A stretch of DNA of 64,000 nt, taken from NCBI RefSeq assembly GCF_030227115.1, contig NZ_JASSUA010000001.1:682001-746000 (forward strand), written 5' to 3'. A program made the translations under genes and the position numbers. Origin of the DNA: Marinobacter sp. SS13-12 (GTDB lineage: Bacteria; Pseudomonadota; Gammaproteobacteria; Pseudomonadales; Oleiphilaceae). Each line of letters begins with the position of its first letter. Within the stretch, counting starts at the first letter, position 1. Positions 1 through 64,000 of the stretch are shown here, piece by piece. The notes beneath the pieces were generated by a model that searched no databases, was not told where the DNA came from, and saw nothing but the letters and a program-made list of their open reading frames with translations.

Positions 1-481
1 TGGCCTCTGCGGTGACAGTAATGCCGACACCGGCCATGGCATCGGGGGTGCGTGGCATGGGCCGCATGTCCCGGTGGCAGACCAGTTGCTCGATTATTTC
101 AGTATGAGCCGGGCCGCGAACGAAGTGCTCGGTTCTGGAGGGCAGGTGGGTCAGCCCGGCTGCGGCAATGTGGGTGTTTCCTGACTCCAATGCGTCGAGC
201 ACAGCCGAGGTGGACTCGTGCATTGTCCAGTTGACCTCCCAGCCCTTGCTCTGTGCAAATCGTGTAATCAGGCTGTGTTCAGGGCCGGAAGGATTTTCAT
301 GACGGTCCAGATAGTAAGTGGTGGAGCCGTTGCGGGTGGCGACTTCCAGCACTCCGGTTTCTTCCGGCGGTGCGAGTGCTTCTGCTGCTTCGTCGTTGTT
401 CATGGATTTTGCGTCACCCTGGCTGCAACCAGCGATAACGAACAAAAAAGGAAACAGCGCACCAATAAGCTTCGGAGTCAT
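1..481 (-). CDS. mltF: Membrane-bound lytic murein transglycosylase F, N-terminal part (cut by window edge)
   Basis: Reading leftward from an ATG at 481, the protein begins with a lipoprotein-type signal (MTPKLIGALFPFLFVIAGC; lipobox IAGC). It continues with a segment typical of MltF, including VLEVATRNGSTTYYLDR and FAQSKGWEVNWTMHES, which belong to the family 3 solute-binding-protein-like domain. The reading frame stays open to base 1, so roughly 160 residues are present and the catalytic SLT domain lies outside the window. MltF cleaves peptidoglycan glycan strands from the inner face of the outer membrane. Without the C-terminal half, a stand-alone amino-acid-binding lipoprotein cannot be excluded, but the N-terminal wording matches MltF well. 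The upstream intergenic region (482-622) is shared with the divergent DUF302 gene. Confidence 0.8.
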   Translation of the reverse strand, partial: MTPKLIGALFPFLFVIAGCSQGDAKSMNNDEAAEALAPPEETGVLEVATRNGSTTYYLDRHENPSGPEHSLITRFAQSKGWEVNWTMHESTSAVLDALESGNTHIAAAGLTHLPSRTEHFVRGPAHTEIIEQLVCHRDMRPMPRTPDAMAGVGITVTAEA

Positions 482-622
482 CAAGGACCTCTTAAATCTG
501 GATTCACTTCTTCATTACGGGCCTTTAACCAGTATGTATCACTATAGTCCATTACTGATGCGGGCAGTGCATTGCAGACTGGCCTATGCTGTAGGCACGG
601 TTTCAAACAAGAGGAGACACCG

Positions 623-1078
623 ATGCTTTCCATATTCAGGCGCCTGGCAGGCATTGTCATGCTGGCTCTTCCCCTGTCTGTGTTGGCAGCAGAGGGTATG
701 GTGACCGTTAAAAGCAACCACAGCGCCGACGCCACCGCCGACAAGCTGGAGGCCGTGCTTGAAGAAAAGGGTATGACGGTGATGAACCGTATCAACCACA
801 CTACCGGAGCCGACAAGGCGGGCCTGGAATTGCGACCCACGGAAGTGGTGATCTTCGGCAATCCGAAGGTAGGCACGCCGCTGATGCAGTGCGCCCAGAG
901 TGTGGCCATTGATTTGCCACAGAAAGCGCTGATATGGGAAGACAGTGAGGGCGTTGTCTGGCTTGGCTATAACGACCCTGAGTACCTCAAGCAACGCCAC
1001 AGCATTGAGGGTTGTGATGGGGTTATCGAGAAAGTGAAGGGAGCGCTTGCCGGCTTTGCCAAAGCTGCCACGGAGTGA
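623..1078 (+). CDS. DUF302 family secreted protein
   Basis: A 151-residue protein with a cleavable signal peptide (MLSIFRRLAGIVMLALPLSVLAAEG). The mature part carries the DUF302 pattern: VTVKSNHSADATADKLEAVL, then ELRPTEVVIFGNPKVGT, then LPQKALIWEDSEG and VWLGYNDPEYL. DUF302 domains form a small TBP-like fold of unclear function, often exported. The start at 623 is chosen because GAGGAG sits at 611-616 with good spacing; an in-frame ATG at 572 would bury the signal peptide. It is divergent from the mltF-like gene and convergent with dsbG, with a hairpin between (1079-1103). No substrate can be inferred. Confidence 0.85.
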   Translation: MLSIFRRLAGIVMLALPLSVLAAEGMVTVKSNHSADATADKLEAVLEEKGMTVMNRINHTTGADKAGLELRPTEVVIFGNPKVGTPLMQCAQSVAIDLPQKALIWEDSEGVVWLGYNDPEYLKQRHSIEGCDGVIEKVKGALAGFAKAATE

Positions 1079-1103
1079 GTCCCGCCGTACTGGCTGGCGG
1101 GAC
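1079..1103. terminator. Hairpin between convergent genes, probable bidirectional terminator
   Basis: GTCCCGCC (1079-1086) pairs perfectly with GGCGGGAC (1096-1103) around a 9-base loop. It lies between the stop of the DUF302 gene and the stop of dsbG. No clear T-run follows on either strand, so it may be a weak terminator or only an mRNA 3' end hairpin. Confidence 0.5.
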
Positions 1104-1117
1104 ATCATCCGGTGGAA

Positions 1118-1888
1118 TCAGGGGCGAGGGCCCATCATGCGTTTGAGTGCCTGTGGATTGGGAAGGCCCTGTACCATGGTGATTTTTCCATCCTCTCCTT
1201 TGTAGAGGGTGCTGGGCGTGGCCTGTAAGCCCATTTCCTGCATCAGGCTGTTGTTGGCTTTTACCTCCAGATGAGCCGCGCTCACGCGCTTGCGGTCCAC
1301 CTCTATACCACCCTGCTCGAAGGACGTCTGATGCTCATGCATCGCCGCTTCGGGGTTTTCGCTGCCGAGAATGGTGGCGGCTTTGGTCAGGCTGTCTTCT
1401 TTGAGAATGCCCACCATGATGTGGCGCAACTGGACCTTGCCGGCGTCGATCCAGGGCTCGGCCTGCTGGCGGAAGCGATAGCAGTAAGGGCAATTGGGAT
1501 CGGTGAAGGTGTAAATGACGGTGTTTGCGTCTTTGTCACCATCCCGTACCCAGTGGCTGTCTTCCAGTTCCGGCCAGGCATTTTCGAACTTCGGGCCCAC
1601 GACAAGTTTCTGGATGCTGGCCTCGCTCAGGTTGTTGCCTTCTTTGTCCAGCATTGTGCCCACGATCACGTGATCGCCGTCGGGGGTCAGATAGAAGGCC
1701 AGGGAACGGCCCCGCATTTCTCCGACATAGCCGGTCATTCCACCGGGGGCGTCAAAACTCTCTAGAACCTCGACACCCTGTTGCTCCAGTTGCTGGATCG
1801 CCGGTGGGTTCTCCTCGGCCTGGACACTGGTTGCAATAACAGCTGTTGATAGCAGGGCGCCGTGCATTAAACGTTGCAGTGGGGTCAT
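1118..1888 (-). CDS. dsbG: Thiol:disulfide interchange protein DsbG-like
   Basis: A 256-residue periplasmic protein with a signal peptide ending near VQAEE. The N-terminal dimerisation region is followed by a thioredoxin-fold domain with the active site CPYC (in FTDPNCPYCYRF, about residue 135) and the cis-proline loop ATPST near residue 232. The CPYC dipeptide and overall length fit DsbG better than DsbC, which usually has CGYC. DsbG-type proteins isomerise disulfides or keep single cysteines reduced, and depend on DsbD-like membrane electron supply. It follows the membrane thioredoxin gene with a 4-base ATGA overlap (1885-1888), so the two are translationally coupled and that neighbour is a plausible redox partner. 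Confidence 0.85.
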   Translation of the reverse strand: MTPLQRLMHGALLSTAVIATSVQAEENPPAIQQLEQQGVEVLESFDAPGGMTGYVGEMRGRSLAFYLTPDGDHVIVGTMLDKEGNNLSEASIQKLVVGPKFENAWPELEDSHWVRDGDKDANTVIYTFTDPNCPYCYRFRQQAEPWIDAGKVQLRHIMVGILKEDSLTKAATILGSENPEAAMHEHQTSFEQGGIEVDRKRVSAAHLEVKANNSLMQEMGLQATPSTLYKGEDGKITMVQGLPNPQALKRMMGPRP

Positions 1889-2736
1889 CGTGATGCGGTC
1901 TCCTTCGACGGTGATGGTTCGAGATGGCTGGCGTCGAAGCGTTCAAGGCCCCGCGCCAGGCTGGCTTTGGAGAGTTCGCCCATGTGGCTGTCCACCAGCT
2001 TGCCGTGGGCGTTATAGAACAGGGTGGTTGGCAGGCCCTGACTGCCGATGGCGCGGCCGAAGCCACCCTGCCGATCGCTGAGCACATGGTCGAGCGTCAG
2101 GTTTTGCTTGCTGAGAAACTGGCTGATGGTTTCGGGGTGCTCGCCCTGGTTGGCAAAGACAAAGTTGACCCCGGGGTAGTGGTCCTGGGCTTGCTCCAGC
2201 ACCGGCATTTCGCGAATGCAGGGCGGGCACCAGGTGGCCCAGAGGTTGACCACCGTGGGCTGCCCCCGGGTAAGGGCGTCCAGATTGACCGGTTGCTCGT
2301 TCAGGTCGGTCAGGGCGACGTCGGGCAGGCCCTGGGTCTGATTGTCGATCATGGCAATCACGCCGGTGGTGAAGCCCCAGGTCATCAGGCCAGCGGCCAC
2401 GGCAAACCCCAGTGGACGTCGGATGTTGGTGCGCCGCCAGAGCAGGTAGCCGGTGAACACCAGTGCCACTACCAGGCCAGACACCACGTCGAAGCCGCCA
2501 TCGCGAATGTCGATGATGCCCAGCCAGTCGTCCTGGTAGTGCTCAAAGTACCGGACTACAAAGCCGATCCGTGCGCCCAACATGGCTGCGAGGAAAATAT
2601 CAGCCAGGGCGCCGGATATCGGAAGGTTTTCCTTGCGGCCGGCCAATGCCCCTACAATCAGGGCAATGATAAAAGCCAGCACCAGCAACAGATGTCCTAT
2701 GGAAAGGCTGAAGGGACCAACGCCTACACTGAGCAT
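1885..2736 (-). CDS. TlpA-like thioredoxin fused to an Lgt-like membrane domain
   Basis: A 283-residue protein with two parts. Residues 1-130 contain about four hydrophobic segments and read like the prolipoprotein diacylglyceryl transferase fold (GARIGFVVRYFEHY, then IIDIRDGGFDVVSG), but lack the full catalytic signature of Lgt. Residues 140-280 are a TlpA/ResA-type thioredoxin domain with WCPPC in NLWATWCPPCIREMP and a cis-Pro in QGLPTTLFY. It probably moves reducing equivalents to periplasmic thiols. The ATG at 2736 is preferred because GGAGAAG precedes it closely; an ATG at 2751 would add five residues. It is the first gene of a two-gene operon with dsbG. True Lgt activity seems unlikely. 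Confidence 0.8.
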   Translation of the reverse strand: MLSVGVGPFSLSIGHLLLVLAFIIALIVGALAGRKENLPISGALADIFLAAMLGARIGFVVRYFEHYQDDWLGIIDIRDGGFDVVSGLVVALVFTGYLLWRRTNIRRPLGFAVAAGLMTWGFTTGVIAMIDNQTQGLPDVALTDLNEQPVNLDALTRGQPTVVNLWATWCPPCIREMPVLEQAQDHYPGVNFVFANQGEHPETISQFLSKQNLTLDHVLSDRQGGFGRAIGSQGLPTTLFYNAHGKLVDSHMGELSKASLARGLERFDASHLEPSPSKETASR

Positions 2737-2824
2737 GACTTCTCCGGTCATCGGGGGTTTTGTTTAGGGTACGGCGCCTAGTGACCCGTAATAGGGATCG
2801 GAGTTCCATCTTTCTGCGCCGGGT

Positions 2825-4141
2825 TCAGAATCTGACGGCAACGCTGGCGGTGGCAGTATGGCGGTCATAACGGTAGCGATCGATGTTGCTGTCATTGTCT
2901 GTGCGGTCAAGATCCACACTCAGGGAGGTGCGGGCTGAGAAGCGGTAGGTGGTGCCAACAGAGAGGGTGTAACGCTTGTCTTCGCGGCGTATGGTCAGCG
3001 TGCCTTCGGGAATCCGCAGCTGGTGAGGCGTGCGGTAGTAACTGAAGCGAAAGCCGGCCCCAGCTTCAACGGTCAGTTTATTGGTGAGACCGTACCCGAC
3101 GCTCGCATCAAGGCCATGTCGTTCCGGTGACACACTGAAGAACTCATTTTCGGTGTCCAGATTGTCACGATCATTGTACTCGGCGCGATACCTCAGTTTT
3201 CCGGACCAGTTTCCGGGCCGGATCCGGTATTGGGCGTCAAGCCGATACATCTGCCCTTGATAGGCTTCGAATCCGGGCTCGGGGAATATTTCGGCAGCTT
3301 CAGCTTTAATCACGCACCGAGAGCCCGGTCCCGGGCAGCTGCGGGTGGTGATGCCGGCCGTCAGCCGCGCGCGGAGCTCCCTTGTTCGCCGGTCACGCCA
3401 GATATAGTCGCCGCCAAGACCGACACTGATCTGCCCCGGTGCAGTTTGCTGTAGCCATCTTGTTTCGGCCTGAATCACCTGCAGATCAAAGTCATGTTCG
3501 GAAGGGTACTGGCGCGAAAACAACTTGAGATCCGAGCGAAGCCCGGCCATGGCATCGCCGTAAAGGTAGTAGGAGGCGGCGGCAAGCGCTTCGATAAAAC
3601 CACTGTCCAGTTGCTCCGGAGCGGTATCCGGAAACAGTGCGACATTGTCCTCATAACCCCCACCCACGGATATCAGGCCCGCCCAACGTTTTCCGGCCAC
3701 TGGCCGGGCTGCTTTCAGGTCGAGTCGTTCGAGCTGTCGGGTGGCAAGTGATATCAGGTTATCGTCCGGGTCTGAGGCAAGTACTTCCCGGAACGCTGCT
3801 GCTGCTTCAGGCTGGTTCTCCCGTGCCAGTGCCGTAAGTCCGATGTTGTAATAGGCCAGTGCTTTTTGCCGGGTCGGGATGAGCTGTCGGAAGGTTTTTT
3901 CGGCTTTTTCGTACAGTCCGAGCTTGTAATAGACAACACCAAGGTTGTAACTGAGCGAGCGGGAGCTCAATCCCTGCTCGGCTGCGGACTCGAGATAGCG
4001 GCGCGCCTTGTCCAGTTCGCCTTCATTGAAAGCCTGAACGCCGGCACGGAAGTGGGCTTTTGCCTCTGGTGTCTTTCCCTGAGCACTGGCTGTCGAAAGG
4101 GCTACACACACAGCGAGAACGACTGGCAGAAACCTGCGCAA
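2825..4141 (-). CDS. TPR protein with C-terminal outer-membrane beta-barrel
   Basis: A 438-residue protein: signal peptide (residues 1-22), then TPR-type helical repeats about 25-150 (AKAHFRAGVQAFNEGELDKA, NLGVVYYKLGLYEKAEKTF, YNIGLTALARENQPEAAAAF). From about 155 to the end come alternating amphipathic strands rich in Tyr, Arg and Asp, closing on a terminal Phe (SVAVRF), the classic barrel-insertion signal. This TPR-plus-barrel layout resembles Slam (surface lipoprotein assembly modifier) and related export barrels, but assignment to Slam is inference. Two cysteines in the barrel (CPGPGSRC) could form a loop disulfide. It is the last gene of the sigma/anti-sigma operon, about 96 bases after the acidic secreted protein. 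Confidence 0.75.
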   Translation of the reverse strand: MRRFLPVVLAVCVALSTASAQGKTPEAKAHFRAGVQAFNEGELDKARRYLESAAEQGLSSRSLSYNLGVVYYKLGLYEKAEKTFRQLIPTRQKALAYYNIGLTALARENQPEAAAAFREVLASDPDDNLISLATRQLERLDLKAARPVAGKRWAGLISVGGGYEDNVALFPDTAPEQLDSGFIEALAAASYYLYGDAMAGLRSDLKLFSRQYPSEHDFDLQVIQAETRWLQQTAPGQISVGLGGDYIWRDRRTRELRARLTAGITTRSCPGPGSRCVIKAEAAEIFPEPGFEAYQGQMYRLDAQYRIRPGNWSGKLRYRAEYNDRDNLDTENEFFSVSPERHGLDASVGYGLTNKLTVEAGAGFRFSYYRTPHQLRIPEGTLTIRREDKRYTLSVGTTYRFSARTSLSVDLDRTDNDSNIDRYRYDRHTATASVAVRF

Positions 4142-4237
4142 ATACTCTCTCCGGATAATCTGAACTGGAACTCAGAGTATAACAGCGATTGGCCAGGCCA
4201 GCGCCAGTCCGGAGGTTAGTAACTGTGACGCCTGTAT

Positions 4238-4720
4238 CTACTGCTGTTCGGTGCCCTCCACGTTCAGTGGGTCGTCGTTCAGCAGGTTCAGGTCTGTATC
4301 AAGGTTCAGGTCGGTATCACCAGTACCCGGGAGTTCCAGCTCTGGCTCATCCAGGCCGGGCAAATCCAGTTCGGGTTCTTCCTCGATGATCTCGCCGGGG
4401 AGCTCGATGCCAAGTGCATCACGCGATTCCCGTGACTCCTCGGCAAGGGTGTCTTCAATATCCAGCATGTCTTCGCGGGTTTCAGCCGCGAAATCGTCCG
4501 AATCCATCTGCATGTCACCAAAGTCTTCTGCCCCGGCAGGCGAATCCACAGACTCCGGAAGCTCGAGCTGCTGAACGAAGGAGTCGTCCAGCTCCTGATC
4601 GTCTGTGACCATTCTCATGGTCACATCAAGGTCATCCTGAGCCTGGGAGAGGCCCGGCGCTGCAAGCAGAGCACAGAAGGTGGCCGGAGCGAGCCAGTGT
4701 GTAAGGATGTTGCTGTTCAT
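4238..4720 (-). CDS. Acidic secreted protein of unknown function
   Basis: A 160-residue protein with a signal peptide likely cut after SQA (residue 27). The mature part is extremely acidic and low in complexity. It has a first half with DDQELDDSFVQQLELPES and a second half of Pro/Gly-punctuated Leu-Asp/Glu repeats such as ELDLPGLDEPELELPG and DTDLNLDTDLNLL. There are no cysteines and no recognisable domain. Such composition suggests an intrinsically disordered, possibly cation-binding periplasmic or surface protein. Its start overlaps the anti-sigma stop by ATGA (4717-4720), so it is translationally coupled. No function should be asserted. Confidence 0.7.
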   Translation of the reverse strand: MNSNILTHWLAPATFCALLAAPGLSQAQDDLDVTMRMVTDDQELDDSFVQQLELPESVDSPAGAEDFGDMQMDSDDFAAETREDMLDIEDTLAEESRESRDALGIELPGEIIEEEPELDLPGLDEPELELPGTGDTDLNLDTDLNLLNDDPLNVEGTEQQ

Positions 4721-5400
4721 GATGAGGGCTCCGTGTTTCCTGGTATGGCGGTACTGAATGTCTTGCGCCGGGTTCCATCATCCAGGTGAGCAACCAGCTC
4801 TCCGGAGCCCGGAAACAGTACGTTTATCGGCAAAGCCAGTACGTTGTCGCCTTCCTTGAGATTAACCTTCCAGCTGATGGTTTGGCGGCCCGGGAACGGC
4901 GCCAGTTCGGCATTGGGTGGCAGTTCCAGTGTCAACCTAACGTTTTCCATGGCCCGCCGGGAATTGAATGCCAGCCTGACGGTTCTCACTTCAGGGCTGC
5001 TTTGGATCTGAGTGGCCGGCTCCGCCGTGTTCCGCTCTGATGTCTCAGCCAGATCGTTGCCGGATGGCCCCACGTCCACAGGGCCAATCTGCATGCCAAT
5101 GAAAATGCCGAGGGCAAGCACGGCGGCAACCGCAGAAGCCCAGAGCGGGGCTTTTGGTAAGTCCGAGCGGTGGCGGGCGCTGCCAGACAGTGCTTTTGCA
5201 CGAACCCGTGCTTCGAAATCGGCATTCGGCTCGGGAATGGTCTGGGCCATGATGCCTTTCTGCAAGCGTCGTTCATCCTCCCAGAGTTCTGAGCAGTCGG
5301 GGCATACGGATGCATGGGCTTGGAGGGCTTCCTGTTCCTGCGGCGGGAGTTCACCGCGAACCAGGCTGTCGACCTCTTGATGGAACTGACGACACGTCAT
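4717..5400 (-). CDS. Membrane anti-sigma factor with zinc-finger domain
   Basis: A 227-residue protein starting MTCRQFHQEVDSLVRGEL. The cytoplasmic N-terminus carries the zf-HC2 anti-sigma motif HASVCPDC (H-x3-C-x2-C) with upstream Cys/His residues, which binds group IV sigma factors. A transmembrane helix follows (about residues 85-107, ASAVAAVLALGIFIGMQIG), and the remaining ~115 residues would be periplasmic and beta-rich. The ATG at 5400 is preferred because GAGG lies eight bases upstream; a start at 5424 would overlap the sigma gene by 11 bases. It follows the ECF sigma gene directly and presumably inhibits it until an envelope signal is received. Confidence 0.85.
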   Translation of the reverse strand: MTCRQFHQEVDSLVRGELPPQEQEALQAHASVCPDCSELWEDERRLQKGIMAQTIPEPNADFEARVRAKALSGSARHRSDLPKAPLWASAVAAVLALGIFIGMQIGPVDVGPSGNDLAETSERNTAEPATQIQSSPEVRTVRLAFNSRRAMENVRLTLELPPNAELAPFPGRQTISWKVNLKEGDNVLALPINVLFPGSGELVAHLDDGTRRKTFSTAIPGNTEPSS

Positions 5401-5413
5401 GGCATTCACCTCT

Positions 5414-6046
5414 TCATCCCTCACGTTGTTGCCTTTCGAAAGGTTCCAGTTGTTTTTTCAGCCGCTCGCGCATGAAGGCCCTGCACCGGTGCAACCGTGA
5501 TTTTATCGTACCCACCGGGACGTCCAGAACCAGTGCTATGTCTTCCTGTCGCCAGCCATCGGCATCGTGAAGCAGAAGCAGGGTTCTCTGGTCCGGGGGT
5601 AGGGTGTTGAGCAGGCGTTTTACAGTGTCGTCAATGCGTGTCTGGTCAATGCCACTGGACGCATCCGGACTTGCTTCGCCAAGGGATTCCATAAAGGCGG
5701 TCTGGTTCTCAGCAGCAACCAGTGTACTTGCACTGATTTCTCTCTGGCTGGACTGCTTGCGGGTGAGGTCAACAAAGTGGCGGTAAAGAACACGATTGAG
5801 CCAGGGCTGTGGCTGTTGCACCTTCTCCAGTTCGTCCAGCCGGGGATACAGTTTGACGATCACGTCCTGAACCAGATCTTCTGCATCCTGTTGCTGGCCG
5901 GTCAGTCGGTAGGCGAAGTTATACATGCCTCGCATGTAGGGCAGAACAAGCCGGTCAAAACGCTTTGACTGCGATGATCGAAACGGGAGCAATGCCAATC
6001 TGTTTCCTCGGTCCGTAGTCGGGACGGGTTGCCAAATGATGAACAT
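5414..6046 (-). CDS. ECF-type RNA polymerase sigma factor
   Basis: A 210-residue sigma-70 family protein. Region 2 is clear (MYNFAYRLTGQQQDAEDLVQ, about residues 42-61, the core-binding and -10 recognition helices). Region 4 is at the C-terminus (LPPDQRTLLLLHDADGWRQE, then VPVGTIKSRLHRCRAFM), the -35-binding helix-turn-helix. It lacks regions 1 and 3, as ECF factors do. I choose the ATG at 6046 because AAGGA precedes it; a TTG at 6076 would extend it by ten residues. It leads the operon sigma / anti-sigma / acidic secreted protein / TPR-barrel protein, which suggests an envelope-responsive regulon that includes its own downstream genes. Confidence 0.85.
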   Translation of the reverse strand: MFIIWQPVPTTDRGNRLALLPFRSSQSKRFDRLVLPYMRGMYNFAYRLTGQQQDAEDLVQDVIVKLYPRLDELEKVQQPQPWLNRVLYRHFVDLTRKQSSQREISASTLVAAENQTAFMESLGEASPDASSGIDQTRIDDTVKRLLNTLPPDQRTLLLLHDADGWRQEDIALVLDVPVGTIKSRLHRCRAFMRERLKKQLEPFERQQREG

Positions 6047-6230
6047 ACCATCCTTCTCTGCCTCTGTTCGAGACAAATTTCGCGTTGCAAGAACCAGTTA
6101 GCCCCCGTTTTCGTGCCGGCTCCCGACGCAGCGAAAAAATTTTTGGAACCACTGCAATTAGACTTCCGTGTAAGGCCGAAAGACACAGGACGTGCTCCGA
6201 AATACAAAAAACGAACAGAGGTATGCAAGT

Positions 6231-9209
6231 ATGTTCACTCGCCAAGCATCGCTACTGACGCTGGCTATCGCGTCAATCGGCCTGACAGGTTGTTTTGAAA
6301 GCAGTAGCGAAACCACGAAAAACGCGGACCCGACTTACACCATTACCAACCCGGGGTTAGAGCGTGGCACCCACCCGCTTTTCGATCCGCTGGAAACCGA
6401 ATTCCCCATTCCCAGTGACGCGCTCTTCTATCTGAGCGAAGTTGATGACGGCACCATGCTCAACGGCAGTGACCCGGCAAACCCGGTAACCACTGGCATT
6501 GGTTTCCTTGACGGTAATTCTGTTCTCGCCCCCATAGACATCAAGATCAGCGCCAGTATCGACAGCCAGCAGGCACTGGACGCACGGGATTTTATTTCGG
6601 TGGATGGCGAGGTTGTTCCCAATCCTGACCAGAACGTATTCCTGGTTCCCCTGGAGTACGCCAGTGGTGACAGTCTGCGGCAAGCCACCGGAGAAGTGGC
6701 GGGAATCGTTCCAGAGAGCCGCTACCGGAGGGCGTTAGCACTGGAGAAGAGCGGTAATAACGCCGAAGCGGACGCCATCTTCGAATCCCTGGTCGAGGAA
6801 AAGCTCAGGGTAGAGCTGCTGGATATCGATGGTGGCCAGAACAACATGATTCGCGTACTGCCGCTTCAGCCCCTGGCGCCCAAGACCCGTTACGCACTGG
6901 CTATCACCAACGATATTGTCGACTCGGAGGGAGAGCCGCTGGTGGGAGCACCCACCTACCAGTCGGTGGCTGATCCGGAAGCGATACTTTCCAACGCCGC
7001 CTTCGAGCCATTCCGCGAAGCGCTGTTGCCCGCCCGCCGGCTGGTTTCCGACTACTTCGATTTCAAGCGGGAAGCTGATGCGGCCTCCGGGTTTCCGGCC
7101 ACCTTTGACGATGTGGTGTTCTCCACCACCATCACCACCACGGCAATCGATGACGTGCTGCTGGCCAATGCCGCTCCGGTAACGTTTTTCCGCTCCAGCC
7201 TCCGTATCCAGGCCCGCCAGCAAGGGCTGGAGCAACTGACAGCAGGTTTCTACAATCTGAGCCAGCAACCCCTGGATGACTCGGCGACAGCAGAGCAGCA
7301 GAGCATCAATGACCGGATCTTTACGATTCTGACCGACACCGGTTTCCGTTTTTACGATGCGGAGCTGGCGAATTTGCTGAGTGATGCGCGGGACCAGGGT
7401 ATGGCGATCGGCTACGGGGATATTGTCGGCGACAGCCAGGTTGACCGGCGCGTAGCCTTTGCCCTGCAGACGGCGGCAGCAATGGCGGTGGACAACGTGA
7501 CGGATCAGGAGAGTGAAGCCCAGGCCCTTGCTACCGCCGCAGAGGATGTTCTTGACACCCCGAAACCGCGGGCTGTACGCATCTTCAGTCAGCGGGATGG
7601 CGGCGACGTCAATCCGGCGCTGGCGCAGGAAGTCGCCGGCACACCGCTGAATATCCATGTGTATGAGGGCGAGATCTCACTGCCGTATTACCAGGGTATT
7701 CCGGAAGAAGCCGATGGCTCGGCCATACAGTCTGCCAGCTGGACGCCGACAGACTTCAGCGAGAACGACTCCCTGGAAGCTGCACCTTCAGACCGCATCA
7801 GCTACCGCTTTCCGTTTGTCGAGAAAACCGGAGAGACCACGGTCCCGGTAGTCGTGGCAGCACCTGACACAAACCAGCTGGTGATTGCTGGCCAGGCCCC
7901 GGTGAATGGCTATCCGGTCATCATCTACCAGCATGCCATTACCACAGACCGCTCCGCGATTCTGCCGCTGGCAACCGCCGCCGGTCTGTCCTGTGCTGAC
8001 CCGAACAACAGCTTCGATTGTTTCGTGACCATCGGTATCGACCAGCCCCTGCACGGGATCTTCGGTGAAGGTGTTGTTGGTCTGAACCCCATCACAACCC
8101 AGACCGGGGCCTCGGCGGAGGCGACCGAGCGCCATTTCGGGTTTGCCGCCAACGATGCGATGAATGCCGTCCCCGCTGCGGAACTGCAGGAACCGGAATC
8201 GGGTGGTTTGTTCCTGAACTTTACCAATTACGCCAACACCCGGGACAACATGCGCCAGGGCGCGCTGGACCTGCTCAATGTCAACGCCTCACTGCAGGCC
8301 ATAGAGGATGCCATCGACGCCTGTCAGGCGGCGGGCAACTGTGCGCAGACTCTGAATATCGACCCCAGCCGTGTTTATTTCCTCAGCCACTCGCTCAGTG
8401 GCATGGGCGGCGCAGCGTTTCCTCCAGTCAACAACGCCGCCGCCCAGGCCGGCAACAGCAACCTGGGTGAAGTTCAGGCTTCAAACCTGCTGAACACCGG
8501 TGGCCAGTTCACCCGTCTGCTGGAAAACTCGCAGTCACTGGCGCCACAGCTTCTGCCAGGGCTGGATGCAGCCTCCGATGGCCTGTTGGCCCAGGGGCGC
8601 ACGGAACTCAACATCTACTTCAATGTGTTCCAGGGCCTGCTGGATTCTGCAGACCCGGTCGCCTACGCCGGTTTCTACCGGGATACCAACACCCTGTTAA
8701 CCGAAATCGTTGGGGTGGATGGTGACCCGGAGCGCCCGACTGACGATACCGTTCCCAACTCGGCCGACGAGCTGCTGTATTCAATGGGAGCACTTGAAAC
8801 CACGGTTGCTGAAACCGGATTCGTGATCAGCAGTGAAAATGCCCCTCTCGCCGGCACTGACCCATTGGCAGCAGGCATGGGCGCGGTATCAACCCCCCTG
8901 GCGAATGGACTTCCAGCTATCACCCGTTACCTGGAAGGCTCCCACGGCAACCCCGTCTCTGCGGGTCAGAAAAGCGCCGATGGCTTCTCATCACGGGCGG
9001 TATTCGACGAGATGATTGCCCAGATGCTGGAGCTGTTCAGTAACGGCACGGTTTCGGTGACCAACCCCTGTGTCGTCCAGGACGCCGACACCTCTGGGAC
9101 CGATTGTTCCGCTGATGGCAATACCGATGCCGGTGATGAGCCAGGCAGCGGTACAGACGACGGCAGCGGAGACGGCGGTGACGGTCTGCTGGATGGTGGC
9201 CTTCTCTAG
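6231..9209 (+). CDS. Surface-exposed lipase/lysophospholipase lipoprotein (VolA/Pla-1 family)
   Basis: A 992-residue lipoprotein: signal peptide with lipobox LTGC (Cys near residue 21), then a virulence-factor-lipase N-terminal region (LFDPLETEFPIPSDALFYL) followed by a large alpha/beta-hydrolase. The nucleophile elbow is HSLSG in VYFLSHSLSGMGG, around residue 720; the second Gly of GxSxG is kept and the first position is His-Ser. The C-terminus ends in an Asp/Gly-rich tail (DGSGDGGDGLLDGGLL) that may bind calcium or be a flexible anchor. Family members hydrolyse lysophospholipids or esters at the cell surface and feed fatty acids to FadL. The ATG at 6231 gives the clean signal peptide. It is followed by DUF1302 and DUF1329 genes on the same strand. 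Confidence 0.8.
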   Translation: MFTRQASLLTLAIASIGLTGCFESSSETTKNADPTYTITNPGLERGTHPLFDPLETEFPIPSDALFYLSEVDDGTMLNGSDPANPVTTGIGFLDGNSVLAPIDIKISASIDSQQALDARDFISVDGEVVPNPDQNVFLVPLEYASGDSLRQATGEVAGIVPESRYRRALALEKSGNNAEADAIFESLVEEKLRVELLDIDGGQNNMIRVLPLQPLAPKTRYALAITNDIVDSEGEPLVGAPTYQSVADPEAILSNAAFEPFREALLPARRLVSDYFDFKREADAASGFPATFDDVVFSTTITTTAIDDVLLANAAPVTFFRSSLRIQARQQGLEQLTAGFYNLSQQPLDDSATAEQQSINDRIFTILTDTGFRFYDAELANLLSDARDQGMAIGYGDIVGDSQVDRRVAFALQTAAAMAVDNVTDQESEAQALATAAEDVLDTPKPRAVRIFSQRDGGDVNPALAQEVAGTPLNIHVYEGEISLPYYQGIPEEADGSAIQSASWTPTDFSENDSLEAAPSDRISYRFPFVEKTGETTVPVVVAAPDTNQLVIAGQAPVNGYPVIIYQHAITTDRSAILPLATAAGLSCADPNNSFDCFVTIGIDQPLHGIFGEGVVGLNPITTQTGASAEATERHFGFAANDAMNAVPAAELQEPESGGLFLNFTNYANTRDNMRQGALDLLNVNASLQAIEDAIDACQAAGNCAQTLNIDPSRVYFLSHSLSGMGGAAFPPVNNAAAQAGNSNLGEVQASNLLNTGGQFTRLLENSQSLAPQLLPGLDAASDGLLAQGRTELNIYFNVFQGLLDSADPVAYAGFYRDTNTLLTEIVGVDGDPERPTDDTVPNSADELLYSMGALETTVAETGFVISSENAPLAGTDPLAAGMGAVSTPLANGLPAITRYLEGSHGNPVSAGQKSADGFSSRAVFDEMIAQMLELFSNGTVSVTNPCVVQDADTSGTDCSADGNTDAGDEPGSGTDDGSGDGGDGLLDGGLL

Positions 9210-9340
9210 AGCACCCGGACCCTGAAGACAGCGTCGCCGTTTCCCGGCGGCGCATTCCCGATCAAACCTCGATTATCGATGGCGAAAAATTCCATCCACG
9301 GGGATGGCTACGCCTTCAGAAAATGTGGAGTCACGAACCA

Positions 9341-11230
9341 ATGACAACAACAAACCTGCATCGCACGCGCCTGGCACTGGCTGTCAGCGCATTTTTCGCC
9401 GCTGCCCCGGCTACGGCCTTTGATTTCGACTTCTATGAAATCGATGCGTCTTTTTCCACCACGCTGACGGCGGGGATCGGCTACCGGCTGCAGGATCAGG
9501 ACAAGGACCTGATCTCACAAGGCAACCTGGGGCCGGAATTCGCGTTCAGCAATACCGGTGCCTCGTCCAACAATTTCGACGATGGCAACCTCAATTTCGA
9601 GCAATACGAGCCCTACTCCCAGCGGGTTCAGGGCCGCAGCGAGCTGTTCCTCGACTACGCGCCGGACAGCGACTATCTGACAAGGATCGGGGCGCTGTTA
9701 CGGGGCACCTACTACTACGATTATGAACTGCGTGATAACCCCCGCGCCGAGGACCCGGTGGGCCAGCGCAGAACCCTCAATGATGAAGCGAGGGATAACG
9801 CAGCCGGTGCCGACCTGCTGGACGCCTATGTTTTTACCGACTGGTATTTCGGCAATACGCCGGTTTCGGTTCGCTATGGCCGCCAGGTGGTTAACTGGGG
9901 CGAAAGCACCTTTATTCTTGGGGGTATCAATGCGGTCAACCCCATTGATGTGCCGGCCTTCCGGGCGCCTGGTGCTGAACTGAAGGACGTTCTGTTGCCG
10001 GTGGAATTGCTCTACACATCCGTCGGGATTACGCCGGAAGTGACGGTGGAAGGCTTTGTTCAGACTGACTGGGAAAGCTTCCGGATTGATGACTGCGGCA
10101 CGTTCTTCTCTTCGGCGGATGTTGCCGCGGATGGATGTGGCCCGGTACTGCTTGCAGGTCAGGTACCGGATTCCCAGGCCCTCGAGGAAGGGTTTGTGTC
10201 GCCGCGCCTGGGTGACAGGGAGCCCGGTGACAAGGATCAGTTTGGTGCCGCTGTGCGCTGGTATCTTACAGACTTGGGCGCCGAGCTCGGTTTCTACTAC
10301 ACCCGTTATCACAGCCGGCTGCCCTACATCAGTGGCGTGGTGAATAATCCTTCGGATCCGCAGGGCAACCAGAAAAGCGACCCGAACCTGCCACATTCGA
10401 GATTCCCGAGCTACTTCATTGAATACCCCGGCGACATCGATCTCTACGGCGTCAGCTTCAACACCACCTTGCCAACCGGCACGTCGCTGGGTGCCGAATA
10501 CAGCTTCCGCCCCAACATGCCGATTCAGTGGAATACCTTTGAGCTGATCTATGGCGGGTTGCAGCAGCGGGGCCCTGATGGCCAGGTCATCAGCAAACTG
10601 GAACAGCAACAAAGGGACCAGGATCCTGACTTCAACTATGCCGGCAAGGCGGTGGACGGTTACGACCGTTACAACGTTTCCCAGGCCCAGGCCACGGCGA
10701 TCCACTTCATCGACCGGGTTATGGGTGCAGCGCGATTCATCATTGTGGCGGAAGTCGGCGCCACCTACGTTCACGACCTGCCCGGCACATCGGAAGCCCG
10801 TTACGGACGTTCTGGCATCTATGGTGTGGGGCCGGTACCGCTGGACGGTGATAGCTTCACCGGTGATTTCTGCAGTGAGGGTACCGATGATGACCCCCGC
10901 CTGAACATCAACGCCAGTAATTGTGGCAGTGATGGCTTCACCACCTCATTTTCGTGGGGTTACCGCGCCCTGTTTGCCTGGGATTACCCCAGTGCCTTTG
11001 CCGGCGTGAATCTTCTGCCGAAAGTCTTCCTCTCCCATGACGTGAAAGGTTATGCCCCCGATCCCGGTGGCAATTTCAACGAGGGTAACAAGTCGGTGGG
11101 TCTTGGCATCGATGCCAATTACCAGAACGCCTACAAGGCAACCCTGAGCTACACCACTTATTTCGGAGGCGAATACAACGTTATCAACGATCGCGATTTC
11201 ATCGCGGCCTCTGTTTCTTACTCATTCTGA
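9341..11230 (+). CDS. DUF1302 family outer-membrane protein
   Basis: A 629-residue exported protein: signal peptide ending near ATAFDF, then the DUF1302 opening FDFYEIDASFSTTLTAGIGY. The body is aromatic and Gly-rich with alternating hydrophobicity, contains VRYGRQVVNWGES and INAVNPIDVPAFRAPGAELK (both diagnostic of DUF1302), and ends SVSYSF with terminal Phe, as outer-membrane barrels do. Partners of this family are usually DUF1329 proteins, and together they are linked to hydrophobic substrate or sterol/lipid metabolism in Pseudomonas and relatives. I start at 9341, with GGAG nine bases upstream; an ATG at 9323 adds six residues. Specific substrate is unknown; the preceding lipase suggests lipid products. 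Confidence 0.85.
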   Translation: MTTTNLHRTRLALAVSAFFAAAPATAFDFDFYEIDASFSTTLTAGIGYRLQDQDKDLISQGNLGPEFAFSNTGASSNNFDDGNLNFEQYEPYSQRVQGRSELFLDYAPDSDYLTRIGALLRGTYYYDYELRDNPRAEDPVGQRRTLNDEARDNAAGADLLDAYVFTDWYFGNTPVSVRYGRQVVNWGESTFILGGINAVNPIDVPAFRAPGAELKDVLLPVELLYTSVGITPEVTVEGFVQTDWESFRIDDCGTFFSSADVAADGCGPVLLAGQVPDSQALEEGFVSPRLGDREPGDKDQFGAAVRWYLTDLGAELGFYYTRYHSRLPYISGVVNNPSDPQGNQKSDPNLPHSRFPSYFIEYPGDIDLYGVSFNTTLPTGTSLGAEYSFRPNMPIQWNTFELIYGGLQQRGPDGQVISKLEQQQRDQDPDFNYAGKAVDGYDRYNVSQAQATAIHFIDRVMGAARFIIVAEVGATYVHDLPGTSEARYGRSGIYGVGPVPLDGDSFTGDFCSEGTDDDPRLNINASNCGSDGFTTSFSWGYRALFAWDYPSAFAGVNLLPKVFLSHDVKGYAPDPGGNFNEGNKSVGLGIDANYQNAYKATLSYTTYFGGEYNVINDRDFIAASVSYSF

Positions 11231-11258
11231 GCCCATTACAACCACCAAGGAGAATCTG

Positions 11259-12623
11259 ATGATGAACTCTTCCAGAAACGTGTTATACGGGGCAATTGCC
11301 TGGAGCCTATTGCTCTCAAGCCATTCGATGGCTGCGGTGTCGCAGGAAGAAGCCGCCAGACTTGGCGAGACTCTGACTCCCATCGGTGCCGAAAAAGCCG
11401 GCAACGGGGATAAGATTCCCGAGTGGACGGGAGGGCTGACCGAGGCGCCCGCCAGCTACAAGGGTGATGGGCGCTATACAGACCCGTTCCCGCAGGATAA
11501 AGAGCTTTTTCGGATCGACCAGAGCAATGTCGACGAGTACTCGGATAATCTGTCACCTGGGCAGATAGCCACCATCAAGAACTATGATGATTACTTTATT
11601 CCGGTCTACCAGACCCGCCGCACGGGTACTTATCCTGAAGATGTTCAGCAAAAGACCATTGAGAATGCGACTACGGTCGAGCTGATTGAAAGTGGAAATG
11701 GCCTTGAGAACTATAAGACTGCAACAGCGTTCCCGATTCCGCAGAATGGCCTTGAGGTTATCTTCAACCATATTACCCGTTATCGCGGTGGCTCCTTTAC
11801 CCGCAATGTGGCTCAGGTGACACCTCAGCCCAACGGGGATTTCAGCCCTGTGCGGTTTACCGAGTCGTTCACCGAACGGGTGGCACTGGAAGACTACGAG
11901 CCGGGGCAGGATGACAACGTGATGTTCTACTTCAAGCAGGCCATTACCGCACCGTCCCGGCTCGCGGGTAATGTGTTGCTGGTTCATGAAACCATCAACC
12001 AGGTTGAAGAGCCACGCCGGGCATGGCTGTACAATTCCGGTCAGCGCCGGGTGCGCAGGGCGCCGAATGTGGCCTATGACGGACCAGGCACCGCAGCAGA
12101 CGGCCAGCGCACGTCCGATAACCTCGACCTGTACAATGGCGCCCCTGACCGCTACAACTGGGAGCTCAAAGGGAAGAAGGAACTCTACATTCCCTATAAC
12201 TCCTACCGTCTGGCAAGCGAAGAGCTGAGTTACGGGGACATCATCAAGCCGGGGCATATTGACCAGAACCTCGCCCGTTATGAACTTCATCGGGTCTGGC
12301 ACGTAACGGCCACCCTCAAGGATGGTGAGCGCCACGTGTATGGCAAGCGGGATTTCTATATTGATGAGGATACCTGGCAGATCGCAGTGGTGGATCATTA
12401 CGATGGCCGTGGAAACCTCTGGCGGGTCGCTGAGGCGCACAATATGCAGATCTACGATGCCAATATCCCTGCCTACGCTTTCGAGACACTGTATGACCTG
12501 CTGTCCGGCCGATATCTGGTCATGGGGCTGACCAACGAAGAGAGTGAGCCTTATACATACGGCACCGAGCGTCGCTCCAGAGAGTACACGCCGGCCGCCC
12601 TGCGCCGGGATGGTGTGCGATAA
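11259..12623 (+). CDS. DUF1329 family outer-membrane-associated lipoprotein-like protein
   Basis: A 454-residue protein with a signal peptide (cut near SMAAVS) and the DUF1329 pattern: AARLGETLTPIGAEKAGN near the mature start, the KIPEWTGG motif, and the mid-protein LVHETINQVEEPRRAWLYN and GQRRVRRAPNVAYDGPG. The fold is predicted to be LolB-like, that is a lipid-binding half barrel. AAGGAG precedes the start with normal spacing. It lies 28 bases after the DUF1302 gene, so the two are co-transcribed. A role as periplasmic lipid carrier for the DUF1302 channel is inferred, not shown. Confidence 0.85.
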   Translation: MMNSSRNVLYGAIAWSLLLSSHSMAAVSQEEAARLGETLTPIGAEKAGNGDKIPEWTGGLTEAPASYKGDGRYTDPFPQDKELFRIDQSNVDEYSDNLSPGQIATIKNYDDYFIPVYQTRRTGTYPEDVQQKTIENATTVELIESGNGLENYKTATAFPIPQNGLEVIFNHITRYRGGSFTRNVAQVTPQPNGDFSPVRFTESFTERVALEDYEPGQDDNVMFYFKQAITAPSRLAGNVLLVHETINQVEEPRRAWLYNSGQRRVRRAPNVAYDGPGTAADGQRTSDNLDLYNGAPDRYNWELKGKKELYIPYNSYRLASEELSYGDIIKPGHIDQNLARYELHRVWHVTATLKDGERHVYGKRDFYIDEDTWQIAVVDHYDGRGNLWRVAEAHNMQIYDANIPAYAFETLYDLLSGRYLVMGLTNEESEPYTYGTERRSREYTPAALRRDGVR

Positions 12624-12927
12624 AGAGGAAGATAGAGCGTGCGCTGATTATCAATCCACCAACCCTGCCCTTCGGGGCGGGGTGTGGTCGTACCCTATAG
12701 CTATTCCCGAAACACTCTGTTAGTGTGCTCACCATCCTGCCTCTAGGGATTTCCGCAGTTCAAGGCATTAAGCCCCGTGCGAACCATCCATACGACCTGT
12801 CAGAGGACGTCGCCCCGTTAACGGAGTGTGACCGTAGTCGTTTTTTATTCCATGAATCTTCATGGCATCTGCCCGCATTCGCCCAGAGTGGTGTTCGTGG
12901 AGGCAGACTAATCAAGAGTTATCCAAT
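12624..12927. other. 304-base intergenic leader ahead of rhlE
   Basis: No convincing gene. It holds a strong GC hairpin with a TTCG loop just after the DUF1329 stop (12662-12683), a 6-bp hairpin CCATGA/TCATGG at 12850-12865, and a T6 run at 12841-12846 not preceded by a good stem. The distance to the rhlE start is long for this genome and could be a structured mRNA leader, as seen for cold-induced helicase genes, but I recognise no known RNA family. Confidence 0.4.
12662..12683. terminator. GC-rich TTCG-loop hairpin after the DUF1329 gene
   Basis: ACCCTGCCC (12662-12670) pairs with GGGCGGGGT (12675-12683) across a TTCG tetraloop: nine pairs, one of them T-G. It lies 38 bases past the stop codon. 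There is no T-run behind it on the plus strand, so it may act as a 3' stabilising hairpin or weak terminator. Confidence 0.5.
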
Positions 12928-14253
12928 ATGAGTTTTTCTTCACTCGGTCTGTCCGAGCAACTGGTCCGTGCCACTACCGACCAGGGTTATGAAACCCCGT
13001 CTCCTATTCAGGCCAAGGCCATTCCCGCCGTACTTTCTGGCAGGGACGTAATGGCAGCCGCCCAGACGGGCACCGGTAAAACCGCAGGGTTTACCCTGCC
13101 GTTGTTGCAGCGCCTGGCGGAAAATCCCCGCACCGGCAAGGGCCCGCGTGTACTGATTCTGGCTCCCACCCGCGAGCTGGCGGCCCAGGTACACGACAGT
13201 GTGGCCCTGTACAGCAAGTACATGCCCACCAAATCCGCCGTGGTTTTCGGTGGCGTAAAAATCAATCCGCAGATGATGAAGCTGCGCAAGGGCCTGGACG
13301 TGCTGGTGGCGACACCCGGTCGTCTGATGGACCTGTACCAGCAGAACGCAGTTCGCTTTAACGAAGTGGAAATCCTGGTTCTGGACGAAGCCGACAGAAT
13401 GCTGGACATGGGCTTTATTCGCGACATACGCAAGATTCTTGCGCTGTTGCCGGCCAAGCGTCAGAACCTGCTGTTCTCAGCCACCTTCTCCAAAGAAATC
13501 CGTACGCTGGCAGAGGGCTTGCTGGATAACCCGGTTCAGGTGGAAGTAGCGGCCCGTAATACGGCTGCCGAGAGCATCGTTCAGTCTGTCTACCCGGTAG
13601 ACCAGAGCCAGAAAACCGCCCTGTTGAGCAAACTGGTGCGTGATAACGCCTGGGAGCAGGTGCTGGTATTTACCCGCACCAAGCATGGCGCCAATCGCCT
13701 GACCCAGAAGCTGGAGCGCGACGGTATTACCGCGGCTGCGATCCACGGCAACAAGTCGCAGGGTGCCCGTACCCGTGCCCTGGCCGACTTCAAGCAGGGC
13801 GAAGTGCGCGTTCTGGTAGCAACCGATATTGCGGCCCGTGGCCTGGACATCAAACAGTTGCCCCAGGTAGTGAACTTCGAGCTGCCCAACGTGCCGGAAG
13901 ATTATGTTCACCGCATTGGCCGTACCGGCCGTGCTGGTGAGAGCGGCCACGCATTGTCGCTGGTCAGTGCTGATGAGGGTTCGATGCTGGCGGGCATTGA
14001 AAGGCTGCTGAAGAAGCAGCTGCCGCGTAAATCGGTAGAAGGCTTTGAGCCGACCAACAACCTGCCGCTGAAACCCAAGGGTAAGCCGGATCCCAGCCGC
14101 GCCCGTGGTCGCACCGGTAACGGTGGTGGCAATGGTAAACCGGCTGGTAATGGTCGCAGCTTTGGCGGCAAGCCGGGCGGTCGCAGTGGTGGCCGTAGCC
14201 AGAATGGCAGCGGTGGCCAGGCAAGGCGCTCACCCCAGCGCGAAACTGCCTGA
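12928..14253 (+). CDS. rhlE: ATP-dependent RNA helicase RhlE
   Basis: A 441-residue DEAD-box helicase starting [15 protein letters not shown]. All core motifs are visible: Q-motif (YETPSPIQ), AQTGTGKT (I), PTRELAAQ (Ia), DEAD (II), SAT (III), [12 protein letters not shown] (IV), [11 protein letters not shown] (V) and HRIGRTGR (VI). The last ~80 residues are a basic Gly/Arg/Asn-rich tail ([17 protein letters not shown]) that binds RNA non-specifically, common in RhlE. RhlE remodels rRNA precursors and mRNAs, often at low temperature. It is monocistronic with a long leader upstream; ATG at 12928 gives the family start, while the frame is open upstream to 12862. Confidence 0.92.
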
Positions 14254-14265
14254 TTCGGTTTTCTC

Positions 14266-14294
14266 CATAAAAAAGCGGGGCCCGCAGGCCCCGC
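14266..14294 (-). terminator. Rho-independent terminator of ompW
   Basis: On the minus strand GCGGGGCC and GGCCCCGC (14275-14294) form an 8-bp GC stem with a four-base loop, followed by a T7 run (14268-14274). This is a textbook terminator about 60 bases past the ompW stop. On the plus strand the stem may also end rhlE transcription, though without a T-run. Confidence 0.85.
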
Positions 14295-14311
14295 ACTGGA
14301 GGACGTACCTT

Positions 14312-14341
14312 CCGGAAACCCACAGACCGTGAGGTTTCCGG
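14312..14341. terminator. Inverted repeat between rhlE and ompW
   Basis: CCGGAAACC (14312-14320) and GGTTTCCGG (14333-14341) are perfect 9-bp arms around a 12-base loop, just past the ompW stop. No T-run follows, so it may protect the ompW mRNA 3' end rather than terminate. It is near, and distinct from, the strong terminator at 14266-14294. Confidence 0.5.
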
Positions 14342-14353
14342 CGGGCACGGGGC

Positions 14354-15112
14354 TCAGAATTTCAGGGTAAAGCCCACCATGTAAACCAGCGGGTCGATTT
14401 CCACATCCGTGGTGATTTCTCCCACTTCGGTATTTCCGGACAGCGCCGTAATGGTGGCGTCAGTATCAAGATCAACCCACCAGACAGCCGCATTCAGGCC
14501 AAAATTCTCGCTCAACATGTAGTCCGCGCCCAACTCCAGGGCCACGCCAACACTGTCATCCAGATCCAGTTTCGAGCCGTCAACAGTGCCCGCAGGGGTG
14601 CCGAAATTTGCCTGTGCGACGGAATCAAGCACCGTATTCAGCCTGCCGGTGGTCTTTTCCTCAAAGAAGGTCGTGTAGTTGACGCCCAGGCCGGCATAGG
14701 GCTGGAAGCGGGAGGCACTTTCCATGGGGTAGTACTGGAGAGTCAGCGTTGGCGGCAGGTGTTTGGTTTCGGCGAACTTGCCAAAGCCACTCAGGCCGTC
14801 AGCACCGTTGATATCATGTTTGAACGGAGTAGCCGCCAGAAGACCAACGCCAATGTTGGACGTGATCATATAGGTAGCGGTGATCCCGAACTGGGTGTTG
14901 GAATCGACAGCCACACCGGTGCCGGGCAGCGCCAGATTCTGACCGGCGAGCGGGCCTCTGCCCGAGAAGGCCAGGTCGCTACTGGAATCATCCGGGGCGA
15001 CGTGTGCGGGCCCGACCCGCAACATGAAATCACCGGCTTCATACGCCTGCGCAAAGGGGGCAGCAGCCAGGATACCGGCAGCCAGAACGCTGAGGGTGAA
15101 AGTACGGGACAT
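14354..15112 (-). CDS. ompW: OmpW family outer-membrane porin
   Basis: A 252-residue protein: signal peptide ending AQA, then the OmpW opening AGDFMLRVGPAHVAPDDSS. Further family features are FGITATYMITSNIGVGLLAA, LPPTLTLQYYP, YAGLGVNYTTFFEE and a terminal VGFTLKF with final Phe. OmpW forms an eight-stranded barrel with a hydrophobic channel for small hydrophobic molecules. AAGGAG with a 6-base spacer supports the ATG at 15112; upstream ATGs have poor spacing. An FNR/Anr-like site lies 63-76 bases upstream (15175-15188), which fits known oxygen-dependent control of ompW in enterics. Confidence 0.88.
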   Translation of the reverse strand: MSRTFTLSVLAAGILAAAPFAQAYEAGDFMLRVGPAHVAPDDSSSDLAFSGRGPLAGQNLALPGTGVAVDSNTQFGITATYMITSNIGVGLLAATPFKHDINGADGLSGFGKFAETKHLPPTLTLQYYPMESASRFQPYAGLGVNYTTFFEEKTTGRLNTVLDSVAQANFGTPAGTVDGSKLDLDDSVGVALELGADYMLSENFGLNAAVWWVDLDTDATITALSGNTEVGEITTDVEIDPLVYMVGFTLKF

Positions 15113-15174
15113 TGTCATCTCCTTGAACCTGAATAATCGATGACTACAGGTTAATGACTGTGGAGACTCGAAAC

Positions 15175-15188
15175 TTGATTTAGCGCAA
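15175..15188 (-). promoter_or_regulatory. Candidate FNR/Anr-like box ahead of ompW
   Basis: TTGATTTAGCGCAA matches the TTGAT-N4-ATCAA consensus perfectly in the left half and at 3 of 5 positions in the right half. It lies 63 bases from the ompW start, suitable for an activating site. A chance match is possible given the weak right half. Confidence 0.35.
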
Positions 15189-15271
15189 GTGCGATGGGCC
15201 CGGCAGGCCGAGTTCACCGGGAGATTGATTCAACTCAAGAAATTGAAAGAAGGGGGTAGTTCCACGGCTTG

Positions 15272-15727
15272 TCAGCCGACTTTCTTTCTGCTTTCCGGCA
15301 CAAACACATCACGAACCGTAAGCGGGTGACCGTCGGCATCCTGAACTTCCACCTGGCGAATTGTTCGCCCGGTGTCACGATCCCGCAAGTCCAGCTCTGC
15401 CTGGTCCGGCGCCGGGTTCCACTTGTCGCCCCACTGGCGCAGGGCAATCACGATGGGGAAGAGGTCGCGGCCTTTTTCGGTCAGGCGGTATTCAAAGCGG
15501 GAGCCATGCTCGCCCACTTCCACCTTTTTGAGCACTTCGTTGTCCACCAGCCGTGCCAGCCGGTCGCAAAGAATATTGCGGGCGATACCCAGTTCCTGCT
15601 GGAAGTCCACAAAGCGGCGCGTGCCATACATGGCGTGCAGCACCACGAGCAGTGACCACCAGTCCCCTACTTCATTCAGGGCACGGGCGACGGAGCAACT
15701 GGAATCATCAAAACGTTTTCTGGCCAT
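15272..15727 (-). CDS. HxlR family transcriptional regulator
   Basis: A 151-residue winged-helix protein. The HxlR pattern is clear: CSVARALNEVGDWWSLLVVL at the start (Cys-11 in the position used as a redox or electrophile sensor in several members), RRFVDFQQELGIARNILCDRL as the recognition helix-turn-helix, and YRLTEKGRDLFPIVIALRQWGD as the wing and dimer helix. A C-terminal extension of ~40 residues follows. It is divergent from an Old Yellow Enzyme gene with 90 bases between; HxlR proteins often control such reductases in response to quinones or electrophiles. Three repeats in the intergenic region are candidate binding sites. Confidence 0.88.
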   Translation of the reverse strand: MARKRFDDSSCSVARALNEVGDWWSLLVVLHAMYGTRRFVDFQQELGIARNILCDRLARLVDNEVLKKVEVGEHGSRFEYRLTEKGRDLFPIVIALRQWGDKWNPAPDQAELDLRDRDTGRTIRQVEVQDADGHPLTVRDVFVPESRKKVG

Positions 15728-15743
15728 GTCTGGCAGTGTACCT

Positions 15744-15809
15744 AATAGGGTTGCATTTTAAAACCAGATTGAATAAGGTTGCTTAAAGAAACCAGATTAG
15801 TGAGGTTGC
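15744..15809 (+). promoter_or_regulatory. Triple direct repeat, likely HxlR operator/promoter region
   Basis: Three copies of an 11-base element, AATAGGGTTGC (15744-15754), AATAAGGTTGC (15772-15782) and AGTGAGGTTGC (15799-15809), spaced 28 and 27 bases. The last two sit in a longer repeat beginning AAACCAGATT (15761 and 15789). They fill most of the 90-base gap between the divergent HxlR and OYE genes, so regulator binding on one DNA face is plausible. Confidence 0.6.
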
Positions 15810-15817
15810 GATCTATT

Positions 15818-16930
15818 ATGAGCATGAACCTTGGTCCCCTGTTTGAGCCTTTCGAAATCCATAACCTGACCCTGCGCAACCGCGTTGCCATGGCTCCGAT
15901 GACCCGCAACTTCTCGCCGGGCAATGCGCCGAACCACGAGGTGGTGGACTACTACCGCCGCCGCGCCGAAGGTGGCGTCGGGCTGCTGATCACCGAGGGC
16001 ACCACGGTGAACCACCCCGGCGCCAATGGTTATCCCAACGTGCCGTTTTTCCACGGTGACACAGCCCTTGCCGGCTGGAAGGATGTTGTGGACGCGGTGC
16101 ATGACGCCGGTGGCGCTATCTTCCCCCAGCTGTGGCATGTAGGCGCGGTACGAAAGGAAGGAACGGAGCCGGACCCGGCAGTGCCCGGCTACAGCCCTTC
16201 CGGTCTTTTCGCGCCGGGTAAGCCCAATGGCAAGGCCATGAGCAAGGAAGATATTGACGATGTTATCAATGCCTTCGCCGACGCGGCTCAGGATGCCAAG
16301 GCGTTGGGATTCGATGGCGTGGAGATTCACGGCGCCCACGGCTACCTGCTGGACCAGTTTCTGTGGGAAGGCACTAACCAGCGTGACGACGAGTACGGTG
16401 GCAGCATGGAAAACCGTCTGCGCTTTGTGGTGGAAATCATCGAAGCCGTACGCTACCGCGTGGGCCCGGATTTCCCGATCATGCTGCGTTTTTCCCAGTG
16501 GAAGCAGCAGGACTATGAAGCGAAGCTGGTGAATAGCCCGGAAGAGCTCGAGCAGTTTCTGAAGCCATTGGTTGAAGCCGGTGTCGATATCTTCCACGCC
16601 TCCACGCGTCGCTTCTGGGAGCCGGAATTTGAAGGTTCCAACCTGAACCTGGCGGGCTGGACCCAGAAGCTGTCCGGTAAGCCGACCATGTCAGTGGGCA
16701 GCGTGGGACTGACCGAAGACTTCATCAGCGGCACCTTTGCCAGCAAGAAGGAAGCGGTGGAGCAGTCCGGCATCGACGAACTGGTTGAGCGTATGAACAA
16801 CAACGAATTCGAGCTCATCGCAGTAGGCCGCGCCCTGCTGCAGGACCCGGAATGGCTGGTGAAAGTAAAGGAAGGCCGCATCGGTGAAGTGGCGCCCTTT
16901 GCGAAGAAGTCGCTGGCGAAGCTTTACTGA
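15818..16930 (+). CDS. NADH:flavin oxidoreductase, Old Yellow Enzyme family
   Basis: A 370-residue TIM-barrel flavoprotein: LFEPFEIHNLTLRNRVAMAP at the start, then AEGGVGLLITEGTTV, WHVGAV, and the active-site segment GVEIHGAHGYLLDQFLWEGT with the HxAH pair that binds the phenolic or carbonyl oxygen. NQRDDEYGGSMENR is the family signature, and FELIAVGRALLQDPEWLVKV binds the FMN phosphate near the end. OYEs reduce activated C=C bonds and nitro-compounds with NAD(P)H. The ATG at 15818 is preferred; an in-frame start exists six bases later and another upstream at 15779. It is divergent from an HxlR regulator that probably controls it. Confidence 0.88.
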   Translation: MSMNLGPLFEPFEIHNLTLRNRVAMAPMTRNFSPGNAPNHEVVDYYRRRAEGGVGLLITEGTTVNHPGANGYPNVPFFHGDTALAGWKDVVDAVHDAGGAIFPQLWHVGAVRKEGTEPDPAVPGYSPSGLFAPGKPNGKAMSKEDIDDVINAFADAAQDAKALGFDGVEIHGAHGYLLDQFLWEGTNQRDDEYGGSMENRLRFVVEIIEAVRYRVGPDFPIMLRFSQWKQQDYEAKLVNSPEELEQFLKPLVEAGVDIFHASTRRFWEPEFEGSNLNLAGWTQKLSGKPTMSVGSVGLTEDFISGTFASKKEAVEQSGIDELVERMNNNEFELIAVGRALLQDPEWLVKVKEGRIGEVAPFAKKSLAKLY

Positions 16931-16951
16931 ATACACCATGCGTTGACGATG

Positions 16952-16980
16952 AGCCCCGGCCAACCGCCGGGGCTTTTTTT
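16952..16980 (+). terminator. Rho-independent terminator of the OYE gene
   Basis: AGCCCCGGC (16952-16960) and GCCGGGGCT (16966-16974) form a perfect 9-bp stem with loop CAACC, followed by T6 to 16980. It lies 21 bases after the OYE stop. Confidence 0.93.
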
Positions 16981-17058
16981 GTCTGTCCGTGCTGTAATTT
17001 AACCGTCCTTCAAAACCCGTATGATTGATGTACTGATTAACAACAGAAGGGATACACC

Positions 17059-17370
17059 ATGAAGTCTGTTACATCTTTTTCTGCCATTGTCCTGCTAGCC
17101 TTGTCGTTAACCCTTGTCGGCTGCGCCACAGTGGGCCAGGACTTCGCCACCCACAATGTGGACCAGATTGAAATCGGGGAAACCACCCGTTCGGAGATTC
17201 AGGAGATGTTCGGCGAACCCTGGCGCACGGGTGTTGAAGACGGCAAGCGCACCTGGACTTATGGCAAATACCGCTGGTCCGCCTTTGGTGATGCTGAAAC
17301 CACGGACCTGGTGGTACGCTTCAATCAGGATGGAACCGTGTCGTCCTACGTGTACAACACCACCGAGTAA
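17059..17370 (+). CDS. Small SmpA/OmlA (BamE)-like lipoprotein
   Basis: A 103-residue lipoprotein with lipobox LVGC (Cys-22). The mature domain has the SmpA/OmlA pattern: VDQIEIGETTRSEIQEMFGE, then a tryptophan-rich strand RTWTYGKYRWSAFG and TTDLVVRFNQDGTVSSYVYN. BamE itself is a BAM complex accessory; this paralogue is shorter in spacing and not beside bam genes, so a distinct outer-membrane lipoprotein is more likely. It is followed with no gap by an ExoD-type gene. Confidence 0.8.
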   Translation: MKSVTSFSAIVLLALSLTLVGCATVGQDFATHNVDQIEIGETTRSEIQEMFGEPWRTGVEDGKRTWTYGKYRWSAFGDAETTDLVVRFNQDGTVSSYVYNTTE

Positions 17371-17397
17371 ATGCTGGACTATCCGGAGACAGTGGCC

Positions 17398-17985
17398 ATG
17401 GACTCTCACGGCGATCCTGCTGATATCGAGGACCTACTGGACCGGATAGAAGCCGGAGCGGCCAACCGGTCTCACGTTTCCATCGGAGAAATGATGGACT
17501 CGGTGGGTCGCAGAAGTTTTGGCCCGGTGGTGCTCCTGGTGGGGCTGATTCTGGTAACCCCCCTGAGCGGAATGCCGGGGATGCCGACGCTGATGGGGCT
17601 GCTTACCCTGTTGACCCTGAGCCAGGTTCTGATGGGGCGAAAGCACTTCTGGCTGCCCGGCTGGCTGGCGCAGCGGGAAATTCCCCGCAAGAAACTTGTG
17701 CAGGGGCTGGAACTGTTGCGCCCGCCTGCCCGGCGCATTGACCGCTTGATTCGCCCGCGCTTGACCCCGTTGGTCAGGGGGCTCGGGCTGTATGTGATGG
17801 CGCTGGCCTGCATGTTCATTTCGGTGGCTTTGCCGGCAACCGAGATTGTTCCGTTCAGTGCCAGTATTGCCGGCCTGGCACTGATGACTTTTGGTCTCGC
17901 GATGATTTCGAAGGATGGGTTTATTGCCCTGTTTGCCTGGGGGATTGCACTTGCGGGCCCGGTCATGCTGATCCAGATTACGTAA
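17398..17985 (+). CDS. ExoD family exopolysaccharide-synthesis-like membrane protein
   Basis: A 195-residue integral membrane protein. After a soluble start it has the ExoD pattern HVSIGEMMDSVGRRSFGPVV, followed by hydrophobic helices (LLVGLILVTPLSGMPGMPTL) with the conserved Gly-Met-Pro motif, then RPPARRIDRLIRPRLTPLV and two more helices. ExoD was described in rhizobia as affecting exopolysaccharide and alkali tolerance; the biochemical role is unclear. The ATG at 17398 has GGAG nine bases upstream; an ATG at 17371 directly behind the previous stop is the alternative. Confidence 0.82.
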   Translation: MDSHGDPADIEDLLDRIEAGAANRSHVSIGEMMDSVGRRSFGPVVLLVGLILVTPLSGMPGMPTLMGLLTLLTLSQVLMGRKHFWLPGWLAQREIPRKKLVQGLELLRPPARRIDRLIRPRLTPLVRGLGLYVMALACMFISVALPATEIVPFSASIAGLALMTFGLAMISKDGFIALFAWGIALAGPVMLIQIT

Positions 17986-18054
17986 AACCGGAGATTTTGA
18001 ACTAGATTGTCATAAGAAGAACGCCTTATTGATTGGCGGAGAAGGAGCAAGACC

Positions 18055-18594
18055 ATGATACGTTTATTCTATCTGGTATCTTCGATTGACAGTGCAAAGG
18101 AAATTTCCGACGACCTTCATGAGCATGGCGTCACCGACTGGCGTTTCCACGTTGTCAGCAAGGACGAGGCCGGCCTGTATACCCACCAGCTACACACAGC
18201 GTCCATCCTGGACCGCACGGATCTGCCCAGGTATGTGGAACGCGGTGCCATAGCCGGTTTTGTACTGGCGCTCGCATTTCTGGTTCCGATGGCACTGCTG
18301 GATGTGCTGCAAATGCCGGCAGCTGCCTGGATTGCCCTGTTCATCTTTGTTGTGGTCGCCGGTGGCTGGGTTGGTGGTTTTGGCGGTATACAGGGTGAAA
18401 ACTACCGTATCGAGCCATTTCACCAGGACATAGAGGCAGGTAAGTACCTGATCATGGTGGATGCGCCGAAGGAGCATATTCCCAAGGTCAAGGAGCTGAT
18501 GACGAAGAACCACCCCGAAGCCAGATTGCAGGGGCATGACTCCAGCTTCAACAATCCGTTTGCCAGAAAGCGCCGGCGGATCAGGCAGGCGTGA
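18055..18594 (+). CDS. Uncharacterised membrane protein with two transmembrane helices
   Basis: A 179-residue protein with no family I can name. Residues 1-60 are a soluble alpha/beta segment (FYLVSSIDSAKEISDDLHEH). Two adjacent helices follow (about 63-85 and 88-110, AGFVLALAFLVPMALLDVL and ALFIFVVVAGGWVGGFGG). The remaining part (IEAGKYLIMVDAPKEHIPKV) resembles a small regulatory fold, and the C-terminus is strongly basic (FARKRRRIRQA). This layout of N-domain, short hairpin membrane anchor and C-domain recalls the general-stress DUF1269-type proteins, though sequence similarity is not evident. AGGAG precedes the start; it stands between exoD and the patatin gene, all on the plus strand. 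Confidence 0.7.
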   Translation: MIRLFYLVSSIDSAKEISDDLHEHGVTDWRFHVVSKDEAGLYTHQLHTASILDRTDLPRYVERGAIAGFVLALAFLVPMALLDVLQMPAAAWIALFIFVVVAGGWVGGFGGIQGENYRIEPFHQDIEAGKYLIMVDAPKEHIPKVKELMTKNHPEARLQGHDSSFNNPFARKRRRIRQA

Positions 18595-18625
18595 CTGATA
18601 GCAGGCCTATGGACGGGGCAACATC

Positions 18626-19756
18626 ATGAGCAAAACCGGTGTGGTGCTCACTGGGGGTGGCGCGCGGGCGGCCTATCAGGTCGGTGTGCTGCGGGCGATC
18701 GCCGATATGTATCCGGACTGGAGTCACCCGTTCAGTGTCATTATCGGTACGTCCGCCGGTGCCATTAATGCCATGGCAGTGGCGGGTAATCGCGGGCTTT
18801 TCCGCCACAATATCGATCACCTGGAAAAGATGTGGTCGGAACTGACCATGGATCGCGTGTTCCGGGCGGATACCATCAGCCTGATGCGCAGCTTCAGCAA
18901 CGTTGCCCGCAAGATGATCAGCCAACCGGTCGGGGGTGGGCCGGTATCATTCCTCGATAGCGCGCCGTTGCGAAAGATGCTGGAGCAGGAAATTGACTTT
19001 CAAAGCATTCGCAACACCATCCGCGAAGGCCATATCGACGCTGTGGGCCTCAATGCCTGCGGTTATGCCTCTGGCCAGAATATCTGTTTCTTCGAGGGTG
19101 CTGATGGGCTTGAGGGTTGGTCAGTGGGCCAGCGTGGCGGTGCCCGCACAGAGCTGACGATAGACCATATTTTGGCGTCCTCTGCGATTCCCACGCTGTT
19201 CAGGCCGGTAAAAATCAACCGTGAGTTTTTTGGCGACGGCGTTACCCGGCAGATGGCTCACATCAGCCCGGTATTGCGTCTGGGGGCCCGCAAGGTACTG
19301 GTCATTGGCGTCAGTGCCAACGCCATGTGCCCGTCAAAACGCCCGGAAAAGCCCGGCATGCCAACGCTGACCCAGGTGCTGGCTCAGGTGTTCAACGGCA
19401 TGTTCCTGGATACGCTGGATTACGACATCGACCGCTCGCGGGTGATTAACCAGTTACTGGAGCTGATACCAGAGGAACGGCTGAAGGAATCCGGGCTTGA
19501 CCTGAGTCCGGTGGATATCCTGGAAATTTCACCGTCAGAACCCATCAACGACCTTGCGATGAAGTACATCGATGCCATGCCGCTGGTGCTTCGCCGGCTT
19601 ACCGGCGCGTCGGATTCGGCGCCGGTTTCCAGCGCCAACCTGGCCAGTTTCCTGCTGTTCGACAAGCGTTTCTCTCGTGATCTGATCGAACTGGGCTACC
19701 GGGATGGCCAGAGCCATGCCCGGCAGATCGAGCGGTTCTTCGCAAAAGAGGCCTGA
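18626..19756 (+). CDS. Patatin-like phospholipase family protein
   Basis: A 376-residue serine acyl hydrolase. The oxyanion motif is LTGGGARAAYQVGVL (about residues 8-22), the nucleophile is GTSAG (near residue 43, IIGTSAGAINAMAV), and the catalytic Asp is in FGDGVTRQMA, where the usual DGG/DGA reads DGV. The C-terminal region after 270 (SPSEPINDLAMKYIDAMPLV) fits bacterial RssA/YchK-like patatins, extended. It probably hydrolyses acyl esters of phospholipids near the inner membrane. It ends a row of four plus-strand genes that begins with a lipoprotein at 17059. Confidence 0.88.
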   Translation: MSKTGVVLTGGGARAAYQVGVLRAIADMYPDWSHPFSVIIGTSAGAINAMAVAGNRGLFRHNIDHLEKMWSELTMDRVFRADTISLMRSFSNVARKMISQPVGGGPVSFLDSAPLRKMLEQEIDFQSIRNTIREGHIDAVGLNACGYASGQNICFFEGADGLEGWSVGQRGGARTELTIDHILASSAIPTLFRPVKINREFFGDGVTRQMAHISPVLRLGARKVLVIGVSANAMCPSKRPEKPGMPTLTQVLAQVFNGMFLDTLDYDIDRSRVINQLLELIPEERLKESGLDLSPVDILEISPSEPINDLAMKYIDAMPLVLRRLTGASDSAPVSSANLASFLLFDKRFSRDLIELGYRDGQSHARQIERFFAKEA

Positions 19757-19776
19757 GCTATCAGGCCCCGCTAGCA

Positions 19777-21168
19777 TCAATCCCTTAACCCGCTCACCAC
19801 CTTGTCGATGCTCTCCTTGGCATCACCAAACAGCATGCGGGTGTTGTCCTTGAAGAACAGCGGGTTTTCGACACCGGAATAACCGGTAGCCATGCCCCGC
19901 TTGAGGACAACCACTTGCCTGGCCTTCCATACCTCCAGTACCGGCATACCGGCGATGGGGCTGCCGGGGTCTTCGGCAGCAGCCGGGTTCACCGTGTCGT
20001 TGGCACCGATCACCAGGACCACATCGGTTTCCGGGAAATCGGCGTTGATCTCGTCCATTTCCAGCACGATGTCGTAGGGTACGTGGGCTTCCGCCAGCAG
20101 TACGTTCATGTGCCCGGGCAGGCGACCGGCCACCGGATGGATGCCGAAACGTACGTTCACGCCCCGCTCCCGCAGTATCTTCGTCATATCACTGACGCCA
20201 TTCTGGGCCTGGGCCACTGCCATGCCGTAACCGGGGACAATGATCACCGAGTCGGCATTGCGCAATTCTTCACACACATCGTCGACGCTGGATTCGTACA
20301 CCGTCTGGTCGGAATCAGTGGCACTGGCGCTGCTGGTTGTCTGACCAAAGCCGCCAAGAATGACGCTGATGAAGGACCGGTTCATGGCCTTGCACATGAT
20401 GTAACTGAGGATGGCACCGCTGCTGCCCACCAGGGCACCAACGACAATCAACAGGTCATTGCCCAGCATGAAGCCGATGGAGGCAGCAGCCCACCCTGAA
20501 TAGCTGTTGAGCATCGACACCACTACCGGCATATCGGCGCCGCCGATCGCCATGATCAGGTGAATGCCGAGCACCGACGCAATGATTGTCATCAGCACCA
20601 GGGCAATGATGCCCAGCGCCATGCTGTCAGTGCCCAGGAACCAGGCGCCCAGGAATACGCAGGCAATGATCGCCACCAGGTTCATCAGGTGCCGGCCGGG
20701 CAGGGTCAGGGCCTTGCTGTCGATTCGGCCATCCAGCTTGCCGCAGGCCACCAGCGACCCGGTAAAGGTCACCGCACCGATAAAGATGCCTACAAATACT
20801 TCCACCAGTTTGATGGTGTGTTCCGCTCCGGCAGTTGCAATCAGTGGTTCGATGTAGCCGGAGAAGCCAACCAACACCGCCGCCAGGCCCACAAAGCTGT
20901 GGAGCAGGGCGACCAGTTGCGGCATCTGGGTCATTTCCACCTTGTTGGCGATGGGAATGCCGATGCCGGCGCCGAGAAGCACCGCAATCACAATAGCAGT
21001 GACGCCGCCGTCCACGCTGGCAAGGGTCGCCCCCACCGCGATGATGATGCCGGCTACGCCATAGAGGTTGCCGCGCCGCGCCGACTCCTGGTGGCTGAGG
21101 CCACCCAGGCTGAGAATAAAGCAGATACTTGCGACCACGTAGGCCACGCTCACCAGTCCTGTACTCAT
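19777..21168 (-). CDS. pntB: NAD(P) transhydrogenase subunit beta
   Basis: A 463-residue protein. Residues 1-270 are hydrophobic with about eight membrane helices (for example IIVPGYG follows the membrane part). The diagnostic PntB segment is [20 protein letters not shown], and the NADP-binding domain III carries [47 protein letters not shown] and [19 protein letters not shown]. With PntA it couples proton entry to reduction of NADP by NADH. It follows pntA by 12 bases in the same operon. Confidence 0.95.
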
Positions 21169-21180
21169 ATCGGGCGTCTC

Positions 21181-22758
21181 CTACCTGCGGAACATTTTGA
21201 GCATACGATGGGTGACCCGGAAGCCGCCCCCCACGTTGATGCTGGCAATCAGCACCGCGACAAAGGCCATGATGCCGACGGCAAGGTTCTCCGCCTGGGC
21301 CAGATGCAGAATGGCACCGATCACGATGATGCCGCTGATGGCATTGGTCACGCTCATCAGGGGGGTGTGCAGGGAGGGGGTCACGTTCCAGATCACCTGC
21401 CAGCCGATAAAGCAGGCCAGCACAAACACCGTAAAGTGTTGCAGGAAGCTTTCCGGTGCGTGGGCACCGACCCCGTAAAGCGCCAATGCCGTCACCACCA
21501 GCAGGGCGCCTTTGCCAATCAGGCTGCGGCGGTCGGCGTCTTTCTTCGCCGCAGCTTTGTCTGCAGCAGAGGGTTCCTCGGTACCCGGCGCCGGTTTCGG
21601 GCTGACCGGGGCCTCCGGCTGGGGTGGCGGCCAGGTAACCTCGGCCTCGTGCACCACCGTCAGGCCACGGATAACATCGTCTTCCATATTGACCTGTGGC
21701 GTGCCGTCCTTCTCCGGAGTCAGCTCTGTGAGCAGGTGCATCAGGTTGGTGGCGTAAAGATCACTGGCGACCTTGGCCATGCGGCTTGGCAGATCGGTGT
21801 AGCCAATCAGCGTCACGCCATGGTGGTGGGCCACCTTGCCGGGTTCGGTCAGCTCGCAGTTACCGCCGCGCTCGGACGCCAGGTCGACAATCACGCTGCC
21901 GGGTTTCATGGATTTCACCATGTCGGCGGTGATCAGCTTCGGAGCCGGCTTGCCGGGAATCAGCGCAGTGGTAATGATGATATCCACTTCCTCGGCCTGC
22001 TCGGCAAACAGTGCCATCTCTGCCTTGATGAACTCGTCGCTCATCTGCTTGGCGTAGCCGCCACCACCGCTGCCTTCCTCGTCACCGAAATCCAGCTCCA
22101 GGAACTCGGCGCCCATGCTTTCGACCTGTTCCTTCACCTCCAGCCGGGTATCGAAAGCCCTCACGATGGCGCCCATGCTGTTGGCAGCGCCGATCGCAGC
22201 CAGACCAGCCACGCCGGCACCGATCACCATAATCTTCGCTGGCGGCACCTTGCCAGCCGCCGTCACCTGCCCGGTAAAGAAACGCCCGAAATTATTGGCT
22301 GCCTCAATCACCGCGCGATAGCCGGCAATATTGGCCATGGCGCTGAGAGCATCCATCTTCTGGGCACGGCTGATGCGTGGCAGGCTGTCGATGGCGAAAG
22401 CGGTAATCTTTCTGGCTGCCAGCTTCTCCAGCAACTCCGGATTCTGCGCCGGCCAGATATAGCTGACCAGAAACGCCCCTTCCTTCATCAGATCCACTTC
22501 GTGTTTGCCGAGGGCGGGATTTTCCATGGGCGCCCGGACCTTCAGAATAAAGTCCGCTTCCCGCCATAGTGAAGTGGTATCAGCTGCTATGGCTGCGCCC
22601 ACTTTTTCATAGGCCTCATCCGAGTAGTTCGCGGCTTCGCCAGCGCCGCCTTCAACGACCACCTCGTAACCAAGACCAATGAGTTTGTGAACGGAGGGTG
22701 GCGTGGCTGCTACCCGCCGTTCATCCTTGAAAATTTCCCTGGGGATACCGATTTTCAT
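21181..22758 (-). CDS. pntA: NAD(P) transhydrogenase subunit alpha
   Basis: A 525-residue protein. The NAD-binding domain I is complete ([19 protein letters not shown] at the start, [20 protein letters not shown], and [20 protein letters not shown]). It is followed, after a Pro/Ala linker around 390-410, by four membrane helices ([35 protein letters not shown]). So here the alpha subunit is a single E. coli-like polypeptide, not the split alpha-1/alpha-2 form found in many other bacteria. GGAGG precedes the ATG. It opens the pntAB operon; the upstream region 22759-22869 also holds the end of a TetR gene. Confidence 0.95.
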
Positions 22759-22869
22759 GGTTGGTGCGTCCTCCGGATTGCCCGATGAACCAGTTGTCTG
22801 GATACCTACATACTAGTGCAAGTTCCCAGATTTGCTCGGTTTAGCCCGAAGAGGAGGGGTGGAGCGGTT

Positions 22870-23502
22870 TCAGGCGTACTTCTGGGCAAGGCTCTCGACT
22901 TCCGTCTGGGGCAGATGGTCGAGCATCGCACCTCTGAATTGGCGATTGATAAAGCGCTCGGTTTCCTGCTGTATGGCTTCCCGCTGACCCGGTTTCTCGA
23001 TGTAATCCATGGCCCGGAACAGGATGTAGCGGATGGTCATCCGTGAAATCTCGTGAATCGTCTCCGGCGCCACAGCACTGACCAGCTGCCGCTCAATAAT
23101 ATCCTCCGCCATCTCCTTCGCACTGGCATCCAGCTGGGACTCAAGCGCTCTTCGTAACAACGGCGACGGCCCATGAAGTTCCCTCACCGCCACAGTAGTC
23201 GCCGCCGGATTGGCCAGGAAGTAGTGGTAAACAAAGGTGACAGTATCGTGGGACGCCTGCTCGGACGATTCCGCCATCCGCCGCAACTCGCGTACCCCTG
23301 ATTTCATGTCTTCGGCGATGTATCCCAGCACCTGCAGCCCGAACTCGTCGAGGTTCTTGAAGTGACGGTAAAAGGTATTCGGGTTCAACCCGGCCTCACG
23401 GGCAAGTTCCCGTAATCCTAACGACGTCAGACTGCGGCTCTGGTTGATTAACCGTAGCGCTGCCTGAATCAACTTGAGTTTTCCACCCGTCAAAACAGTC
23501 AT
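22870..23502 (-). CDS. TetR family regulator, FabR-like
   Basis: A 210-residue protein. The N-terminal helix-turn-helix (SLGLRELAREAGLNPNTFYRHF, with TFYRHFKNLDEFG) reads very like FabR/DesT regulators that sense unsaturated fatty acids. The ligand domain (residues 70-210) contains FVYHYFLANPAATTVAVREL and is not diagnostic of ligand. It is divergent from a flavin monooxygenase. Two 16-base palindromes lie in the 318-base gap, and a hairpin-core repeat occupies the gap immediately upstream of this gene. The regulator most likely controls the monooxygenase and itself; FabR orthology is unproven. Confidence 0.82.
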   Translation of the reverse strand: MTVLTGGKLKLIQAALRLINQSRSLTSLGLRELAREAGLNPNTFYRHFKNLDEFGLQVLGYIAEDMKSGVRELRRMAESSEQASHDTVTFVYHYFLANPAATTVAVRELHGPSPLLRRALESQLDASAKEMAEDIIERQLVSAVAPETIHEISRMTIRYILFRAMDYIEKPGQREAIQQETERFINRQFRGAMLDHLPQTEVESLAQKYA

Positions 23503-23524
23503 GAAGTATCACCTAGGTTAGAAA

Positions 23525-23634
23525 GGGGTAATTGGGGAGACCCTTCCGAAACTGTGCGGAGCCAAGGATGGCGGAGCTCAAGCCGCACAGGGACGTCTTG
23601 AGGCGTGTTTCGGAAGGGTCTCCCCAATTTCCCC
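23525..23634 (+). repeat. Inverted-arm core repeat, copy A
   Basis: The left arm 23525-23552 pairs with the right arm 23607-23634 at 27 of 28 positions. The 54-base core 23553-23606 contains GGAGCCAAGGATGGCGGAG and a nested CTCAAG...CTTGAG. The inner arm ends read GAAAC and GTTTC. Arms share no sequence with the other copies beyond these inner ends, but the core does. Core orientation is plus. It could be a structured RNA, a bidirectional terminator or a mobile element. Confidence 0.85.
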
Positions 23635-23710
23635 AAACTCCCAAGCAGTAGGTCAAAGAGGACGGTCACTTACCAAGCCAGGCCAATAACCCATTTCAGA
23701 ACGAATCAAA

Positions 23711-23750
23711 GTATACAGCTGTCTACCTCGTTATGTATACATGTGTATAC
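23711..23750. promoter_or_regulatory. Two 16-base palindromes, probable TetR operators
   Basis: GTATACAGCTGTCTAC (23711-23726) and GTATACATGTGTATAC (23735-23750) are related palindromes; the second is perfect apart from the two central bases, the first has one mismatch. Their centres are 24 bases apart, typical of two TetR dimers on one DNA face. They lie between the divergent tetR-like and monooxygenase genes. Confidence 0.7.
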
Positions 23751-23820
23751 CGCCAGACATCATGGCGAAACACACAACAACAGGCAAGGCCATATGGCCA
23801 GCGAACAGCGAGGTGGAAGT

Positions 23821-25398
23821 ATGAGTCAGAACGCACAGATCGCCATAATCGGCACCGGTTTCTCCGGCCTGGGCATGGGCATCAAACTCAAAGAAGCCGG
23901 GTACGACAACTTCGTCATCCTCGAACAGAGCGACGACGTCGGCGGTACCTGGCACGAAAACCATTACCCCGGCTGCGCCTGTGACGTCCAGTCTGCACTT
24001 TACTCCTTCTCGTTCGAACAGAACCCCAACTGGACCCGCATGTTCGCCCAGCAGAAAGAAATCCAGGCCTACCTGCGGGGCTGCGCTGAAAAATACGACC
24101 TGATGAAACATGTGCGCCTGAAAACCCACGTGGCCGGCGCCCGATTCGATGAAAAGACCCGAAGCTGGACTGTAGAAACCTGTGACAGCCCCAAACTCTG
24201 GGCCTACATGCAGAAGAAAGGCCTGAACCCCGGCGACAAACTGGACCGTAAGGACAAGGATCTGCCCGAGTTCAGCTCCTTCAAGGCGGATGTCGTCGTT
24301 TCCGGTATGGGGGGGCTCAGCACTCCGGCCTACCCCAATATCAAGGGCATTGAGACCTTCACCGGTAAAAGCTTCCACTCCCAGGATTGGGACCATAGTT
24401 ACGATTTCATAGGCAAGCGCGTTGCGGTGATCGGCACCGGCGCCTCAGCCATCCAGTTCGTCCCGGAAGTGGCCAAAGACGCTGCCCACCTGGATCTATA
24501 CCAGCGCACTCCACCATGGATTGTGCCGAAGCCAGACCGCGAGATTCGCCCGCTGGAAAGGATGATGTTCCGCAAGTTCCCACAGACCCTGAATGCTTTC
24601 CGCCAGAGCATCTACTGGATGCTCGAGGCCCGGGTGCTGGGCTTTGTAGGCAATCCACGCATCCTCAAGATCGGTGAGTTGCAGGCACGCCGCCACATCC
24701 GCAACCAGATCAAGGACAAAGAACTGCGCAGGAAGGTCACCCCCGATTTCCACTTCGGTTGCAAGCGGGTGCTGATCTCCAACAACTACTATCCAGCGCT
24801 GGCCCAGGACAACGTCGACGTGCTGACCGACGGCATCCGCGAGGTGCGCGGTAATGTGATCGTGGATAACAACGGCAATAAGCGGGAAGTGGACTGCATC
24901 ATCTACGGCACCGGCTTCAAGGCCCAGGACCCGATCCCCGCCGGCATGGTGCGCGGCCGTAACGGCCAGGACCTGCTGGATGCCTGGAAAGGCGGCGCAG
25001 AAGCCTACAAGGGCAGCACCATTGCCGGCTTCCCCAACTTCTTCATGCTGATGGGCCCCAACACCGGTCTGGGCCACAGCTCCATGGTCTACATGATCGA
25101 AAGCCAGATCCAGTACGTGCTGGATGCCCTGATGAAAATGCAGAAGCACGGCTGGAAGAGTGTGGAAGTGAAGGAAGACGCTCTGAGCAAATATAACGCC
25201 TCAATTCACGCCAAACTCGGCGACTCTGTGTGGCAGACCGGCTGCAAGAGCTGGTATGTGAATGAAAATGGCAAGAACACCACACTTTGGCCGGGCTTCA
25301 CCTGGCAGTTCCGGCAGCAGACGCGGCGGTTTGATGCGGGGCAGTATGTGTGTGAGCCAGAGGCTGTAGAAGTGGGCGAAGCCGCGCCGGCCACTTGA
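23821..25398 (+). CDS. Flavin-containing (Baeyer-Villiger-type) monooxygenase
   Basis: A 525-residue two-dinucleotide flavoprotein. The FAD-binding motif is IIGTGFSGLGMGIKLKEAG (GxGxxG), with LEQSDDVGGTWHENHYPGCA behind it. The Baeyer-Villiger fingerprint FxGxxxHxxxW is exact in FTGKSFHSQDW (about residues 180-190), and the NADPH motif is VAVIGTGASAIQFVPEVA. The enzyme inserts oxygen next to ketones or oxidises related substrates; the actual substrate is unknown, and membership of the long-chain AlmA group is not established. GGTGG precedes the ATG at 23821; an ATG at 23794 is the alternative. It is divergent from a FabR-like repressor. Confidence 0.87.
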   Translation: MSQNAQIAIIGTGFSGLGMGIKLKEAGYDNFVILEQSDDVGGTWHENHYPGCACDVQSALYSFSFEQNPNWTRMFAQQKEIQAYLRGCAEKYDLMKHVRLKTHVAGARFDEKTRSWTVETCDSPKLWAYMQKKGLNPGDKLDRKDKDLPEFSSFKADVVVSGMGGLSTPAYPNIKGIETFTGKSFHSQDWDHSYDFIGKRVAVIGTGASAIQFVPEVAKDAAHLDLYQRTPPWIVPKPDREIRPLERMMFRKFPQTLNAFRQSIYWMLEARVLGFVGNPRILKIGELQARRHIRNQIKDKELRRKVTPDFHFGCKRVLISNNYYPALAQDNVDVLTDGIREVRGNVIVDNNGNKREVDCIIYGTGFKAQDPIPAGMVRGRNGQDLLDAWKGGAEAYKGSTIAGFPNFFMLMGPNTGLGHSSMVYMIESQIQYVLDALMKMQKHGWKSVEVKEDALSKYNASIHAKLGDSVWQTGCKSWYVNENGKNTTLWPGFTWQFRQQTRRFDAGQYVCEPEAVEVGEAAPAT

Positions 25399-25453
25399 TC
25401 GTCTGCCTGGATGGAGCCATGGTTTGGTTAAGGGAATAAAAGGAGACAGTGCC

Positions 25454-26419
25454 ATGGCCAAACCAACCCTTCCTGACATATCCGGGATTCTGGAAGCGGA
25501 GCAGCGCATTCGGCCACACCTGGGCGAAACGCCACTTCTGAATGTGCCTGACCTGGATGCTGCCATGGGCCAGTCGCTTGGGCTGAAGTGCGAGAGTTTT
25601 CAGCGCACCGGCAGCTTCAAGGCCCGTGGCGCCCTGAACTGGCTGCTGACTGCCAGTGCTGATGAGCTCAGGGCCGGCCTGGTGACGGTCTCTGCCGGGA
25701 ATCACGCCATCGCCCTGGCCTGGGCGGCGGCCATGCAGGATGTGCCGCTCACGGTGGTGATGCCCGAGGGCTCCAGCCCGTTGAAGATTCGTCGTACCCG
25801 GGCGCTGGGTGCCGAGGTGATTGTGCGCGGCACAATCCAGCAGGCGGTGGCCCTGTGCCATGAATTGCGGGATGAGAAAGGGCTGACCCTGGTTCACCCC
25901 TATAACGATGTCCGCATCATGGCCGGGCAGGGCACCGTTGGGCTGGAACTGCTGCGCCAGCGCCCGGATGTGGATCGGGTACTGTGCCCCATTGGCGGGG
26001 GTGGGCTGATTTCCGGGCTCGGGCTGGCCATCAAGGCGCAGCGGCCGGAGGTGGAGCTGATTGGCGTAGAGCCGGAAGGTGCGGCCACCATGTTCCATGC
26101 CTGGCAAAAGCAGGATGCGGGCGCCAGTCTGGATTCGGTGGATACCTGGGCTGCCAGCCTGGCCCCGGCGGTGGTGGGGGACTGCACCTATGCTGCGTCC
26201 CGCCAGGTGGTGGACCGGATTGTGACGGTTACCGAGGCAGGTATCCGGGAGGCCACGCGGCGGCTGCTGACCGAGGCCAGGCTCTATGTCGAGCCCGGCG
26301 CCAGCGTAGGCCTGGCAGCGTTACTGGAAAACCAGGCTGCGCCTGAACCAGAGAAGACCACGGTTCTGATCATTACCGGCGGCAACCTGGATCCGGAACA
26401 GGTCAGTCAGTGCCTGTGA
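25454..26419 (+). CDS. Threonine/serine dehydratase family PLP enzyme
   Basis: A 321-residue fold-type II PLP enzyme. The PLP lysine is in RTGSFKARGA (SFK motif), the phosphate loop is CPIGGGGLISG, and VTVSAGNHAIALAWAA is the substrate-Ser/Thr loop. It has no C-terminal ACT domain, so it resembles catabolic or biodegradative threonine dehydratases and hydroxyaspartate dehydratases. AGGAGA precedes the ATG at 25454. It follows the monooxygenase by 55 bases but is convergent with the SDR gene; an operonic tie to the monooxygenase is possible. An 8-bp inverted repeat (25420-25427/25458-25465) brackets its ribosome-binding site. Confidence 0.85.
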   Translation: MAKPTLPDISGILEAEQRIRPHLGETPLLNVPDLDAAMGQSLGLKCESFQRTGSFKARGALNWLLTASADELRAGLVTVSAGNHAIALAWAAAMQDVPLTVVMPEGSSPLKIRRTRALGAEVIVRGTIQQAVALCHELRDEKGLTLVHPYNDVRIMAGQGTVGLELLRQRPDVDRVLCPIGGGGLISGLGLAIKAQRPEVELIGVEPEGAATMFHAWQKQDAGASLDSVDTWAASLAPAVVGDCTYAASRQVVDRIVTVTEAGIREATRRLLTEARLYVEPGASVGLAALLENQAAPEPEKTTVLIITGGNLDPEQVSQCL

Positions 26420-26437
26420 CCAATTATTGGAACACGC

Positions 26438-27211
26438 TTAACTGACCAGCGTGCCGCCATCCACGGCCAGGCATTGCCCGGTAATATGCCGCCCGGCCTC
26501 GGAGGCCAGCAGTACGGCGGCGCCCTTGAAATCTTCCTCGCCACCAAAGCGATTCAGCGGAATACGCTCCAGCATTTTGTCACCCTGGGCATCCAGCAGC
26601 CCCTGGGACATTTTCGACGGGAAGAAGCCCGGGCAGAGGGCGTTCACATTGATGTTGTGATGCCCCCACTCGGACGCCAGCGCGCGGGTGAAATTCACCA
26701 TGGCGCCCTTGCTGGTGTTGTAGGCGATGGTTTTCATGCCTTCCGGGTTGCCGGACAGGCCTGCGATGGAGGCGATGTTGATCACCTTGCCGGTGTTGCG
26801 GGGAATCATGCAGCGCTTGCCCACGGTCTGGGTGAGGAAGAAGGCGGCGTTCACGTTCAGGTTCATCACCTTCATCCAGCCTTCCGCCGGGTAGTCTTCC
26901 GCTGGCGCACCCCAGGTGGCACCGGCGTTGTTGACCAGGATGTCGATATCGCCAAGCTGGCTGACCACCTGATCCACCACCGCGGGAATGCCCTCCAGAT
27001 CGGACAGGTCCGCAGCAATGGTCACCACCTCAACGTCCTGGGCTTCGAGGTGTGTTTTGGCATCGTCCAGTTCATGCTGCTTGCGGGCGCTGATCGCAAT
27101 TCGGGCGCCCAGCTCGCCCAGAGCCTCGGCCATCTGCAGCCCGAGGCCGCGGGAGCCGCCGGTGATGAAAGCGACCTTGCCGGTCAGGTCCAGTAATTGT
27201 TTTACACTCAT
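26438..27211 (-). CDS. Short-chain dehydrogenase/reductase
   Basis: A 257-residue classical SDR: cofactor motif TGGSRGLG near residue 18, NNAG at about 93, catalytic Ser in INIASIAG, YxxxK in IAYNTSKGAM and PG near CPGFFPSKM. Terminal CLAVDGGTLVS is typical. It is likely an NAD(P)-dependent 3-hydroxyacyl or other alcohol dehydrogenase. It is last of a minus-strand acyl-CoA operon, 18 bases after the preceding acyl-CoA dehydrogenase gene, so its substrate is probably an acyl or hydroxyacyl intermediate of that pathway. Confidence 0.88.
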   Translation of the reverse strand: MSVKQLLDLTGKVAFITGGSRGLGLQMAEALGELGARIAISARKQHELDDAKTHLEAQDVEVVTIAADLSDLEGIPAVVDQVVSQLGDIDILVNNAGATWGAPAEDYPAEGWMKVMNLNVNAAFFLTQTVGKRCMIPRNTGKVINIASIAGLSGNPEGMKTIAYNTSKGAMVNFTRALASEWGHHNINVNALCPGFFPSKMSQGLLDAQGDKMLERIPLNRFGGEEDFKGAAVLLASEAGRHITGQCLAVDGGTLVS

Positions 27212-27229
27212 GGCTCTCTCCTTGTTGGT

Positions 27230-28378
27230 TCAGGCGGTCCTGGCCAGCAGGCCGTCGCTGACCTGTGCCAGGTGATGATCGGCATCGCCGAACAGCAGGT
27301 TGATCAGGGTCAGGCGCTTGAACAGGTGAGCGGCGAACATTTCGTCGGTCACGCCCATACCGCCGTGTAGCTGCACCCCTTGCTGTCCCACATAACGCGC
27401 GGCCTGCCCGACCAGGGTCTTGGCCATGGAGATGGCGTCCCGGCGGCTGGCGCGGTCATCGGAGTCCGCTTCGCTGGCAGCCAGGATGGCCATGGTTCTG
27501 GCTTGTTCGGTCTGGATGAACATGTCTGCCATGCGGTGCTGCAATACCTGGAATTTGCCGATGGGTACCCCGAACTGCTTGCGGGTCTTGATGTACTCAA
27601 GGGTAGCAGCGTTCATGGCTTCCATGGCACCAACCGCTTCCGCGCAAAGGGCGGCAATGCCCAGATCCACGGCTTTTTCGATGGCCGGGAAAGCCTCATC
27701 AATGGTGCCAATCAGGTTGTCGGCGCTGACGATGACGTTGCTGAAGCTGATTTCGGCGGTACGGTGGCCATCGTGGGTGGCGAAGTCCTCCACTTTGACG
27801 CCTTTGGCGCTGCTGTCCATCAGGAACAGGGACAGGCCGGATTCATCGTTCACGTTGCCACTGGTGCGCGCGGATACAATCAACTGGTTGGCCTGGCCGC
27901 CATGGAGCACAGCGGTTTTCTGGCCGCTGATCTGGAAATGATCGCCATCCTTGCGGGCGGTCGTCTGCACCTGGCTCAGGTTGTAGCGGGCGCCCGGCTC
28001 GAAGTGAGCGAGGGCCAGAAGCCTTTCGCCGCTGGCAATGCCGGGAAGGATGTCCGCTTTCTGGGCATCGTTCCCGGCATCCCGGATCAGCCCGCCGGCG
28101 AGAACCACTGTGGCCAGATAGGGTTCCACCACCAGGCCACGGCCAAAGTTTTCCATCACCACCATGGTGTCGACGGCGTTGCCGCCCAGCCCGTCGTAGT
28201 CTTCCGGAAAGCTGAAACCAAGCAGGCCCATATCGGCGAAATTCGACCAGGTCGCCTTGTCGATGCCTGCTCCGGAACTGATAATCTCCCCGCGCTTTTC
28301 AAAGCCGTACTCGTTGGTTACGAAGCGGCGCAGGGAATCGTTCAGCATTTGCTGTTCTTCGGTCAGATCAAAATTCAT
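27230..28378 (-). CDS. Acyl-CoA dehydrogenase (PimD-like small subunit)
   Basis: A 382-residue flavoprotein. It begins FDLTEEQQMLNDSLRRFVTN, has the FAD-contact stretch TRKQFGVPIGKFQVLQHRMA, and ends with QLHGGMGVTDE. The sequence style matches pimeloyl-CoA dehydrogenase small subunit PimD rather than typical short-chain enzymes. It partners the next gene, another acyl-CoA dehydrogenase resembling PimC; such pairs form heteromers in dicarboxylate or ring degradation. GGAGAG precedes its start. The usual catalytic Glu position (QxxGGxGxxxE-type) is kept as GGMGVTDE. Confidence 0.85.
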   Translation of the reverse strand: MNFDLTEEQQMLNDSLRRFVTNEYGFEKRGEIISSGAGIDKATWSNFADMGLLGFSFPEDYDGLGGNAVDTMVVMENFGRGLVVEPYLATVVLAGGLIRDAGNDAQKADILPGIASGERLLALAHFEPGARYNLSQVQTTARKDGDHFQISGQKTAVLHGGQANQLIVSARTSGNVNDESGLSLFLMDSSAKGVKVEDFATHDGHRTAEISFSNVIVSADNLIGTIDEAFPAIEKAVDLGIAALCAEAVGAMEAMNAATLEYIKTRKQFGVPIGKFQVLQHRMADMFIQTEQARTMAILAASEADSDDRASRRDAISMAKTLVGQAARYVGQQGVQLHGGMGVTDEMFAAHLFKRLTLINLLFGDADHHLAQVSDGLLARTA

Positions 28379-28413
28379 AGACGTCTCTCCAAACTTCCAA
28401 AGCTGATGGCTCT

Positions 28414-29601
28414 TTACAGACCAAGCACGAGTTGGGCAATGATATTGCGCTGGATCTCGTTGGACCCGCCGAAGATCGACAGCTTGCGCATGTTGAAGTA
28501 ATCGCCGGCAGACGGCGTGGCATCGATAGAACCCGCACGTGGCCCGTTGTAATCCAGCTCCAGCGCTTCCGGAATGTGCGCAATGGCATCCTGGCCGCCC
28601 GCTTCCATCAACATCTCGAACAGCTGCTGACCGATTTCGGTGCCGCGGATTTTCAGGATCGACGCCTGGGGGCCGGGACCACGCTTGTCGGTGAGCACCC
28701 GCAAAACGGTCAGCTCAAGAGCACGCAGCTCGGCGTCCAGCTGCGCCAGCCGGTCACGGAAACGGGTGTTCTCAATCAGTGGCCGCTGGCCGTCCTGTTC
28801 CTGGTACGCCACCTCTTTCAGGCGCTTCATCAAGGCTTTCCACTGCCCCACGTTGGCGAGGCCGGTGCGCTCATGGCCCAGCAGGAACTTGGCGTAGGTC
28901 CAGCCCTGATTCTCCTCACCAATCAGGTTCCCGGCAGGCACTTTCACATTGTCGAAGTAGACCTCGTTAATCTCATGCTCACCGTCCAGCATGATGATAG
29001 GGCGTACTTCGATGCCCGGGGTGTTCATATCAATCAGCAGGAACGAAATGCCCTGCTGTGGTTTTCCCTCGGTGCTGGTCCGCACCAGACAGAAGATCCA
29101 GTCGGCGTGCTGACCGAGCGTGGTCCAGGTTTTCTGGCCGTTGACCACGTAGTGATCGCCTTCGAGTTTCGCACTGGTGCGCAGAGAGGCCAGATCCGAA
29201 CCGGCGCCGGGTTCAGAATAGCCCTGGCACCACCAGTCTTCGCCACTGAGGATGCCCGGCAGGAAGCGCTGTTTCTGTTCATCGCTACCAAACGTCATGA
29301 TCACGGGTGCAACCATGCGCAGCCCGAAATCCAGCTGGCGGGGCGCACCGGAAAGGGCACATTCTTCCTCAAAGATTATCTGCTGAATCGGATCCCATCC
29401 GGTCCCGCCAAATTCTTTTGGCCATGTGGATGCACCCCAGCCCTTATCAAACAGAATCTTCTGCCAGCGTTCGGTCATCGCTTTGTCCGGGCGCAGTCGC
29501 TTCTGGACCCGTTCGCGAATGTCGTCTGGCAGGTTGTCTTCAAGAAACTGGCGAACTTCAGCGCGGAACGCCTCTTGTTCGGGGGTGTAATTCAGGTCCA
29601 T
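28414..29601 (-). CDS. Acyl-CoA dehydrogenase (PimC-like large subunit)
   Basis: A 395-residue flavoprotein starting MDLNYTPEQEAFRAEVRQFL. Features are GWGASTWPKEFGGTGWDPIQ (substrate-binding side), SEPGAGSDLASLRTSAKLEG (FAD motif), and FGGSNEIQRNIIAQLVLGL at the end, the C-terminal acyl-CoA dehydrogenase signature. The close neighbour of PimC of the Rhodopseudomonas pim operon is a good guess. The ATG at 29601 gives the family start with AGGTG just upstream; the frame is open to 29853 through the repeat elements but that extension is spurious. It is followed by the PimD-like gene 35 bases on. Confidence 0.85.
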   Translation of the reverse strand: MDLNYTPEQEAFRAEVRQFLEDNLPDDIRERVQKRLRPDKAMTERWQKILFDKGWGASTWPKEFGGTGWDPIQQIIFEEECALSGAPRQLDFGLRMVAPVIMTFGSDEQKQRFLPGILSGEDWWCQGYSEPGAGSDLASLRTSAKLEGDHYVVNGQKTWTTLGQHADWIFCLVRTSTEGKPQQGISFLLIDMNTPGIEVRPIIMLDGEHEINEVYFDNVKVPAGNLIGEENQGWTYAKFLLGHERTGLANVGQWKALMKRLKEVAYQEQDGQRPLIENTRFRDRLAQLDAELRALELTVLRVLTDKRGPGPQASILKIRGTEIGQQLFEMLMEAGGQDAIAHIPEALELDYNGPRAGSIDATPSAGDYFNMRKLSIFGGSNEIQRNIIAQLVLGL

Positions 29602-29699
29602 TTTGCACCTCTTGTCTGGTGGCTGAGGTTGACGGTTTTGACTTCTGAGTTGCCTGTTGGTTTTTAATGCCGGGCCTATAAACTCTGGGGTGGCGCCGA

Positions 29700-29798
29700 A
29701 TGGGTATCCCCTTTCAAAACACGCTCCTTCGGCCCATCCTTGGGGCGCTTGGACTCCGCCATCCATGGCTCCGTACAGTTTTGAAAGGGGATACCCAT
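29700..29798 (-). repeat. Inverted-arm core repeat, copy B
   Basis: Arms 29700-29720 and 29778-29798 pair perfectly over 21 bases. The 57-base core, in reverse orientation, contains GGAGCCATGGATGGCGGAG exactly. Inner arm ends are CAAAAC/GTTTTG. The copy lies 98 bases ahead of the PimC-like start codon and faces copy C. Confidence 0.88.
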
Positions 29799-29901
29799 CC
29801 GACGCTTCGAGTCTGTTCGTGCCTGCTTTTGCACTTGGCCCTGGGCAATGCATGACTTGCGTTCAGAGTCTGCGCAGGTTTGACCTTGCACAAAGCTCGG
29901 G

Positions 29902-30014
29902 GCGGCTGGCCGGTAGGGGTGTCCAAAAACGTGCGGAGCCATGGATGGCGGAGCTCGAGCGTCACATGGACGTGCCGAAGGAGCGTGTTTTGGACACCCC
30001 TACCGGCCAGCCGC
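29902..30014 (+). repeat. Inverted-arm core repeat, copy C
   Basis: Arms 29902-29930 and 29987-30014 pair perfectly over 28 bases except for one extra A in the left arm. The 56-base core contains GGAGCCATGGATGGCGGAG. The right arm ends 14 bases before the thiolase stop codon, so transcripts leaving thiolase would form the long hairpin at once. Confidence 0.88.
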
Positions 30015-30027
30015 TTCTCCCCAGGCT

Positions 30028-31209
30028 TTAGGCAACCTCAAACAACCCGGCAGCACCCATACCCGTACCGACGCACATGGTAACGACGACGTATTTAACG
30101 CCACGGCGCTTGCCTTCGATCAGGGCGTGGCCGACCAGGCGGGAGCCGGTGGTGCCGTAGGGGTGGCCGACGGCAATGGCGCCGCCGTTGACGTTCAGGC
30201 GGTCCATCGGGATGCCCAGTTTGCGCTGGCAGTAGAGCACCTGAACGGCGAAGGCTTCGTTGAGTTCCCACAGGCCGATGTCGTCAACCGTCAGGCCGGC
30301 CCGCTTGAGCAGCTTGGGAACGGCGAATACCGGACCAATGCCCATTTCGTCGGGCTCACAACCGGCAACGGCGAAACCACGGAAGATACCCAGCGGGGTG
30401 GCACCGCGCTGTTCGGCCACCTTGCTGTCCATCAGGACACAGGCCGAAGCACCGTCGGAGAACTGGCTGGCGTTGCCGGCGGTGACTACGCCGCCTTCCT
30501 TCGCGGAGCGGATTTTGCTGACGCCTTCCAGGTTGGTGTCCGGGCGGATCCCTTCATCCTGGCTGACGGTGACTTCCTGGCTGCTGAGCTGGCCGGTGGC
30601 CTTGTCGGCGACGCCCATGGTGGTGGTGATGGGCACGATTTCATCGTCGAACTTACCGTCTTCGCGGGCCTTGGCGGCCAGGGTCTGACTGCGGACGCCG
30701 TATTCGTCCATGTCTTCTTTCTTGATGCCGTAGCGCTTGGCTACGGTTTCGGCGGTGTCCAGCATGGACCAGTACAGCTCCGGCTTGTTCTTCGCCAGCC
30801 AGGGTTCCATGAAGTAGTTCTGGTTGACGTTGGCCTGGACGGTGGAGATGGATTCCACGCCGCCGGCGACCATCACCGGTACCCGGTCCACGGCAATGTG
30901 GTGGGCCGCCATGGCGATGGCCTGCAGGCCCGACGAGCAGAAACGGTTGATGGTGGCGCCGGCCACGGAGACCGGCAGGCCGGCACGGATGGCGCCCATG
31001 CGGGCGACGTCGTTACCGGTGGAGCCTTCGGGCAGGGCGCAGCCCATCAGCACATCTTCAATTTCGTTGGGGTCGACTTTCGAGCGCTCGACCGCGTGCT
31101 GGATGGCGTGGCCCGCCAAAGTAGCACCGTGGGTCATGTTCAGGCCGCCGCGCCAGGATTTGGCCAGGGGCGTGCGGGCAGTGGATACGATGACAACATC
31201 ATTGGACAT
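30028..31209 (-). CDS. Acetyl-CoA acyltransferase (thiolase)
   Basis: A 393-residue degradative thiolase. The acylated Cys is in [16 protein letters not shown] (about residue 90), and the second catalytic pair is in [19 protein letters not shown] and [17 protein letters not shown] (His and Cys). It cleaves 3-ketoacyl-CoA with CoA to acetyl-CoA and a shortened acyl-CoA, in the cytosol. In order it follows the multifunctional hydratase/dehydrogenase gene by 30 bases, as PimB follows PimF in the pim cluster. A role in dicarboxylyl-CoA chain shortening is inferred. Confidence 0.9.
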
Positions 31210-31239
31210 AACAATTCTCCAGATAAATTCGTAGACCGG

Positions 31240-33336
31240 TTATTTGGCGTCGAAACCCTTGCCTTCCTCTGCGCGCCTGGCGAGCAGCGCTGCGGGCTCC
31301 CAGAAGCCCGGCTGGGTGTGGCGGTCTTCGGTAAAGGCCTGCATGGCGCGAACCACGTTGGGCAGCCCGACTTCCTCGGCGTAATGCATGGGGCCACCGC
31401 GGAATACCGGGAAGCCGTAGCCGGTCAGGTACACCATGTCGATGTCGGAGGCGCGCTGGGCGATGCCCTCGTCCAGAATCTGCGCGCCTTCGTTGACCAG
31501 GGCATAGACACAACGCTCGACGATTTCCTGGTTGCTGATCTTGCGGGGGGTGATGCCCAGCTCGGCGCGGACTTCGTCCACCACCTTGTCCACTTCCGGG
31601 TCGTGCAGGGCGTTGCGGTTGCCCGGCTCGTAGCGGTAGAAACCGGCGCCTGTCTTCTGGCCGTAGCGGCCCATCTCGCACAGGCGGTCCGCTACAACCA
31701 TCTTCACCATGTCCGGGTTTTCTTCGTACTGGCGCTTGCGGATGGCCCAGCCGATGTCGCCGCCGGCCAGGTCGGCCATGCGCAGTGGGCCCATGGCAAA
31801 GCCGAATTTCTCGATGGCCTTGTCGATCTGTTGCACGCTGGCGCCTTCTTCCAGCATCAGCAGGGCTTCGCGCTGGTACTGGTTGATCATGCGGTTGCCG
31901 ATAAAGCCGTCGCAGACGCCGGAAACCACGGCGGTCTTCTTGATGGTCTTGGCCAGTTTCATGGCGGTGGCCAGTACGTCCTTGGCGGTCTTGTCACCAC
32001 GGACCACTTCCAGCAGCTTCATGATGTTGGCCGGGCTGAAGAAGTGCAGGCCGATGACGTCTTCCGGGCGTTTGGTGAAGCTGGCGATCTTGTTGAGATC
32101 CAGGGTGGAGGTGTTGGAGGCCAGGATGGCGCCTTGCTTGCACACTTCATCCAGCTTCTCGAACACGGACTGTTTCACGCCCATCTCCTCGAAGACGGCT
32201 TCGATCACCAGGTCGGCGTTGCCCAGGTCGTCATAGGACAGAGACGGCGACAGCAGGGCCATCTTGGCCTTGGCGTCGTCTTCGCTCATGCGGCCTTTCT
32301 TGACCCGACCTTCATAGACTTTCTGGATGGCGGCGACGCCGCGGTCCAGGCCTTCCTGCTTCATTTCCACGATAGTCACCGGGATGCCGGCGTTGAGGAA
32401 GTTGATGCTGATGCCGGTGCCCATAGTGCCGCCGCCGATGACGCCCACGGATTTGATGTCGCGAACCGGGGTGTCAGAAGGCACATCGGCAACTTTGCTG
32501 GTCAGCCGTTCGGAGAAGAACGCATGGCGCAGGGCGCGGGATTCCGGGGTCTGCATCAGGTTCACAAAGGCTTCGCGCTCGACCTGCATGCCCTTGTCAA
32601 AAGGCATGGTCACAGCGGCTTTTACCGCGTCCACGCACTTCAGCGGGGCCGGGTAGTTCTTCGTCATGGCACCCACGGTGTTGCGGGTGAACATGAAGAA
32701 GCCTTCCGGGTTGGGGTGTTTGGCCTTCAGGTCACGCACTTTTTTCAGTGGCAGGTTTTCATTGGCAACCTTGGTGGCGTAGGCGATGGCGGCGTCCAGT
32801 AGGTCGCCGTCCACGATTTCATCGAACAGCGCACTGCCCTTGAACTGTTTTGCGGGTACGGCACTGCCGGACACGATCATGTTGAGGGCGTGCTCAGCCC
32901 CAATCACCCGGGGCAGGCGCTGGGTGCCGCCGGCACCGGGCAGCAGGCCCAGCTTTACTTCCGGCAGGGCGATCTGGGCGTCGGGTTTGGCGATACGGTA
33001 GTTGCACCCCAGGGCCAGTTCCAGACCGCCGCCCATGCAGGCACCGCTGATGGCGGCAATGACCGGCTTGCGACTGCTTTCCACGTAGTTAATCACGGTG
33101 TTCAGGTTGGGTTCGGCGGTGGCTTTTCCGGTACCGAACTCACTGATGTCGGCACCACCGGAGAAAGCGCGGTCGGAGCCAATCAGGACAACGGCCTTGA
33201 CTGCATCATCAGCTTCCGCCTGGAGGATGCCATTCACAATGCCCTGGCGCACGGCCAGACCGAGACCGTTAACCGGCGGATTGTCGAGTCGGATAACGGC
33301 AATAGCGCCGGTTAAATCGTAATGGGCGGTACTCAT
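31240..33336 (-). CDS. Multifunctional enoyl-CoA hydratase/3-hydroxyacyl-CoA dehydrogenase (FadB/PimF-like)
   Basis: A 698-residue fusion. The N-terminal crotonase domain has [20 protein letters not shown] and an oxyanion-hole region [20 protein letters not shown]. The dehydrogenase begins near residue 300 with [20 protein letters not shown] (NAD motif), and ends with [18 protein letters not shown], the C-terminal HCDH part and a second HCDH-C repeat. It hydrates 2-enoyl-CoA and oxidises the 3-hydroxy product. GGGGAGC precedes the ATG at 33336. It is the first gene of the operon, divergent from a TetR gene. Confidence 0.88.
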
Positions 33337-33390
33337 TGGGCAGCTCCCCTGATACTGGAATCGGGTTGATCGTCGGCATGAAGACTCGCA

Positions 33391-33439
33391 TTGAAATCTC
33401 CATACACTGGTGTATTGTTGGTCCATACACTAATGTATG
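33391..33439. promoter_or_regulatory. Promoter and paired TetR operators ahead of the acyl-CoA operon
   Basis: Two related palindromes, ATACACTGGTGTAT (33402-33415) and CATACACTAATGTATG (33424-33439), have centres about 23 bases apart. Overlapping them for the plus direction are TTGAAA (33391-33396) and TATTGT (33413-33418), a plausible -35/-10 pair with a 16-base spacer. A repressor bound here would block both divergent promoters. Confidence 0.65.
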
Positions 33440-33537
33440 TTCTGGGCAGGGTCAACGGTTTCAAATTCGTTCGCCCTGTTCATGTAGAATGCACCCGCAG
33501 GTTTTCCAAACCGCCAGCAGCAGGATCTGACCACCGA

Positions 33538-34149
33538 ATGACTGACACCCGACAGACCAGACGCAAAACCCCGGAAAAAGCACAACTGACCCGCGACGAC
33601 TGGCTGGATGCCGCCGCCGGGGAAGTGGCGGCTGGCGGTTTCGGCCACTTGCGGGTGCTGACGTTGGCGAAGAAACTCGGTGTTACCCGGGGCAGTTTCT
33701 ACTGGCACTTCAAGGACCACGAGGACCTGGTGGTCAGCTTTCTTGATCGCTGGCGGGACCGGCGGCTCCATGAACTTCAGTACTGGAAACCCAAAGGCGG
33801 CGATGTGGAGACCGAGCTGCGGCAGATCCTTGAGTTGCTGCTCACCGATGCGTCCCGCAACATCCGCCGCCTGCAGGTGGAGCTGGCGGTGCGGGATTTC
33901 GCTCGTCGGAACGATTATGCGGCAGACCTGGTGACCGAAGTGGACGAAGCCCGCATCAACCAGAACTGCGAACTCTACGAACGCCTGAGCAGTGACCCCC
34001 AGCGCATCCGGGATCTGTCACTGCTGATGTATGTGGCTACTATCGGCTCCCAGGTGGTGCTTACGGGGAAAAAGGGCGATGCCGAGACCATCCGCCGGGT
34101 TGAAGACCTGATGGCACGCCTGGCATTGGGGCAGCGTGATGACAACTAG
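33538..34149 (+). CDS. TetR family regulator
   Basis: A 203-residue protein with a TetR helix-turn-helix at residues 20-60 (LTLAKKLGVTRGSFYWHFKD) and a helical ligand domain. It is divergent from the acyl-CoA operon; two palindromes of TetR-operator form lie between them, so repression of that operon with release by an acyl-CoA or dicarboxylyl-CoA ligand is a reasonable model. The chosen ATG at 33538 has AGGA ten bases upstream; the frame is open back to 33391, which would put the operators inside the coding region and is rejected. The next gene overlaps its end by 14 bases. Confidence 0.85.
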   Translation: MTDTRQTRRKTPEKAQLTRDDWLDAAAGEVAAGGFGHLRVLTLAKKLGVTRGSFYWHFKDHEDLVVSFLDRWRDRRLHELQYWKPKGGDVETELRQILELLLTDASRNIRRLQVELAVRDFARRNDYAADLVTEVDEARINQNCELYERLSSDPQRIRDLSLLMYVATIGSQVVLTGKKGDAETIRRVEDLMARLALGQRDDN

Positions 34150-34954
34150 ATGGCTGGCCCTGGTCGTGCTTGGCGCCTGCGTTGGCTCTGCCCAGGCCGC
34201 CCCTGCCGATGATGCCTGTATGGAAGGCGCGAAAACCGAACTGGAAGAGCTGTACTGCACCATCGTCAGCGAAGGACAGGGCGCCGGCTTACCGTCGCCA
34301 ACGGATTTCAAACGCAACGATCCGGGTGTTCAGGCGTTGCTTTTACGCCGCCCTGCCGGTCGCCTGGGTCTGGAGGTACCGCAGGTCAGTGGTACCTCGG
34401 CGAAGTCGCAGCCGCCACACGCAAAACCAGAACCCGCACCTGCCGAAACGGAAGACGATCCTGATCCAACAGGCCGGTTGACTGAGTGCCGCCTGGAAGG
34501 CAAGCGCATTACCTGCCCACAACGCCGTTTCGAGCTTGTTGCAAACCAACCGAACAGCAAGCTGGCGGAGGGTGTGCTTGAGCCGCACAATCGCCTGGGG
34601 CTGAGCGCGTTCAAGGACAACCGGAATGACGAGGAGGAGGTCCGGCGTTACCTGTCAGACGCCTATGACCGATACATCCCCAAAATGGTGGACATCGGCC
34701 TGGGCGCCAATACCATGAGTTTTACCGCGTTCCACAATGCCTTCCATACCATGGAGGAAGGCGGGGTCGACTTTGCCCGGCGCATGGAGCAGACATTCGC
34801 GCTGCTCAAACAGGACAAGAAAACCCTGGCGGTAAAAGCCCGTTATCACGATGAGTTGCCGCAGGACCTCTCCCTGTGCACGGTGATCAACCGCGACATC
34901 GTTGTGTGCGATAACGTGGGTACCAACTGGGTGTTCGTCAGCCCCTCCCGTTAG
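34136..34954 (+). CDS. Secreted protein of unknown function
   Basis: A 272-residue exported protein with a signal peptide cut near AQA. The middle (residues 85-115) is a Pro/Glu/Ala linker, and the C-terminal 150 residues look globular, with two short Cys pairs (TECRLEGKRITCPQRRF; LCTVINRDIVVC). Conserved-looking stretches are FTAFHNAFHTMEEGGVDFAR and YLSDAYDRYIPKMVDIGLG. I recognise no family. It overlaps the tetR-like gene by 14 bases and is on the same strand, so the two are coupled; being downstream of a regulator need not mean a shared function. Confidence 0.7.
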   Translation: MMTTRWLALVVLGACVGSAQAAPADDACMEGAKTELEELYCTIVSEGQGAGLPSPTDFKRNDPGVQALLLRRPAGRLGLEVPQVSGTSAKSQPPHAKPEPAPAETEDDPDPTGRLTECRLEGKRITCPQRRFELVANQPNSKLAEGVLEPHNRLGLSAFKDNRNDEEEVRRYLSDAYDRYIPKMVDIGLGANTMSFTAFHNAFHTMEEGGVDFARRMEQTFALLKQDKKTLAVKARYHDELPQDLSLCTVINRDIVVCDNVGTNWVFVSPSR

Positions 34955-34958
34955 CCGT

Positions 34959-35367
34959 TCAATCGTTATCCAGGAAATCGTTGAGGTAGCCCGCCACCGC
35001 AGCCGGCTGCTCTTCCTGCAGGAAATGCCCCAACCAGGTTTCTTCCGCACCGGGAATCATTGCCTCGGGCAGCCCCGGTGTCTGCATGAAATGCTGGTAC
35101 CAGTAGGCAGCCCCGCTACCGGCGCGAACTTTCTCGATCACTTCCTGGTTGCCTTTCAGATTGTTGATGATGGCAATGTTCATGATCACCATCCGGGGCA
35201 ATGATACGAAACCCCGGTTTCAGGTGTGCGGCCACGTGCTCCCAACAGTAGGAGCTCTCCGGCCAGCCGTGGATCATCACCAGCGGCTGGTCCTCGGGAT
35301 CGCCGCCTTCCCGCCAGGCGAACCGGCCCCGGGACGTTTGTTGCTGTTTTGGATCGGACAGTTGCAT
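34959..35367 (-). pseudogene. Decayed alpha/beta hydrolase (epoxide hydrolase/haloalkane dehalogenase type)
   Basis: Two open segments in different frames read as one protein. The first (from 35367) runs from RGRFAWREGGDPEDQPLVMI and HGWPESSYCWEHV to GFRIIAP. The second continues VIMNIAIINNLKGNQEVIEK and GSGAAYWYQHFMQTPGLPEA to NDFLDND. Related enzymes have about 60 residues between these pieces, holding the nucleophile elbow, and a longer C-terminus with the catalytic acid/His. Both are absent, so an internal deletion with frame change plus 3' loss is the simplest explanation. It is convergent with 34136-34954. Confidence 0.75.
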
Positions 35368-35433
35368 TGCGGGACTCCGTGTCTGTTAGCGGTTCTGCTG
35401 CAAAACCATAAACCGCTCAACGCGAGGTCGCAA

Positions 35434-36342
35434 TCAGACGGTGTCCACCGGACGACCCAGATCCCGAAGTACGGTTTCCACAACCATGGGGCTCCACAGC
35501 AATCGATGGTGTCCCAACCCCCGGGTGCGCAACACGTTGGCGTTTGCCCAGTTGTTGTAAACCCGCTCACTTTCCTCGGGTGAGATGGAGGTGTCGTCGT
35601 CATCAACCACAAGCAGGCCCCGCTGGGTGAGTGACTGTGACAGGGTTTCCAGATTCAGCTGCTCCCACACCGTTGCTCCGAAACGCTCTTCCATCAGTTG
35701 CAGGTGAACCGCCAGAACCTCTGGGCTCAGCCCGAGTTGCCGGCCCAGATTTTCCATCACAGCCGCGAGACTGACCGGCGGCGCCAGCATCACCAGGTAG
35801 TTGGTCTGAAGGCCGTCCGCGATGGCCCGGGCAACAGCAATGCAGCCAATGGAGTGGGCCAGCACACTGTGCACCCTGCCGACACTGGCCGCCACTTTTG
35901 CGGCGACTTCGGCGATTTCAAACAAATCCGTGCTTTCGCCCTGGGCGCGTCCGTGGGCCGGGGCATCGAACAGCACCACACGATAGCCCGCCTCCACCAG
36001 GGGATTTACCCAGGCGCCGAATTGGATGCCGGCTCCGGCCCAGCCATGGACGCCGAGAATGGCCGGCCCCTGGCCCCAGGAGTAAACCGGGATGGTGCGG
36101 GCGCCATGCTGGAGCTGGGTATAGCTGTCGGCGCTGTCCAGCAGGTATTCATAGCGGATTGGCACAGGCAGGCGGGAGGGCCTGAAGGCCATGCGGTTGA
36201 CCAGTCGGCCGGCTTTCTGCGGTGAAACCTTGCCATACAGCTGCAGGGCCAGCCGGGTGGCGGAGAACCCGGCATCGCGTGGAGCCTTCTGGATCGCCGG
36301 GCGTTGAAAGATCTCTGATTGGGTGTTCAATTGTGAGGTCAT
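35434..36342 (-). CDS. Alpha/beta hydrolase
   Basis: A 302-residue alpha/beta hydrolase. The oxyanion region is ILGVHGWAGAGIQFGAW, the nucleophile elbow is VLAHSIGCIAVARA (AxSxG instead of the common GxSxG), and the late GLGHHRLLWSP holds the probable catalytic His; Asp is likely in LLVVDDDDTSIS. The first ~70 residues (LALQLYGKVSPQKAGRLVNR) form an N-terminal extension. It is divergent from a GlxA-type regulator with a palindrome between, suggesting that regulator controls it. Substrate unknown. Confidence 0.83.
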   Translation of the reverse strand: MTSQLNTQSEIFQRPAIQKAPRDAGFSATRLALQLYGKVSPQKAGRLVNRMAFRPSRLPVPIRYEYLLDSADSYTQLQHGARTIPVYSWGQGPAILGVHGWAGAGIQFGAWVNPLVEAGYRVVLFDAPAHGRAQGESTDLFEIAEVAAKVAASVGRVHSVLAHSIGCIAVARAIADGLQTNYLVMLAPPVSLAAVMENLGRQLGLSPEVLAVHLQLMEERFGATVWEQLNLETLSQSLTQRGLLVVDDDDTSISPEESERVYNNWANANVLRTRGLGHHRLLWSPMVVETVLRDLGRPVDTV

Positions 36343-36412
36343 GGTGAAAGTCCTTCTTCCTGCGTTGGTGAATGACAGGTTCAGGTTAGGGCTTGCAGCT
36401 TGTCAGCAGGAG

Positions 36413-36426
36413 TGTCATATTTGACA
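36413..36426. promoter_or_regulatory. Palindrome between hydrolase and GlxA-type regulator
   Basis: TGTCATATTTGACA has perfect 5-base arms with a 4-base centre, within the 109-base gap between divergent genes and 26 bases ahead of the regulator start. AraC-type proteins more often use direct repeats, so binding by that regulator is uncertain. Confidence 0.4.
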
Positions 36427-36451
36427 TATAAAGTGCGAAAAGGGCCAATTC

Positions 36452-37456
36452 ATGTTCAACATTGCCATCGTTGCCTTGCCCAACTGCCATGCCTCCGGCG
36501 TGCACGGTGTGATGGATTTCTTTACCGTTGCCAATTACTGTGGCCGCGCCCCAGCTGGCCACAGCGAGCCGTTGTTCAACTGCCAGGTGGTAACGGTGGA
36601 CGACGAACCTGTGCGTGGCTACAGCGGCGCCTTGGTCACACCGACCATTGAACGGGGGCGCTTCCAGGCGGATCTGATCGTGGTCGGCTCTGCTGTTGAA
36701 GCCGCCGTTGGTGTGGAACGCCTTGAGCAAACCCTGGCCCCGTCAAAACCCCTGTTTGGCTGGCTGCAGGGAGCCTTGGAGCGGGGCGCGGTGCTTGCCA
36801 GTGTCTGTACCGGCAGTTTTGTGCTGGCGGAAGCGGGGCTGCTGGATGACCAGGTGGCCACCACCCACTGGCGGGCCGCCCCGCTTTTCCGCAGCCGCTA
36901 CCCGCATCTGCGTCTGGAAGAGGATCAACTGCTGGTGGATAACGGCCAGGTCATCTGTGCCGGCGGTGCCACCGCGTTTATGGACATGTGCATTTATCTG
37001 GTGGAGCGTTTCGCGTCACCCGCTGTTGCCCTGGCCTGCAGCAAGATGCTGGTACTGGATGGCCGCCGCACGGAGCAGACACCCTACATGGCGTTCTACA
37101 GCCAGAAAGCCCATCAGGATGACGCTATCCGGAAGGCCCAAGGATGGCTTGAACAGCATTACGCAGACGCGCTGACCATCGATGAGGTGGCTGCTGTAGC
37201 CGGCCTTGGCACCCGAACCTTCAAGCGACGTTTCAAGGAAGCCACCGGGGAAACCCCCCTCGGCTACCTGCAGCATCTGCGCATTGAGGCAGCGAAACAT
37301 TTGCTGGAATCCAGCCGGGAACAGACGGCTCGCATTATCTGGAGCGTGGGTTACGAAGACGCCAGTTCGTTCCGAAGGCTGTTCAAACGCACGGTAGGTT
37401 GTACCATGGAGCACTATCGCAAGCGTTTCAGCTATGTATCCCCACATGCAGCGTAG
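36452..37456 (+). CDS. GlxA family transcriptional regulator (DJ-1/PfpI plus AraC domains)
   Basis: A 334-residue fusion. Residues 1-190 are a DJ-1/PfpI-like domain (IAIVALPNCHASGVHGVMDF; Cys in LASVCTGSFVLAEAGLL). Residues 225-325 form the AraC DNA-binding domain with two helix-turn-helices (LTIDEVAAVAGLGTRTFKRR and RIIWSVGYEDASSFRRLFKR). GlxA-type regulators control amine, choline or other metabolite genes; the DJ-1 part probably senses a small molecule. It is divergent from an alpha/beta hydrolase. Confidence 0.88.
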   Translation: MFNIAIVALPNCHASGVHGVMDFFTVANYCGRAPAGHSEPLFNCQVVTVDDEPVRGYSGALVTPTIERGRFQADLIVVGSAVEAAVGVERLEQTLAPSKPLFGWLQGALERGAVLASVCTGSFVLAEAGLLDDQVATTHWRAAPLFRSRYPHLRLEEDQLLVDNGQVICAGGATAFMDMCIYLVERFASPAVALACSKMLVLDGRRTEQTPYMAFYSQKAHQDDAIRKAQGWLEQHYADALTIDEVAAVAGLGTRTFKRRFKEATGETPLGYLQHLRIEAAKHLLESSREQTARIIWSVGYEDASSFRRLFKRTVGCTMEHYRKRFSYVSPHAA

Positions 37457-37495
37457 ACCGTAAACGACCCTGACCAGACTCTTTATAGGAACTCC

Positions 37496-38446
37496 ATGCC
37501 CGGTAAACACTCGACCCGCCTCAACAAATACATCAGTGAGAGTGGCATGTGTTCCCGGCGGGAGGCAGACCGCTACATCGAGAACGGCAACGTCGCCATC
37601 AATGGCAAGGCCGCCCAGGTTGGGGACCAGGTCCTGCCCGGGGATAAAGTCACGGTTAACGGACAGCTGATCGAGCCACGGGATGAAGAAGACCTGATCT
37701 TTATCGCCCTGAACAAACCCGTAGGCGTGGTCAGCACCACCGACCCGGCGGAGCCCAGGAACATCGTCAATCATGTGGGCCATGGCGAGCGGATATTTCC
37801 CATCGGCCGCCTCGACAAGGACTCCCAGGGGCTGATCTTTCTTACCAGCAACGGCGACCTGGTCAACAAGATCCTGCGGGCCGGTAACAACCACGAGAAA
37901 GAGTACCTGGTCACCGTCAACAAGCCGGTGACTGCGGAGTTTGTGCAGGGCATGAGTGCCGGCGTGCCGATCCTGGGCACGGTCACCAAGCGCTGCAAGG
38001 TAGAGAAGGTCTCCCGGTTCGTGTTCCGAATCGTCCTGGTGCAGGGCCTGAACCGACAAATCCGCCGCATGTGCGAGTTCTTTGATTACGATGTCACCAG
38101 GCTCGAGCGGGTACGCATCATGAACATCAGCCTGAAGGGATTGCCGGTTGGCGAGTGGCGTGACCTGGGTGAAAAGGAGTTGAAGGGCCTGTTTGACATG
38201 ATCCGGGATTCGTCGTCGGAGGCCAGTCCGGATACCCGCAGCGAAACGAAGAAGCCGGCGGCGAAAAAACCGGGCAAAAAGGCCGGCAAACCGCCCCAGG
38301 GCGCTCGCGGTAAGAATGCAAAAGGCGGGTTGCCTGGAAAATCGCCTGGGAAACCGGCCGGAAAACGCGGTAAACCCCCGCGGCCGGGAAAACCCGCAAA
38401 ACCGGTGAAGCCACGTAAACCCCGGAAATCCAGCGTTAAACGGTAG
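37496..38446 (+). CDS. rluF: 23S rRNA pseudouridine synthase RluF
   Basis: A 316-residue RsuA-family enzyme. The N-terminal S4 RNA-binding domain is [20 protein letters not shown], and the catalytic Asp sits in [40 protein letters not shown] is the C-terminal family block. RluF makes pseudouridine at 2604 (and partly 2605) of 23S rRNA. Its last ~85 residues (from 232) are an unusual Lys/Pro/Gly-rich basic tail ([16 protein letters not shown]), longer than in E. coli RluF, probably disordered and RNA-binding. Confidence 0.88.
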
Positions 38447-38525
38447 AGTAGGTTCACTTCCGTACGGCACTCAGGCACCACTGCCGTTATGCTATACCGT
38501 TTTCACTTCTGGCCGGATATTCTGA

Positions 38526-39158
38526 ATGTTTGAAGCGTTTGTCAGTACCTACATCAGCAGCACGATTCGATTTCTGTTCCTGCTGGCCCCGTTCTTTGTG
38601 GTAACCATGTTCCTGGCGCTTACCCGGGGCTTGCCGGCGGCGGAAAAGAGCTCGATTATCCGCCGCTCGACCGTGTCGGCGCTGATCCTGGGGCTGATAC
38701 TGTTTTTTGCCGGCCCGCTGCTGTTCAGCGCCATCGGTATTACCCTGAACTCGTTCCGGATTGGCGCCGGCAGTCTGCTGTTTCTCACCGCTATCAGCCT
38801 GGTCACCAGTGGCACCCGCAACCACGCCACCGGTCTGCCGGATGAGGACCGTGACGACATCGCCGTGGTTCCCCTGGCCATTCCGGTGATGATCGGCCCG
38901 GCCACCATCGGTGCCATCCTGGTCTACGGCGCCGAGCTGAGTAGCGTTCCGGAAGTGGCAGGCGGTCTGCTGGGGCTGGTGTCAGGGTTGGTCATATTGG
39001 GAGTATTGCTGCACCTGTCCGGTTATCTTGAAAAGGTTCTGGGCAAAACCGGGCTGAACATACTCTCCAAGATCAGCGGGCTGATCCTGTCTGCCATGGC
39101 GGCAGAAATTGTACTGACGGGCATCGCCGGATTTATCGCGTCGACGGCGGCCACCTGA
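38526..39158 (+). CDS. MarC family integral membrane protein
   Basis: A 210-residue protein with six predicted transmembrane helices (FLFLLAPFFVVTMFLALT; LILGLILFFAGPLLFSAIG; LAIPVMIGPATIGAILVYGA; and the C-terminal SAMAAEIVLTGIAGF). The conserved MarC stretch AIPVMIGPATIGAI is clear. Despite its name, MarC has no proven role in antibiotic resistance; function is unknown. It is 79 bases after rluF and could be co-transcribed. Confidence 0.87.
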   Translation: MFEAFVSTYISSTIRFLFLLAPFFVVTMFLALTRGLPAAEKSSIIRRSTVSALILGLILFFAGPLLFSAIGITLNSFRIGAGSLLFLTAISLVTSGTRNHATGLPDEDRDDIAVVPLAIPVMIGPATIGAILVYGAELSSVPEVAGGLLGLVSGLVILGVLLHLSGYLEKVLGKTGLNILSKISGLILSAMAAEIVLTGIAGFIASTAAT

Positions 39159-39198
39159 TGGTCTCAACCAGCGTTCGTGAGAGAGGGGCAGTACCACA

Positions 39199-39753
39199 AT
39201 GTCATTTGATACCGTAGAGCATAACCGCAGCCGCCAGCAGTTCGACGGGGTGTCTTCCGTATGGCTATTTGGCTATGGCTCTCTGATCTACAAGGTGGAT
39301 TTCCCGTTCCTTGAGCAGCGCCCCGCAACCATTGAGGGTTGGGCCAGGCGGTTCTGGCAGGGCTCCCACGATCACCGCGGTACACCAGAAGCACCGGGCC
39401 GGGTAGTCACGCTGATCGAGCAGTCTGGCGCGGTGTGCAAGGGCATGGCCTATCGGGTGTCACCGGAGGTGTTCGAACATCTGGACGTACGCGAGAAAAA
39501 TGGCTACCTGCGTTTCAGCACCCCCATGGCGTTTGACGATGGCAGCAGCGCAGAAGGCCTTGTGTACATCGCCACCGAAGACAATGCCGCTTTCCTGGGG
39601 CCAGCCCCTGTCCTGGACATCGCCCGCCAGATTGCTCGTTCGTCCGGCCCCAGCGGCCCCAACAGTGAATATCTGTTGAAACTGGCTGAGGCCCTCAGAG
39701 CCCTCGGAGATCACGACCCACACGTATTTGAACTGGAATCCCACCTGATCTGA
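39199..39753 (+). CDS. Gamma-glutamylcyclotransferase (ChaC family)
   Basis: A 184-residue protein with the ChaC signature WLFGYGSLIYKVDFPF and the catalytic region LDVREKNGYLRF, including the conserved Glu that acts as general acid/base. It degrades gamma-glutamyl peptides, chiefly glutathione, to 5-oxoproline and a dipeptide in the cytosol. It starts 40 bases after the MarC gene. Confidence 0.88.
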   Translation: MSFDTVEHNRSRQQFDGVSSVWLFGYGSLIYKVDFPFLEQRPATIEGWARRFWQGSHDHRGTPEAPGRVVTLIEQSGAVCKGMAYRVSPEVFEHLDVREKNGYLRFSTPMAFDDGSSAEGLVYIATEDNAAFLGPAPVLDIARQIARSSGPSGPNSEYLLKLAEALRALGDHDPHVFELESHLI

Positions 39754-39936
39754 TCCAGTTGCGCGTCAACCGGCGGCAGCAACTGTAAAGACTGTCAGCG
39801 CCAACGTAAAAGAAGTGCAAAGCGGCTCCTGATCGCCTGACATTAACCGGTAATTCCGTAACCTGAACTCAGGGAGCACACACATCGTGTCGGTGAGTGC
39901 TGGTATCCGGGATCTGAAAAGATCGGGAGATGAACG

Positions 39937-40371
39937 ATGAAAAAGTTTCTGATCGGAAGTTGTCTTATCGGCCTGATGATGGCCACCGCTCCTGCCATGG
40001 CGGACTCTTACAAACGCGAAGATCACAAGGCGGGATACCATCAGAGGGTGGACCACGGCAAGGGCGCCCCCCACCACAAGAAGTTTTTGACGTCCCAGCA
40101 CCGTGACAGGTACGCCGACCACGGCTACCGGGACCGCAAGCACGGCTGGAAACACAAAAAGCACAGCAAGCGTCATCACGGCTGGAAGCACAAGCAGTTC
40201 CAGCAGCGTAAACACGGCTACCATGGCCACAAACGCCACTGGAACAAGAGCCGGTACGACCGCCACTATGATCACGGCACCCGTTACCGATTCCGCTATA
40301 ACAGTGGCTCTTATCCGGTAGAGCATCAGGTTTTACAGGGAGCTCAGCTGCTCATTGATGTTACCCGCTGA
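39937..40371 (+). CDS. Small exported His/Lys/Arg-rich protein
   Basis: A 144-residue protein with a good signal peptide (MKKFLIGSCLIGLMMATAPAMA) and a mature part very rich in His, Lys, Arg, Tyr and Gly, with a repeated HGWKHKKHSK/HGWKHKQFQQ pattern. It may bind metal or polyanions at the cell surface or periplasm. It has no known domain; similar short basic His-rich proteins are common in Marinobacter-like genomes. Its final 28 bases overlap the convergent DMT transporter gene. Confidence 0.75.
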   Translation: MKKFLIGSCLIGLMMATAPAMADSYKREDHKAGYHQRVDHGKGAPHHKKFLTSQHRDRYADHGYRDRKHGWKHKKHSKRHHGWKHKQFQQRKHGYHGHKRHWNKSRYDRHYDHGTRYRFRYNSGSYPVEHQVLQGAQLLIDVTR

Positions 40372-41252
40372 GTATCCGGATTAAAGCCTCTGGCCGGCGC
40401 CCTTGTGCGGCGCCGGTGTTGCTGCAGGCCTATCAGTATCAGTGGCACCACGATCATGGTGCTGCCAGCCAGGAACCACAGGTCCGGCACTTCGGAGAAC
40501 CAGATCCAGCCAATTCCCACAGCCCAGATCAGCCCGGTGTATTCGGCGGCAGTCACCTGGTTGGCATCCACCTGCCGGTAGGCCAGCAATACGGTGATGT
40601 TGTAGCCCAGGATAAACAGGGCGGAACCCAGGGCGCTGACCAGTATCGAGCTGTCCCAGGCGGCACCTTCCCAGAGTGCCAGAGCGCCGGCGGCCGGTAT
40701 GATCAGCACGTAATTCAGTAGCAGCTTGTGCACGGTGGTCTGTTCTTTCGGTAGCTTGCGGACCATGACGGCGTTGATGGCCAGGGCAAAGGCGGAGGCC
40801 AGGGCGGCGATGGCCGCCCAGTTGAATTCCACCGGCCGCAGGATAACGATGATGCCGCCGAACCCGCTGAACACGGCAAATACGCTCAGCGGGGTGAGTT
40901 TTTCCCGGAACAGGAAGACGGACAGCACCATGACCAGGATGGGGGCGGCGTAGAACACGGCGTTGGCGGTGGCCAGCGGCAGGTTTGCCAGGGCAACGAC
41001 CATGCAGAGAATGCCTGCCAGGTGTATATGGGCGCGAACGGCGTGGATCTTGAAGCCGGAGAACAGGTGCTTCCTGTTGAGCTGTCCTGCCAGGGGTAAT
41101 AGAAGCAGCAGGGTGATGACGCAGCGCAGGAAGGCAAACTGGAAAATCGGCGCACCGGGCTCCATCAGTTTGATGAACACGTCGCTGATCAATGCCATGG
41201 CGTTGCCGATCACCAGCAGAAGGATTGCGCTGTTTACGGTTTTGCCTGACAT
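40344..41252 (-). CDS. EamA/DMT family transporter
   Basis: A 302-residue protein with about ten transmembrane helices in two EamA repeats (LLLVIGNAMALISDVFIKLM; AAEYTGLIWAVGIGWIWFSE). It exports or takes up small metabolites such as amino acids; substrate is unknown. The last residues (RRRTRAPARGFNPDTQRV) are basic and cytoplasmic. It overlaps the convergent His-rich gene by 28 bases. A copy of the inverted-arm repeat lies 43 bases upstream of its start. Confidence 0.88.
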   Translation of the reverse strand: MSGKTVNSAILLLVIGNAMALISDVFIKLMEPGAPIFQFAFLRCVITLLLLLPLAGQLNRKHLFSGFKIHAVRAHIHLAGILCMVVALANLPLATANAVFYAAPILVMVLSVFLFREKLTPLSVFAVFSGFGGIIVILRPVEFNWAAIAALASAFALAINAVMVRKLPKEQTTVHKLLLNYVLIIPAAGALALWEGAAWDSSILVSALGSALFILGYNITVLLAYRQVDANQVTAAEYTGLIWAVGIGWIWFSEVPDLWFLAGSTMIVVPLILIGLQQHRRRTRAPARGFNPDTQRVTSMSS

Positions 41253-41295
41253 AGGATTCCCCTCGAACTCTTAGATATCCAGCTTCGGAGCATTC

Positions 41296-41401
41296 GCCGG
41301 GCGGGTAGGCCTCTCCGAAACACGCCTCAAGACGTCCCTGTTCGGCTCGGGCTCCGCCATCCATGGCTCCGCACGGTTTCGGAGAGGCCTACCCGCCCGG
41401 C
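41296..41401 (-). repeat. Inverted-arm core repeat, copy D
   Basis: Arms 41296-41321 and 41376-41401 pair perfectly over 26 bases. The 54-base core, in reverse orientation, contains GGAGCCATGGATGGCGGAG exactly. Inner arm ends are GAAAC/GTTTC. It lies in the gap between the divergent DMT transporter and LysR-type genes, 43 bases ahead of the transporter start. Confidence 0.9.
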
Positions 41402-41486
41402 TCCCTCAACTTTGTGATGGCATTCTATGCCTGTGCTAATATCCGATAAAATGATCTTTACTCCATCGGTATTAGAAAAGTAGATA

Positions 41487-42440
41487 ATGAAGCTTCCACC
41501 CCTGAAATCTCTGCCCGTATTCGAAGCCGTTGCCCGGTTGAACAGTTTTTCGCTGGCGGCGGAAGAACTGGCTGTGAGCCAGAGTGCGGTCAGTCATCAG
41601 ATCAAGCAGCTGGAGACCTATCTGGGTGAGAAGCTGTTCTGGCGTAGTGGGCGAACGCTCGCGCTGACGGACGAGGGGCGGCAGTATCTGGATGGAGTCG
41701 GGTCGGCACTGTTGCAGATCGAGCGGGTAAGTGAGCAATTGCTGGGGCATGAAGAGTCGCGGTTGCGGCTGTCGGTGTTCAGTTCGTTTGCGGTGCGCTG
41801 GCTGGTGCCGCGGTTGCCGGATTTGCAGCGGGAGTATCCGCAGCTGGAGCTGTCGCTGGAGATGAGCAGTGAGAATCCGGTGTTGTCAGACCGGGTGGCG
41901 GATTGTTTTATTACCATCAAGCCAGCGTCGGCGGCGTTCAGTTATGAGTTGTTGTATACCGAGCGGTTGTTTCCGGTGTGCAGTCAGGATTACTGGCAGC
42001 GTATCCGCCGTGAGCTGGGGCGGGATGCGGAGGTTGAGGGGCGGGATGAGCCGGAGTTATCTCCGGACGAAGTGTCCCGGTTTCCGCTGCTTTCAACACA
42101 CAGCATTTTCGACAAGGCTGCCGGTGACTGGGAAGCCTGGTATCGGGGGGTGGATCTGAAGGTTCCCGCTACGGCCCGGATCCAGCATTTCAGTCACATG
42201 CTGCTGGCGCTGGAGGCGGCGCGCTACCATCAGGGTATCGCCCTGACCAACGATTACATGCTCAGTACCCGGAAGGACTCAGGGGACTTTGTGCGGTTGC
42301 CCTGTCACTCGGTGATGACCGGGGACAAATTCTACTTCGCCTGGAAAACCAGCCGCAGGCGTGAAAAGGGCATTCAACTACTCCGGCGATGGCTGGTGAG
42401 TCAGGCCATTGAGGGCGGGCTCCGCAGTGAGGCAGACTAA
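41487..42440 (+). CDS. LysR family regulator, GcvA-like
   Basis: A 317-residue LysR protein. The N-terminal helix-turn-helix (ARLNSFSLAAEELAVSQSAV, SHQIKQLETYLGEKLFWRSG) is of GcvA type, and the effector domain follows (RLSVFSSFAVRWLVPRLPDL). GcvA-like members often respond to amino acids. It is convergent with the ornithine-cyclodeaminase-like gene of the amino-acid ABC operon, overlapping it by four bases; it could regulate that operon, though a divergent position would be more usual. The repeat copy D lies upstream. Confidence 0.87.
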   Translation: MKLPPLKSLPVFEAVARLNSFSLAAEELAVSQSAVSHQIKQLETYLGEKLFWRSGRTLALTDEGRQYLDGVGSALLQIERVSEQLLGHEESRLRLSVFSSFAVRWLVPRLPDLQREYPQLELSLEMSSENPVLSDRVADCFITIKPASAAFSYELLYTERLFPVCSQDYWQRIRRELGRDAEVEGRDEPELSPDEVSRFPLLSTHSIFDKAAGDWEAWYRGVDLKVPATARIQHFSHMLLALEAARYHQGIALTNDYMLSTRKDSGDFVRLPCHSVMTGDKFYFAWKTSRRREKGIQLLRRWLVSQAIEGGLRSEAD

Positions 42441-43384
42441 GTTTCCCGGACACCTTCCAGGGTTTCCCAGACTTCGATGGCGGCGGCGAGGTCTTCCAGC
42501 GAGGCTCCTACGGATTTGAAGAGGGTGATGGCCTCATCGTCTGTGCGCCCGGGTTTGTCGCCCCTCAGTAATTCCGCCAGTTCGGCCCGCAGGTTGGCCT
42601 TGCTGAAAACCCCTGCGTCGATGGCCTGAAGAATATCGCCGGCCTCACCCAGGGCGCCGGCGTAGGTGTCCACAAAGACCTCGCTGCGAGCCAGGCAGTG
42701 GCTGTCGGTTTCACGCATGGACGGCCGGAATGCCCCCACAAGATCCAGGTGGCTGCCAGGTTGCAGCCATTCACCCCGGATCAGCGGTTCGGTCGACAGG
42801 GTTGCGCAGCTGATGATATCTGCCTCCGGCACTGCGGTTTCCAGATCCGTTACCGCCTGGCAGTCGAACCGGTCCCGGAATCTGTCGGCGAGGGCGTCTG
42901 CCTTGTCCGGATTGCGGCCCCAGACCCGCACCGTGCGGATGGGGCGAACAGCCGCGTGAGCCTCGATCAGCATTGGCGCCAGCTTGCCGGTGCCAACCAC
43001 CAGCAACGATGCAGCATCCTGCCGTGCCAGCTCGCGGGCAGCCAGGGCTGAAGCTGCTGCGGTCCGCCGGCTGGTCAGGGCGCTGCCGTCGATACAGGCG
43101 AGCGGAGTGCCATGTTGTCCTTCGCAAAGAATGTACAGACCCGAGATGGCGGGCAGGCCGGCGTTGGCGTTCTGGGGAAAAACGTTGACCATCTTCATGC
43201 CGATGTAACCTGCCTGTTCCCAGGCGGGCATCAGAAGCATGGTGGCCTCCCCATCCGGGCGGTGCATGGCGTGATGATGCCGTGGTGGGGCTTCCACGCC
43301 GTCGCGAAAGGTAGTTGCTAGACGCTCGATCAGTGCCGGCCACGCCAGTGCGCCGGCCACTTCCTTTGCAGAGATAACGCGCAT
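42437..43384 (-). CDS. Ornithine cyclodeaminase/mu-crystallin family protein
   Basis: A 315-residue NAD(P)-dependent enzyme. It begins MRVISAKEVAGALAWPALIE, has the substrate motif SALTSRRTAAASALAARELA, and the cofactor motif ASLLVVGTGKLAPMLIEAH. Members include ornithine cyclodeaminase, ketimine reductases and EutC-like enzymes; which one this is cannot be told from sequence. It closes the amino-acid ABC operon, starting six bases after the last permease gene, so it may process the imported amino or imino acid. GAGG precedes the ATG at 43384. Confidence 0.83.
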   Translation of the reverse strand: MRVISAKEVAGALAWPALIERLATTFRDGVEAPPRHHHAMHRPDGEATMLLMPAWEQAGYIGMKMVNVFPQNANAGLPAISGLYILCEGQHGTPLACIDGSALTSRRTAAASALAARELARQDAASLLVVGTGKLAPMLIEAHAAVRPIRTVRVWGRNPDKADALADRFRDRFDCQAVTDLETAVPEADIISCATLSTEPLIRGEWLQPGSHLDLVGAFRPSMRETDSHCLARSEVFVDTYAGALGEAGDILQAIDAGVFSKANLRAELAELLRGDKPGRTDDEAITLFKSVGASLEDLAAAIEVWETLEGVRET

Positions 43385-43389
43385 AGACC

Positions 43390-44310
43390 TCAACCCCCCT
43401 TACGACTGATCAGTCGCTGGAGTTCACCAATGATGCCGCGACGGAATACCATGACGCAGACCACGAATATGGTACCGAGTATCACCTGTACCCAGGAGCC
43501 GTAGGCGGACAATTCGTGGCTGAGGGCACCCACGGTGATGGCGCCAACGACCGGGCCGAAGATGGTGCCCAGTCCGCCGACCAGTGTCATCAGAATGACC
43601 TCACCGGAAGTTTGCCAGTGAGCGCTGGTGAGCGCGGCAAACTGAAAAATGATTGCTTTGGTGGCACCGGCCAGCCCGGCCAGGGTGGCAGATATGACGA
43701 AGGCCAGCAGTTTGAAGTGATCCACGTCGTAGCCCAGGGACAGGGCCCGGGATTCATTTTCACGGATCGCTTGCAGCACTTCACCAAACGGCGAGTTGAT
43801 GGTTCGATAGATAATGCCGAAGCCGAGTAGGAAAATGGCAAAGACGAAGTAGTACATGGCGAGGGAGTTGTTCAGGTCAATCAGGCCGAACAGGTGTCCC
43901 CGCGGAATACCCTGCAGACCATTTTCGCCGCCGGTGAATGGCATCTGCAGTGCCAGGAAGTAAATGATCTGGGCCAGTGCCAGGGTCACCATGGCGAAGT
44001 AAATGCCCTGGCGGCGTATGGCCAGGAAACCGAAGGCCGCCCCGAGCACCATGGCAAACCCCGCGCCGGCGAGTATGCCAAGCAGCGGGCTAAAGCCCCA
44101 TTCCTTGGTGACGTAGCCGGTAACGTAAGCGGCGCCGCCGAAGAACGCGGCGTGACCGAAAGATAACAGGCCGGCGTACCCCAGCAACAAGTTGAAGGCA
44201 CAGGCGAACAGTGCGAAGCACAGCAGGTCCATGACGAACACAGGGTAGGCAAACAGGGGCGCGGTCAGACCTGCCACCAGCATGAGGATAAAGAGTATGC
44301 GATTGGTCAT
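43390..44310 (-). CDS. livM: Branched-chain amino acid ABC transporter permease LivM
   Basis: A 306-residue integral membrane protein with about nine helices and LivM motifs: LLCFALFACAFNLLLGYAGL, LSFGHAAFFGGAAYVTGYVT, and the cytoplasmic loop INSPFGEVLQAIRENESRAL with the EAA-like segment. It pairs with LivH to form the membrane channel of the HAAT-type importer. AAGGAG at the end of livH precedes its start. It is followed by an ornithine-cyclodeaminase-like gene. Confidence 0.9.
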   Translation of the reverse strand: MTNRILFILMLVAGLTAPLFAYPVFVMDLLCFALFACAFNLLLGYAGLLSFGHAAFFGGAAYVTGYVTKEWGFSPLLGILAGAGFAMVLGAAFGFLAIRRQGIYFAMVTLALAQIIYFLALQMPFTGGENGLQGIPRGHLFGLIDLNNSLAMYYFVFAIFLLGFGIIYRTINSPFGEVLQAIRENESRALSLGYDVDHFKLLAFVISATLAGLAGATKAIIFQFAALTSAHWQTSGEVILMTLVGGLGTIFGPVVGAITVGALSHELSAYGSWVQVILGTIFVVCVMVFRRGIIGELQRLISRKGG

Positions 44311-44315
44311 GGCGC

Positions 44316-45212
44316 TTACTTCTCCTTACCAAACAGGCCGGCGGGACGGAACAACAGGACCAGCACCATAAGGAAGAAAATAACGGTACTGGCGGCGGGC
44401 GGGTAGAACACCTTGGTCAGCCCCTCAACCAGTCCCAGGGCTAGTCCTGAGAGGATGGCGCCCATGATCGAGCCCATGCCGCCGATGACCACCACGGCAA
44501 ACACCACGATGATCAGGTCCGCCCCCATCAGCGGGCTGACGGAGTAGATGGGAGCCGCCAGCACCCCGGCCAGGCCGGCCAGCCCGGCGCCGAAGGCGAA
44601 GGTCAGGGTGACCATGAGGGGGACATTCAGGCCGAAGGCCTGGGTCAGGTCGGGGTTCTCCACGCCGGCTCGCAGCCTGGAGCCGAGTTTGGTGTGTTCG
44701 ATGGCCCACCAGGTGGCGAAACAGACCACCAGGGAAAACACGATGGCAAACAGACGGTAGGTCGGGAAGTACATGAACCCGAGGTTTACCACGCCACTGA
44801 GCGCTTCTGGCTGGCCCGGGTAGGGCGTGCCGGAAACATTGAAATAGTTGGCGAACAGACCCTGAAGGATGAGCGTGATGCCAAAGGTGAGCAGCAGGCC
44901 GTAAATATGGTCGAGCTCGTACAGCCGTTTGAGCATCAGACGTTCAATCAGCACTCCGAGAATGCCGACGATAACCGGTGCCACCAGCAGTGACGCCCAG
45001 AAACCGATCTGAAGGCTGATGCCGAACCATTGTTCCAGGAGAGAGTAGCCGATGAGGGCAATGAACGCCCCCAGCATGTACATGGCGCCATGGGCAAAGT
45101 TGATGATATTCAGCAAGCCGAATATCACCGCAAGCCCCAGGCTCAACATGGCATAAAACACACCCACGTTCAGCCCAAGCAGCGCCTGGGCCATTATGAC
45201 CTGCATTGACAC
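44316..45212 (-). CDS. livH: Branched-chain amino acid ABC transporter permease LivH
   Basis: A 298-residue permease with the LivH start (LGLNVGVFYAMLSLGLAVIF) and the loop GSRLRAGVENPDLTQAFGLN. About eight membrane helices are visible. The start is GTG at 45212 with GGGAG nine bases upstream; an ATG at 45206 would be two residues shorter. It works with LivM, two ATPases and a periplasmic binding protein encoded in the same operon. Confidence 0.88.
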   Translation of the reverse strand: MSMQVIMAQALLGLNVGVFYAMLSLGLAVIFGLLNIINFAHGAMYMLGAFIALIGYSLLEQWFGISLQIGFWASLLVAPVIVGILGVLIERLMLKRLYELDHIYGLLLTFGITLILQGLFANYFNVSGTPYPGQPEALSGVVNLGFMYFPTYRLFAIVFSLVVCFATWWAIEHTKLGSRLRAGVENPDLTQAFGLNVPLMVTLTFAFGAGLAGLAGVLAAPIYSVSPLMGADLIIVVFAVVVIGGMGSIMGAILSGLALGLVEGLTKVFYPPAASTVIFFLMVLVLLFRPAGLFGKEK

Positions 45213-45250
45213 GTTGGCTATCTCCCCGGAAGCAGTGGTCAGTTCTACCG

Positions 45251-46468
45251 TTAGTTAACTAATGAACACTTGGATTCGGACAGCGGAATATACGCCTGTT
45301 CCGCCGGAATCTTCGATACCACTCTCAGCAGGTCCCATTCGCTTTCGGACTCCTCGGGCTTCTTCACTTCCACCAGGTACATATCGTGCAGCATGGAGCC
45401 GTTCGCCATGATAGAGCCGTTCTTCACGAACATGTCGTTCAGGGTCATCTCGCCGAGCTTGGCACGAACGGTGTCGCTGTCGTCGGTACCGGTTTCTTCA
45501 ACCGCTTTCAGGTAGTTTGTAACGGCGGAGTAAACGCCGGCGTGTACCATGGTGGGCATGGCACCGTGGCGCTCAAAGAAGCGCTCTGACCAGGCTCGGG
45601 CTTCGTCGTTCTGGTTCCACACAAAGGCAGTAGTGAACTGCAGCCCCTGGGCAATGTCGAGGCCCATGCTATGCACGTCGGTGATGAACACCAGCATACC
45701 CGCCAGTTTCTGCCCGCTTTGCACGATCCGGAACTGGTTGGCCTGTTTGATCGCGTTCACCGTGTCTTGCCCGGCGTTGGCCAGGCCAATGACGTCGGCG
45801 CCGGAGGACTGTGCCTGCAGCAGATAGGAAGAGAAATCGTTGGTGGACAGCGGCGCGTTGACGTTGCCAACCACCTCACCACCCAGGCTTTCCACTACCG
45901 CGCCGGTGTTGTCTCGCAGGGAGTGGCCAAAGGCATAGTCTGCGGTGATAAAGAACCAGCTCTCGCCGCCATTCTTGACCATGGCTGTGGCTGTGCCCAC
46001 AGGTAATGCGTGAGTGTCGTAGACATAGTGGATGCCATAGGGCGTGCACTGTTCCTCGGTAAGGGCCGTGGTGCCGGCCCCGGTGTTCATGGTGATGATC
46101 TTCTTGTCGTTGGCCAGTCCCTGCACTGACAGGGCCACCGAGGAGTTGTCCAGGGCGGTGATCATGTCGACTTCCTTGGCGTCGATCCACTCCCGGGCGG
46201 TGCTGGCGCCGATGTCCGGCTTGTTCTGGTGATCGGCGGAGATGATTTCCACCGGCTGGTCGAGGACGGAACCTCCAAAGTCTTCGACGGCCATTTCGGC
46301 AGCAATCACCGCGCCGGGACCTTCCAGGGCCTTGTAAACCCCGGACATATCGCTGAGTACACCAATCTTGAGCTTACCGTCTGTCAGTTCGGCGGTTGCA
46401 GTGAGCGGCATTGCCAATGTGGTTATTGCAATGGCGCTTGCCAGACCTTGTTTCCAGAGCTTGAACAT
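45251..46468 (-). CDS. ABC transporter substrate-binding protein (Leu/Ile/Val-type)
   Basis: A 405-residue periplasmic binding protein: signal peptide ending ATAELTD, then the type I fold opening LKIGVLSDMSGVYKALEGPG. ISADHQNKPDIGASTAREWI follows the family pattern for amino-acid or amide ligands of the HAAT group. A DADH-type match is absent, and ligand identity cannot be read from sequence. It lies between the ATPase genes and the permease genes, an order (G, F, binding protein, H, M) that differs from E. coli. Confidence 0.88.
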   Translation of the reverse strand: MFKLWKQGLASAIAITTLAMPLTATAELTDGKLKIGVLSDMSGVYKALEGPGAVIAAEMAVEDFGGSVLDQPVEIISADHQNKPDIGASTAREWIDAKEVDMITALDNSSVALSVQGLANDKKIITMNTGAGTTALTEEQCTPYGIHYVYDTHALPVGTATAMVKNGGESWFFITADYAFGHSLRDNTGAVVESLGGEVVGNVNAPLSTNDFSSYLLQAQSSGADVIGLANAGQDTVNAIKQANQFRIVQSGQKLAGMLVFITDVHSMGLDIAQGLQFTTAFVWNQNDEARAWSERFFERHGAMPTMVHAGVYSAVTNYLKAVEETGTDDSDTVRAKLGEMTLNDMFVKNGSIMANGSMLHDMYLVEVKKPEESESEWDLLRVVSKIPAEQAYIPLSESKCSLVN

Positions 46469-46549
46469 AGTGGGATTCCTTTTCTTGTTAGATTCACGGT
46501 CTTATCAGATTCAGGGTCGGTGCGCTTGCGGCGAACCTGGCCCACAGGC

Positions 46550-47269
46550 TCAGACACTCAGGTGCCTGTTCAACTGCTCTTTTTTGGCCTCCAGGTCAGC
46601 GGCGTCAATCTGTTCCACCACCTGGCCGTGCTCAATGACGTAATGGCGGTCCGCCAGAGGCGCGGCAAACCGGAAGTTCTGCTCTACGAGGATGATGGTG
46701 AACCCCTTCTCCCGCAGTTTGCGAATCACCTGATCCAGGGATTTCAGGATCACCGGCGCTAACCCTTCGGTAATTTCGTCCAGCAGCAGCAGGTTGGCGC
46801 CTGTGCGCAGAATGCGGGCAATGGCGAGCATTTGCTGTTCGCCGCCAGAGAGCTTGGAGCCCTGGCTTTTCCGCCGTTCCTTGAGGTTCGGGAACATGGT
46901 GTAGATGTCGTCCACCGTCAGACCGCCCTCTGCGACCACTGGGGGCAGCTCCAGGTTTTCGTCGACATTGAGGGAAGCAAAAATGCCACGCTCTTCCGGG
47001 CAATAACCGAGCTTGCCGACATGGGCAATCCGGTGCGTGGGCATATTGATGATTTCAGTGCCGCGAATCTTGATCGAGCCGGTGCGCCGACCCACCAGGC
47101 CAAGAATGGCCTTCAGGGTAGTGGTGCGCCCGGATCCGTTGCGGCCCAGCAGTGTAATCACCTCGCCTTCGTGCAGGGTCAGGTTCATGCCGTGGAGAAT
47201 GTGGGACTCGCCGTACCAGGCGTGCAGGTTTTCGATTCGGAGCAACTCCGGACGTTGATCAGGCGACAT
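46550..47269 (-). CDS. livF: Branched-chain amino acid ABC transporter ATP-binding protein LivF
   Basis: A 239-residue ATPase with Walker A GRNGSGRTTT, where Arg replaces the usual Lys, signature SGGEQQMLAIARIL, Walker B LLLLDEITEGLAP, and switch His in VEQN-type context (ILVEQNFRFAAPLADRHYV). The Lys-to-Arg change is seen in some LivF relatives and may reduce hydrolysis; the partner LivG keeps Lys. It overlaps livG by 11 bases (47259-47269). Confidence 0.88.
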   Translation of the reverse strand: MSPDQRPELLRIENLHAWYGESHILHGMNLTLHEGEVITLLGRNGSGRTTTLKAILGLVGRRTGSIKIRGTEIINMPTHRIAHVGKLGYCPEERGIFASLNVDENLELPPVVAEGGLTVDDIYTMFPNLKERRKSQGSKLSGGEQQMLAIARILRTGANLLLLDEITEGLAPVILKSLDQVIRKLREKGFTIILVEQNFRFAAPLADRHYVIEHGQVVEQIDAADLEAKKEQLNRHLSV

Positions 47270-48047
47270 CGGTGGTTCCCATGTAGGCTTCCATCACGGC
47301 AGGGTTGGTGGATACGGTCTCGTAATCGCCCTCGGCAAGGACCTCACCCCGGTTAAGTACGGTGATGGTGTCGGCCAGGGTGGAAACTACGTTGAGGTTG
47401 TGTTCCACCATCACGATGGTCCGGCCTTCGACTACCCGTCTGATCAGATCGGTGACCGTGCCGACGTCCTCGGAACTCATGCCCTGGGTGGGCTCGTCCA
47501 GTAGCATAAGCCTGGGCTTGAGGGCGATAGTGGTGGCAATTTCCAGGGCCCGTTTTTGACCGTAGGGCAGCTCGACCGCCTTCGTGTCGGCAAAGGGACC
47601 AAGCTCCACGAGTTCCAGCGTAGCCTGGGCTTCTTCATTCAATTGGTCCAGCACCCGCTTGGAACGCCAGAACTGGTAGGACACCCCCAGTGTGCGCTGC
47701 AGGGCAATGCGCACATTTTCACGGGCGGACAGATGCGGAAACACCGCCGAGATCTGGAATGACCGAATCAGGCCTTGCTGGGCGATGGCAGCCGGCCGGG
47801 CGTGGGTGATGTCTTTACCGTCATAGATAATCTCGCCGGCGCTGGCTTTGAGAAACCTGGTCAGCAGATTGAAAAAAGTGGTTTTGCCGGCCCCATTGGG
47901 ACCAATCAGGGCATGGATGCTACCCGTCTCCACTTTCAAATTGACGTTATTGATAGCGGTAAAGCCCTTGAAATCTTTCTGCAGATTACGGGTTTCGAGG
48001 ATGATCGGGGACGATGTTGGTTGTTCGCCCGCAGCCTGGTCGTTCAC
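47259..48047 (-). CDS. livG: Branched-chain amino acid ABC transporter ATP-binding protein LivG
   Basis: A 262-residue ATPase with Walker A GPNGAGKTTFFNLLTRF, signature LPYGQKRALEIATTIA and Walker B RLMLLDEPTQGMS. It is longer than LivF, with an inserted helical segment after Walker A as in LivG. The start is GTG at 48047 with AAGGGG nine bases upstream. It opens the operon; a 13-base palindrome (48151-48163) lies ~100 bases upstream in the promoter region. Confidence 0.88.
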   Translation of the reverse strand: MNDQAAGEQPTSSPIILETRNLQKDFKGFTAINNVNLKVETGSIHALIGPNGAGKTTFFNLLTRFLKASAGEIIYDGKDITHARPAAIAQQGLIRSFQISAVFPHLSARENVRIALQRTLGVSYQFWRSKRVLDQLNEEAQATLELVELGPFADTKAVELPYGQKRALEIATTIALKPRLMLLDEPTQGMSSEDVGTVTDLIRRVVEGRTIVMVEHNLNVVSTLADTITVLNRGEVLAEGDYETVSTNPAVMEAYMGTTDVA

Positions 48048-48150
48048 GGAAATACACCCCTTCGTTTCGAGTCGGCGACCGGTGCGCCACAGTTCGTTAT
48101 TATTTGTTATTCAGTCTTTTTTTTTTGAAAAGGTAGTAGATACTGCCAAT

Positions 48151-48163
48151 TGAACTGAGTTCA
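48151..48163. promoter_or_regulatory. 13-base palindrome upstream of livG
   Basis: TGAACTGAGTTCA is a perfect palindrome with a single central base, about 104 bases upstream of the livG GTG. It is the only clear symmetric site in the promoter region of the operon, so an operator is plausible; the cognate regulator is not identified. Confidence 0.4.
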
Positions 48164-48189
48164 GTAATAGTCGGAGGGTGTGGAGTCTG

Positions 48190-48220
48190 TCAAGAAAAGA
48201 GGGGAGGCAGATCGCCTCCC
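48190..48220 (-). terminator. Terminator of the NitT/TauT-type operon
   Basis: On the minus strand GGGAGGC and GCCTCCC (48202-48220) form a 7-bp stem with loop GATCT, followed by CTCTTTTCTT. It lies 19 bases beyond the stop of the permease gene at 48239. Confidence 0.7.
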
Positions 48221-48238
48221 GGAAAGCGGTAACAGGTT

Positions 48239-49009
48239 TTACAGATACTGGTAGCGCAGCAACCGGTGTTTGATGCGTTCCAGGATCACCTGATCGATCA
48301 CCGCAGCCAGGATGGCAATCACCAGGATGTTGGTCATGACGCCGGTCATGTCCGCAATCTCGCCGGAATAGGCCAGGGACTTGCCCAGGCCGGCGCTGAA
48401 GCCAACGATCATCTCGGCAGAGATCAGGGCGCGCCAGGCGTTGCCGAAGGCCAGCTGGGCGCCGGTGATCAGTTCCGGGGTAACCGCAGGGAAGTAGACC
48501 CGTTTGAGCATCTGCAACCTGGATGCCCCCATTACCCGGGCCGCAGAAATATGCACTTTCTCGACGCTCTCGGTGGCGTTCATTACGCTCAGGGCGGTGG
48601 GGAAGAACGCACCGATGGCCACTACGACAATGATCGGCATATTGCCGAAGCCCATCAGGATCAGGAACAGCGGCACCCAGGCAATGGACGGGATGGACTG
48701 CAGGATGATGATGGCCGCTTTCAGGGTGCTGCGCACCAGGTCCAGGGTGCCACCCACCAGGCCAAGAATGATGCCGAAGAACAGGGCAGCCCCGTATCCG
48801 ATGCCAAGGCGACTCATGCTGTTGCCGAGCCCTTCGTAGAAGTCGCCGCTGTTAAGCTCCTCCCACAATCGTTGCAGTGCCACCGGTACATCCGGCATCA
48901 GGAAGTCCGGCAGGAACCAGGCCGCCACCTGCCAGAAAAACAGGATAATGGCGATAGCGGCCACATAGGCCCGTTTGCTGGCAACGCCGGTTGACTGAGT
49001 ATTGCTCAT
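48239..49009 (-). CDS. ABC transporter permease, NitT/TauT (SsuC/TauC) type
   Basis: A 256-residue permease with about six helices and the BPD-type EAA loop (AARVMGASRLQMLKRVYFPA, then VTPELITGAQLAFGNAWRAL). This architecture is shared by sulfonate, nitrate, taurine and pyrimidine-precursor importers. It is preceded by a binding protein and an ATPase in the same operon, two bases after the binding-protein stop. A specific ligand cannot be named. Confidence 0.87.
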   Translation of the reverse strand: MSNTQSTGVASKRAYVAAIAIILFFWQVAAWFLPDFLMPDVPVALQRLWEELNSGDFYEGLGNSMSRLGIGYGAALFFGIILGLVGGTLDLVRSTLKAAIIILQSIPSIAWVPLFLILMGFGNMPIIVVVAIGAFFPTALSVMNATESVEKVHISAARVMGASRLQMLKRVYFPAVTPELITGAQLAFGNAWRALISAEMIVGFSAGLGKSLAYSGEIADMTGVMTNILVIAILAAVIDQVILERIKHRLLRYQYL

Positions 49010-49011
49010 GC

Positions 49012-50007
49012 TTACAGCTCGCGCGCCTGCTGCCAGGACAGGTCCAGCAAGGCATCGACATCAAACTCGCCTTCCACCTGAAGAATATCCTGTTCCTGCA
49101 TGATGGCTGCCAGTTCCTTCATGCGGTTGATATCGTCTTCGGTCAGTTTGGCACTGAAGTCGTTGGTCTTGATGGCCTCGGTGATCACCTGCTCGCTGGG
49201 CACATCGCCCTGGTTGCGGGATTTCACCACCGGTTCGCGGATAAAGTAGTCGGTGATATAGGGTGCTGCTTCTGCCGGATTGCTCTCAAGCATATCAATG
49301 GCGTCGCGTTGGGCATCCAGTGCCGCCCAGAGTACATCCTTGCGGTTTTTCAGGGTTTCACCGGAGGTAATCACGACCATGCAGGGGAATGGCCACACCT
49401 CGCCAATTTCATAGATCTGCTTGACCGGAGCCACCAGCTGCGCGATGCGGTCGTACGGCTCGAACAGGAAGGCGGCATCCACACGACCACCAACCAGCGA
49501 CTGTACGGCCACGGAAGGGGCTACGCCCATGATGTTCAGGTCTGACGGGGTCAGCCCGGCATTGTCGAGCATCACACCCTTGAGCACGATGTCTGCGGTG
49601 CTGCCCTGTTTCTGGGAGGCGAGGTTCTTGCCCTTCAGGTCTTCCACCGACTCAATGCCGGAGTCTTCACGCACCAACAGTGAGTGATAGCCGCGCTGCG
49701 CACCGCCGACAATTTTCAGGTCTGCACCCTTGGACGCCCAGGTAAAGGCATTGGAGAAGCCCAGTACGCCGATATCCAGCTGGCCGCCAACGATGCCCTT
49801 GATCAGGTCGGTGCCGGAAGTGAATTCGATCAGTTCTGCGTCGAGGCCATACTTCTCATAGAGTCCTGCCTCATAGGCCAACATGGCCTGGGCATCGTCC
49901 ATAACGCGGACATAACCGACACGGAATTCTTCTGCTGCCATTGCCGGGCTGGCGATAGCCAGGGCCAGCAGGAAGGCAAAGAGGGGAGCCAGTAAAGAGC
50001 GGTTCAT
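49012..50007 (-). CDS. ABC transporter substrate-binding protein, NitT/TauT type
   Basis: A 331-residue periplasmic protein with a signal peptide ending AMAAEEF. It begins FRVGYVRVMDDAQAMLAYEA and has SGTDLIKGIVGGQLDIGVLG, the SsuA/THI5-like fold. Ligand may be an aliphatic sulfonate, a pyrimidine precursor or a similar anion; no nearby desulfonation genes confirm it. It overlaps the ATPase gene by four bases. Confidence 0.87.
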   Translation of the reverse strand: MNRSLLAPLFAFLLALAIASPAMAAEEFRVGYVRVMDDAQAMLAYEAGLYEKYGLDAELIEFTSGTDLIKGIVGGQLDIGVLGFSNAFTWASKGADLKIVGGAQRGYHSLLVREDSGIESVEDLKGKNLASQKQGSTADIVLKGVMLDNAGLTPSDLNIMGVAPSVAVQSLVGGRVDAAFLFEPYDRIAQLVAPVKQIYEIGEVWPFPCMVVITSGETLKNRKDVLWAALDAQRDAIDMLESNPAEAAPYITDYFIREPVVKSRNQGDVPSEQVITEAIKTNDFSAKLTEDDINRMKELAAIMQEQDILQVEGEFDVDALLDLSWQQAREL

Positions 50008-50774
50008 GCCGTTTCTCCTTCGGAATGTGTGGGTTCGTGTTCGTCAGTGTCAATGCCCAGCAGGTTCAGGACTTCCCGGCGGACATCGGCGAAAGCAGAC
50101 AGGTCATGAGTCTTGGGGATGTGTCCCAGTTCGACTTCCCGCAACACCGTTGCCGGCCGCTGGCTGAAAACCATGACACGGTCTGCCAGGTAGAGGGCTT
50201 CATCCACGTCATGGGTGACCAGAACCACGGTGGGGCGCTCTTCTTCAATCAGGTCTTTGAGGACACTTTGCAGGGTCATCCGGGTCAGCGCATCCAGGGC
50301 GCCGAAAGGCTCGTCCAGCAGCAGTACCTTGGGGCGGGCAATAAAGGCCCTGGCCAGGGCGCAACGCTGCCGCATGCCCCCGGAAACCTGATGGGGGTAA
50401 TAATCTTCAAAACCGACAAGCCTGACCCTGGACAGCCATTTACGGGCCTCTTCCAGGGAGGCTTTGCGGGGCTGATCCTGAAACTCCAGTGCCAGGGCCA
50501 CGTTGTCCAGCAAGGTCATCCAGGGGTAGAGGGCGTGCTCCTGGAATACCAGGGTGCGCTCAGGGGACGGTTTGGCAACCGAGGCGCCGCCCGCCGTCAA
50601 GGTACCGGTAGAGGGCTGTTGAAGTCCGGCCAGCATGTGTAACAGCGTGGATTTGCCGCAACCGGACGGGCCAACCAGGGCAACGATTTCGCCGTTCCTG
50701 ATGGTGGTGTCGAATTGCTTGATAACGTTCAGGTCGCCAAAAGATTTGGTTACCTGGCTGAATTGGAGTTCCAT
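50004..50774 (-). CDS. ABC transporter ATP-binding protein, NitT/TauT type
   Basis: A 256-residue ATPase with Walker A GPSGCGKSTLLHMLAG, signature VSGGMRQRCALARAF, Walker B KVLLLDEPFGALDAL and switch His in VLVTHDVDEALYL. It resembles SsuB/TauB. Its start lies in an AT-rich zone (50775-50880) that probably holds the operon promoter. It is the first gene of the three-gene operon ATPase, binding protein, permease. Confidence 0.9.
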   Translation of the reverse strand: MELQFSQVTKSFGDLNVIKQFDTTIRNGEIVALVGPSGCGKSTLLHMLAGLQQPSTGTLTAGGASVAKPSPERTLVFQEHALYPWMTLLDNVALALEFQDQPRKASLEEARKWLSRVRLVGFEDYYPHQVSGGMRQRCALARAFIARPKVLLLDEPFGALDALTRMTLQSVLKDLIEEERPTVVLVTHDVDEALYLADRVMVFSQRPATVLREVELGHIPKTHDLSAFADVRREVLNLLGIDTDEHEPTHSEGETA

Positions 50775-50948
50775 ATAGCCTGCCGGAATATCTATATATT
50801 CTCAAATGAAATATCTATTCAATATTTTATAACTAAAAGTTCATCATAAAAAGTGCTTTTTGAATCTACTTTCATAGGATGTGTCAATCACAGGGAAAGG
50901 CTGAGGCAATAGTGGCGTGCGAGTGGAGGTCGGAATCTAGCGGGACTG

Positions 50949-50978
50949 CAGCCGCACCCGGTCCATCGAGTGCGGCTG
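50949..50978. terminator. Hairpin after fadE
   Basis: CAGCCGCAC (50949-50957) and GTGCGGCTG (50970-50978) form a perfect 9-bp stem around 12 bases, eight bases past the fadE stop on the minus strand. There is no good T-run, so it may be a weak terminator. Confidence 0.5.
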
Positions 50979-50985
50979 AAGGAAA

Positions 50986-53493
50986 TCATTCTTCTTCTTT
51001 GGGGGCACGTTCTACCACTTTCCGTTTGCCCTTGGCGCAGCGCGCCAGGGCTTTCAGGCCGTCGGGTTCGAAGGCATCAACCCGGATAACGTCGTAGAGT
51101 GCTTCCAGCGCCTCCAGCAGCTTGTCACACTCTTCGCCCTTCACGACGCCCTGGTCACAGGCCCAGTCCACCAGCTCCTTGCGTTCGTGGCCCATCAGCA
51201 GGTCAATGCCCCCGAGTTCATCCTCATCACGGTTGCGCAGAGCTTCATGAAGGCGCTCGCGCATTTCACGGGTTTCATTGGCCAGCCGGTAGGCGTTGAG
51301 TACCCGGCCCAGTGGATCATCCGGATCGGTATTGACGTAACTGCCACGGCTGATGCGCTGGCGCAACGGGGTGTCCCTGACGATGCTGGCGGCAACCTCG
51401 GTACCCAATGTATCGTCCGGTCCGTTCAGGCCGGTGGCACCCAACGGGAACACCAGTACCCGCATCGGCCAACGCAGCAAGGGGACCGGAAAGTTGATGA
51501 TCAGCTTGCGCATGGACGTCTTGAGGTCCCGCAGGCTGGTTTGCAGACACCAGTCCACCAGTGGGCGCTGGTCATCCGGGTAGCCTTCCTCATGCCACTG
51601 CTTGATCACCGCGGTGGCGTAATACAGGTGCACCAGGCAGTCCGCCATGCGGCCGGACAGGCGCTGGCGGGCCTTGAGGCCGCCGCCGACCGTGAGCAGG
51701 GTCACGTCGGTCATCAATGCGAAGGCCGCCGAGAACCGGGCCAGCTGACGATAGCTGGACTGGATATTACCCTGGCGCGGTACGGGCTCCAGCAAACCGC
51801 CGGTCAGGGCGAGCACAAAGGATCGCAGCGCATTGCGGGTGGTGTGGGCGATATGGCGGTAGAAGATGCCATCGAATTTTTCGACGGCCGCTTTCTTGTC
51901 TTCCATACCAGCCGCTTCAATTTCCTCCACAATGAACGGATGACAGCGGATCGCCCCCTGGCCGAACACCATCAGGCTGCGGGTGAGGATATTGGCGCCC
52001 TCAACCGTAATGCCGATGGGCACCGCCTGATAGGCCCGGGCCAGGAAGTTGCGAGGGCCGGTGATGACACCCCGGCCGGCCACCACGTCCATGGCATGGT
52101 TGATCACAATGCGCATCAGATCGGTATTGCGGTACTTCAGCACCGCCGAAGGCACGGATGGTCGTACCCCGCGGTCCAGCATACCGGAGGTCAGCAATCG
52201 CGCGGCGTCCATCATGTAGGTGTAGCCGGCGATCGGTTCGAGGGCTTCCTGGACCCCTTCAAACTGGCTGATGGAACGGCCGAACTGTTCCCGGGTCAGG
52301 GCATAGGAGCCGGTTGCCAGGCTGGCGACCTTGCCGGCACCGGTGCCCAACGCGGGCAGGGAGATGGAACGCCCAATGGACAGGCATTCCAGCAACATCT
52401 TCCAGCCCTTGCCCAGCATGTCCTGGCCACCGATGACCTGGTCCATGGGAATGAAAACGTCATTACCCCAGGTCGGGCCGTTCATGAACACGGTGTTCAT
52501 CGGCAGGTGACGGGCGCCGGAGTGAACACCTTCAAGGTCCTGCGGAATCATCACGCAGGTCACGCCGATGTCATCGGAGTCACCGAGCAGCCTGTCAGGG
52601 TCGTACACCTTGATGGCCAGACCAATCAGTGTGGCGACCGGGGCCAGGGTGATGTAGCGCTTGTTCCAGGTCACTTTCAGACCGAGCACTTCCTTGCCAT
52701 CCCATTGGCCCTTACAGACGATGCCCTTGTCCGGGATTGCGCCTGCGTCGGAACCGGCTACCGGGGAGGTCAGGGCAAAGCAGGGAATTTCCTCGCCGCC
52801 GGCGAGCCGGGGCAGGTAGTATTCTTTCTGGCTATCGGTGCCGTACTCCATCAGCAACTCGCCCGGGCCCAGGGAGTTGGGCACCATTACGGTGACGGCG
52901 GCGGAAACGCTGCGAGTGGAGATTTTCATCACGATTTCGGAGTGGGCGGTATGGGAGAAGCCTTTACCGCCCTGTTCCTTGGGGATCATCAGCCCGAAGA
53001 ACCCATTCTCGCGAATGAATTTCCAGACCTTGTTGGGAAGGTCGAACTCTTCGTGGGTGATTTTCCAGTCATCCAGCATGCCACAGAGCTTTTCCACCGG
53101 CCCGTCCAGGAACGCCTGCTCTTCACTGGAGAGATGGGCGGGTTTGGCATCCAGTAATTTTGACCACTCGGGCTGGCCGGAAAACAGCTCACCGTCCCAG
53201 TCCACCGTGCCCGAGCGCAGTGCTTCCTCCTCGGTATCCGAGAGTTTGGGTAAGCGGCCCCGTACCCAGCCCAGTAAAGGGGCGCTGAATTTTTCTCGAC
53301 GCAGCTCGCCCGGAAACAACAGAACCAGGCCCAGGGCAAGCAGGCCGCCGCCGAATAAAATACTGAGGATGTGCCAGCCATCCTGAAACAGACCAACAAT
53401 CGTTGCGATCACCAGAACAGCGGCAGCAGTGGTGCCACCAATGCCGAGGTATATCAGTACCAGTGCACTGAGGAGGAGAAGCAGAACACTCAT
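50986..53493 (-). CDS. fadE: Acyl-CoA dehydrogenase FadE (long form)
   Basis: An 835-residue protein with three N-terminal hydrophobic stretches (VLLLLLSALVLIYLGIGG; AAAVLVIATIVGLFQDGW; LFGGGLLALGLVLLFPGE) that anchor it in the inner membrane. The acyl-CoA dehydrogenase core is at about 140-560 (FGLMIPKEQGGKGFSHTAHS, GRGVITGPRNFLARAY), with the DUF1974 C-terminal extension after that. E. coli FadE is ~814 residues with the same order. It starts beta-oxidation by making 2-enoyl-CoA and passes electrons to ETF. GGAG precedes its ATG. Confidence 0.92.
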   Translation of the reverse strand: MSVLLLLLSALVLIYLGIGGTTAAAVLVIATIVGLFQDGWHILSILFGGGLLALGLVLLFPGELRREKFSAPLLGWVRGRLPKLSDTEEEALRSGTVDWDGELFSGQPEWSKLLDAKPAHLSSEEQAFLDGPVEKLCGMLDDWKITHEEFDLPNKVWKFIRENGFFGLMIPKEQGGKGFSHTAHSEIVMKISTRSVSAAVTVMVPNSLGPGELLMEYGTDSQKEYYLPRLAGGEEIPCFALTSPVAGSDAGAIPDKGIVCKGQWDGKEVLGLKVTWNKRYITLAPVATLIGLAIKVYDPDRLLGDSDDIGVTCVMIPQDLEGVHSGARHLPMNTVFMNGPTWGNDVFIPMDQVIGGQDMLGKGWKMLLECLSIGRSISLPALGTGAGKVASLATGSYALTREQFGRSISQFEGVQEALEPIAGYTYMMDAARLLTSGMLDRGVRPSVPSAVLKYRNTDLMRIVINHAMDVVAGRGVITGPRNFLARAYQAVPIGITVEGANILTRSLMVFGQGAIRCHPFIVEEIEAAGMEDKKAAVEKFDGIFYRHIAHTTRNALRSFVLALTGGLLEPVPRQGNIQSSYRQLARFSAAFALMTDVTLLTVGGGLKARQRLSGRMADCLVHLYYATAVIKQWHEEGYPDDQRPLVDWCLQTSLRDLKTSMRKLIINFPVPLLRWPMRVLVFPLGATGLNGPDDTLGTEVAASIVRDTPLRQRISRGSYVNTDPDDPLGRVLNAYRLANETREMRERLHEALRNRDEDELGGIDLLMGHERKELVDWACDQGVVKGEECDKLLEALEALYDVIRVDAFEPDGLKALARCAKGKRKVVERAPKEEE

Positions 53494-53731
53494 GGGCGGA
53501 TCTCCGTATCAAAATGAAATTCAACCTGAATAGTCTTACCTTCGGTCAAAGCCTGGGTGGTTGCAAGCGCATCCGGCGGTTATGGCGGCTAATTGCCACG
53601 GAGTGTAACAATACGTAGCAATGCAAATAATTGTAAAAGATCCGCCTTCTCTGGCATCTCCATTGATCTGATTTTGCGAAACCGGTGAATAGATAGATTC
53701 GATTTATGGTTATGAGCAGCCGGAGCAGATC

Positions 53732-55375
53732 ATGTTCAACAAATTCACTGTCGCTAAACGACTCACCCTGGGTTTTGGCCTTATTCTTTCCCTGATGATT
53801 CTCGTCAGTCTTATCAGCAATCATCGGGTTGGTTTCATTGACCGGACCCTCACCGAAGTAGGCGATGACGCGGCCGTCAAGCAGCGCTATGCCATCAACT
53901 TTCGCGGCAGCGTTCATGACCGTGCAATTGCCATCCGCGATGCTGTGCTGGTGCGGGAAGACCGGGCGCTGAGAACGCATCTCCAGGATATTGAACGATT
54001 GAAGGCTTTCTACGTAGACTCAGCCAGGCCCATGGACCAGCTGTTCCGGTCAGCCGGAGCCACAGATCGGGAGCAGCAACTGCTGGCGGATATCAAGGAG
54101 ATTGAGCGCAGCACCCTGGCGCTGACCGGGGAGTTACTGGAAATACGCCAGGACGGCCGCATCGATGAAGCCCGGGAATTTTTGCTGGAGGACGTGTCCC
54201 CCGCCTATACCACTTGGCTGAACCGCATCAATGCGTTCATCGACCACCAGGAAGGCTTCATTACCACCAATGTGGACGCGGTGAGGGAAGCGGCCGGCAA
54301 CTTCAACAAAGTCATATTCCTGGTCACCGGAATTGCGGTGTTGCTGAGTATTGTGGTGGCGGTGCTTATCATCCGCAGACTTCGTTCAACGCTGGGCGCA
54401 GAGCCGGATGAAGTAGCCGACGCCATTCGTCGGCTCTCGGACGGCATACTTGACCAGGACATTCAGACGAAGTATCCGGACAGTGTGATGGGTGCTCTCA
54501 GGGACACCGTGGAGCAACTCGCCGGGATTATTCGCGAAGTTCGTCAGTCAGCCAAGGAGCTTTCCAGGAGTTCCTCGGAGTTGCTGTCTACCTCGGATAG
54601 CAACAATCGCCAGATCCGCATCCAGTCCGAGGAAGCGGAGCAGATGGCAACGGCCATCAACCAGATGGCGGCAACAGTTAATGAAGTGGCGGGATTTGCG
54701 TCCAGTGCGGCCACAGCCACTGGCAAAGCGGATCTGGAAGTGGAGACCGGTAATCGGGTGGTTCAGGAAACGGCTGTTTCCATTGGTGAACTGGCAGACA
54801 CCCTCGAGAAAGCGGCCGTAACCGTGCACCGGGTTTCCGACGACAGCGCCAATATCGAAAAAATCATCGAAGTGATCAACGCCATCGCCGAACAGACCAA
54901 TCTGCTGGCCTTGAATGCGGCCATTGAAGCGGCCCGCGCTGGTACCCACGGCCGTGGCTTTGCGGTAGTGGCCGATGAAGTGCGCTCACTGGCGACCCGC
55001 ACCCAGGATTCCACCCGTGAAATCCAGGAGATGATCGGAAAACTCCAGACTGGCGCCTCGGAAGCGGCGGCGGTAATGGAAACCAGCCGCGATCTCGCCA
55101 AAACCACGGTGGAAAAAACCCGCTCTGCGGAGCAGGCCCTGGCGCAAATCCGTCAGGAAGTGGGTGAAATCAATGACATGAACGCCCAGATTGCCAGCGC
55201 TGCAGAAGAGCAGAGCAGCGTAGCGGAGGAAGTGAACCGCAACATCAGCCGTATTCATGACTCCACCGTGGAAACCTCCGCTGGTTCCGAACAGGTGGCG
55301 GGCGCCAGCCGCGATCTTGCCACGCTGGCGGAACAGTTGAGCGGAAGGGTCAGTGTGTTCCGGCTTAAAGACTGA
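53732..55375 (+). CDS. Methyl-accepting chemotaxis protein
   Basis: A 547-residue chemoreceptor: TM1 ([19 protein letters not shown]), a ~160-residue periplasmic four-helix-type domain, TM2 ([20 protein letters not shown]), HAMP, then the cytoplasmic signalling hairpin with [20 protein letters not shown] and [20 protein letters not shown]. No C-terminal NWETF-type CheR tether is present. GGAG lies upstream of the ATG. Ligand unknown. Its 3' end overlaps the convergent prenyltransferase gene by 11 bases. Confidence 0.92.
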
Positions 55376-56255
55376 GGCCGCAGATCAGTAGCGTCAGCGT
55401 GGCCAGCAGTATGACTATATTGATGCCAAGCAGGTTATTGAGCCTTCGGGAATCGGCAAGAGCTCCCGGCAGCCGGAGGCTTAACCAAAGGGCCGCTGGT
55501 GCCGGGGCCAGGGCAAGAGCGCTCCAGGTCGGCAGCCAGCCTGCCAGTAGTCCCGCTGCCAGCACGCCGTAACTCGCCAGCAACATGACTCCAGCCAGTC
55601 GGGCTGCCGCCGGTTTTCCATGTGTGATGACCAGATGGCGGCGGCCGACTTTGCGATCTGCGTCGGCATCGGGAATCTGATTGATCAGCAGAAGCTCGCT
55701 GACCAGCAGCAAGCTGATCAGCGAAACGGTGAGAGCCGTTGCGTCCAGAGTGGCACCGAGGGCAATCAGGCTGCCCAGAACCATCACCGGGCCAAAGCCC
55801 AGCCCCGGCGCCAACAGGCAGAGGAGCGGCGAACGGGTAATCCAGCGGGTGTAAGTCACTACCAGCACAACACCGGCAACACCGAGCACCAGCATTGGTA
55901 GCCCACGAAGCCAGAGAAAGTACAACCCGATGCCAATCACCAGTGCGAGGGTACCGCCAGCGGCAAGTAGCACCCGCTTGGCAGCGGAAGGTCTCTCTGG
56001 CAGAGCTCCGCTGCCACCGGAGAAAGGGGTCCGCCGGGTGATCAGGTCGAGGCCGGAGACAAAGTCTTCATATTCGTTGAGCAGATTCACTGCAGCATGG
56101 GCCAGCACGGCACCTATCAGCACCAGAAGGGTATCCGGTATTGCTGGCGGTGTGCTCTGCTGCCAGGCCACCGCTACGCCAAGCCCCGCGCACAGGGGCG
56201 CGAGCACCAGGAAGTTGGGGCGGGAGGCACGAACGACCGCAATGGCCTCAGACAT
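55365..56255 (-). CDS. UbiA family prenyltransferase (MenA-like)
   Basis: A 296-residue polytopic membrane protein. The two Asp-rich motifs are [11 protein letters not shown] near residue 60 and [16 protein letters not shown] near 195, as in UbiA enzymes that attach prenyl chains to aromatic acids; the spacing and length are of MenA (1,4-dihydroxy-2-naphthoate) type, though no other men genes are near. The ATG at 56255 is preferred; one at 56267 would overlap the upstream AEC gene further (stop at 56248). It is co-transcribed with that transporter gene. Confidence 0.82.
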
Positions 56256-57135
56256 AGCCTGCCGCAAACACCAGGCCCAGCACGATGGGCATCACCACAA
56301 TGCTGCCGAGGTTGCTGATCAGAACCAGTGACGCAACTTTTTCTGGCTCCTGCTGGTATTGTTCCGCCAACATGTAGTTCAGCACGGCGGATGGCATGGC
56401 GGCAAAGACCCAGAGGGCGGCCACCTGCAGGCCGGGGAGATCGAGTATCGCAATCATCGGCCAGGCCAGGATCAGCCCGGAGGCGGGGCAGGCAATGGCG
56501 CCGAGGATGCCCAGTTTCCAGTCGCCGAAATCCACATCCAGCATGCGCACCCCGAGGGTAAACAGCATCAGGGGGATACAGACACCGCCAAGCATGTTCA
56601 GGGTTTCCAGCAACCACTGGGGCATGGGTACGCCGCCGAAATTGACGGCAAGGCCGGCGATACTCGCCATAATAACGGGCAGGCGAAGCCTTCTGATGAT
56701 GGAGGTGTGCGGATCGAGCATATAGATGCCCACGGTAAAGTGCAGCAGCATCTCCACAACAAACAGCACAACGGCCGCCGGCAGGGCTGCCTCGCCGAAC
56801 GCCAACACCAGTATCGGGATACCCATGTTGCCGGAGTTGTTGAACATCATCGGCGGCAGGAAAGTTTTCAGATTCAGGTTCAGGACCCTGGCCACAGGGT
56901 AGAGGACAATGCCTGAGCCCAGAACCACAACCGTAGCCGCCAGCGCCAGGCTGGTGTATTCCTGCAGCGGTGCCTGCTGGTCTGCCAACACCGCAAACAC
57001 CAGCATGGGCACAAACAGCTCCATGTTAAGGGTGTTCAGGCCCTGGATATCGGGGGTGCGGTAGCGACCGTAAACCGCACCACAGCCGGCAATCAGGAAT
57101 ACCGGCAACATCGTGGACAGGATCTGGGCAAGCAT
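56248..57135 (-). CDS. AEC family (auxin efflux carrier-like) transporter
   Basis: A 295-residue protein with ~10 helices and two inverted halves (TMLPVFLIAGCGAVYGRYRT; LMLFTLGVRMLDVDF; VLNYMLAEQYQQEPEKVASL). AEC proteins move malonate, malate or other organic acids, or solutes unknown. It overlaps the prenyltransferase gene by eight bases, suggesting coupled translation. Confidence 0.87.
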   Translation of the reverse strand: MLAQILSTMLPVFLIAGCGAVYGRYRTPDIQGLNTLNMELFVPMLVFAVLADQQAPLQEYTSLALAATVVVLGSGIVLYPVARVLNLNLKTFLPPMMFNNSGNMGIPILVLAFGEAALPAAVVLFVVEMLLHFTVGIYMLDPHTSIIRRLRLPVIMASIAGLAVNFGGVPMPQWLLETLNMLGGVCIPLMLFTLGVRMLDVDFGDWKLGILGAIACPASGLILAWPMIAILDLPGLQVAALWVFAAMPSAVLNYMLAEQYQQEPEKVASLVLISNLGSIVVMPIVLGLVFAAGYV

Positions 57136-57281
57136 TCAAAGGCTCCGAATACAAATCGGGATGAGCAGTTAATCCGTTAGGTTCGCAAGTATTGGCGGTG
57201 CCAGGCAAGCAAAACCTGTGTCTTTGCGACCAAAGACGGACCCGGCGGTTGCGGCTGTTATCACTCCTGCCCCAGAATGAC

Positions 57282-57293
57282 GTCGATATCGAC
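57282..57293. promoter_or_regulatory. Palindrome ahead of the PatB-type gene
   Basis: GTCGATATCGAC is a perfect 12-base palindrome, 37 bases upstream of the GTG start at 57331. It is placed where a repressor could block a promoter; there is no adjacent regulator gene, so this is tentative. A second hairpin, GTCTTTG/CAAAGAC (57220-57237), lies further upstream. Confidence 0.3.
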
Positions 57294-57330
57294 TACTCTG
57301 ACCTCAACACCCTAACAACGGAGGGCTTTC

Positions 57331-58512
57331 GTGCCTGACTCTTTCGACCGACACCTTCAGCGGGAGAATACCTGCTCGGTAAAATTCGATGCCCGCAAGG
57401 CAGTGTTCGGCCGCGAGGATGTTATTCCGCTCTGGGTGGCGGACATGGATTTTGCGGCACCGGCGGCGGTCACGCAAGCTCTGGAGGAGCGGGCGAGGCA
57501 CCCGGTGTACGGTTATACACTGTTCCCGGAAAGCCTCTACACCTCCATTATTGACTGGTTCCGGAGCCGCCATGGCTGGACCATCGAGCGGGACTGGTTA
57601 GTGATGGCTCCGGGAGTGGTTCCTTCCCTCCATGCTGCGGCACTGGCGTTTGCAAAGGAAGGCGAGGGCGTGATTATCCAGCCGCCGGTCTATCCGCCCT
57701 TTTTCAGCGCCATTCGAAAAACCGGCCGGGTAGTGATCGAGAATCCGCTGGAGCAGGTGGATGGACTATATCAAATGAATCTTGGACACCTGGAGGCCTG
57801 CGCGGCACGGGAAGATGCCAGGGTGCTATTGCTGTGTTCACCCCATAATCCGGTGGGCCGTGTATGGACCGAAAGTGAGCTAACGGCGGTCCTGGCGATT
57901 GCCCGGCGGCATAACCTGATAGTGCTGTCGGATGAGATTCACTGTGACCTGACCTATCCCGACAAGCCTGCTCACCAGGTACTGGCTCGCCTGGCCGGGG
58001 AGGAGGACGCCCTGGTTACCGCTGTAGCGCCCAGCAAAACCTTCAACATGCCCGGTCTGGGGCTGTCGGCACTGGTGGTGGCCAATGCCGAGCATCGCAA
58101 GGCATTGAAAGAGGGTTTCGATGCCATGCACATGAACCAGTGCAACCCGTTCAGCATCGCCGGATTTGAAGCCGGTTACCGCCACGGAGGCCAGTGGCTC
58201 GATGAACTCATGGTCTACCTGCAAGGCAATCGTGACTTCGTGATGGACTACGTTGAGCAGCACTTGCCCGCCATTCAGGTGACCGAACCGGAGGGCACCT
58301 ACCTGTTATGGCTGGATTGCCGTGCTCTGGAGATGGATGATTCAGAGCTGAAGCGATTCTTCGTGCATCAGGCCGGCATCGGCATGAACCCGGGCATTAC
58401 CTTCGGGGAAGCGGGGCGTGGATTCATGCGGATGAACATTGGTTGCCCTCGGCAGGTATTGCAGACGGCTCTGGAACAAATCCGGCAGGCGATGGCGTCC
58501 GTGTCCGGTTAA
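57331..58512 (+). CDS. PatB/MalY-type cystathionine beta-lyase
   Basis: A 393-residue fold-type I PLP enzyme. The start is DRHLQRENTCSVKFDARKAV then LWVADMDFAAPAAVTQALEE, diagnostic of PatB/MalY C-S lyases. The PLP lysine is in APSKTFNMPGLGLSAL; substrate-binding HNPVGRVW and Asp in LSDEIHCDLTY are present. It cleaves cystathionine to homocysteine, pyruvate and ammonia; MalY in E. coli also acts as a regulator, which is not implied here. The start is GTG with CGGAGG upstream. It overlaps the convergent 58509 gene by four bases. Confidence 0.88.
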   Translation: MPDSFDRHLQRENTCSVKFDARKAVFGREDVIPLWVADMDFAAPAAVTQALEERARHPVYGYTLFPESLYTSIIDWFRSRHGWTIERDWLVMAPGVVPSLHAAALAFAKEGEGVIIQPPVYPPFFSAIRKTGRVVIENPLEQVDGLYQMNLGHLEACAAREDARVLLLCSPHNPVGRVWTESELTAVLAIARRHNLIVLSDEIHCDLTYPDKPAHQVLARLAGEEDALVTAVAPSKTFNMPGLGLSALVVANAEHRKALKEGFDAMHMNQCNPFSIAGFEAGYRHGGQWLDELMVYLQGNRDFVMDYVEQHLPAIQVTEPEGTYLLWLDCRALEMDDSELKRFFVHQAGIGMNPGITFGEAGRGFMRMNIGCPRQVLQTALEQIRQAMASVSG

Positions 58513-59057
58513 TCCCCGCTAGCCGGTTCGCTCCTGCAGGGATGGTCAACCGGCTGCCAGTGGGGAGGCTGACTCATGCCCGGCATCTGGCCATTGCTGG
58601 GACGTATGGCGCGATAGGCCTGGCCTTCATGGATGGCCACCTGACCGACGGTGTAGCTGGCGCCAAAGCTCCAGGGCCCGGTTTCATCACAGGCCTGCCT
58701 GGTTTTATTGCGGGTATCCACCGCGGGTTCCTGCGGATCCCGGCCCCGTGCCCGCGGTTGTTGAGGATCATCCTTCCTCATGCTGTCGGCATGGGGGCTG
58801 TCTTCCCTTTGGTGGCAGTCCGGTGCGGATTCCAGCTTTTTCCACTCGAAATCCGCCCCTGGCGTTTTGCCTTCGTGGTGTTGGCGGGATTCGTACCATT
58901 GGCCCTTATGAAACACGGCTGAGCCAGGAGGGTAATAGCGGCTCGGGACCCAGGTGTTTTCTTCCGGGTCACAGGGGGCGGCAGAAACCACCGTGCTGAT
59001 TGCCGCGAACACCATTGCGGCCTTCCATTTCAAGACTCTTGCCAAGCGATTATCCAT
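58509..59057 (-). CDS. Secreted protein with two carbohydrate-binding (CBM5/12-like) modules
   Basis: A 182-residue exported protein with a signal peptide to about residue 26. Two similar modules can be seen: WVPSRYYPPGSAVFHKGQWY (about residues 36-55) and WSFGASYTVGQVAIHEGQAY (about 128-147), each with the W...Y..G..V...G..Y/W pattern of chitin-binding type-3 domains. They are separated by a polar, disordered, Arg/Asp/Gln-rich linker. It has no catalytic domain, so it probably adheres to chitin or another polymer. GbpA-type assignment is not justified. Confidence 0.75.
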   Translation of the reverse strand: MDNRLARVLKWKAAMVFAAISTVVSAAPCDPEENTWVPSRYYPPGSAVFHKGQWYESRQHHEGKTPGADFEWKKLESAPDCHQREDSPHADSMRKDDPQQPRARGRDPQEPAVDTRNKTRQACDETGPWSFGASYTVGQVAIHEGQAYRAIRPSNGQMPGMSQPPHWQPVDHPCRSEPASGD

Positions 59058-59094
59058 GAATCCCTGCCTGTTCAGCGTTTCCGGTTTTGCATGT

Positions 59095-60018
59095 TCAGCG
59101 GTATTTGCGGCGAAGCTCGTTGGTGCGGGTCGCCAGGAAAAGCCCAGCGAGGATCAGCAGGCCACCGACAATGTGGAACAGGCCAAGCCGTTCACCGAGG
59201 AATATTCCCGCCATTACCGAAGCGAACACCGGGGTCAGGTACATGAAGATGGCCGCCCTGGCCGGGCCAATCCGGTGTACCCCGTGGTTCCAGAACCCGT
59301 AGGCCAGAATACCGGGGAAGATGGCAAAATACATCATCGGCAGAGCGGTCGACTGGTTCAGTTCAAACCCGCCCGAGAAAAACACCAGGTCCACCAGGAA
59401 AAACGGCAGTATCACCAGGGTGCCGCAGGCGATCTGCACGGTCAGGAATGTCAGCGGTGGCAGCGGTACGGCCTGGCGGCGAAGCAGCACCGAGAACAGG
59501 CCCCAACTGAACACCGCCAGCACCATGATCAGGTCGCCGGGCTGTGCCTGCAGGCCGGTAAGCACCGAAAGGTCTCCCCTGGCAACAACCGCCAGAATGC
59601 CCAGTACAGCCAGCCCGATACCCAGCGCCTGCACCGGGCGGGTGCGGTCTCCCAGCAACACCCAGGCCAGCAATGCCACCATGATGGGGATGGTGGCATT
59701 AATCAGTGCGATATTGGTGGCGCTGGTGGTCACCGCGGCAAAGTAGAGCAGTGAATTGAAGGCCGCGACGCTGAAGGTAGACAGGGCCAGTATCGACAGC
59801 CAGTACTGCCGAATCAGCTGGCGCTGACGCCATACCCCCGGCAATCCAAAGGGTAACAGAATCACCAGAGCGATCACCCAGCGCCAGAACGACATGGACA
59901 GCGGCGGAATCTCTCCCACCACGCCTTTGGCGACAACGGCGTTGCCGGCCCAGAACAATGGGGTCAGAACCAGGCCGACATAGGCCAGCCACAACGATTT
60001 GGGGGTATCTGAAGACAC
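59095..60018 (-). CDS. EamA/DMT family transporter
   Basis: A 307-residue protein with ~10 helices in two EamA repeats (LTPLFWAGNAVVAKGVVGEI at the start; YLTPVFASVMAGIFLGERLG near the end). Conserved Pro/Gly features of the family are present. It may export amino acids or other metabolites; a partner is not evident. Its start is 55 bases downstream of the AstE/AspA-like gene stop, with a nested hairpin between. Confidence 0.88.
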   Translation of the reverse strand: MSSDTPKSLWLAYVGLVLTPLFWAGNAVVAKGVVGEIPPLSMSFWRWVIALVILLPFGLPGVWRQRQLIRQYWLSILALSTFSVAAFNSLLYFAAVTTSATNIALINATIPIMVALLAWVLLGDRTRPVQALGIGLAVLGILAVVARGDLSVLTGLQAQPGDLIMVLAVFSWGLFSVLLRRQAVPLPPLTFLTVQIACGTLVILPFFLVDLVFFSGGFELNQSTALPMMYFAIFPGILAYGFWNHGVHRIGPARAAIFMYLTPVFASVMAGIFLGERLGLFHIVGGLLILAGLFLATRTNELRRKYR

Positions 60019-60024
60019 TCCGGC

Positions 60025-60071
60025 TCCTGTCAGGATTTCTGGCCCTGATGAAACTCAGGGACCCGACAGGA
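60025..60071. terminator. Nested inverted repeats after the AstE/AspA-like gene
   Basis: TCCTGTC (60025-60031) pairs with GACAGGA (60065-60071), and inside it CCCTGA (60043-60048) pairs with TCAGGG (60055-60060) around TGAAAC. Both are perfect. No T-run follows, so a 3' stabilising hairpin or weak terminator is possible. Confidence 0.45.
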
Positions 60072-60073
60072 TA

Positions 60074-61384
60074 CTACTCTCCGGGCACTTCTGCCTCCGT
60101 ACCAACGTGGTAGGCGGCAAAGCCTGCCATGACAACCTGATCCACGGCCATTCCGATAATCCGGCCATCGATTCTGGCGCGGATGGGGTGTTGTTCATTG
60201 GTAATAGGGTCTGAAACGTAACCAAGGATCTCACCTTCACCAACTTTGGCACCGAGCTTGATCTCACTGAACAGTATACCGCCGTGCTCAGCGCGTACCC
60301 ATTCCGAGTCGTAGTACACCGGCTCCGGGTCACCCCAGACGAACATCCTCGAAATCATACCTTCCTTGTCCATCAGACTGGTCAGGCTGTTGACGCCGGC
60401 TTTGATCTGGTGCTCCTGTATCCGCAGGGATTCGCCCGCCTCCATGGTGACAGCGCGGATACCGGCTTCAATCGCGGCATAGCGAAGCATGCCGGGACTG
60501 CCGGTGCTGTGGACCACGGCCATGCGGTCAAACCCGCGGGTCAGTTCGGCCACGTCAGGGTTGTTCATATCAGCCCTCAACTGGGGCAGATTGGTGCGCT
60601 TGAGCGATCCGGTGTGGATATCCACCAGCATGTCGCAGTGGCGAATCACGCTTTCGAACAGCGAATGGGCAATGCGGTCTGCCAGGCTGCCATGGGTACT
60701 GCCGGGAAAATGCCGGTTAAGGTCACGGCGATCCGGCAGGTAGCGGCTGCCTTGCTGAAAACCGGGCAGATTGACGATGGGGACCCCGACAACGCTGCCC
60801 GACAGCTTGTTCGGCTCCAGGTCGTACATGGTACGACGAATGATTTCTATACCGTTGAGTTCATCACCGTGCACCGCACCGGTCAGGCACAGGGTGGGGC
60901 CGGGCTTGGCGCCGTTAACCACCAGTACGGGGGTTGGCTGAGACAACCCGGCACCCTGGATAGCGGGTGACCAGGACAGCCGCGTGGCTGTTCCGGGAGG
61001 GACATTTGCCCCGAGCATCTCAAGGCTGGAAGCTTCTTCCTGTTGTTCAGGTTGTTTCGTTTGTTCGCTCTGATCTTCCGCTACCGGCTCTTGCGGTTCT
61101 GCTGCGTCAGCCTGTTCCGGTGCTTCTTTGGCGCTCTTTTCTTCAGCGGAAGTTTCAGCCGGAGCTGGAGCAGGTTCATTGTCCTTAGGCTCCGACGGCC
61201 GCAGGGGTTCGGAGTGCTCCACATCCTCAACACTCTCGTCTTCGGCAAGCTCTGCGACAAGGACTTCCTGTGTATCGGATTCAGCGGTTTGCTCCGCGTG
61301 GGCAGCCGGCAGGGCTACCAGGCTGCCGCAGAATGTGGAAATCAGGCCAGCGCGAAACAGATGTGTCAGCCAGCGGTACGGCAT
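60074..61384 (-). CDS. Exported succinylglutamate desuccinylase/aspartoacylase-like protein
   Basis: A 436-residue protein. Residues 1-30 are a signal peptide ending AAHAEQT; 31-115 form a Glu/Ala/Pro-rich disordered linker (SEPLRPSEPKDNEPAPAPAE). From 125 the M14-like zinc amidohydrolase domain shows LTGAVHGDELNGIEIIRRTM (HxxE zinc motif), LNRHFPG and VDIHTGSLKRTN (third zinc His), with MEAGESLRIQEHQ later. AstE and AspA are cytosolic, so an exported form with a long acidic linker is unusual. Substrate would be an N-acyl amino acid or similar amide outside the inner membrane. GAGAGG precedes the ATG at 61384. Confidence 0.82.
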   Translation of the reverse strand: MPYRWLTHLFRAGLISTFCGSLVALPAAHAEQTAESDTQEVLVAELAEDESVEDVEHSEPLRPSEPKDNEPAPAPAETSAEEKSAKEAPEQADAAEPQEPVAEDQSEQTKQPEQQEEASSLEMLGANVPPGTATRLSWSPAIQGAGLSQPTPVLVVNGAKPGPTLCLTGAVHGDELNGIEIIRRTMYDLEPNKLSGSVVGVPIVNLPGFQQGSRYLPDRRDLNRHFPGSTHGSLADRIAHSLFESVIRHCDMLVDIHTGSLKRTNLPQLRADMNNPDVAELTRGFDRMAVVHSTGSPGMLRYAAIEAGIRAVTMEAGESLRIQEHQIKAGVNSLTSLMDKEGMISRMFVWGDPEPVYYDSEWVRAEHGGILFSEIKLGAKVGEGEILGYVSDPITNEQHPIRARIDGRIIGMAVDQVVMAGFAAYHVGTEAEVPGE

Positions 61385-61604
61385 AGTTCCTCTCGGGTTG
61401 TCAGCCAGTGGGGGCCTGGCGTCCGGAATTTGTGGGACGGGACAAGGATAGAGGCCCCAAAGTTCCATGAATACGGCTGTGACAAAGGTTTAATGCCCCT
61501 TTCATGAACTCTTTGTGTATTTCCGCAAAATGGCCTATTCATGAGACTACAGGATGCCTATTACGGTTCTGTATCCGTTATACGTCTGAAAGGGAGCTCA
61601 CTCT

Positions 61605-61763
61605 ATGGATCTTTTGCGAATTCTTATTGCGATTTTGTTACCGCCGTTGGGGGTATTTTTACAAGTGGGAATCGGAAAGCACTTCTGGATCAACATTGTG
61701 TTGACCCTTCTTGGCTATATTCCGGGTATCGTCCACGCGGTGTGGATTATCGCAAAGAAATAA
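61605..61763 (+). CDS. Pmp3/YqaE family small membrane protein
   Basis: A 52-residue protein starting MDLLRILIAILLPPLGVFLQ, with two hydrophobic helices joined by HFWINIVLTLLGYIPGIVHA, the UPF0057/Pmp3 signature, and ending WIIAKK. Such peptides are stress-related inner-membrane proteins thought to affect membrane potential or cation entry. AAGGGAG lies eight bases upstream of the ATG. It is too short for usual cut-offs but clearly belongs to this family. It is convergent with the Nudix/MBL gene. Confidence 0.88.
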   Translation: MDLLRILIAILLPPLGVFLQVGIGKHFWINIVLTLLGYIPGIVHAVWIIAKK

Positions 61764-61786
61764 CATGACCCCGGGGCGGGGCCATG
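61764..61786. terminator. Hairpin between convergent Pmp3 and Nudix/MBL genes
   Basis: CATGACCCCG (61764-61773) pairs with CGGGGCCATG (61777-61786) with one mismatch and a GGG loop, immediately after the Pmp3-type stop. No T-run follows; it may serve as a weak bidirectional terminator. Confidence 0.4.
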
Positions 61787-61808
61787 ACGAAGGAGGCAAG
61801 GCCGTGGC

Positions 61809-63446
61809 TCAGGTGTGGGAAGTGGCATGCCAGATCTCGCCTTCCTTTGCTGCCCTGCCATCCCTCTCCAGCTTCAACAGATGGGCTAGCGCCGAACGGG
61901 CTGCAACACCATGGATGGCAGCCGGGACGTCGTCGTAAGCGTCCGCCGTCAACGCCTTCAGGCTTGCTGTTTTCAGGTCTTTCAGCACCCGAGCCACCTT
62001 GTGCTCCCGGGCCAACCGGTGGGTAATCAGGTAATCGATAACCGCTTCCGGGTGCCCCATCAGAAAACCGTGCGCCGGGGCAATGTAGCGTACCGGCTCG
62101 TCCAGCAGATCGTACAGGGACTCCAGGTAGGCTCCCATATCGCCATCCGGGGGATTGATCACCACCGTCGAGCCCTGCATAACGTGATCACCGGAAAACA
62201 GAAGTTCCTGCTCCATCAGCAGGTAACACAGGTGGTTGGAGGCATGGCCCGGCGTGTGAAGCACTCTCAGCGTGCCCGCGTCGGTTAAAATCGCATCTCC
62301 GTGGACCGGTTCCTCATCGGGAGCAAAGGTCGGGTCCTGGGCGGCCCCTTCCGGCGCCGGCTGACCATAAACACGGCACCCGGTCCTGGCTTTCAGCGCG
62401 ACGGTGCCGGGCGAATGGTCCTGGTGGGTGTGGGTCACCACCACCTGATCGATCGCCCCGCCGGTGATTTCCAGAATCCGTTCAATATGGGTGGCATTGT
62501 CCGGCCCCGGGTCCAGTACCGTGAATCGTTTGTGCCCCAGTATATAGGTATTGGTGCCGGGCCCGGTCATCATCCCCGGATTCGGGGCCGTCAGCCGCAC
62601 CACACCGGCTGCGACTTCCACCGGTTCACCGGGCACTATCTCCGCGCGGGTCGAGCCTTCCCCCTCTGGATCCAGCTTGGCGGCTTCGTCATACGCCGGC
62701 GCCCCAGGCTCCAGCATCACCGACTTCCCCTTCTTCACCGCCGGCCATGACTTGCTGGGATAGGGCTCGGGCGGATTGGCATGAGCGTAACGCATCACCT
62801 CGCCCGTGGTATCGAAATCGCTCAGTATCCGCAGCGTGCGGATGGTGGGCAGGCCCAGCAACCGAAGGCCACAGCGGTGATCCTCCAGTGCCTGCGCAGG
62901 GCTCAGCCAGACATGATCAATCGTCTCCACCCCGTCATGGCTCGCAAGCTGGTCCTCCGGCGCCACTGCCACGAAAAACCGGGTATCAAACCGGCGGGGC
63001 GGTCCGGGTGGCGTAATCCAGTGCCCCAGGTAGGCCAGCCGGTCCAGCGGAATCGTTAGTTTGTGCCGCTGGCACAGCTCCGCGACGGTCAATTCACCCT
63101 GGAAGAGAGCATCGCGGTCCTCATGAACCGGGTGCTTCGGAGTTACCTCCTTCCCATTCTCATCCAGCGCCAACAAAACACCGGCTTCTTCAAAACATTC
63201 CCGAACCGCAGCCAGCATAAAGTCAGCACCACCTTCATCCAGACTCATGGTCTGGCTGATGTCACTATCACCTCGCCCCACGGCATGCTGTCGCCCGCCG
63301 ATATCCTGGTCGTCTACGGATCCACCGGGGAAGACAAAAAAGCCCGGCATAAAGACCGCTTCCCAAGTGCGCTGGAGCAGCAATACTTGTAGACCCTCGG
63401 CCGTATCTTTTGTCAGAACCAGCGTTGCAGCAGGGCGAATTTCCAT
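61809..63446 (-). CDS. Fused Nudix hydrolase and metallo-beta-lactamase-fold protein
   Basis: A 545-residue fusion. Residues ~5-230 are a Nudix domain (PGFFVFPGGSVDDQD, Nudix box around AAVRECFEEAGVLL). Residues ~270-480 are a metallo-beta-lactamase fold of LACTB2/hydroxyacylglutathione-hydrolase type, with VVVTHTHQDHSPGTVALKA (HxHxDH) and LHTPGHASNHLCYLL, LLFSGDHVMQGST. The remaining part is an MBL-associated winged-helix (HKVARVLKDLKTASLKALTA). The start at 63446 gives the family N-terminus; the frame is open further into the repeat copy E. Domain roles: hydrolysis of nucleoside diphosphate-linked substrates and of a thioester or nucleic acid; combined function unknown. Confidence 0.85.
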   Translation of the reverse strand: MEIRPAATLVLTKDTAEGLQVLLLQRTWEAVFMPGFFVFPGGSVDDQDIGGRQHAVGRGDSDISQTMSLDEGGADFMLAAVRECFEEAGVLLALDENGKEVTPKHPVHEDRDALFQGELTVAELCQRHKLTIPLDRLAYLGHWITPPGPPRRFDTRFFVAVAPEDQLASHDGVETIDHVWLSPAQALEDHRCGLRLLGLPTIRTLRILSDFDTTGEVMRYAHANPPEPYPSKSWPAVKKGKSVMLEPGAPAYDEAAKLDPEGEGSTRAEIVPGEPVEVAAGVVRLTAPNPGMMTGPGTNTYILGHKRFTVLDPGPDNATHIERILEITGGAIDQVVVTHTHQDHSPGTVALKARTGCRVYGQPAPEGAAQDPTFAPDEEPVHGDAILTDAGTLRVLHTPGHASNHLCYLLMEQELLFSGDHVMQGSTVVINPPDGDMGAYLESLYDLLDEPVRYIAPAHGFLMGHPEAVIDYLITHRLAREHKVARVLKDLKTASLKALTADAYDDVPAAIHGVAARSALAHLLKLERDGRAAKEGEIWHATSHT

Positions 63447-63740
63447 AAAATGTCCGTTGTCTTTTTTTATGTAGATGCGCGTCAAAGTTTGAAGCGGAGA
63501 TTGGGAGAGCGCCTTCAAAACTGTGCGGAGCCATGGATGGCGGAGCTCAAGCGTCACAGGGATGTGCTTGAGCGTGTTTTGAAAGCGCTCTCCCAATCTC
63601 CGCCGCCCCCAAAACCCGAATGCGCCGAGGCCTGGCTACCAAGATAACCAATGTTGGACCTGTTGTCCCGGGATGAAGGCAGGCCGACAACCAAGTATCA
63701 TTGGCTTCCTCCGAAAATCTTCCCCTACAGGAACTCAACC
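63447..63740. other. Gap with repeat copy E and thioesterase upstream region
   Basis: No gene. It carries the inverted-arm element copy E (63494-63603) 47 bases ahead of the Nudix/MBL start, and then the region upstream of the thioesterase. I see no further clear signals apart from AGGAA ahead of the TTG at 63741. Confidence 0.6.
63494..63603 (+). repeat. Inverted-arm core repeat, copy E
   Basis: Arms 63494-63521 and 63576-63603 pair at 27 of 28 positions. The 54-base core contains GGAGCCATGGATGGCGGAG exactly and CTCAAGC/GCTTGAG. Inner arm ends are CAAAAC/GTTTTG. The core is plus orientation, and the copy lies between divergent genes. Confidence 0.9.
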
Positions 63741-64000
63741 TTGGCCCGTATCAAGCTCTCTTTCCCGGATGATGCCTTCTATTTTGAAACCAGGATGCCG
63801 GTACGCATCACCGATATCAATGGTGCCAACCACCTGGGCAACGATGCGCTCATATCCATGTTGTCGGAAGCCAGGGCCCAGTTTCTGGTGAACTATGGCG
63901 TTCAGGAGGCCGACAAAGACGGCGTGGGCATCATCGTCACCGACCTGGCGACCATGTACCAGTCCGAATCCTTCTTTCCGGAAATGCTCAGGTTTGAAGT
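63741..64000 (+). CDS. Hotdog-fold thioesterase family protein, N-terminal part (cut by window edge)
   Basis: From a TTG at 63741 the frame reads ARIKLSFPDDAFYFETRMPV, then TDINGANHLGNDALISMLSE, and LVNYGVQEADKDGVGIIVTD up to the window end, about 86 residues. The pattern DINGANHLGN with the catalytic Asp/His-bearing loop resembles 4-hydroxybenzoyl-CoA thioesterase-like hotdog proteins (YbgC-like). AGGAA lies eight bases upstream of the TTG. Substrate and exact family cannot be set from a fragment. It is divergent from the Nudix/MBL gene with repeat copy E between. Confidence 0.78.
   Translation, partial: MARIKLSFPDDAFYFETRMPVRITDINGANHLGNDALISMLSEARAQFLVNYGVQEADKDGVGIIVTDLATMYQSESFFPEMLRFE

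Follow-up and report, generated by a model that had tools for sequence, protein, structure and literature searches.

What kind of element keeps a similar core from copy to copy while the stem that frames it differs at every locus? The question was raised by a 64,000-nucleotide stretch of the Marinobacter sp. SS13-12 genome (contig NZ_JASSUA010000001.1, positions 682,001 to 746,000; hereafter the window), in which an earlier note had described five intergenic elements, A to E, and read them either as a structured RNA or attenuator or as a mobile element that acquires templated arms when it inserts. All five were present, with ends no more than 7 bases from the coordinates given at that time; those for A, C, and E stood, and those for B and D proved 7 and 2 bases too short per end, respectively. 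With boundaries placed by a covariance model, element A lies on the plus strand at 23525-23634 (arms 23525-23552 and 23607-23634, core 23553-23606) and carries the loops AAGGAT (23564-23569) and AGGGAC (23589-23594). Elements B and C form an inverted pair separated by a 96-bp spacer (29806-29901), in which B, on the minus strand at 29693-29805 (arms 29778-29805 and 29693-29720, core 29721-29777; loops ATGGAT 29766-29761 and AAGGAT 29741-29736), is the left half and C, on the plus strand at 29902-30014 (arms 29902-29929 and 29987-30014, core 29930-29986; loops ATGGAT 29941-29946 and ATGGAC 29966-29971), is the right half. Element D occupies the minus strand at 41294-41403 (arms 41376-41403 and 41294-41321, core 41322-41375; loops ATGGAT 41364-41359 and AGGGAC 41339-41334), and element E the plus strand at 63494-63603 (arms 63494-63521 and 63576-63603, core 63522-63575; loops ATGGAT 63533-63538 and AGGGAT 63558-63563).

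The shared core was borne out: GGAGCCATGGATGGCGGAG occurs five times in the window at up to 3 mismatches (four exact, one with a single mismatch in A) compared with a mean of 0.04 occurrences in 100 shuffles of the window. The second half of the core had been taken to be of one constant type and is not, as A, D, and E carry CAGGGAYGT followed by CTTGAG, whereas B and C have CAAGGATGG / CATGGACGTG followed by CCGAAGGAGCG. The inner ends of the arms are indeed alike, yet the likeness extends beyond the 5 bases first recognized, the majority consensus of 43 copies being CCTTCCAAAAC. Folded as single strands, the five elements reached -50.7 to -79 kcal/mol (z = -5.5 to -9.4 relative to shuffles), and for each of them 0 of 200 shuffles was as stable.

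Searches of the whole genome and of related genomes with the core and with a covariance model, a check that the earlier note had proposed, revealed a family that is genome-wide and genus-wide. The core motif was found in 52 copies (at most 2 mismatches) in the 4.64-Mb SS13-12 genome, and R1, a covariance model built from 43 divergent copies, gave 109 matches at E ≤ 1, 105 of them at E < 1e-11, with the best 150 of 1424 first-look candidates scored and with E-values that are rough. Just 2 of the 109 copies overlap a gene as judged with a crude gene caller, in keeping with the intergenic placement first noticed for the five. All 24 same-genus genomes searched contained the core motif, with 2 to 63 matches each at up to 2 mismatches, and R1 gave matches in each of the 23 same-genus relatives to which it was applied, from 3 to at least 106 per genome; because up to 106 candidates were scored per genome, the high counts are lower bounds. 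Among 12 other genomes of the order, 3 were positive with R1 (9 to 36 matches), and Marinobacter accounted for 78 of the 80 named records with the core, among the matches listed.

Arm statistics were compiled for 246 of 263 unique core matches, 17 having been dropped as chance matches or damaged copies whose arms formed fewer than 18 of 24 pairs. The core, of 54-59 bases, is framed by arms of ~28 bp; 244 of the 246 elements had arms of 24-33 bp and two had arms of 21 bp, with a mode of 28-29. Outer arm bases differ between SS13-12 copies at a mean of 10.7 of 18 positions. Within the core lie two small hairpins, I and II, whose loops are nearly constant in kind: A-N-GGA was present in loop I of 105 and in loop II of 104 of 107 copies, although the strict form AYGGAY was seen in 65 and 58, respectively, the loops often being ARGGAY. 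The distance from GGA to GGA was 23-25 nt in 95 of the 104 copies for which it was measured. Hairpin I falls into sub-types with very different stems (e.g., GCATTGCCATGGATGGCAATGC, CAAAAACATGGATGTTTTTG, and AATTGGCCATGGATGGCCAATT) on which the kind of loop is unchanged.

That pairing rather than sequence is conserved in the arms, as had been suspected, was supported along with the structured-RNA reading by three lines of evidence: covariation among copies, an excess of G·T over A·C mismatches, and compensating changes at orthologous loci. In a MAFFT alignment of the 43 copies, 96.2% of the stem cells were paired (66.2% after shuffling), both sides had changed in 27 of 28 stem pairs, and the structure fitted better than every slid version. 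Similar values were obtained for the SS13-12 copies in a model-fitted alignment, whose 109 distinct rows include a single reverse-strand match (96.5% vs. 63.4% of cells paired; 36 of 38 pairs changed on both sides). Hairpin I, invariant in the 43-copy alignment, varies in the model-fitted one, in which both small hairpins covary; in hairpin II, for instance, the outer counted pair was C-G in 55, U-A in 42, and G-C in 2 of the 109 rows and unpaired in 10.

The mismatches that do occur in the arms are markedly asymmetric. Read on the strand that carries the GGA loops, they comprised 176 G·T and 15 A·C in the 246 elements, and 82 G·T and 9 A·C in 101 copies of the SS13-12 genome (the 109 without 5 low-pairing copies, 2 short copies, and 1 lacking both neighbour genes). 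RNA tolerates G·U but not A·C, and the GGA strand thus appears to be under selection as a folded single strand. The excess was pronounced in SS13-12 copies without a close partner (G·T 71 vs. A·C 4; 82 of 87 copies counted) and weak in those belonging to close pairs (11 vs. 5; 20 of 22 counted). It was seen for every direction of the neighbour genes, including unpaired copies antisense to both neighbours (14 vs. 2), where read-through from those genes would not account for it. The strand signal points to RNA, and a folding single-stranded DNA could produce it as well.

Comparison of orthologous loci showed how arms and cores have changed. The B-C gap was read in SS13-12 and in 38 other genomes, two further genomes having given one anchor only. 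Both elements were found in 24 of the 38 (one with an insertion in C); four (L229-L232) carried deletions that fuse or truncate B and C, one (L233) held a remnant, and nine distant genomes had no element and, by eye, a terminator-like hairpin in its place (three with a U-run). Across 23 loci for B (SS13-12 and 22 others; 21 distinct arm pairs), 17 of 27 arm positions showed at least two Watson-Crick pair types, as did 19 of 27 positions across 24 loci for C (SS13-12 and 23 others; 20 distinct arm pairs), and the mismatches were again mostly G·T (22 vs. 4 A·C in B, 8 vs. 1 in C). Core types or directions differ at one and the same locus between genomes: at the C locus the core type varies while the outer arms are still recognizable (e.g., L202 vs. 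L203); at the A locus of L110 the arms are nearly unchanged, with compensating changes, and the second hairpin is by eye of another type; and at the E locus of L111 the core is inverted within arms that agree at 19 of 28 bases.

The same picture emerged from 238 of 258 ortholog pairs (20 had no measurable arms), which are not independent of one another. In the 187 same-orientation comparisons the core was identical in 13 and the left arms shared 19.7 of 28 bases, compared with 13.6 for random pairs. Orientation was opposite in 51 of the 238, with a mean arm identity of 15.6 of 28, a mixed value, so that some of these are true flips and the rest probably different copies or the partner element of an inverted pair. 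The arms, then, look inherited, and the cores exchanged or flipped. Of 1700 changed arm positions in the same-orientation set, 1273 (75%) were compensated and 427 were not. So high a proportion, with some changes apparently made in blocks, could also arise if the mechanics of DNA kept the arms paired, that is, if quasi-palindrome template-switch correction and recombination between inverted arms did the work that we attribute to selection on RNA. Recombination does seem active at these loci, as judged from the opposite core directions within similar arms and the deletions that fuse or truncate B and C. Correction alone, however, predicts about as many G·T as A·C mismatches, and the ratio of 12:1 tied to the GGA strand requires selection on a folded single strand; nor does it predict loops that are conserved while their small stems covary. 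We judge it quite improbable that DNA mechanics rather than RNA selection maintains the pairing.

The elements are also arranged in a fixed way relative to one another. Close neighbours formed head-outward inverted pairs in 11 of 11 cases in the SS13-12 genome, in all 10 cases from three further Marinobacter genomes (G006, G007, and G023), and in 23 of 24 in other genera among the 150 matches listed for the Rfam family RF01731, for a total of 44 of 45 close pairs counted; in G008 and G015 no pair within 600 bases was seen by eye. A REPIN-like double palindrome (GTAGGTCGGATTAG..) coexists with the family and lies in the spacer of 6 of the 11 SS13-12 pairs. REP sequences are short conserved palindromes, REPINs are pairs of such units in inverted layout, and both are mobilized by a RAYT transposase. 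Like these and other interspersed hairpin repeats, the Marinobacter elements are dispersed, intergenic, hairpin-forming, and partly arranged as inverted pairs near gene ends; in contrast to REP/REPIN, the palindrome sequence is not conserved here and the loop region is.

The inverted-pair geometry, which resembles the REPIN layout, together with the high copy number and the similarity of the cores, would suit a mobile element of the MITE type or a single-strand DNA hairpin transposon with arms made or chosen at insertion, for example by entry into pre-existing palindromes; a folding DNA strand could moreover yield the excess of G·T. Such an origin is difficult to reconcile with left arms that are shared between orthologs well beyond the random level and that co-vary. 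Empty sites were read in 5 of 72 candidate rows, at the A, D, and E loci, and in the B-C gap, and no bare palindrome was present among the gaps read. The element is absent from E in L068 and from the D gap in L145, and L075 has at D an apparent remnant and another copy (by eye); the empty gaps of the five candidate rows and of A, D, and E were too diverged to reveal a target. Shorter, one-arm versions among the gaps read still hold a piece of core and so look like deletions, and the shorter B-C versions (L229-L233) resemble deletions that left parts of B, C, or both. The core of E had no match at E ≤ 0.001 in plasmid and phage collections. We hold a mobile element with arms made or chosen at insertion to be quite improbable.

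At the Rfam gathering threshold the window contained no match, and the earlier note had recognized no named family with this layout. In a permissive Rfam scan of the window, C nevertheless aligned end to end with RF01731, TwoAYGGAY (full length, positions 1-168; 31.8 bits), and B reached 28.9 bits, so that the layout is that of a named family over its full length, though under the cut-off. Weak permissive matches to MIR1858, mir-H1, mir-3179, MIR1437, and IRES_c-myc merely reflect long stems and were set aside. The RF01731 model gave 47 matches in the SS13-12 genome at E ≤ 10, the best at 42.6 bits and none at the gathering cut-off of 43. In 369 genomes of the class, SS13-12 included, 31 matched at E ≤ 0.01, and the cut-off was passed in 15; a deeper search of 17 of these genomes gave 1 to 46 matches, among the matches listed. 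Conversely, of the 15 RF01731 loci above the cut-off, R1 recovered 4 at E < 0.001 (three of them at E < 1e-11) and missed 11, one of which lay at E = 0.019; it also recovered 3 sub-cut-off loci.

In both kinds of element, two hairpins with A-N-GGA-Y loops are set within a poorly conserved outer stem, and the genomes with above-cut-off TwoAYGGAY matches have several copies and head-outward inverted pairs, as in Marinobacter. The Marinobacter elements differ in scoring below the cut-off, in loops that are often ARGGAY, in an outer stem that is long and nearly unbroken, and in their roughly 100 copies in the SS13-12 genome. In 20 inverted-pair regions of other genera, a scripted search for long unbroken arms returned one short arm pair only; three RF01731-type elements, folded from three of these regions in two genomes, had a bulged outer stem around the two hairpins, and the folded L371 element had no GGA in its second loop. 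Judged by sequence and model scores, the Marinobacter elements are TwoAYGGAY-like with some homology links and are not members by the Rfam cut-off. TwoAYGGAY was presented in 2010 as a candidate RNA without known function, listed for gamma-Proteobacteria and rated in the table of that paper as a probable RNA that probably has no cis-regulatory role (Weinberg et al. 2010, PMC2864571); in contrast to that table, Rfam labels RF01731 as Cis-reg. It has been proposed as CsrA-binding from motif matches (PMC4333381). In the portions of the TwoAYGGAY literature available to us, nothing connected the family with Marinobacter or with a high copy number, and no earlier report was found of the copy number, the head-outward pairing, or core types that switch or flip within locus-specific stems.

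The genes around the elements lie in every direction. Relative to the element, the upstream and downstream neighbours were ++ in 40, +- in 28, -- in 23, and -+ in 17 of 108 copies (crude gene caller), divergent gaps thus holding the fewest in raw counts. Stop codons are often close: within 60 nt upstream in 21 of the 40 ++ copies, and within 60 nt for the downstream gene in 19 of the 28 +- copies. An attenuator was not supported, because the U-run expected of an intrinsic terminator or attenuator was rare (TTTT within 15 nt 3' of the element in 2 of 109 copies); B-C contained no terminator-like site. The B-C locus, where nine genomes have a hairpin instead, gave the idea that the elements replace terminators, and it was rejected: canonical terminators were found at 12 of 88 gene ends with an element and at 12 of 90 without one, as judged with a crude gene caller and a crude terminator rule.

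The closeness to stop codons, the stability of the folds, and the terminator-like hairpins in those nine genomes without a trace of B-C could also mean that the elements are 3'-end RNA hairpins unrelated to CsrA, acting as a REP-like barrier to exonucleases or as an RNase III site, with the core serving another RNA-binding protein. This reading, which we regard as unlikely, leaves unexplained why the A-N-GGA loops are constant although the hairpin stems beneath them change wholly, and it sits poorly with the mixed orientation to neighbour genes and with terminators whose frequency at gene ends is the same whether or not an element is there.

The constant loops bring CsrA to the fore. A hexaloop of the form ANGGAX that sits immediately atop a stem constitutes the high-affinity motif of RsmE (PMC4005645). 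The SELEX consensus of CsrA is RUACARGGAUGU, and a single CsrA dimer spans two sites at a distance of 10-63 nt (PMC7652899). Both features are found in the sequence of the elements, namely an A-N-GGA-X loop on a stem and two such sites at a distance of 10-63 nt. The SS13-12 genome contains one csrA gene (92.6 bits). It gave no match to CsrB (RF00018) at E ≤ 1 and two matches to RsmZ (RF00166), the best at 21.6 of 44 bits, with 8 of 14 control genomes also matching; either model may not cover this lineage. We therefore lean, with moderate confidence and on the strength of motif and structure, towards an RNA element, dispersed over the genome, to which a CsrA dimer would bind and which may serve as a sink for it.

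According to this proposal, one structured RNA would be encoded in many copies, with the GGA strand as the putative RNA strand. A locus-specific stem, mostly of 26-30 bp, would present two hairpins with A-N-GGA-Y hexaloops mostly 23-25 nt apart, and the two loops could occupy both sites of one CsrA/RsmA dimer, the long stem acting as a rigid, nuclease-resistant holder. About 100 copies, many of them just past gene ends, would constitute a distributed CsrA sink and/or local 3'-UTR handles for CsrA. The private stem of each locus would be maintained by compensating mutation, and the core may be swapped between copies or flipped within its palindromic arms by recombination, which would account for similar cores on unrelated arms. 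Against the CsrA reading stand the long stems of hairpin I, the mixed orientation, the weak strand signal in paired copies, the RF01731 scores below the cut-off, the 11 RF01731 loci missed by R1, the L371 loop without GGA, the greater number of sites per RNA in known Csr sponges, and the fact that no promoters were found: TATAAT, TTGACA, and GacA-box-like hexamers were not positionally enriched in the 100 nt upstream of the 109 copies, and the B-C spacer had no sigma-70-type match. The commonest upstream k-mers were part of the REPIN-like repeat.

The CsrB/CsrC and RsmX/Y/Z sponges are dedicated genes with many sites per RNA. The Marinobacter elements share with them GGA-loop hairpins, CsrA/RsmA binding being predicted here by motif only, and differ from them in having two sites per copy, ~100 dispersed copies, and no recognized promoter. 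Taken further, the proposal would be that the organism has no master sponge of the CsrB/RsmZ type and that CsrA is titrated instead by ~200 loops at ~100 loci, with core 'cassettes' circulating, switching, and flipping by recombination within private stems and with head-outward pairs that provide a sense copy whichever way they are read; we put this extended version forward as a doubtful one.

A relative of TwoAYGGAY thus exists as a dispersed family that can reach 100 copies or more in one genome, with none of those in SS13-12 attaining the Rfam cut-off, and Marinobacter, which can be cultured, lends itself to a direct test of the proposed CsrA binding. With ~100 different stem sequences in which pairing has been kept, selection on folding becomes measurable at individual positions. 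Should CsrA indeed bind, the buffer of a global regulator would consist of interspersed repeats and not of a single sRNA gene, and the dynamics of the repeats would be tied to regulation.

In the 4.64-Mb genome of Marinobacter sp. SS13-12 itself, the spacers between the two members of the head-outward inverted pairs carried a REPIN-like inverted repeat, GTAGGTCGGATTAGCG..CGTAATCCGACA, in 6 of 11 cases (contig positions C1:1922025, C1:2009763, C1:2019092, C1:2382753, C3:129530 and C6:98797). Sequence related to this repeat also occupied the position expected for the left arm at two element loci, L002 and L018. At L314 (C1:1922025-1932663), seven elements were densely grouped within 11 kb. Among the 246 elements used for the arm statistics, the motif ACTCC occurred in the flanks 32 times at 1-4 nt past the right arm and 22 times at 14-18 nt ahead of the left arm.

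At L193, unrelated sequence starting ..GATGGGATGAACACCTCTTG.. split the element inside the second of the two small core hairpins, and the interrupting sequence is perhaps the end of an insertion sequence. At eight loci (L025, L062, L102, L111, L112, L138, L153 and L238), a similar stretch of ~85 nt, with ..TTATGAAGCGAAGCTTCAT.. and a GGACCC..GGG end, was located at the identical point of the loop of the second hairpin, and it may represent either a long form of the core or a nested insertion.
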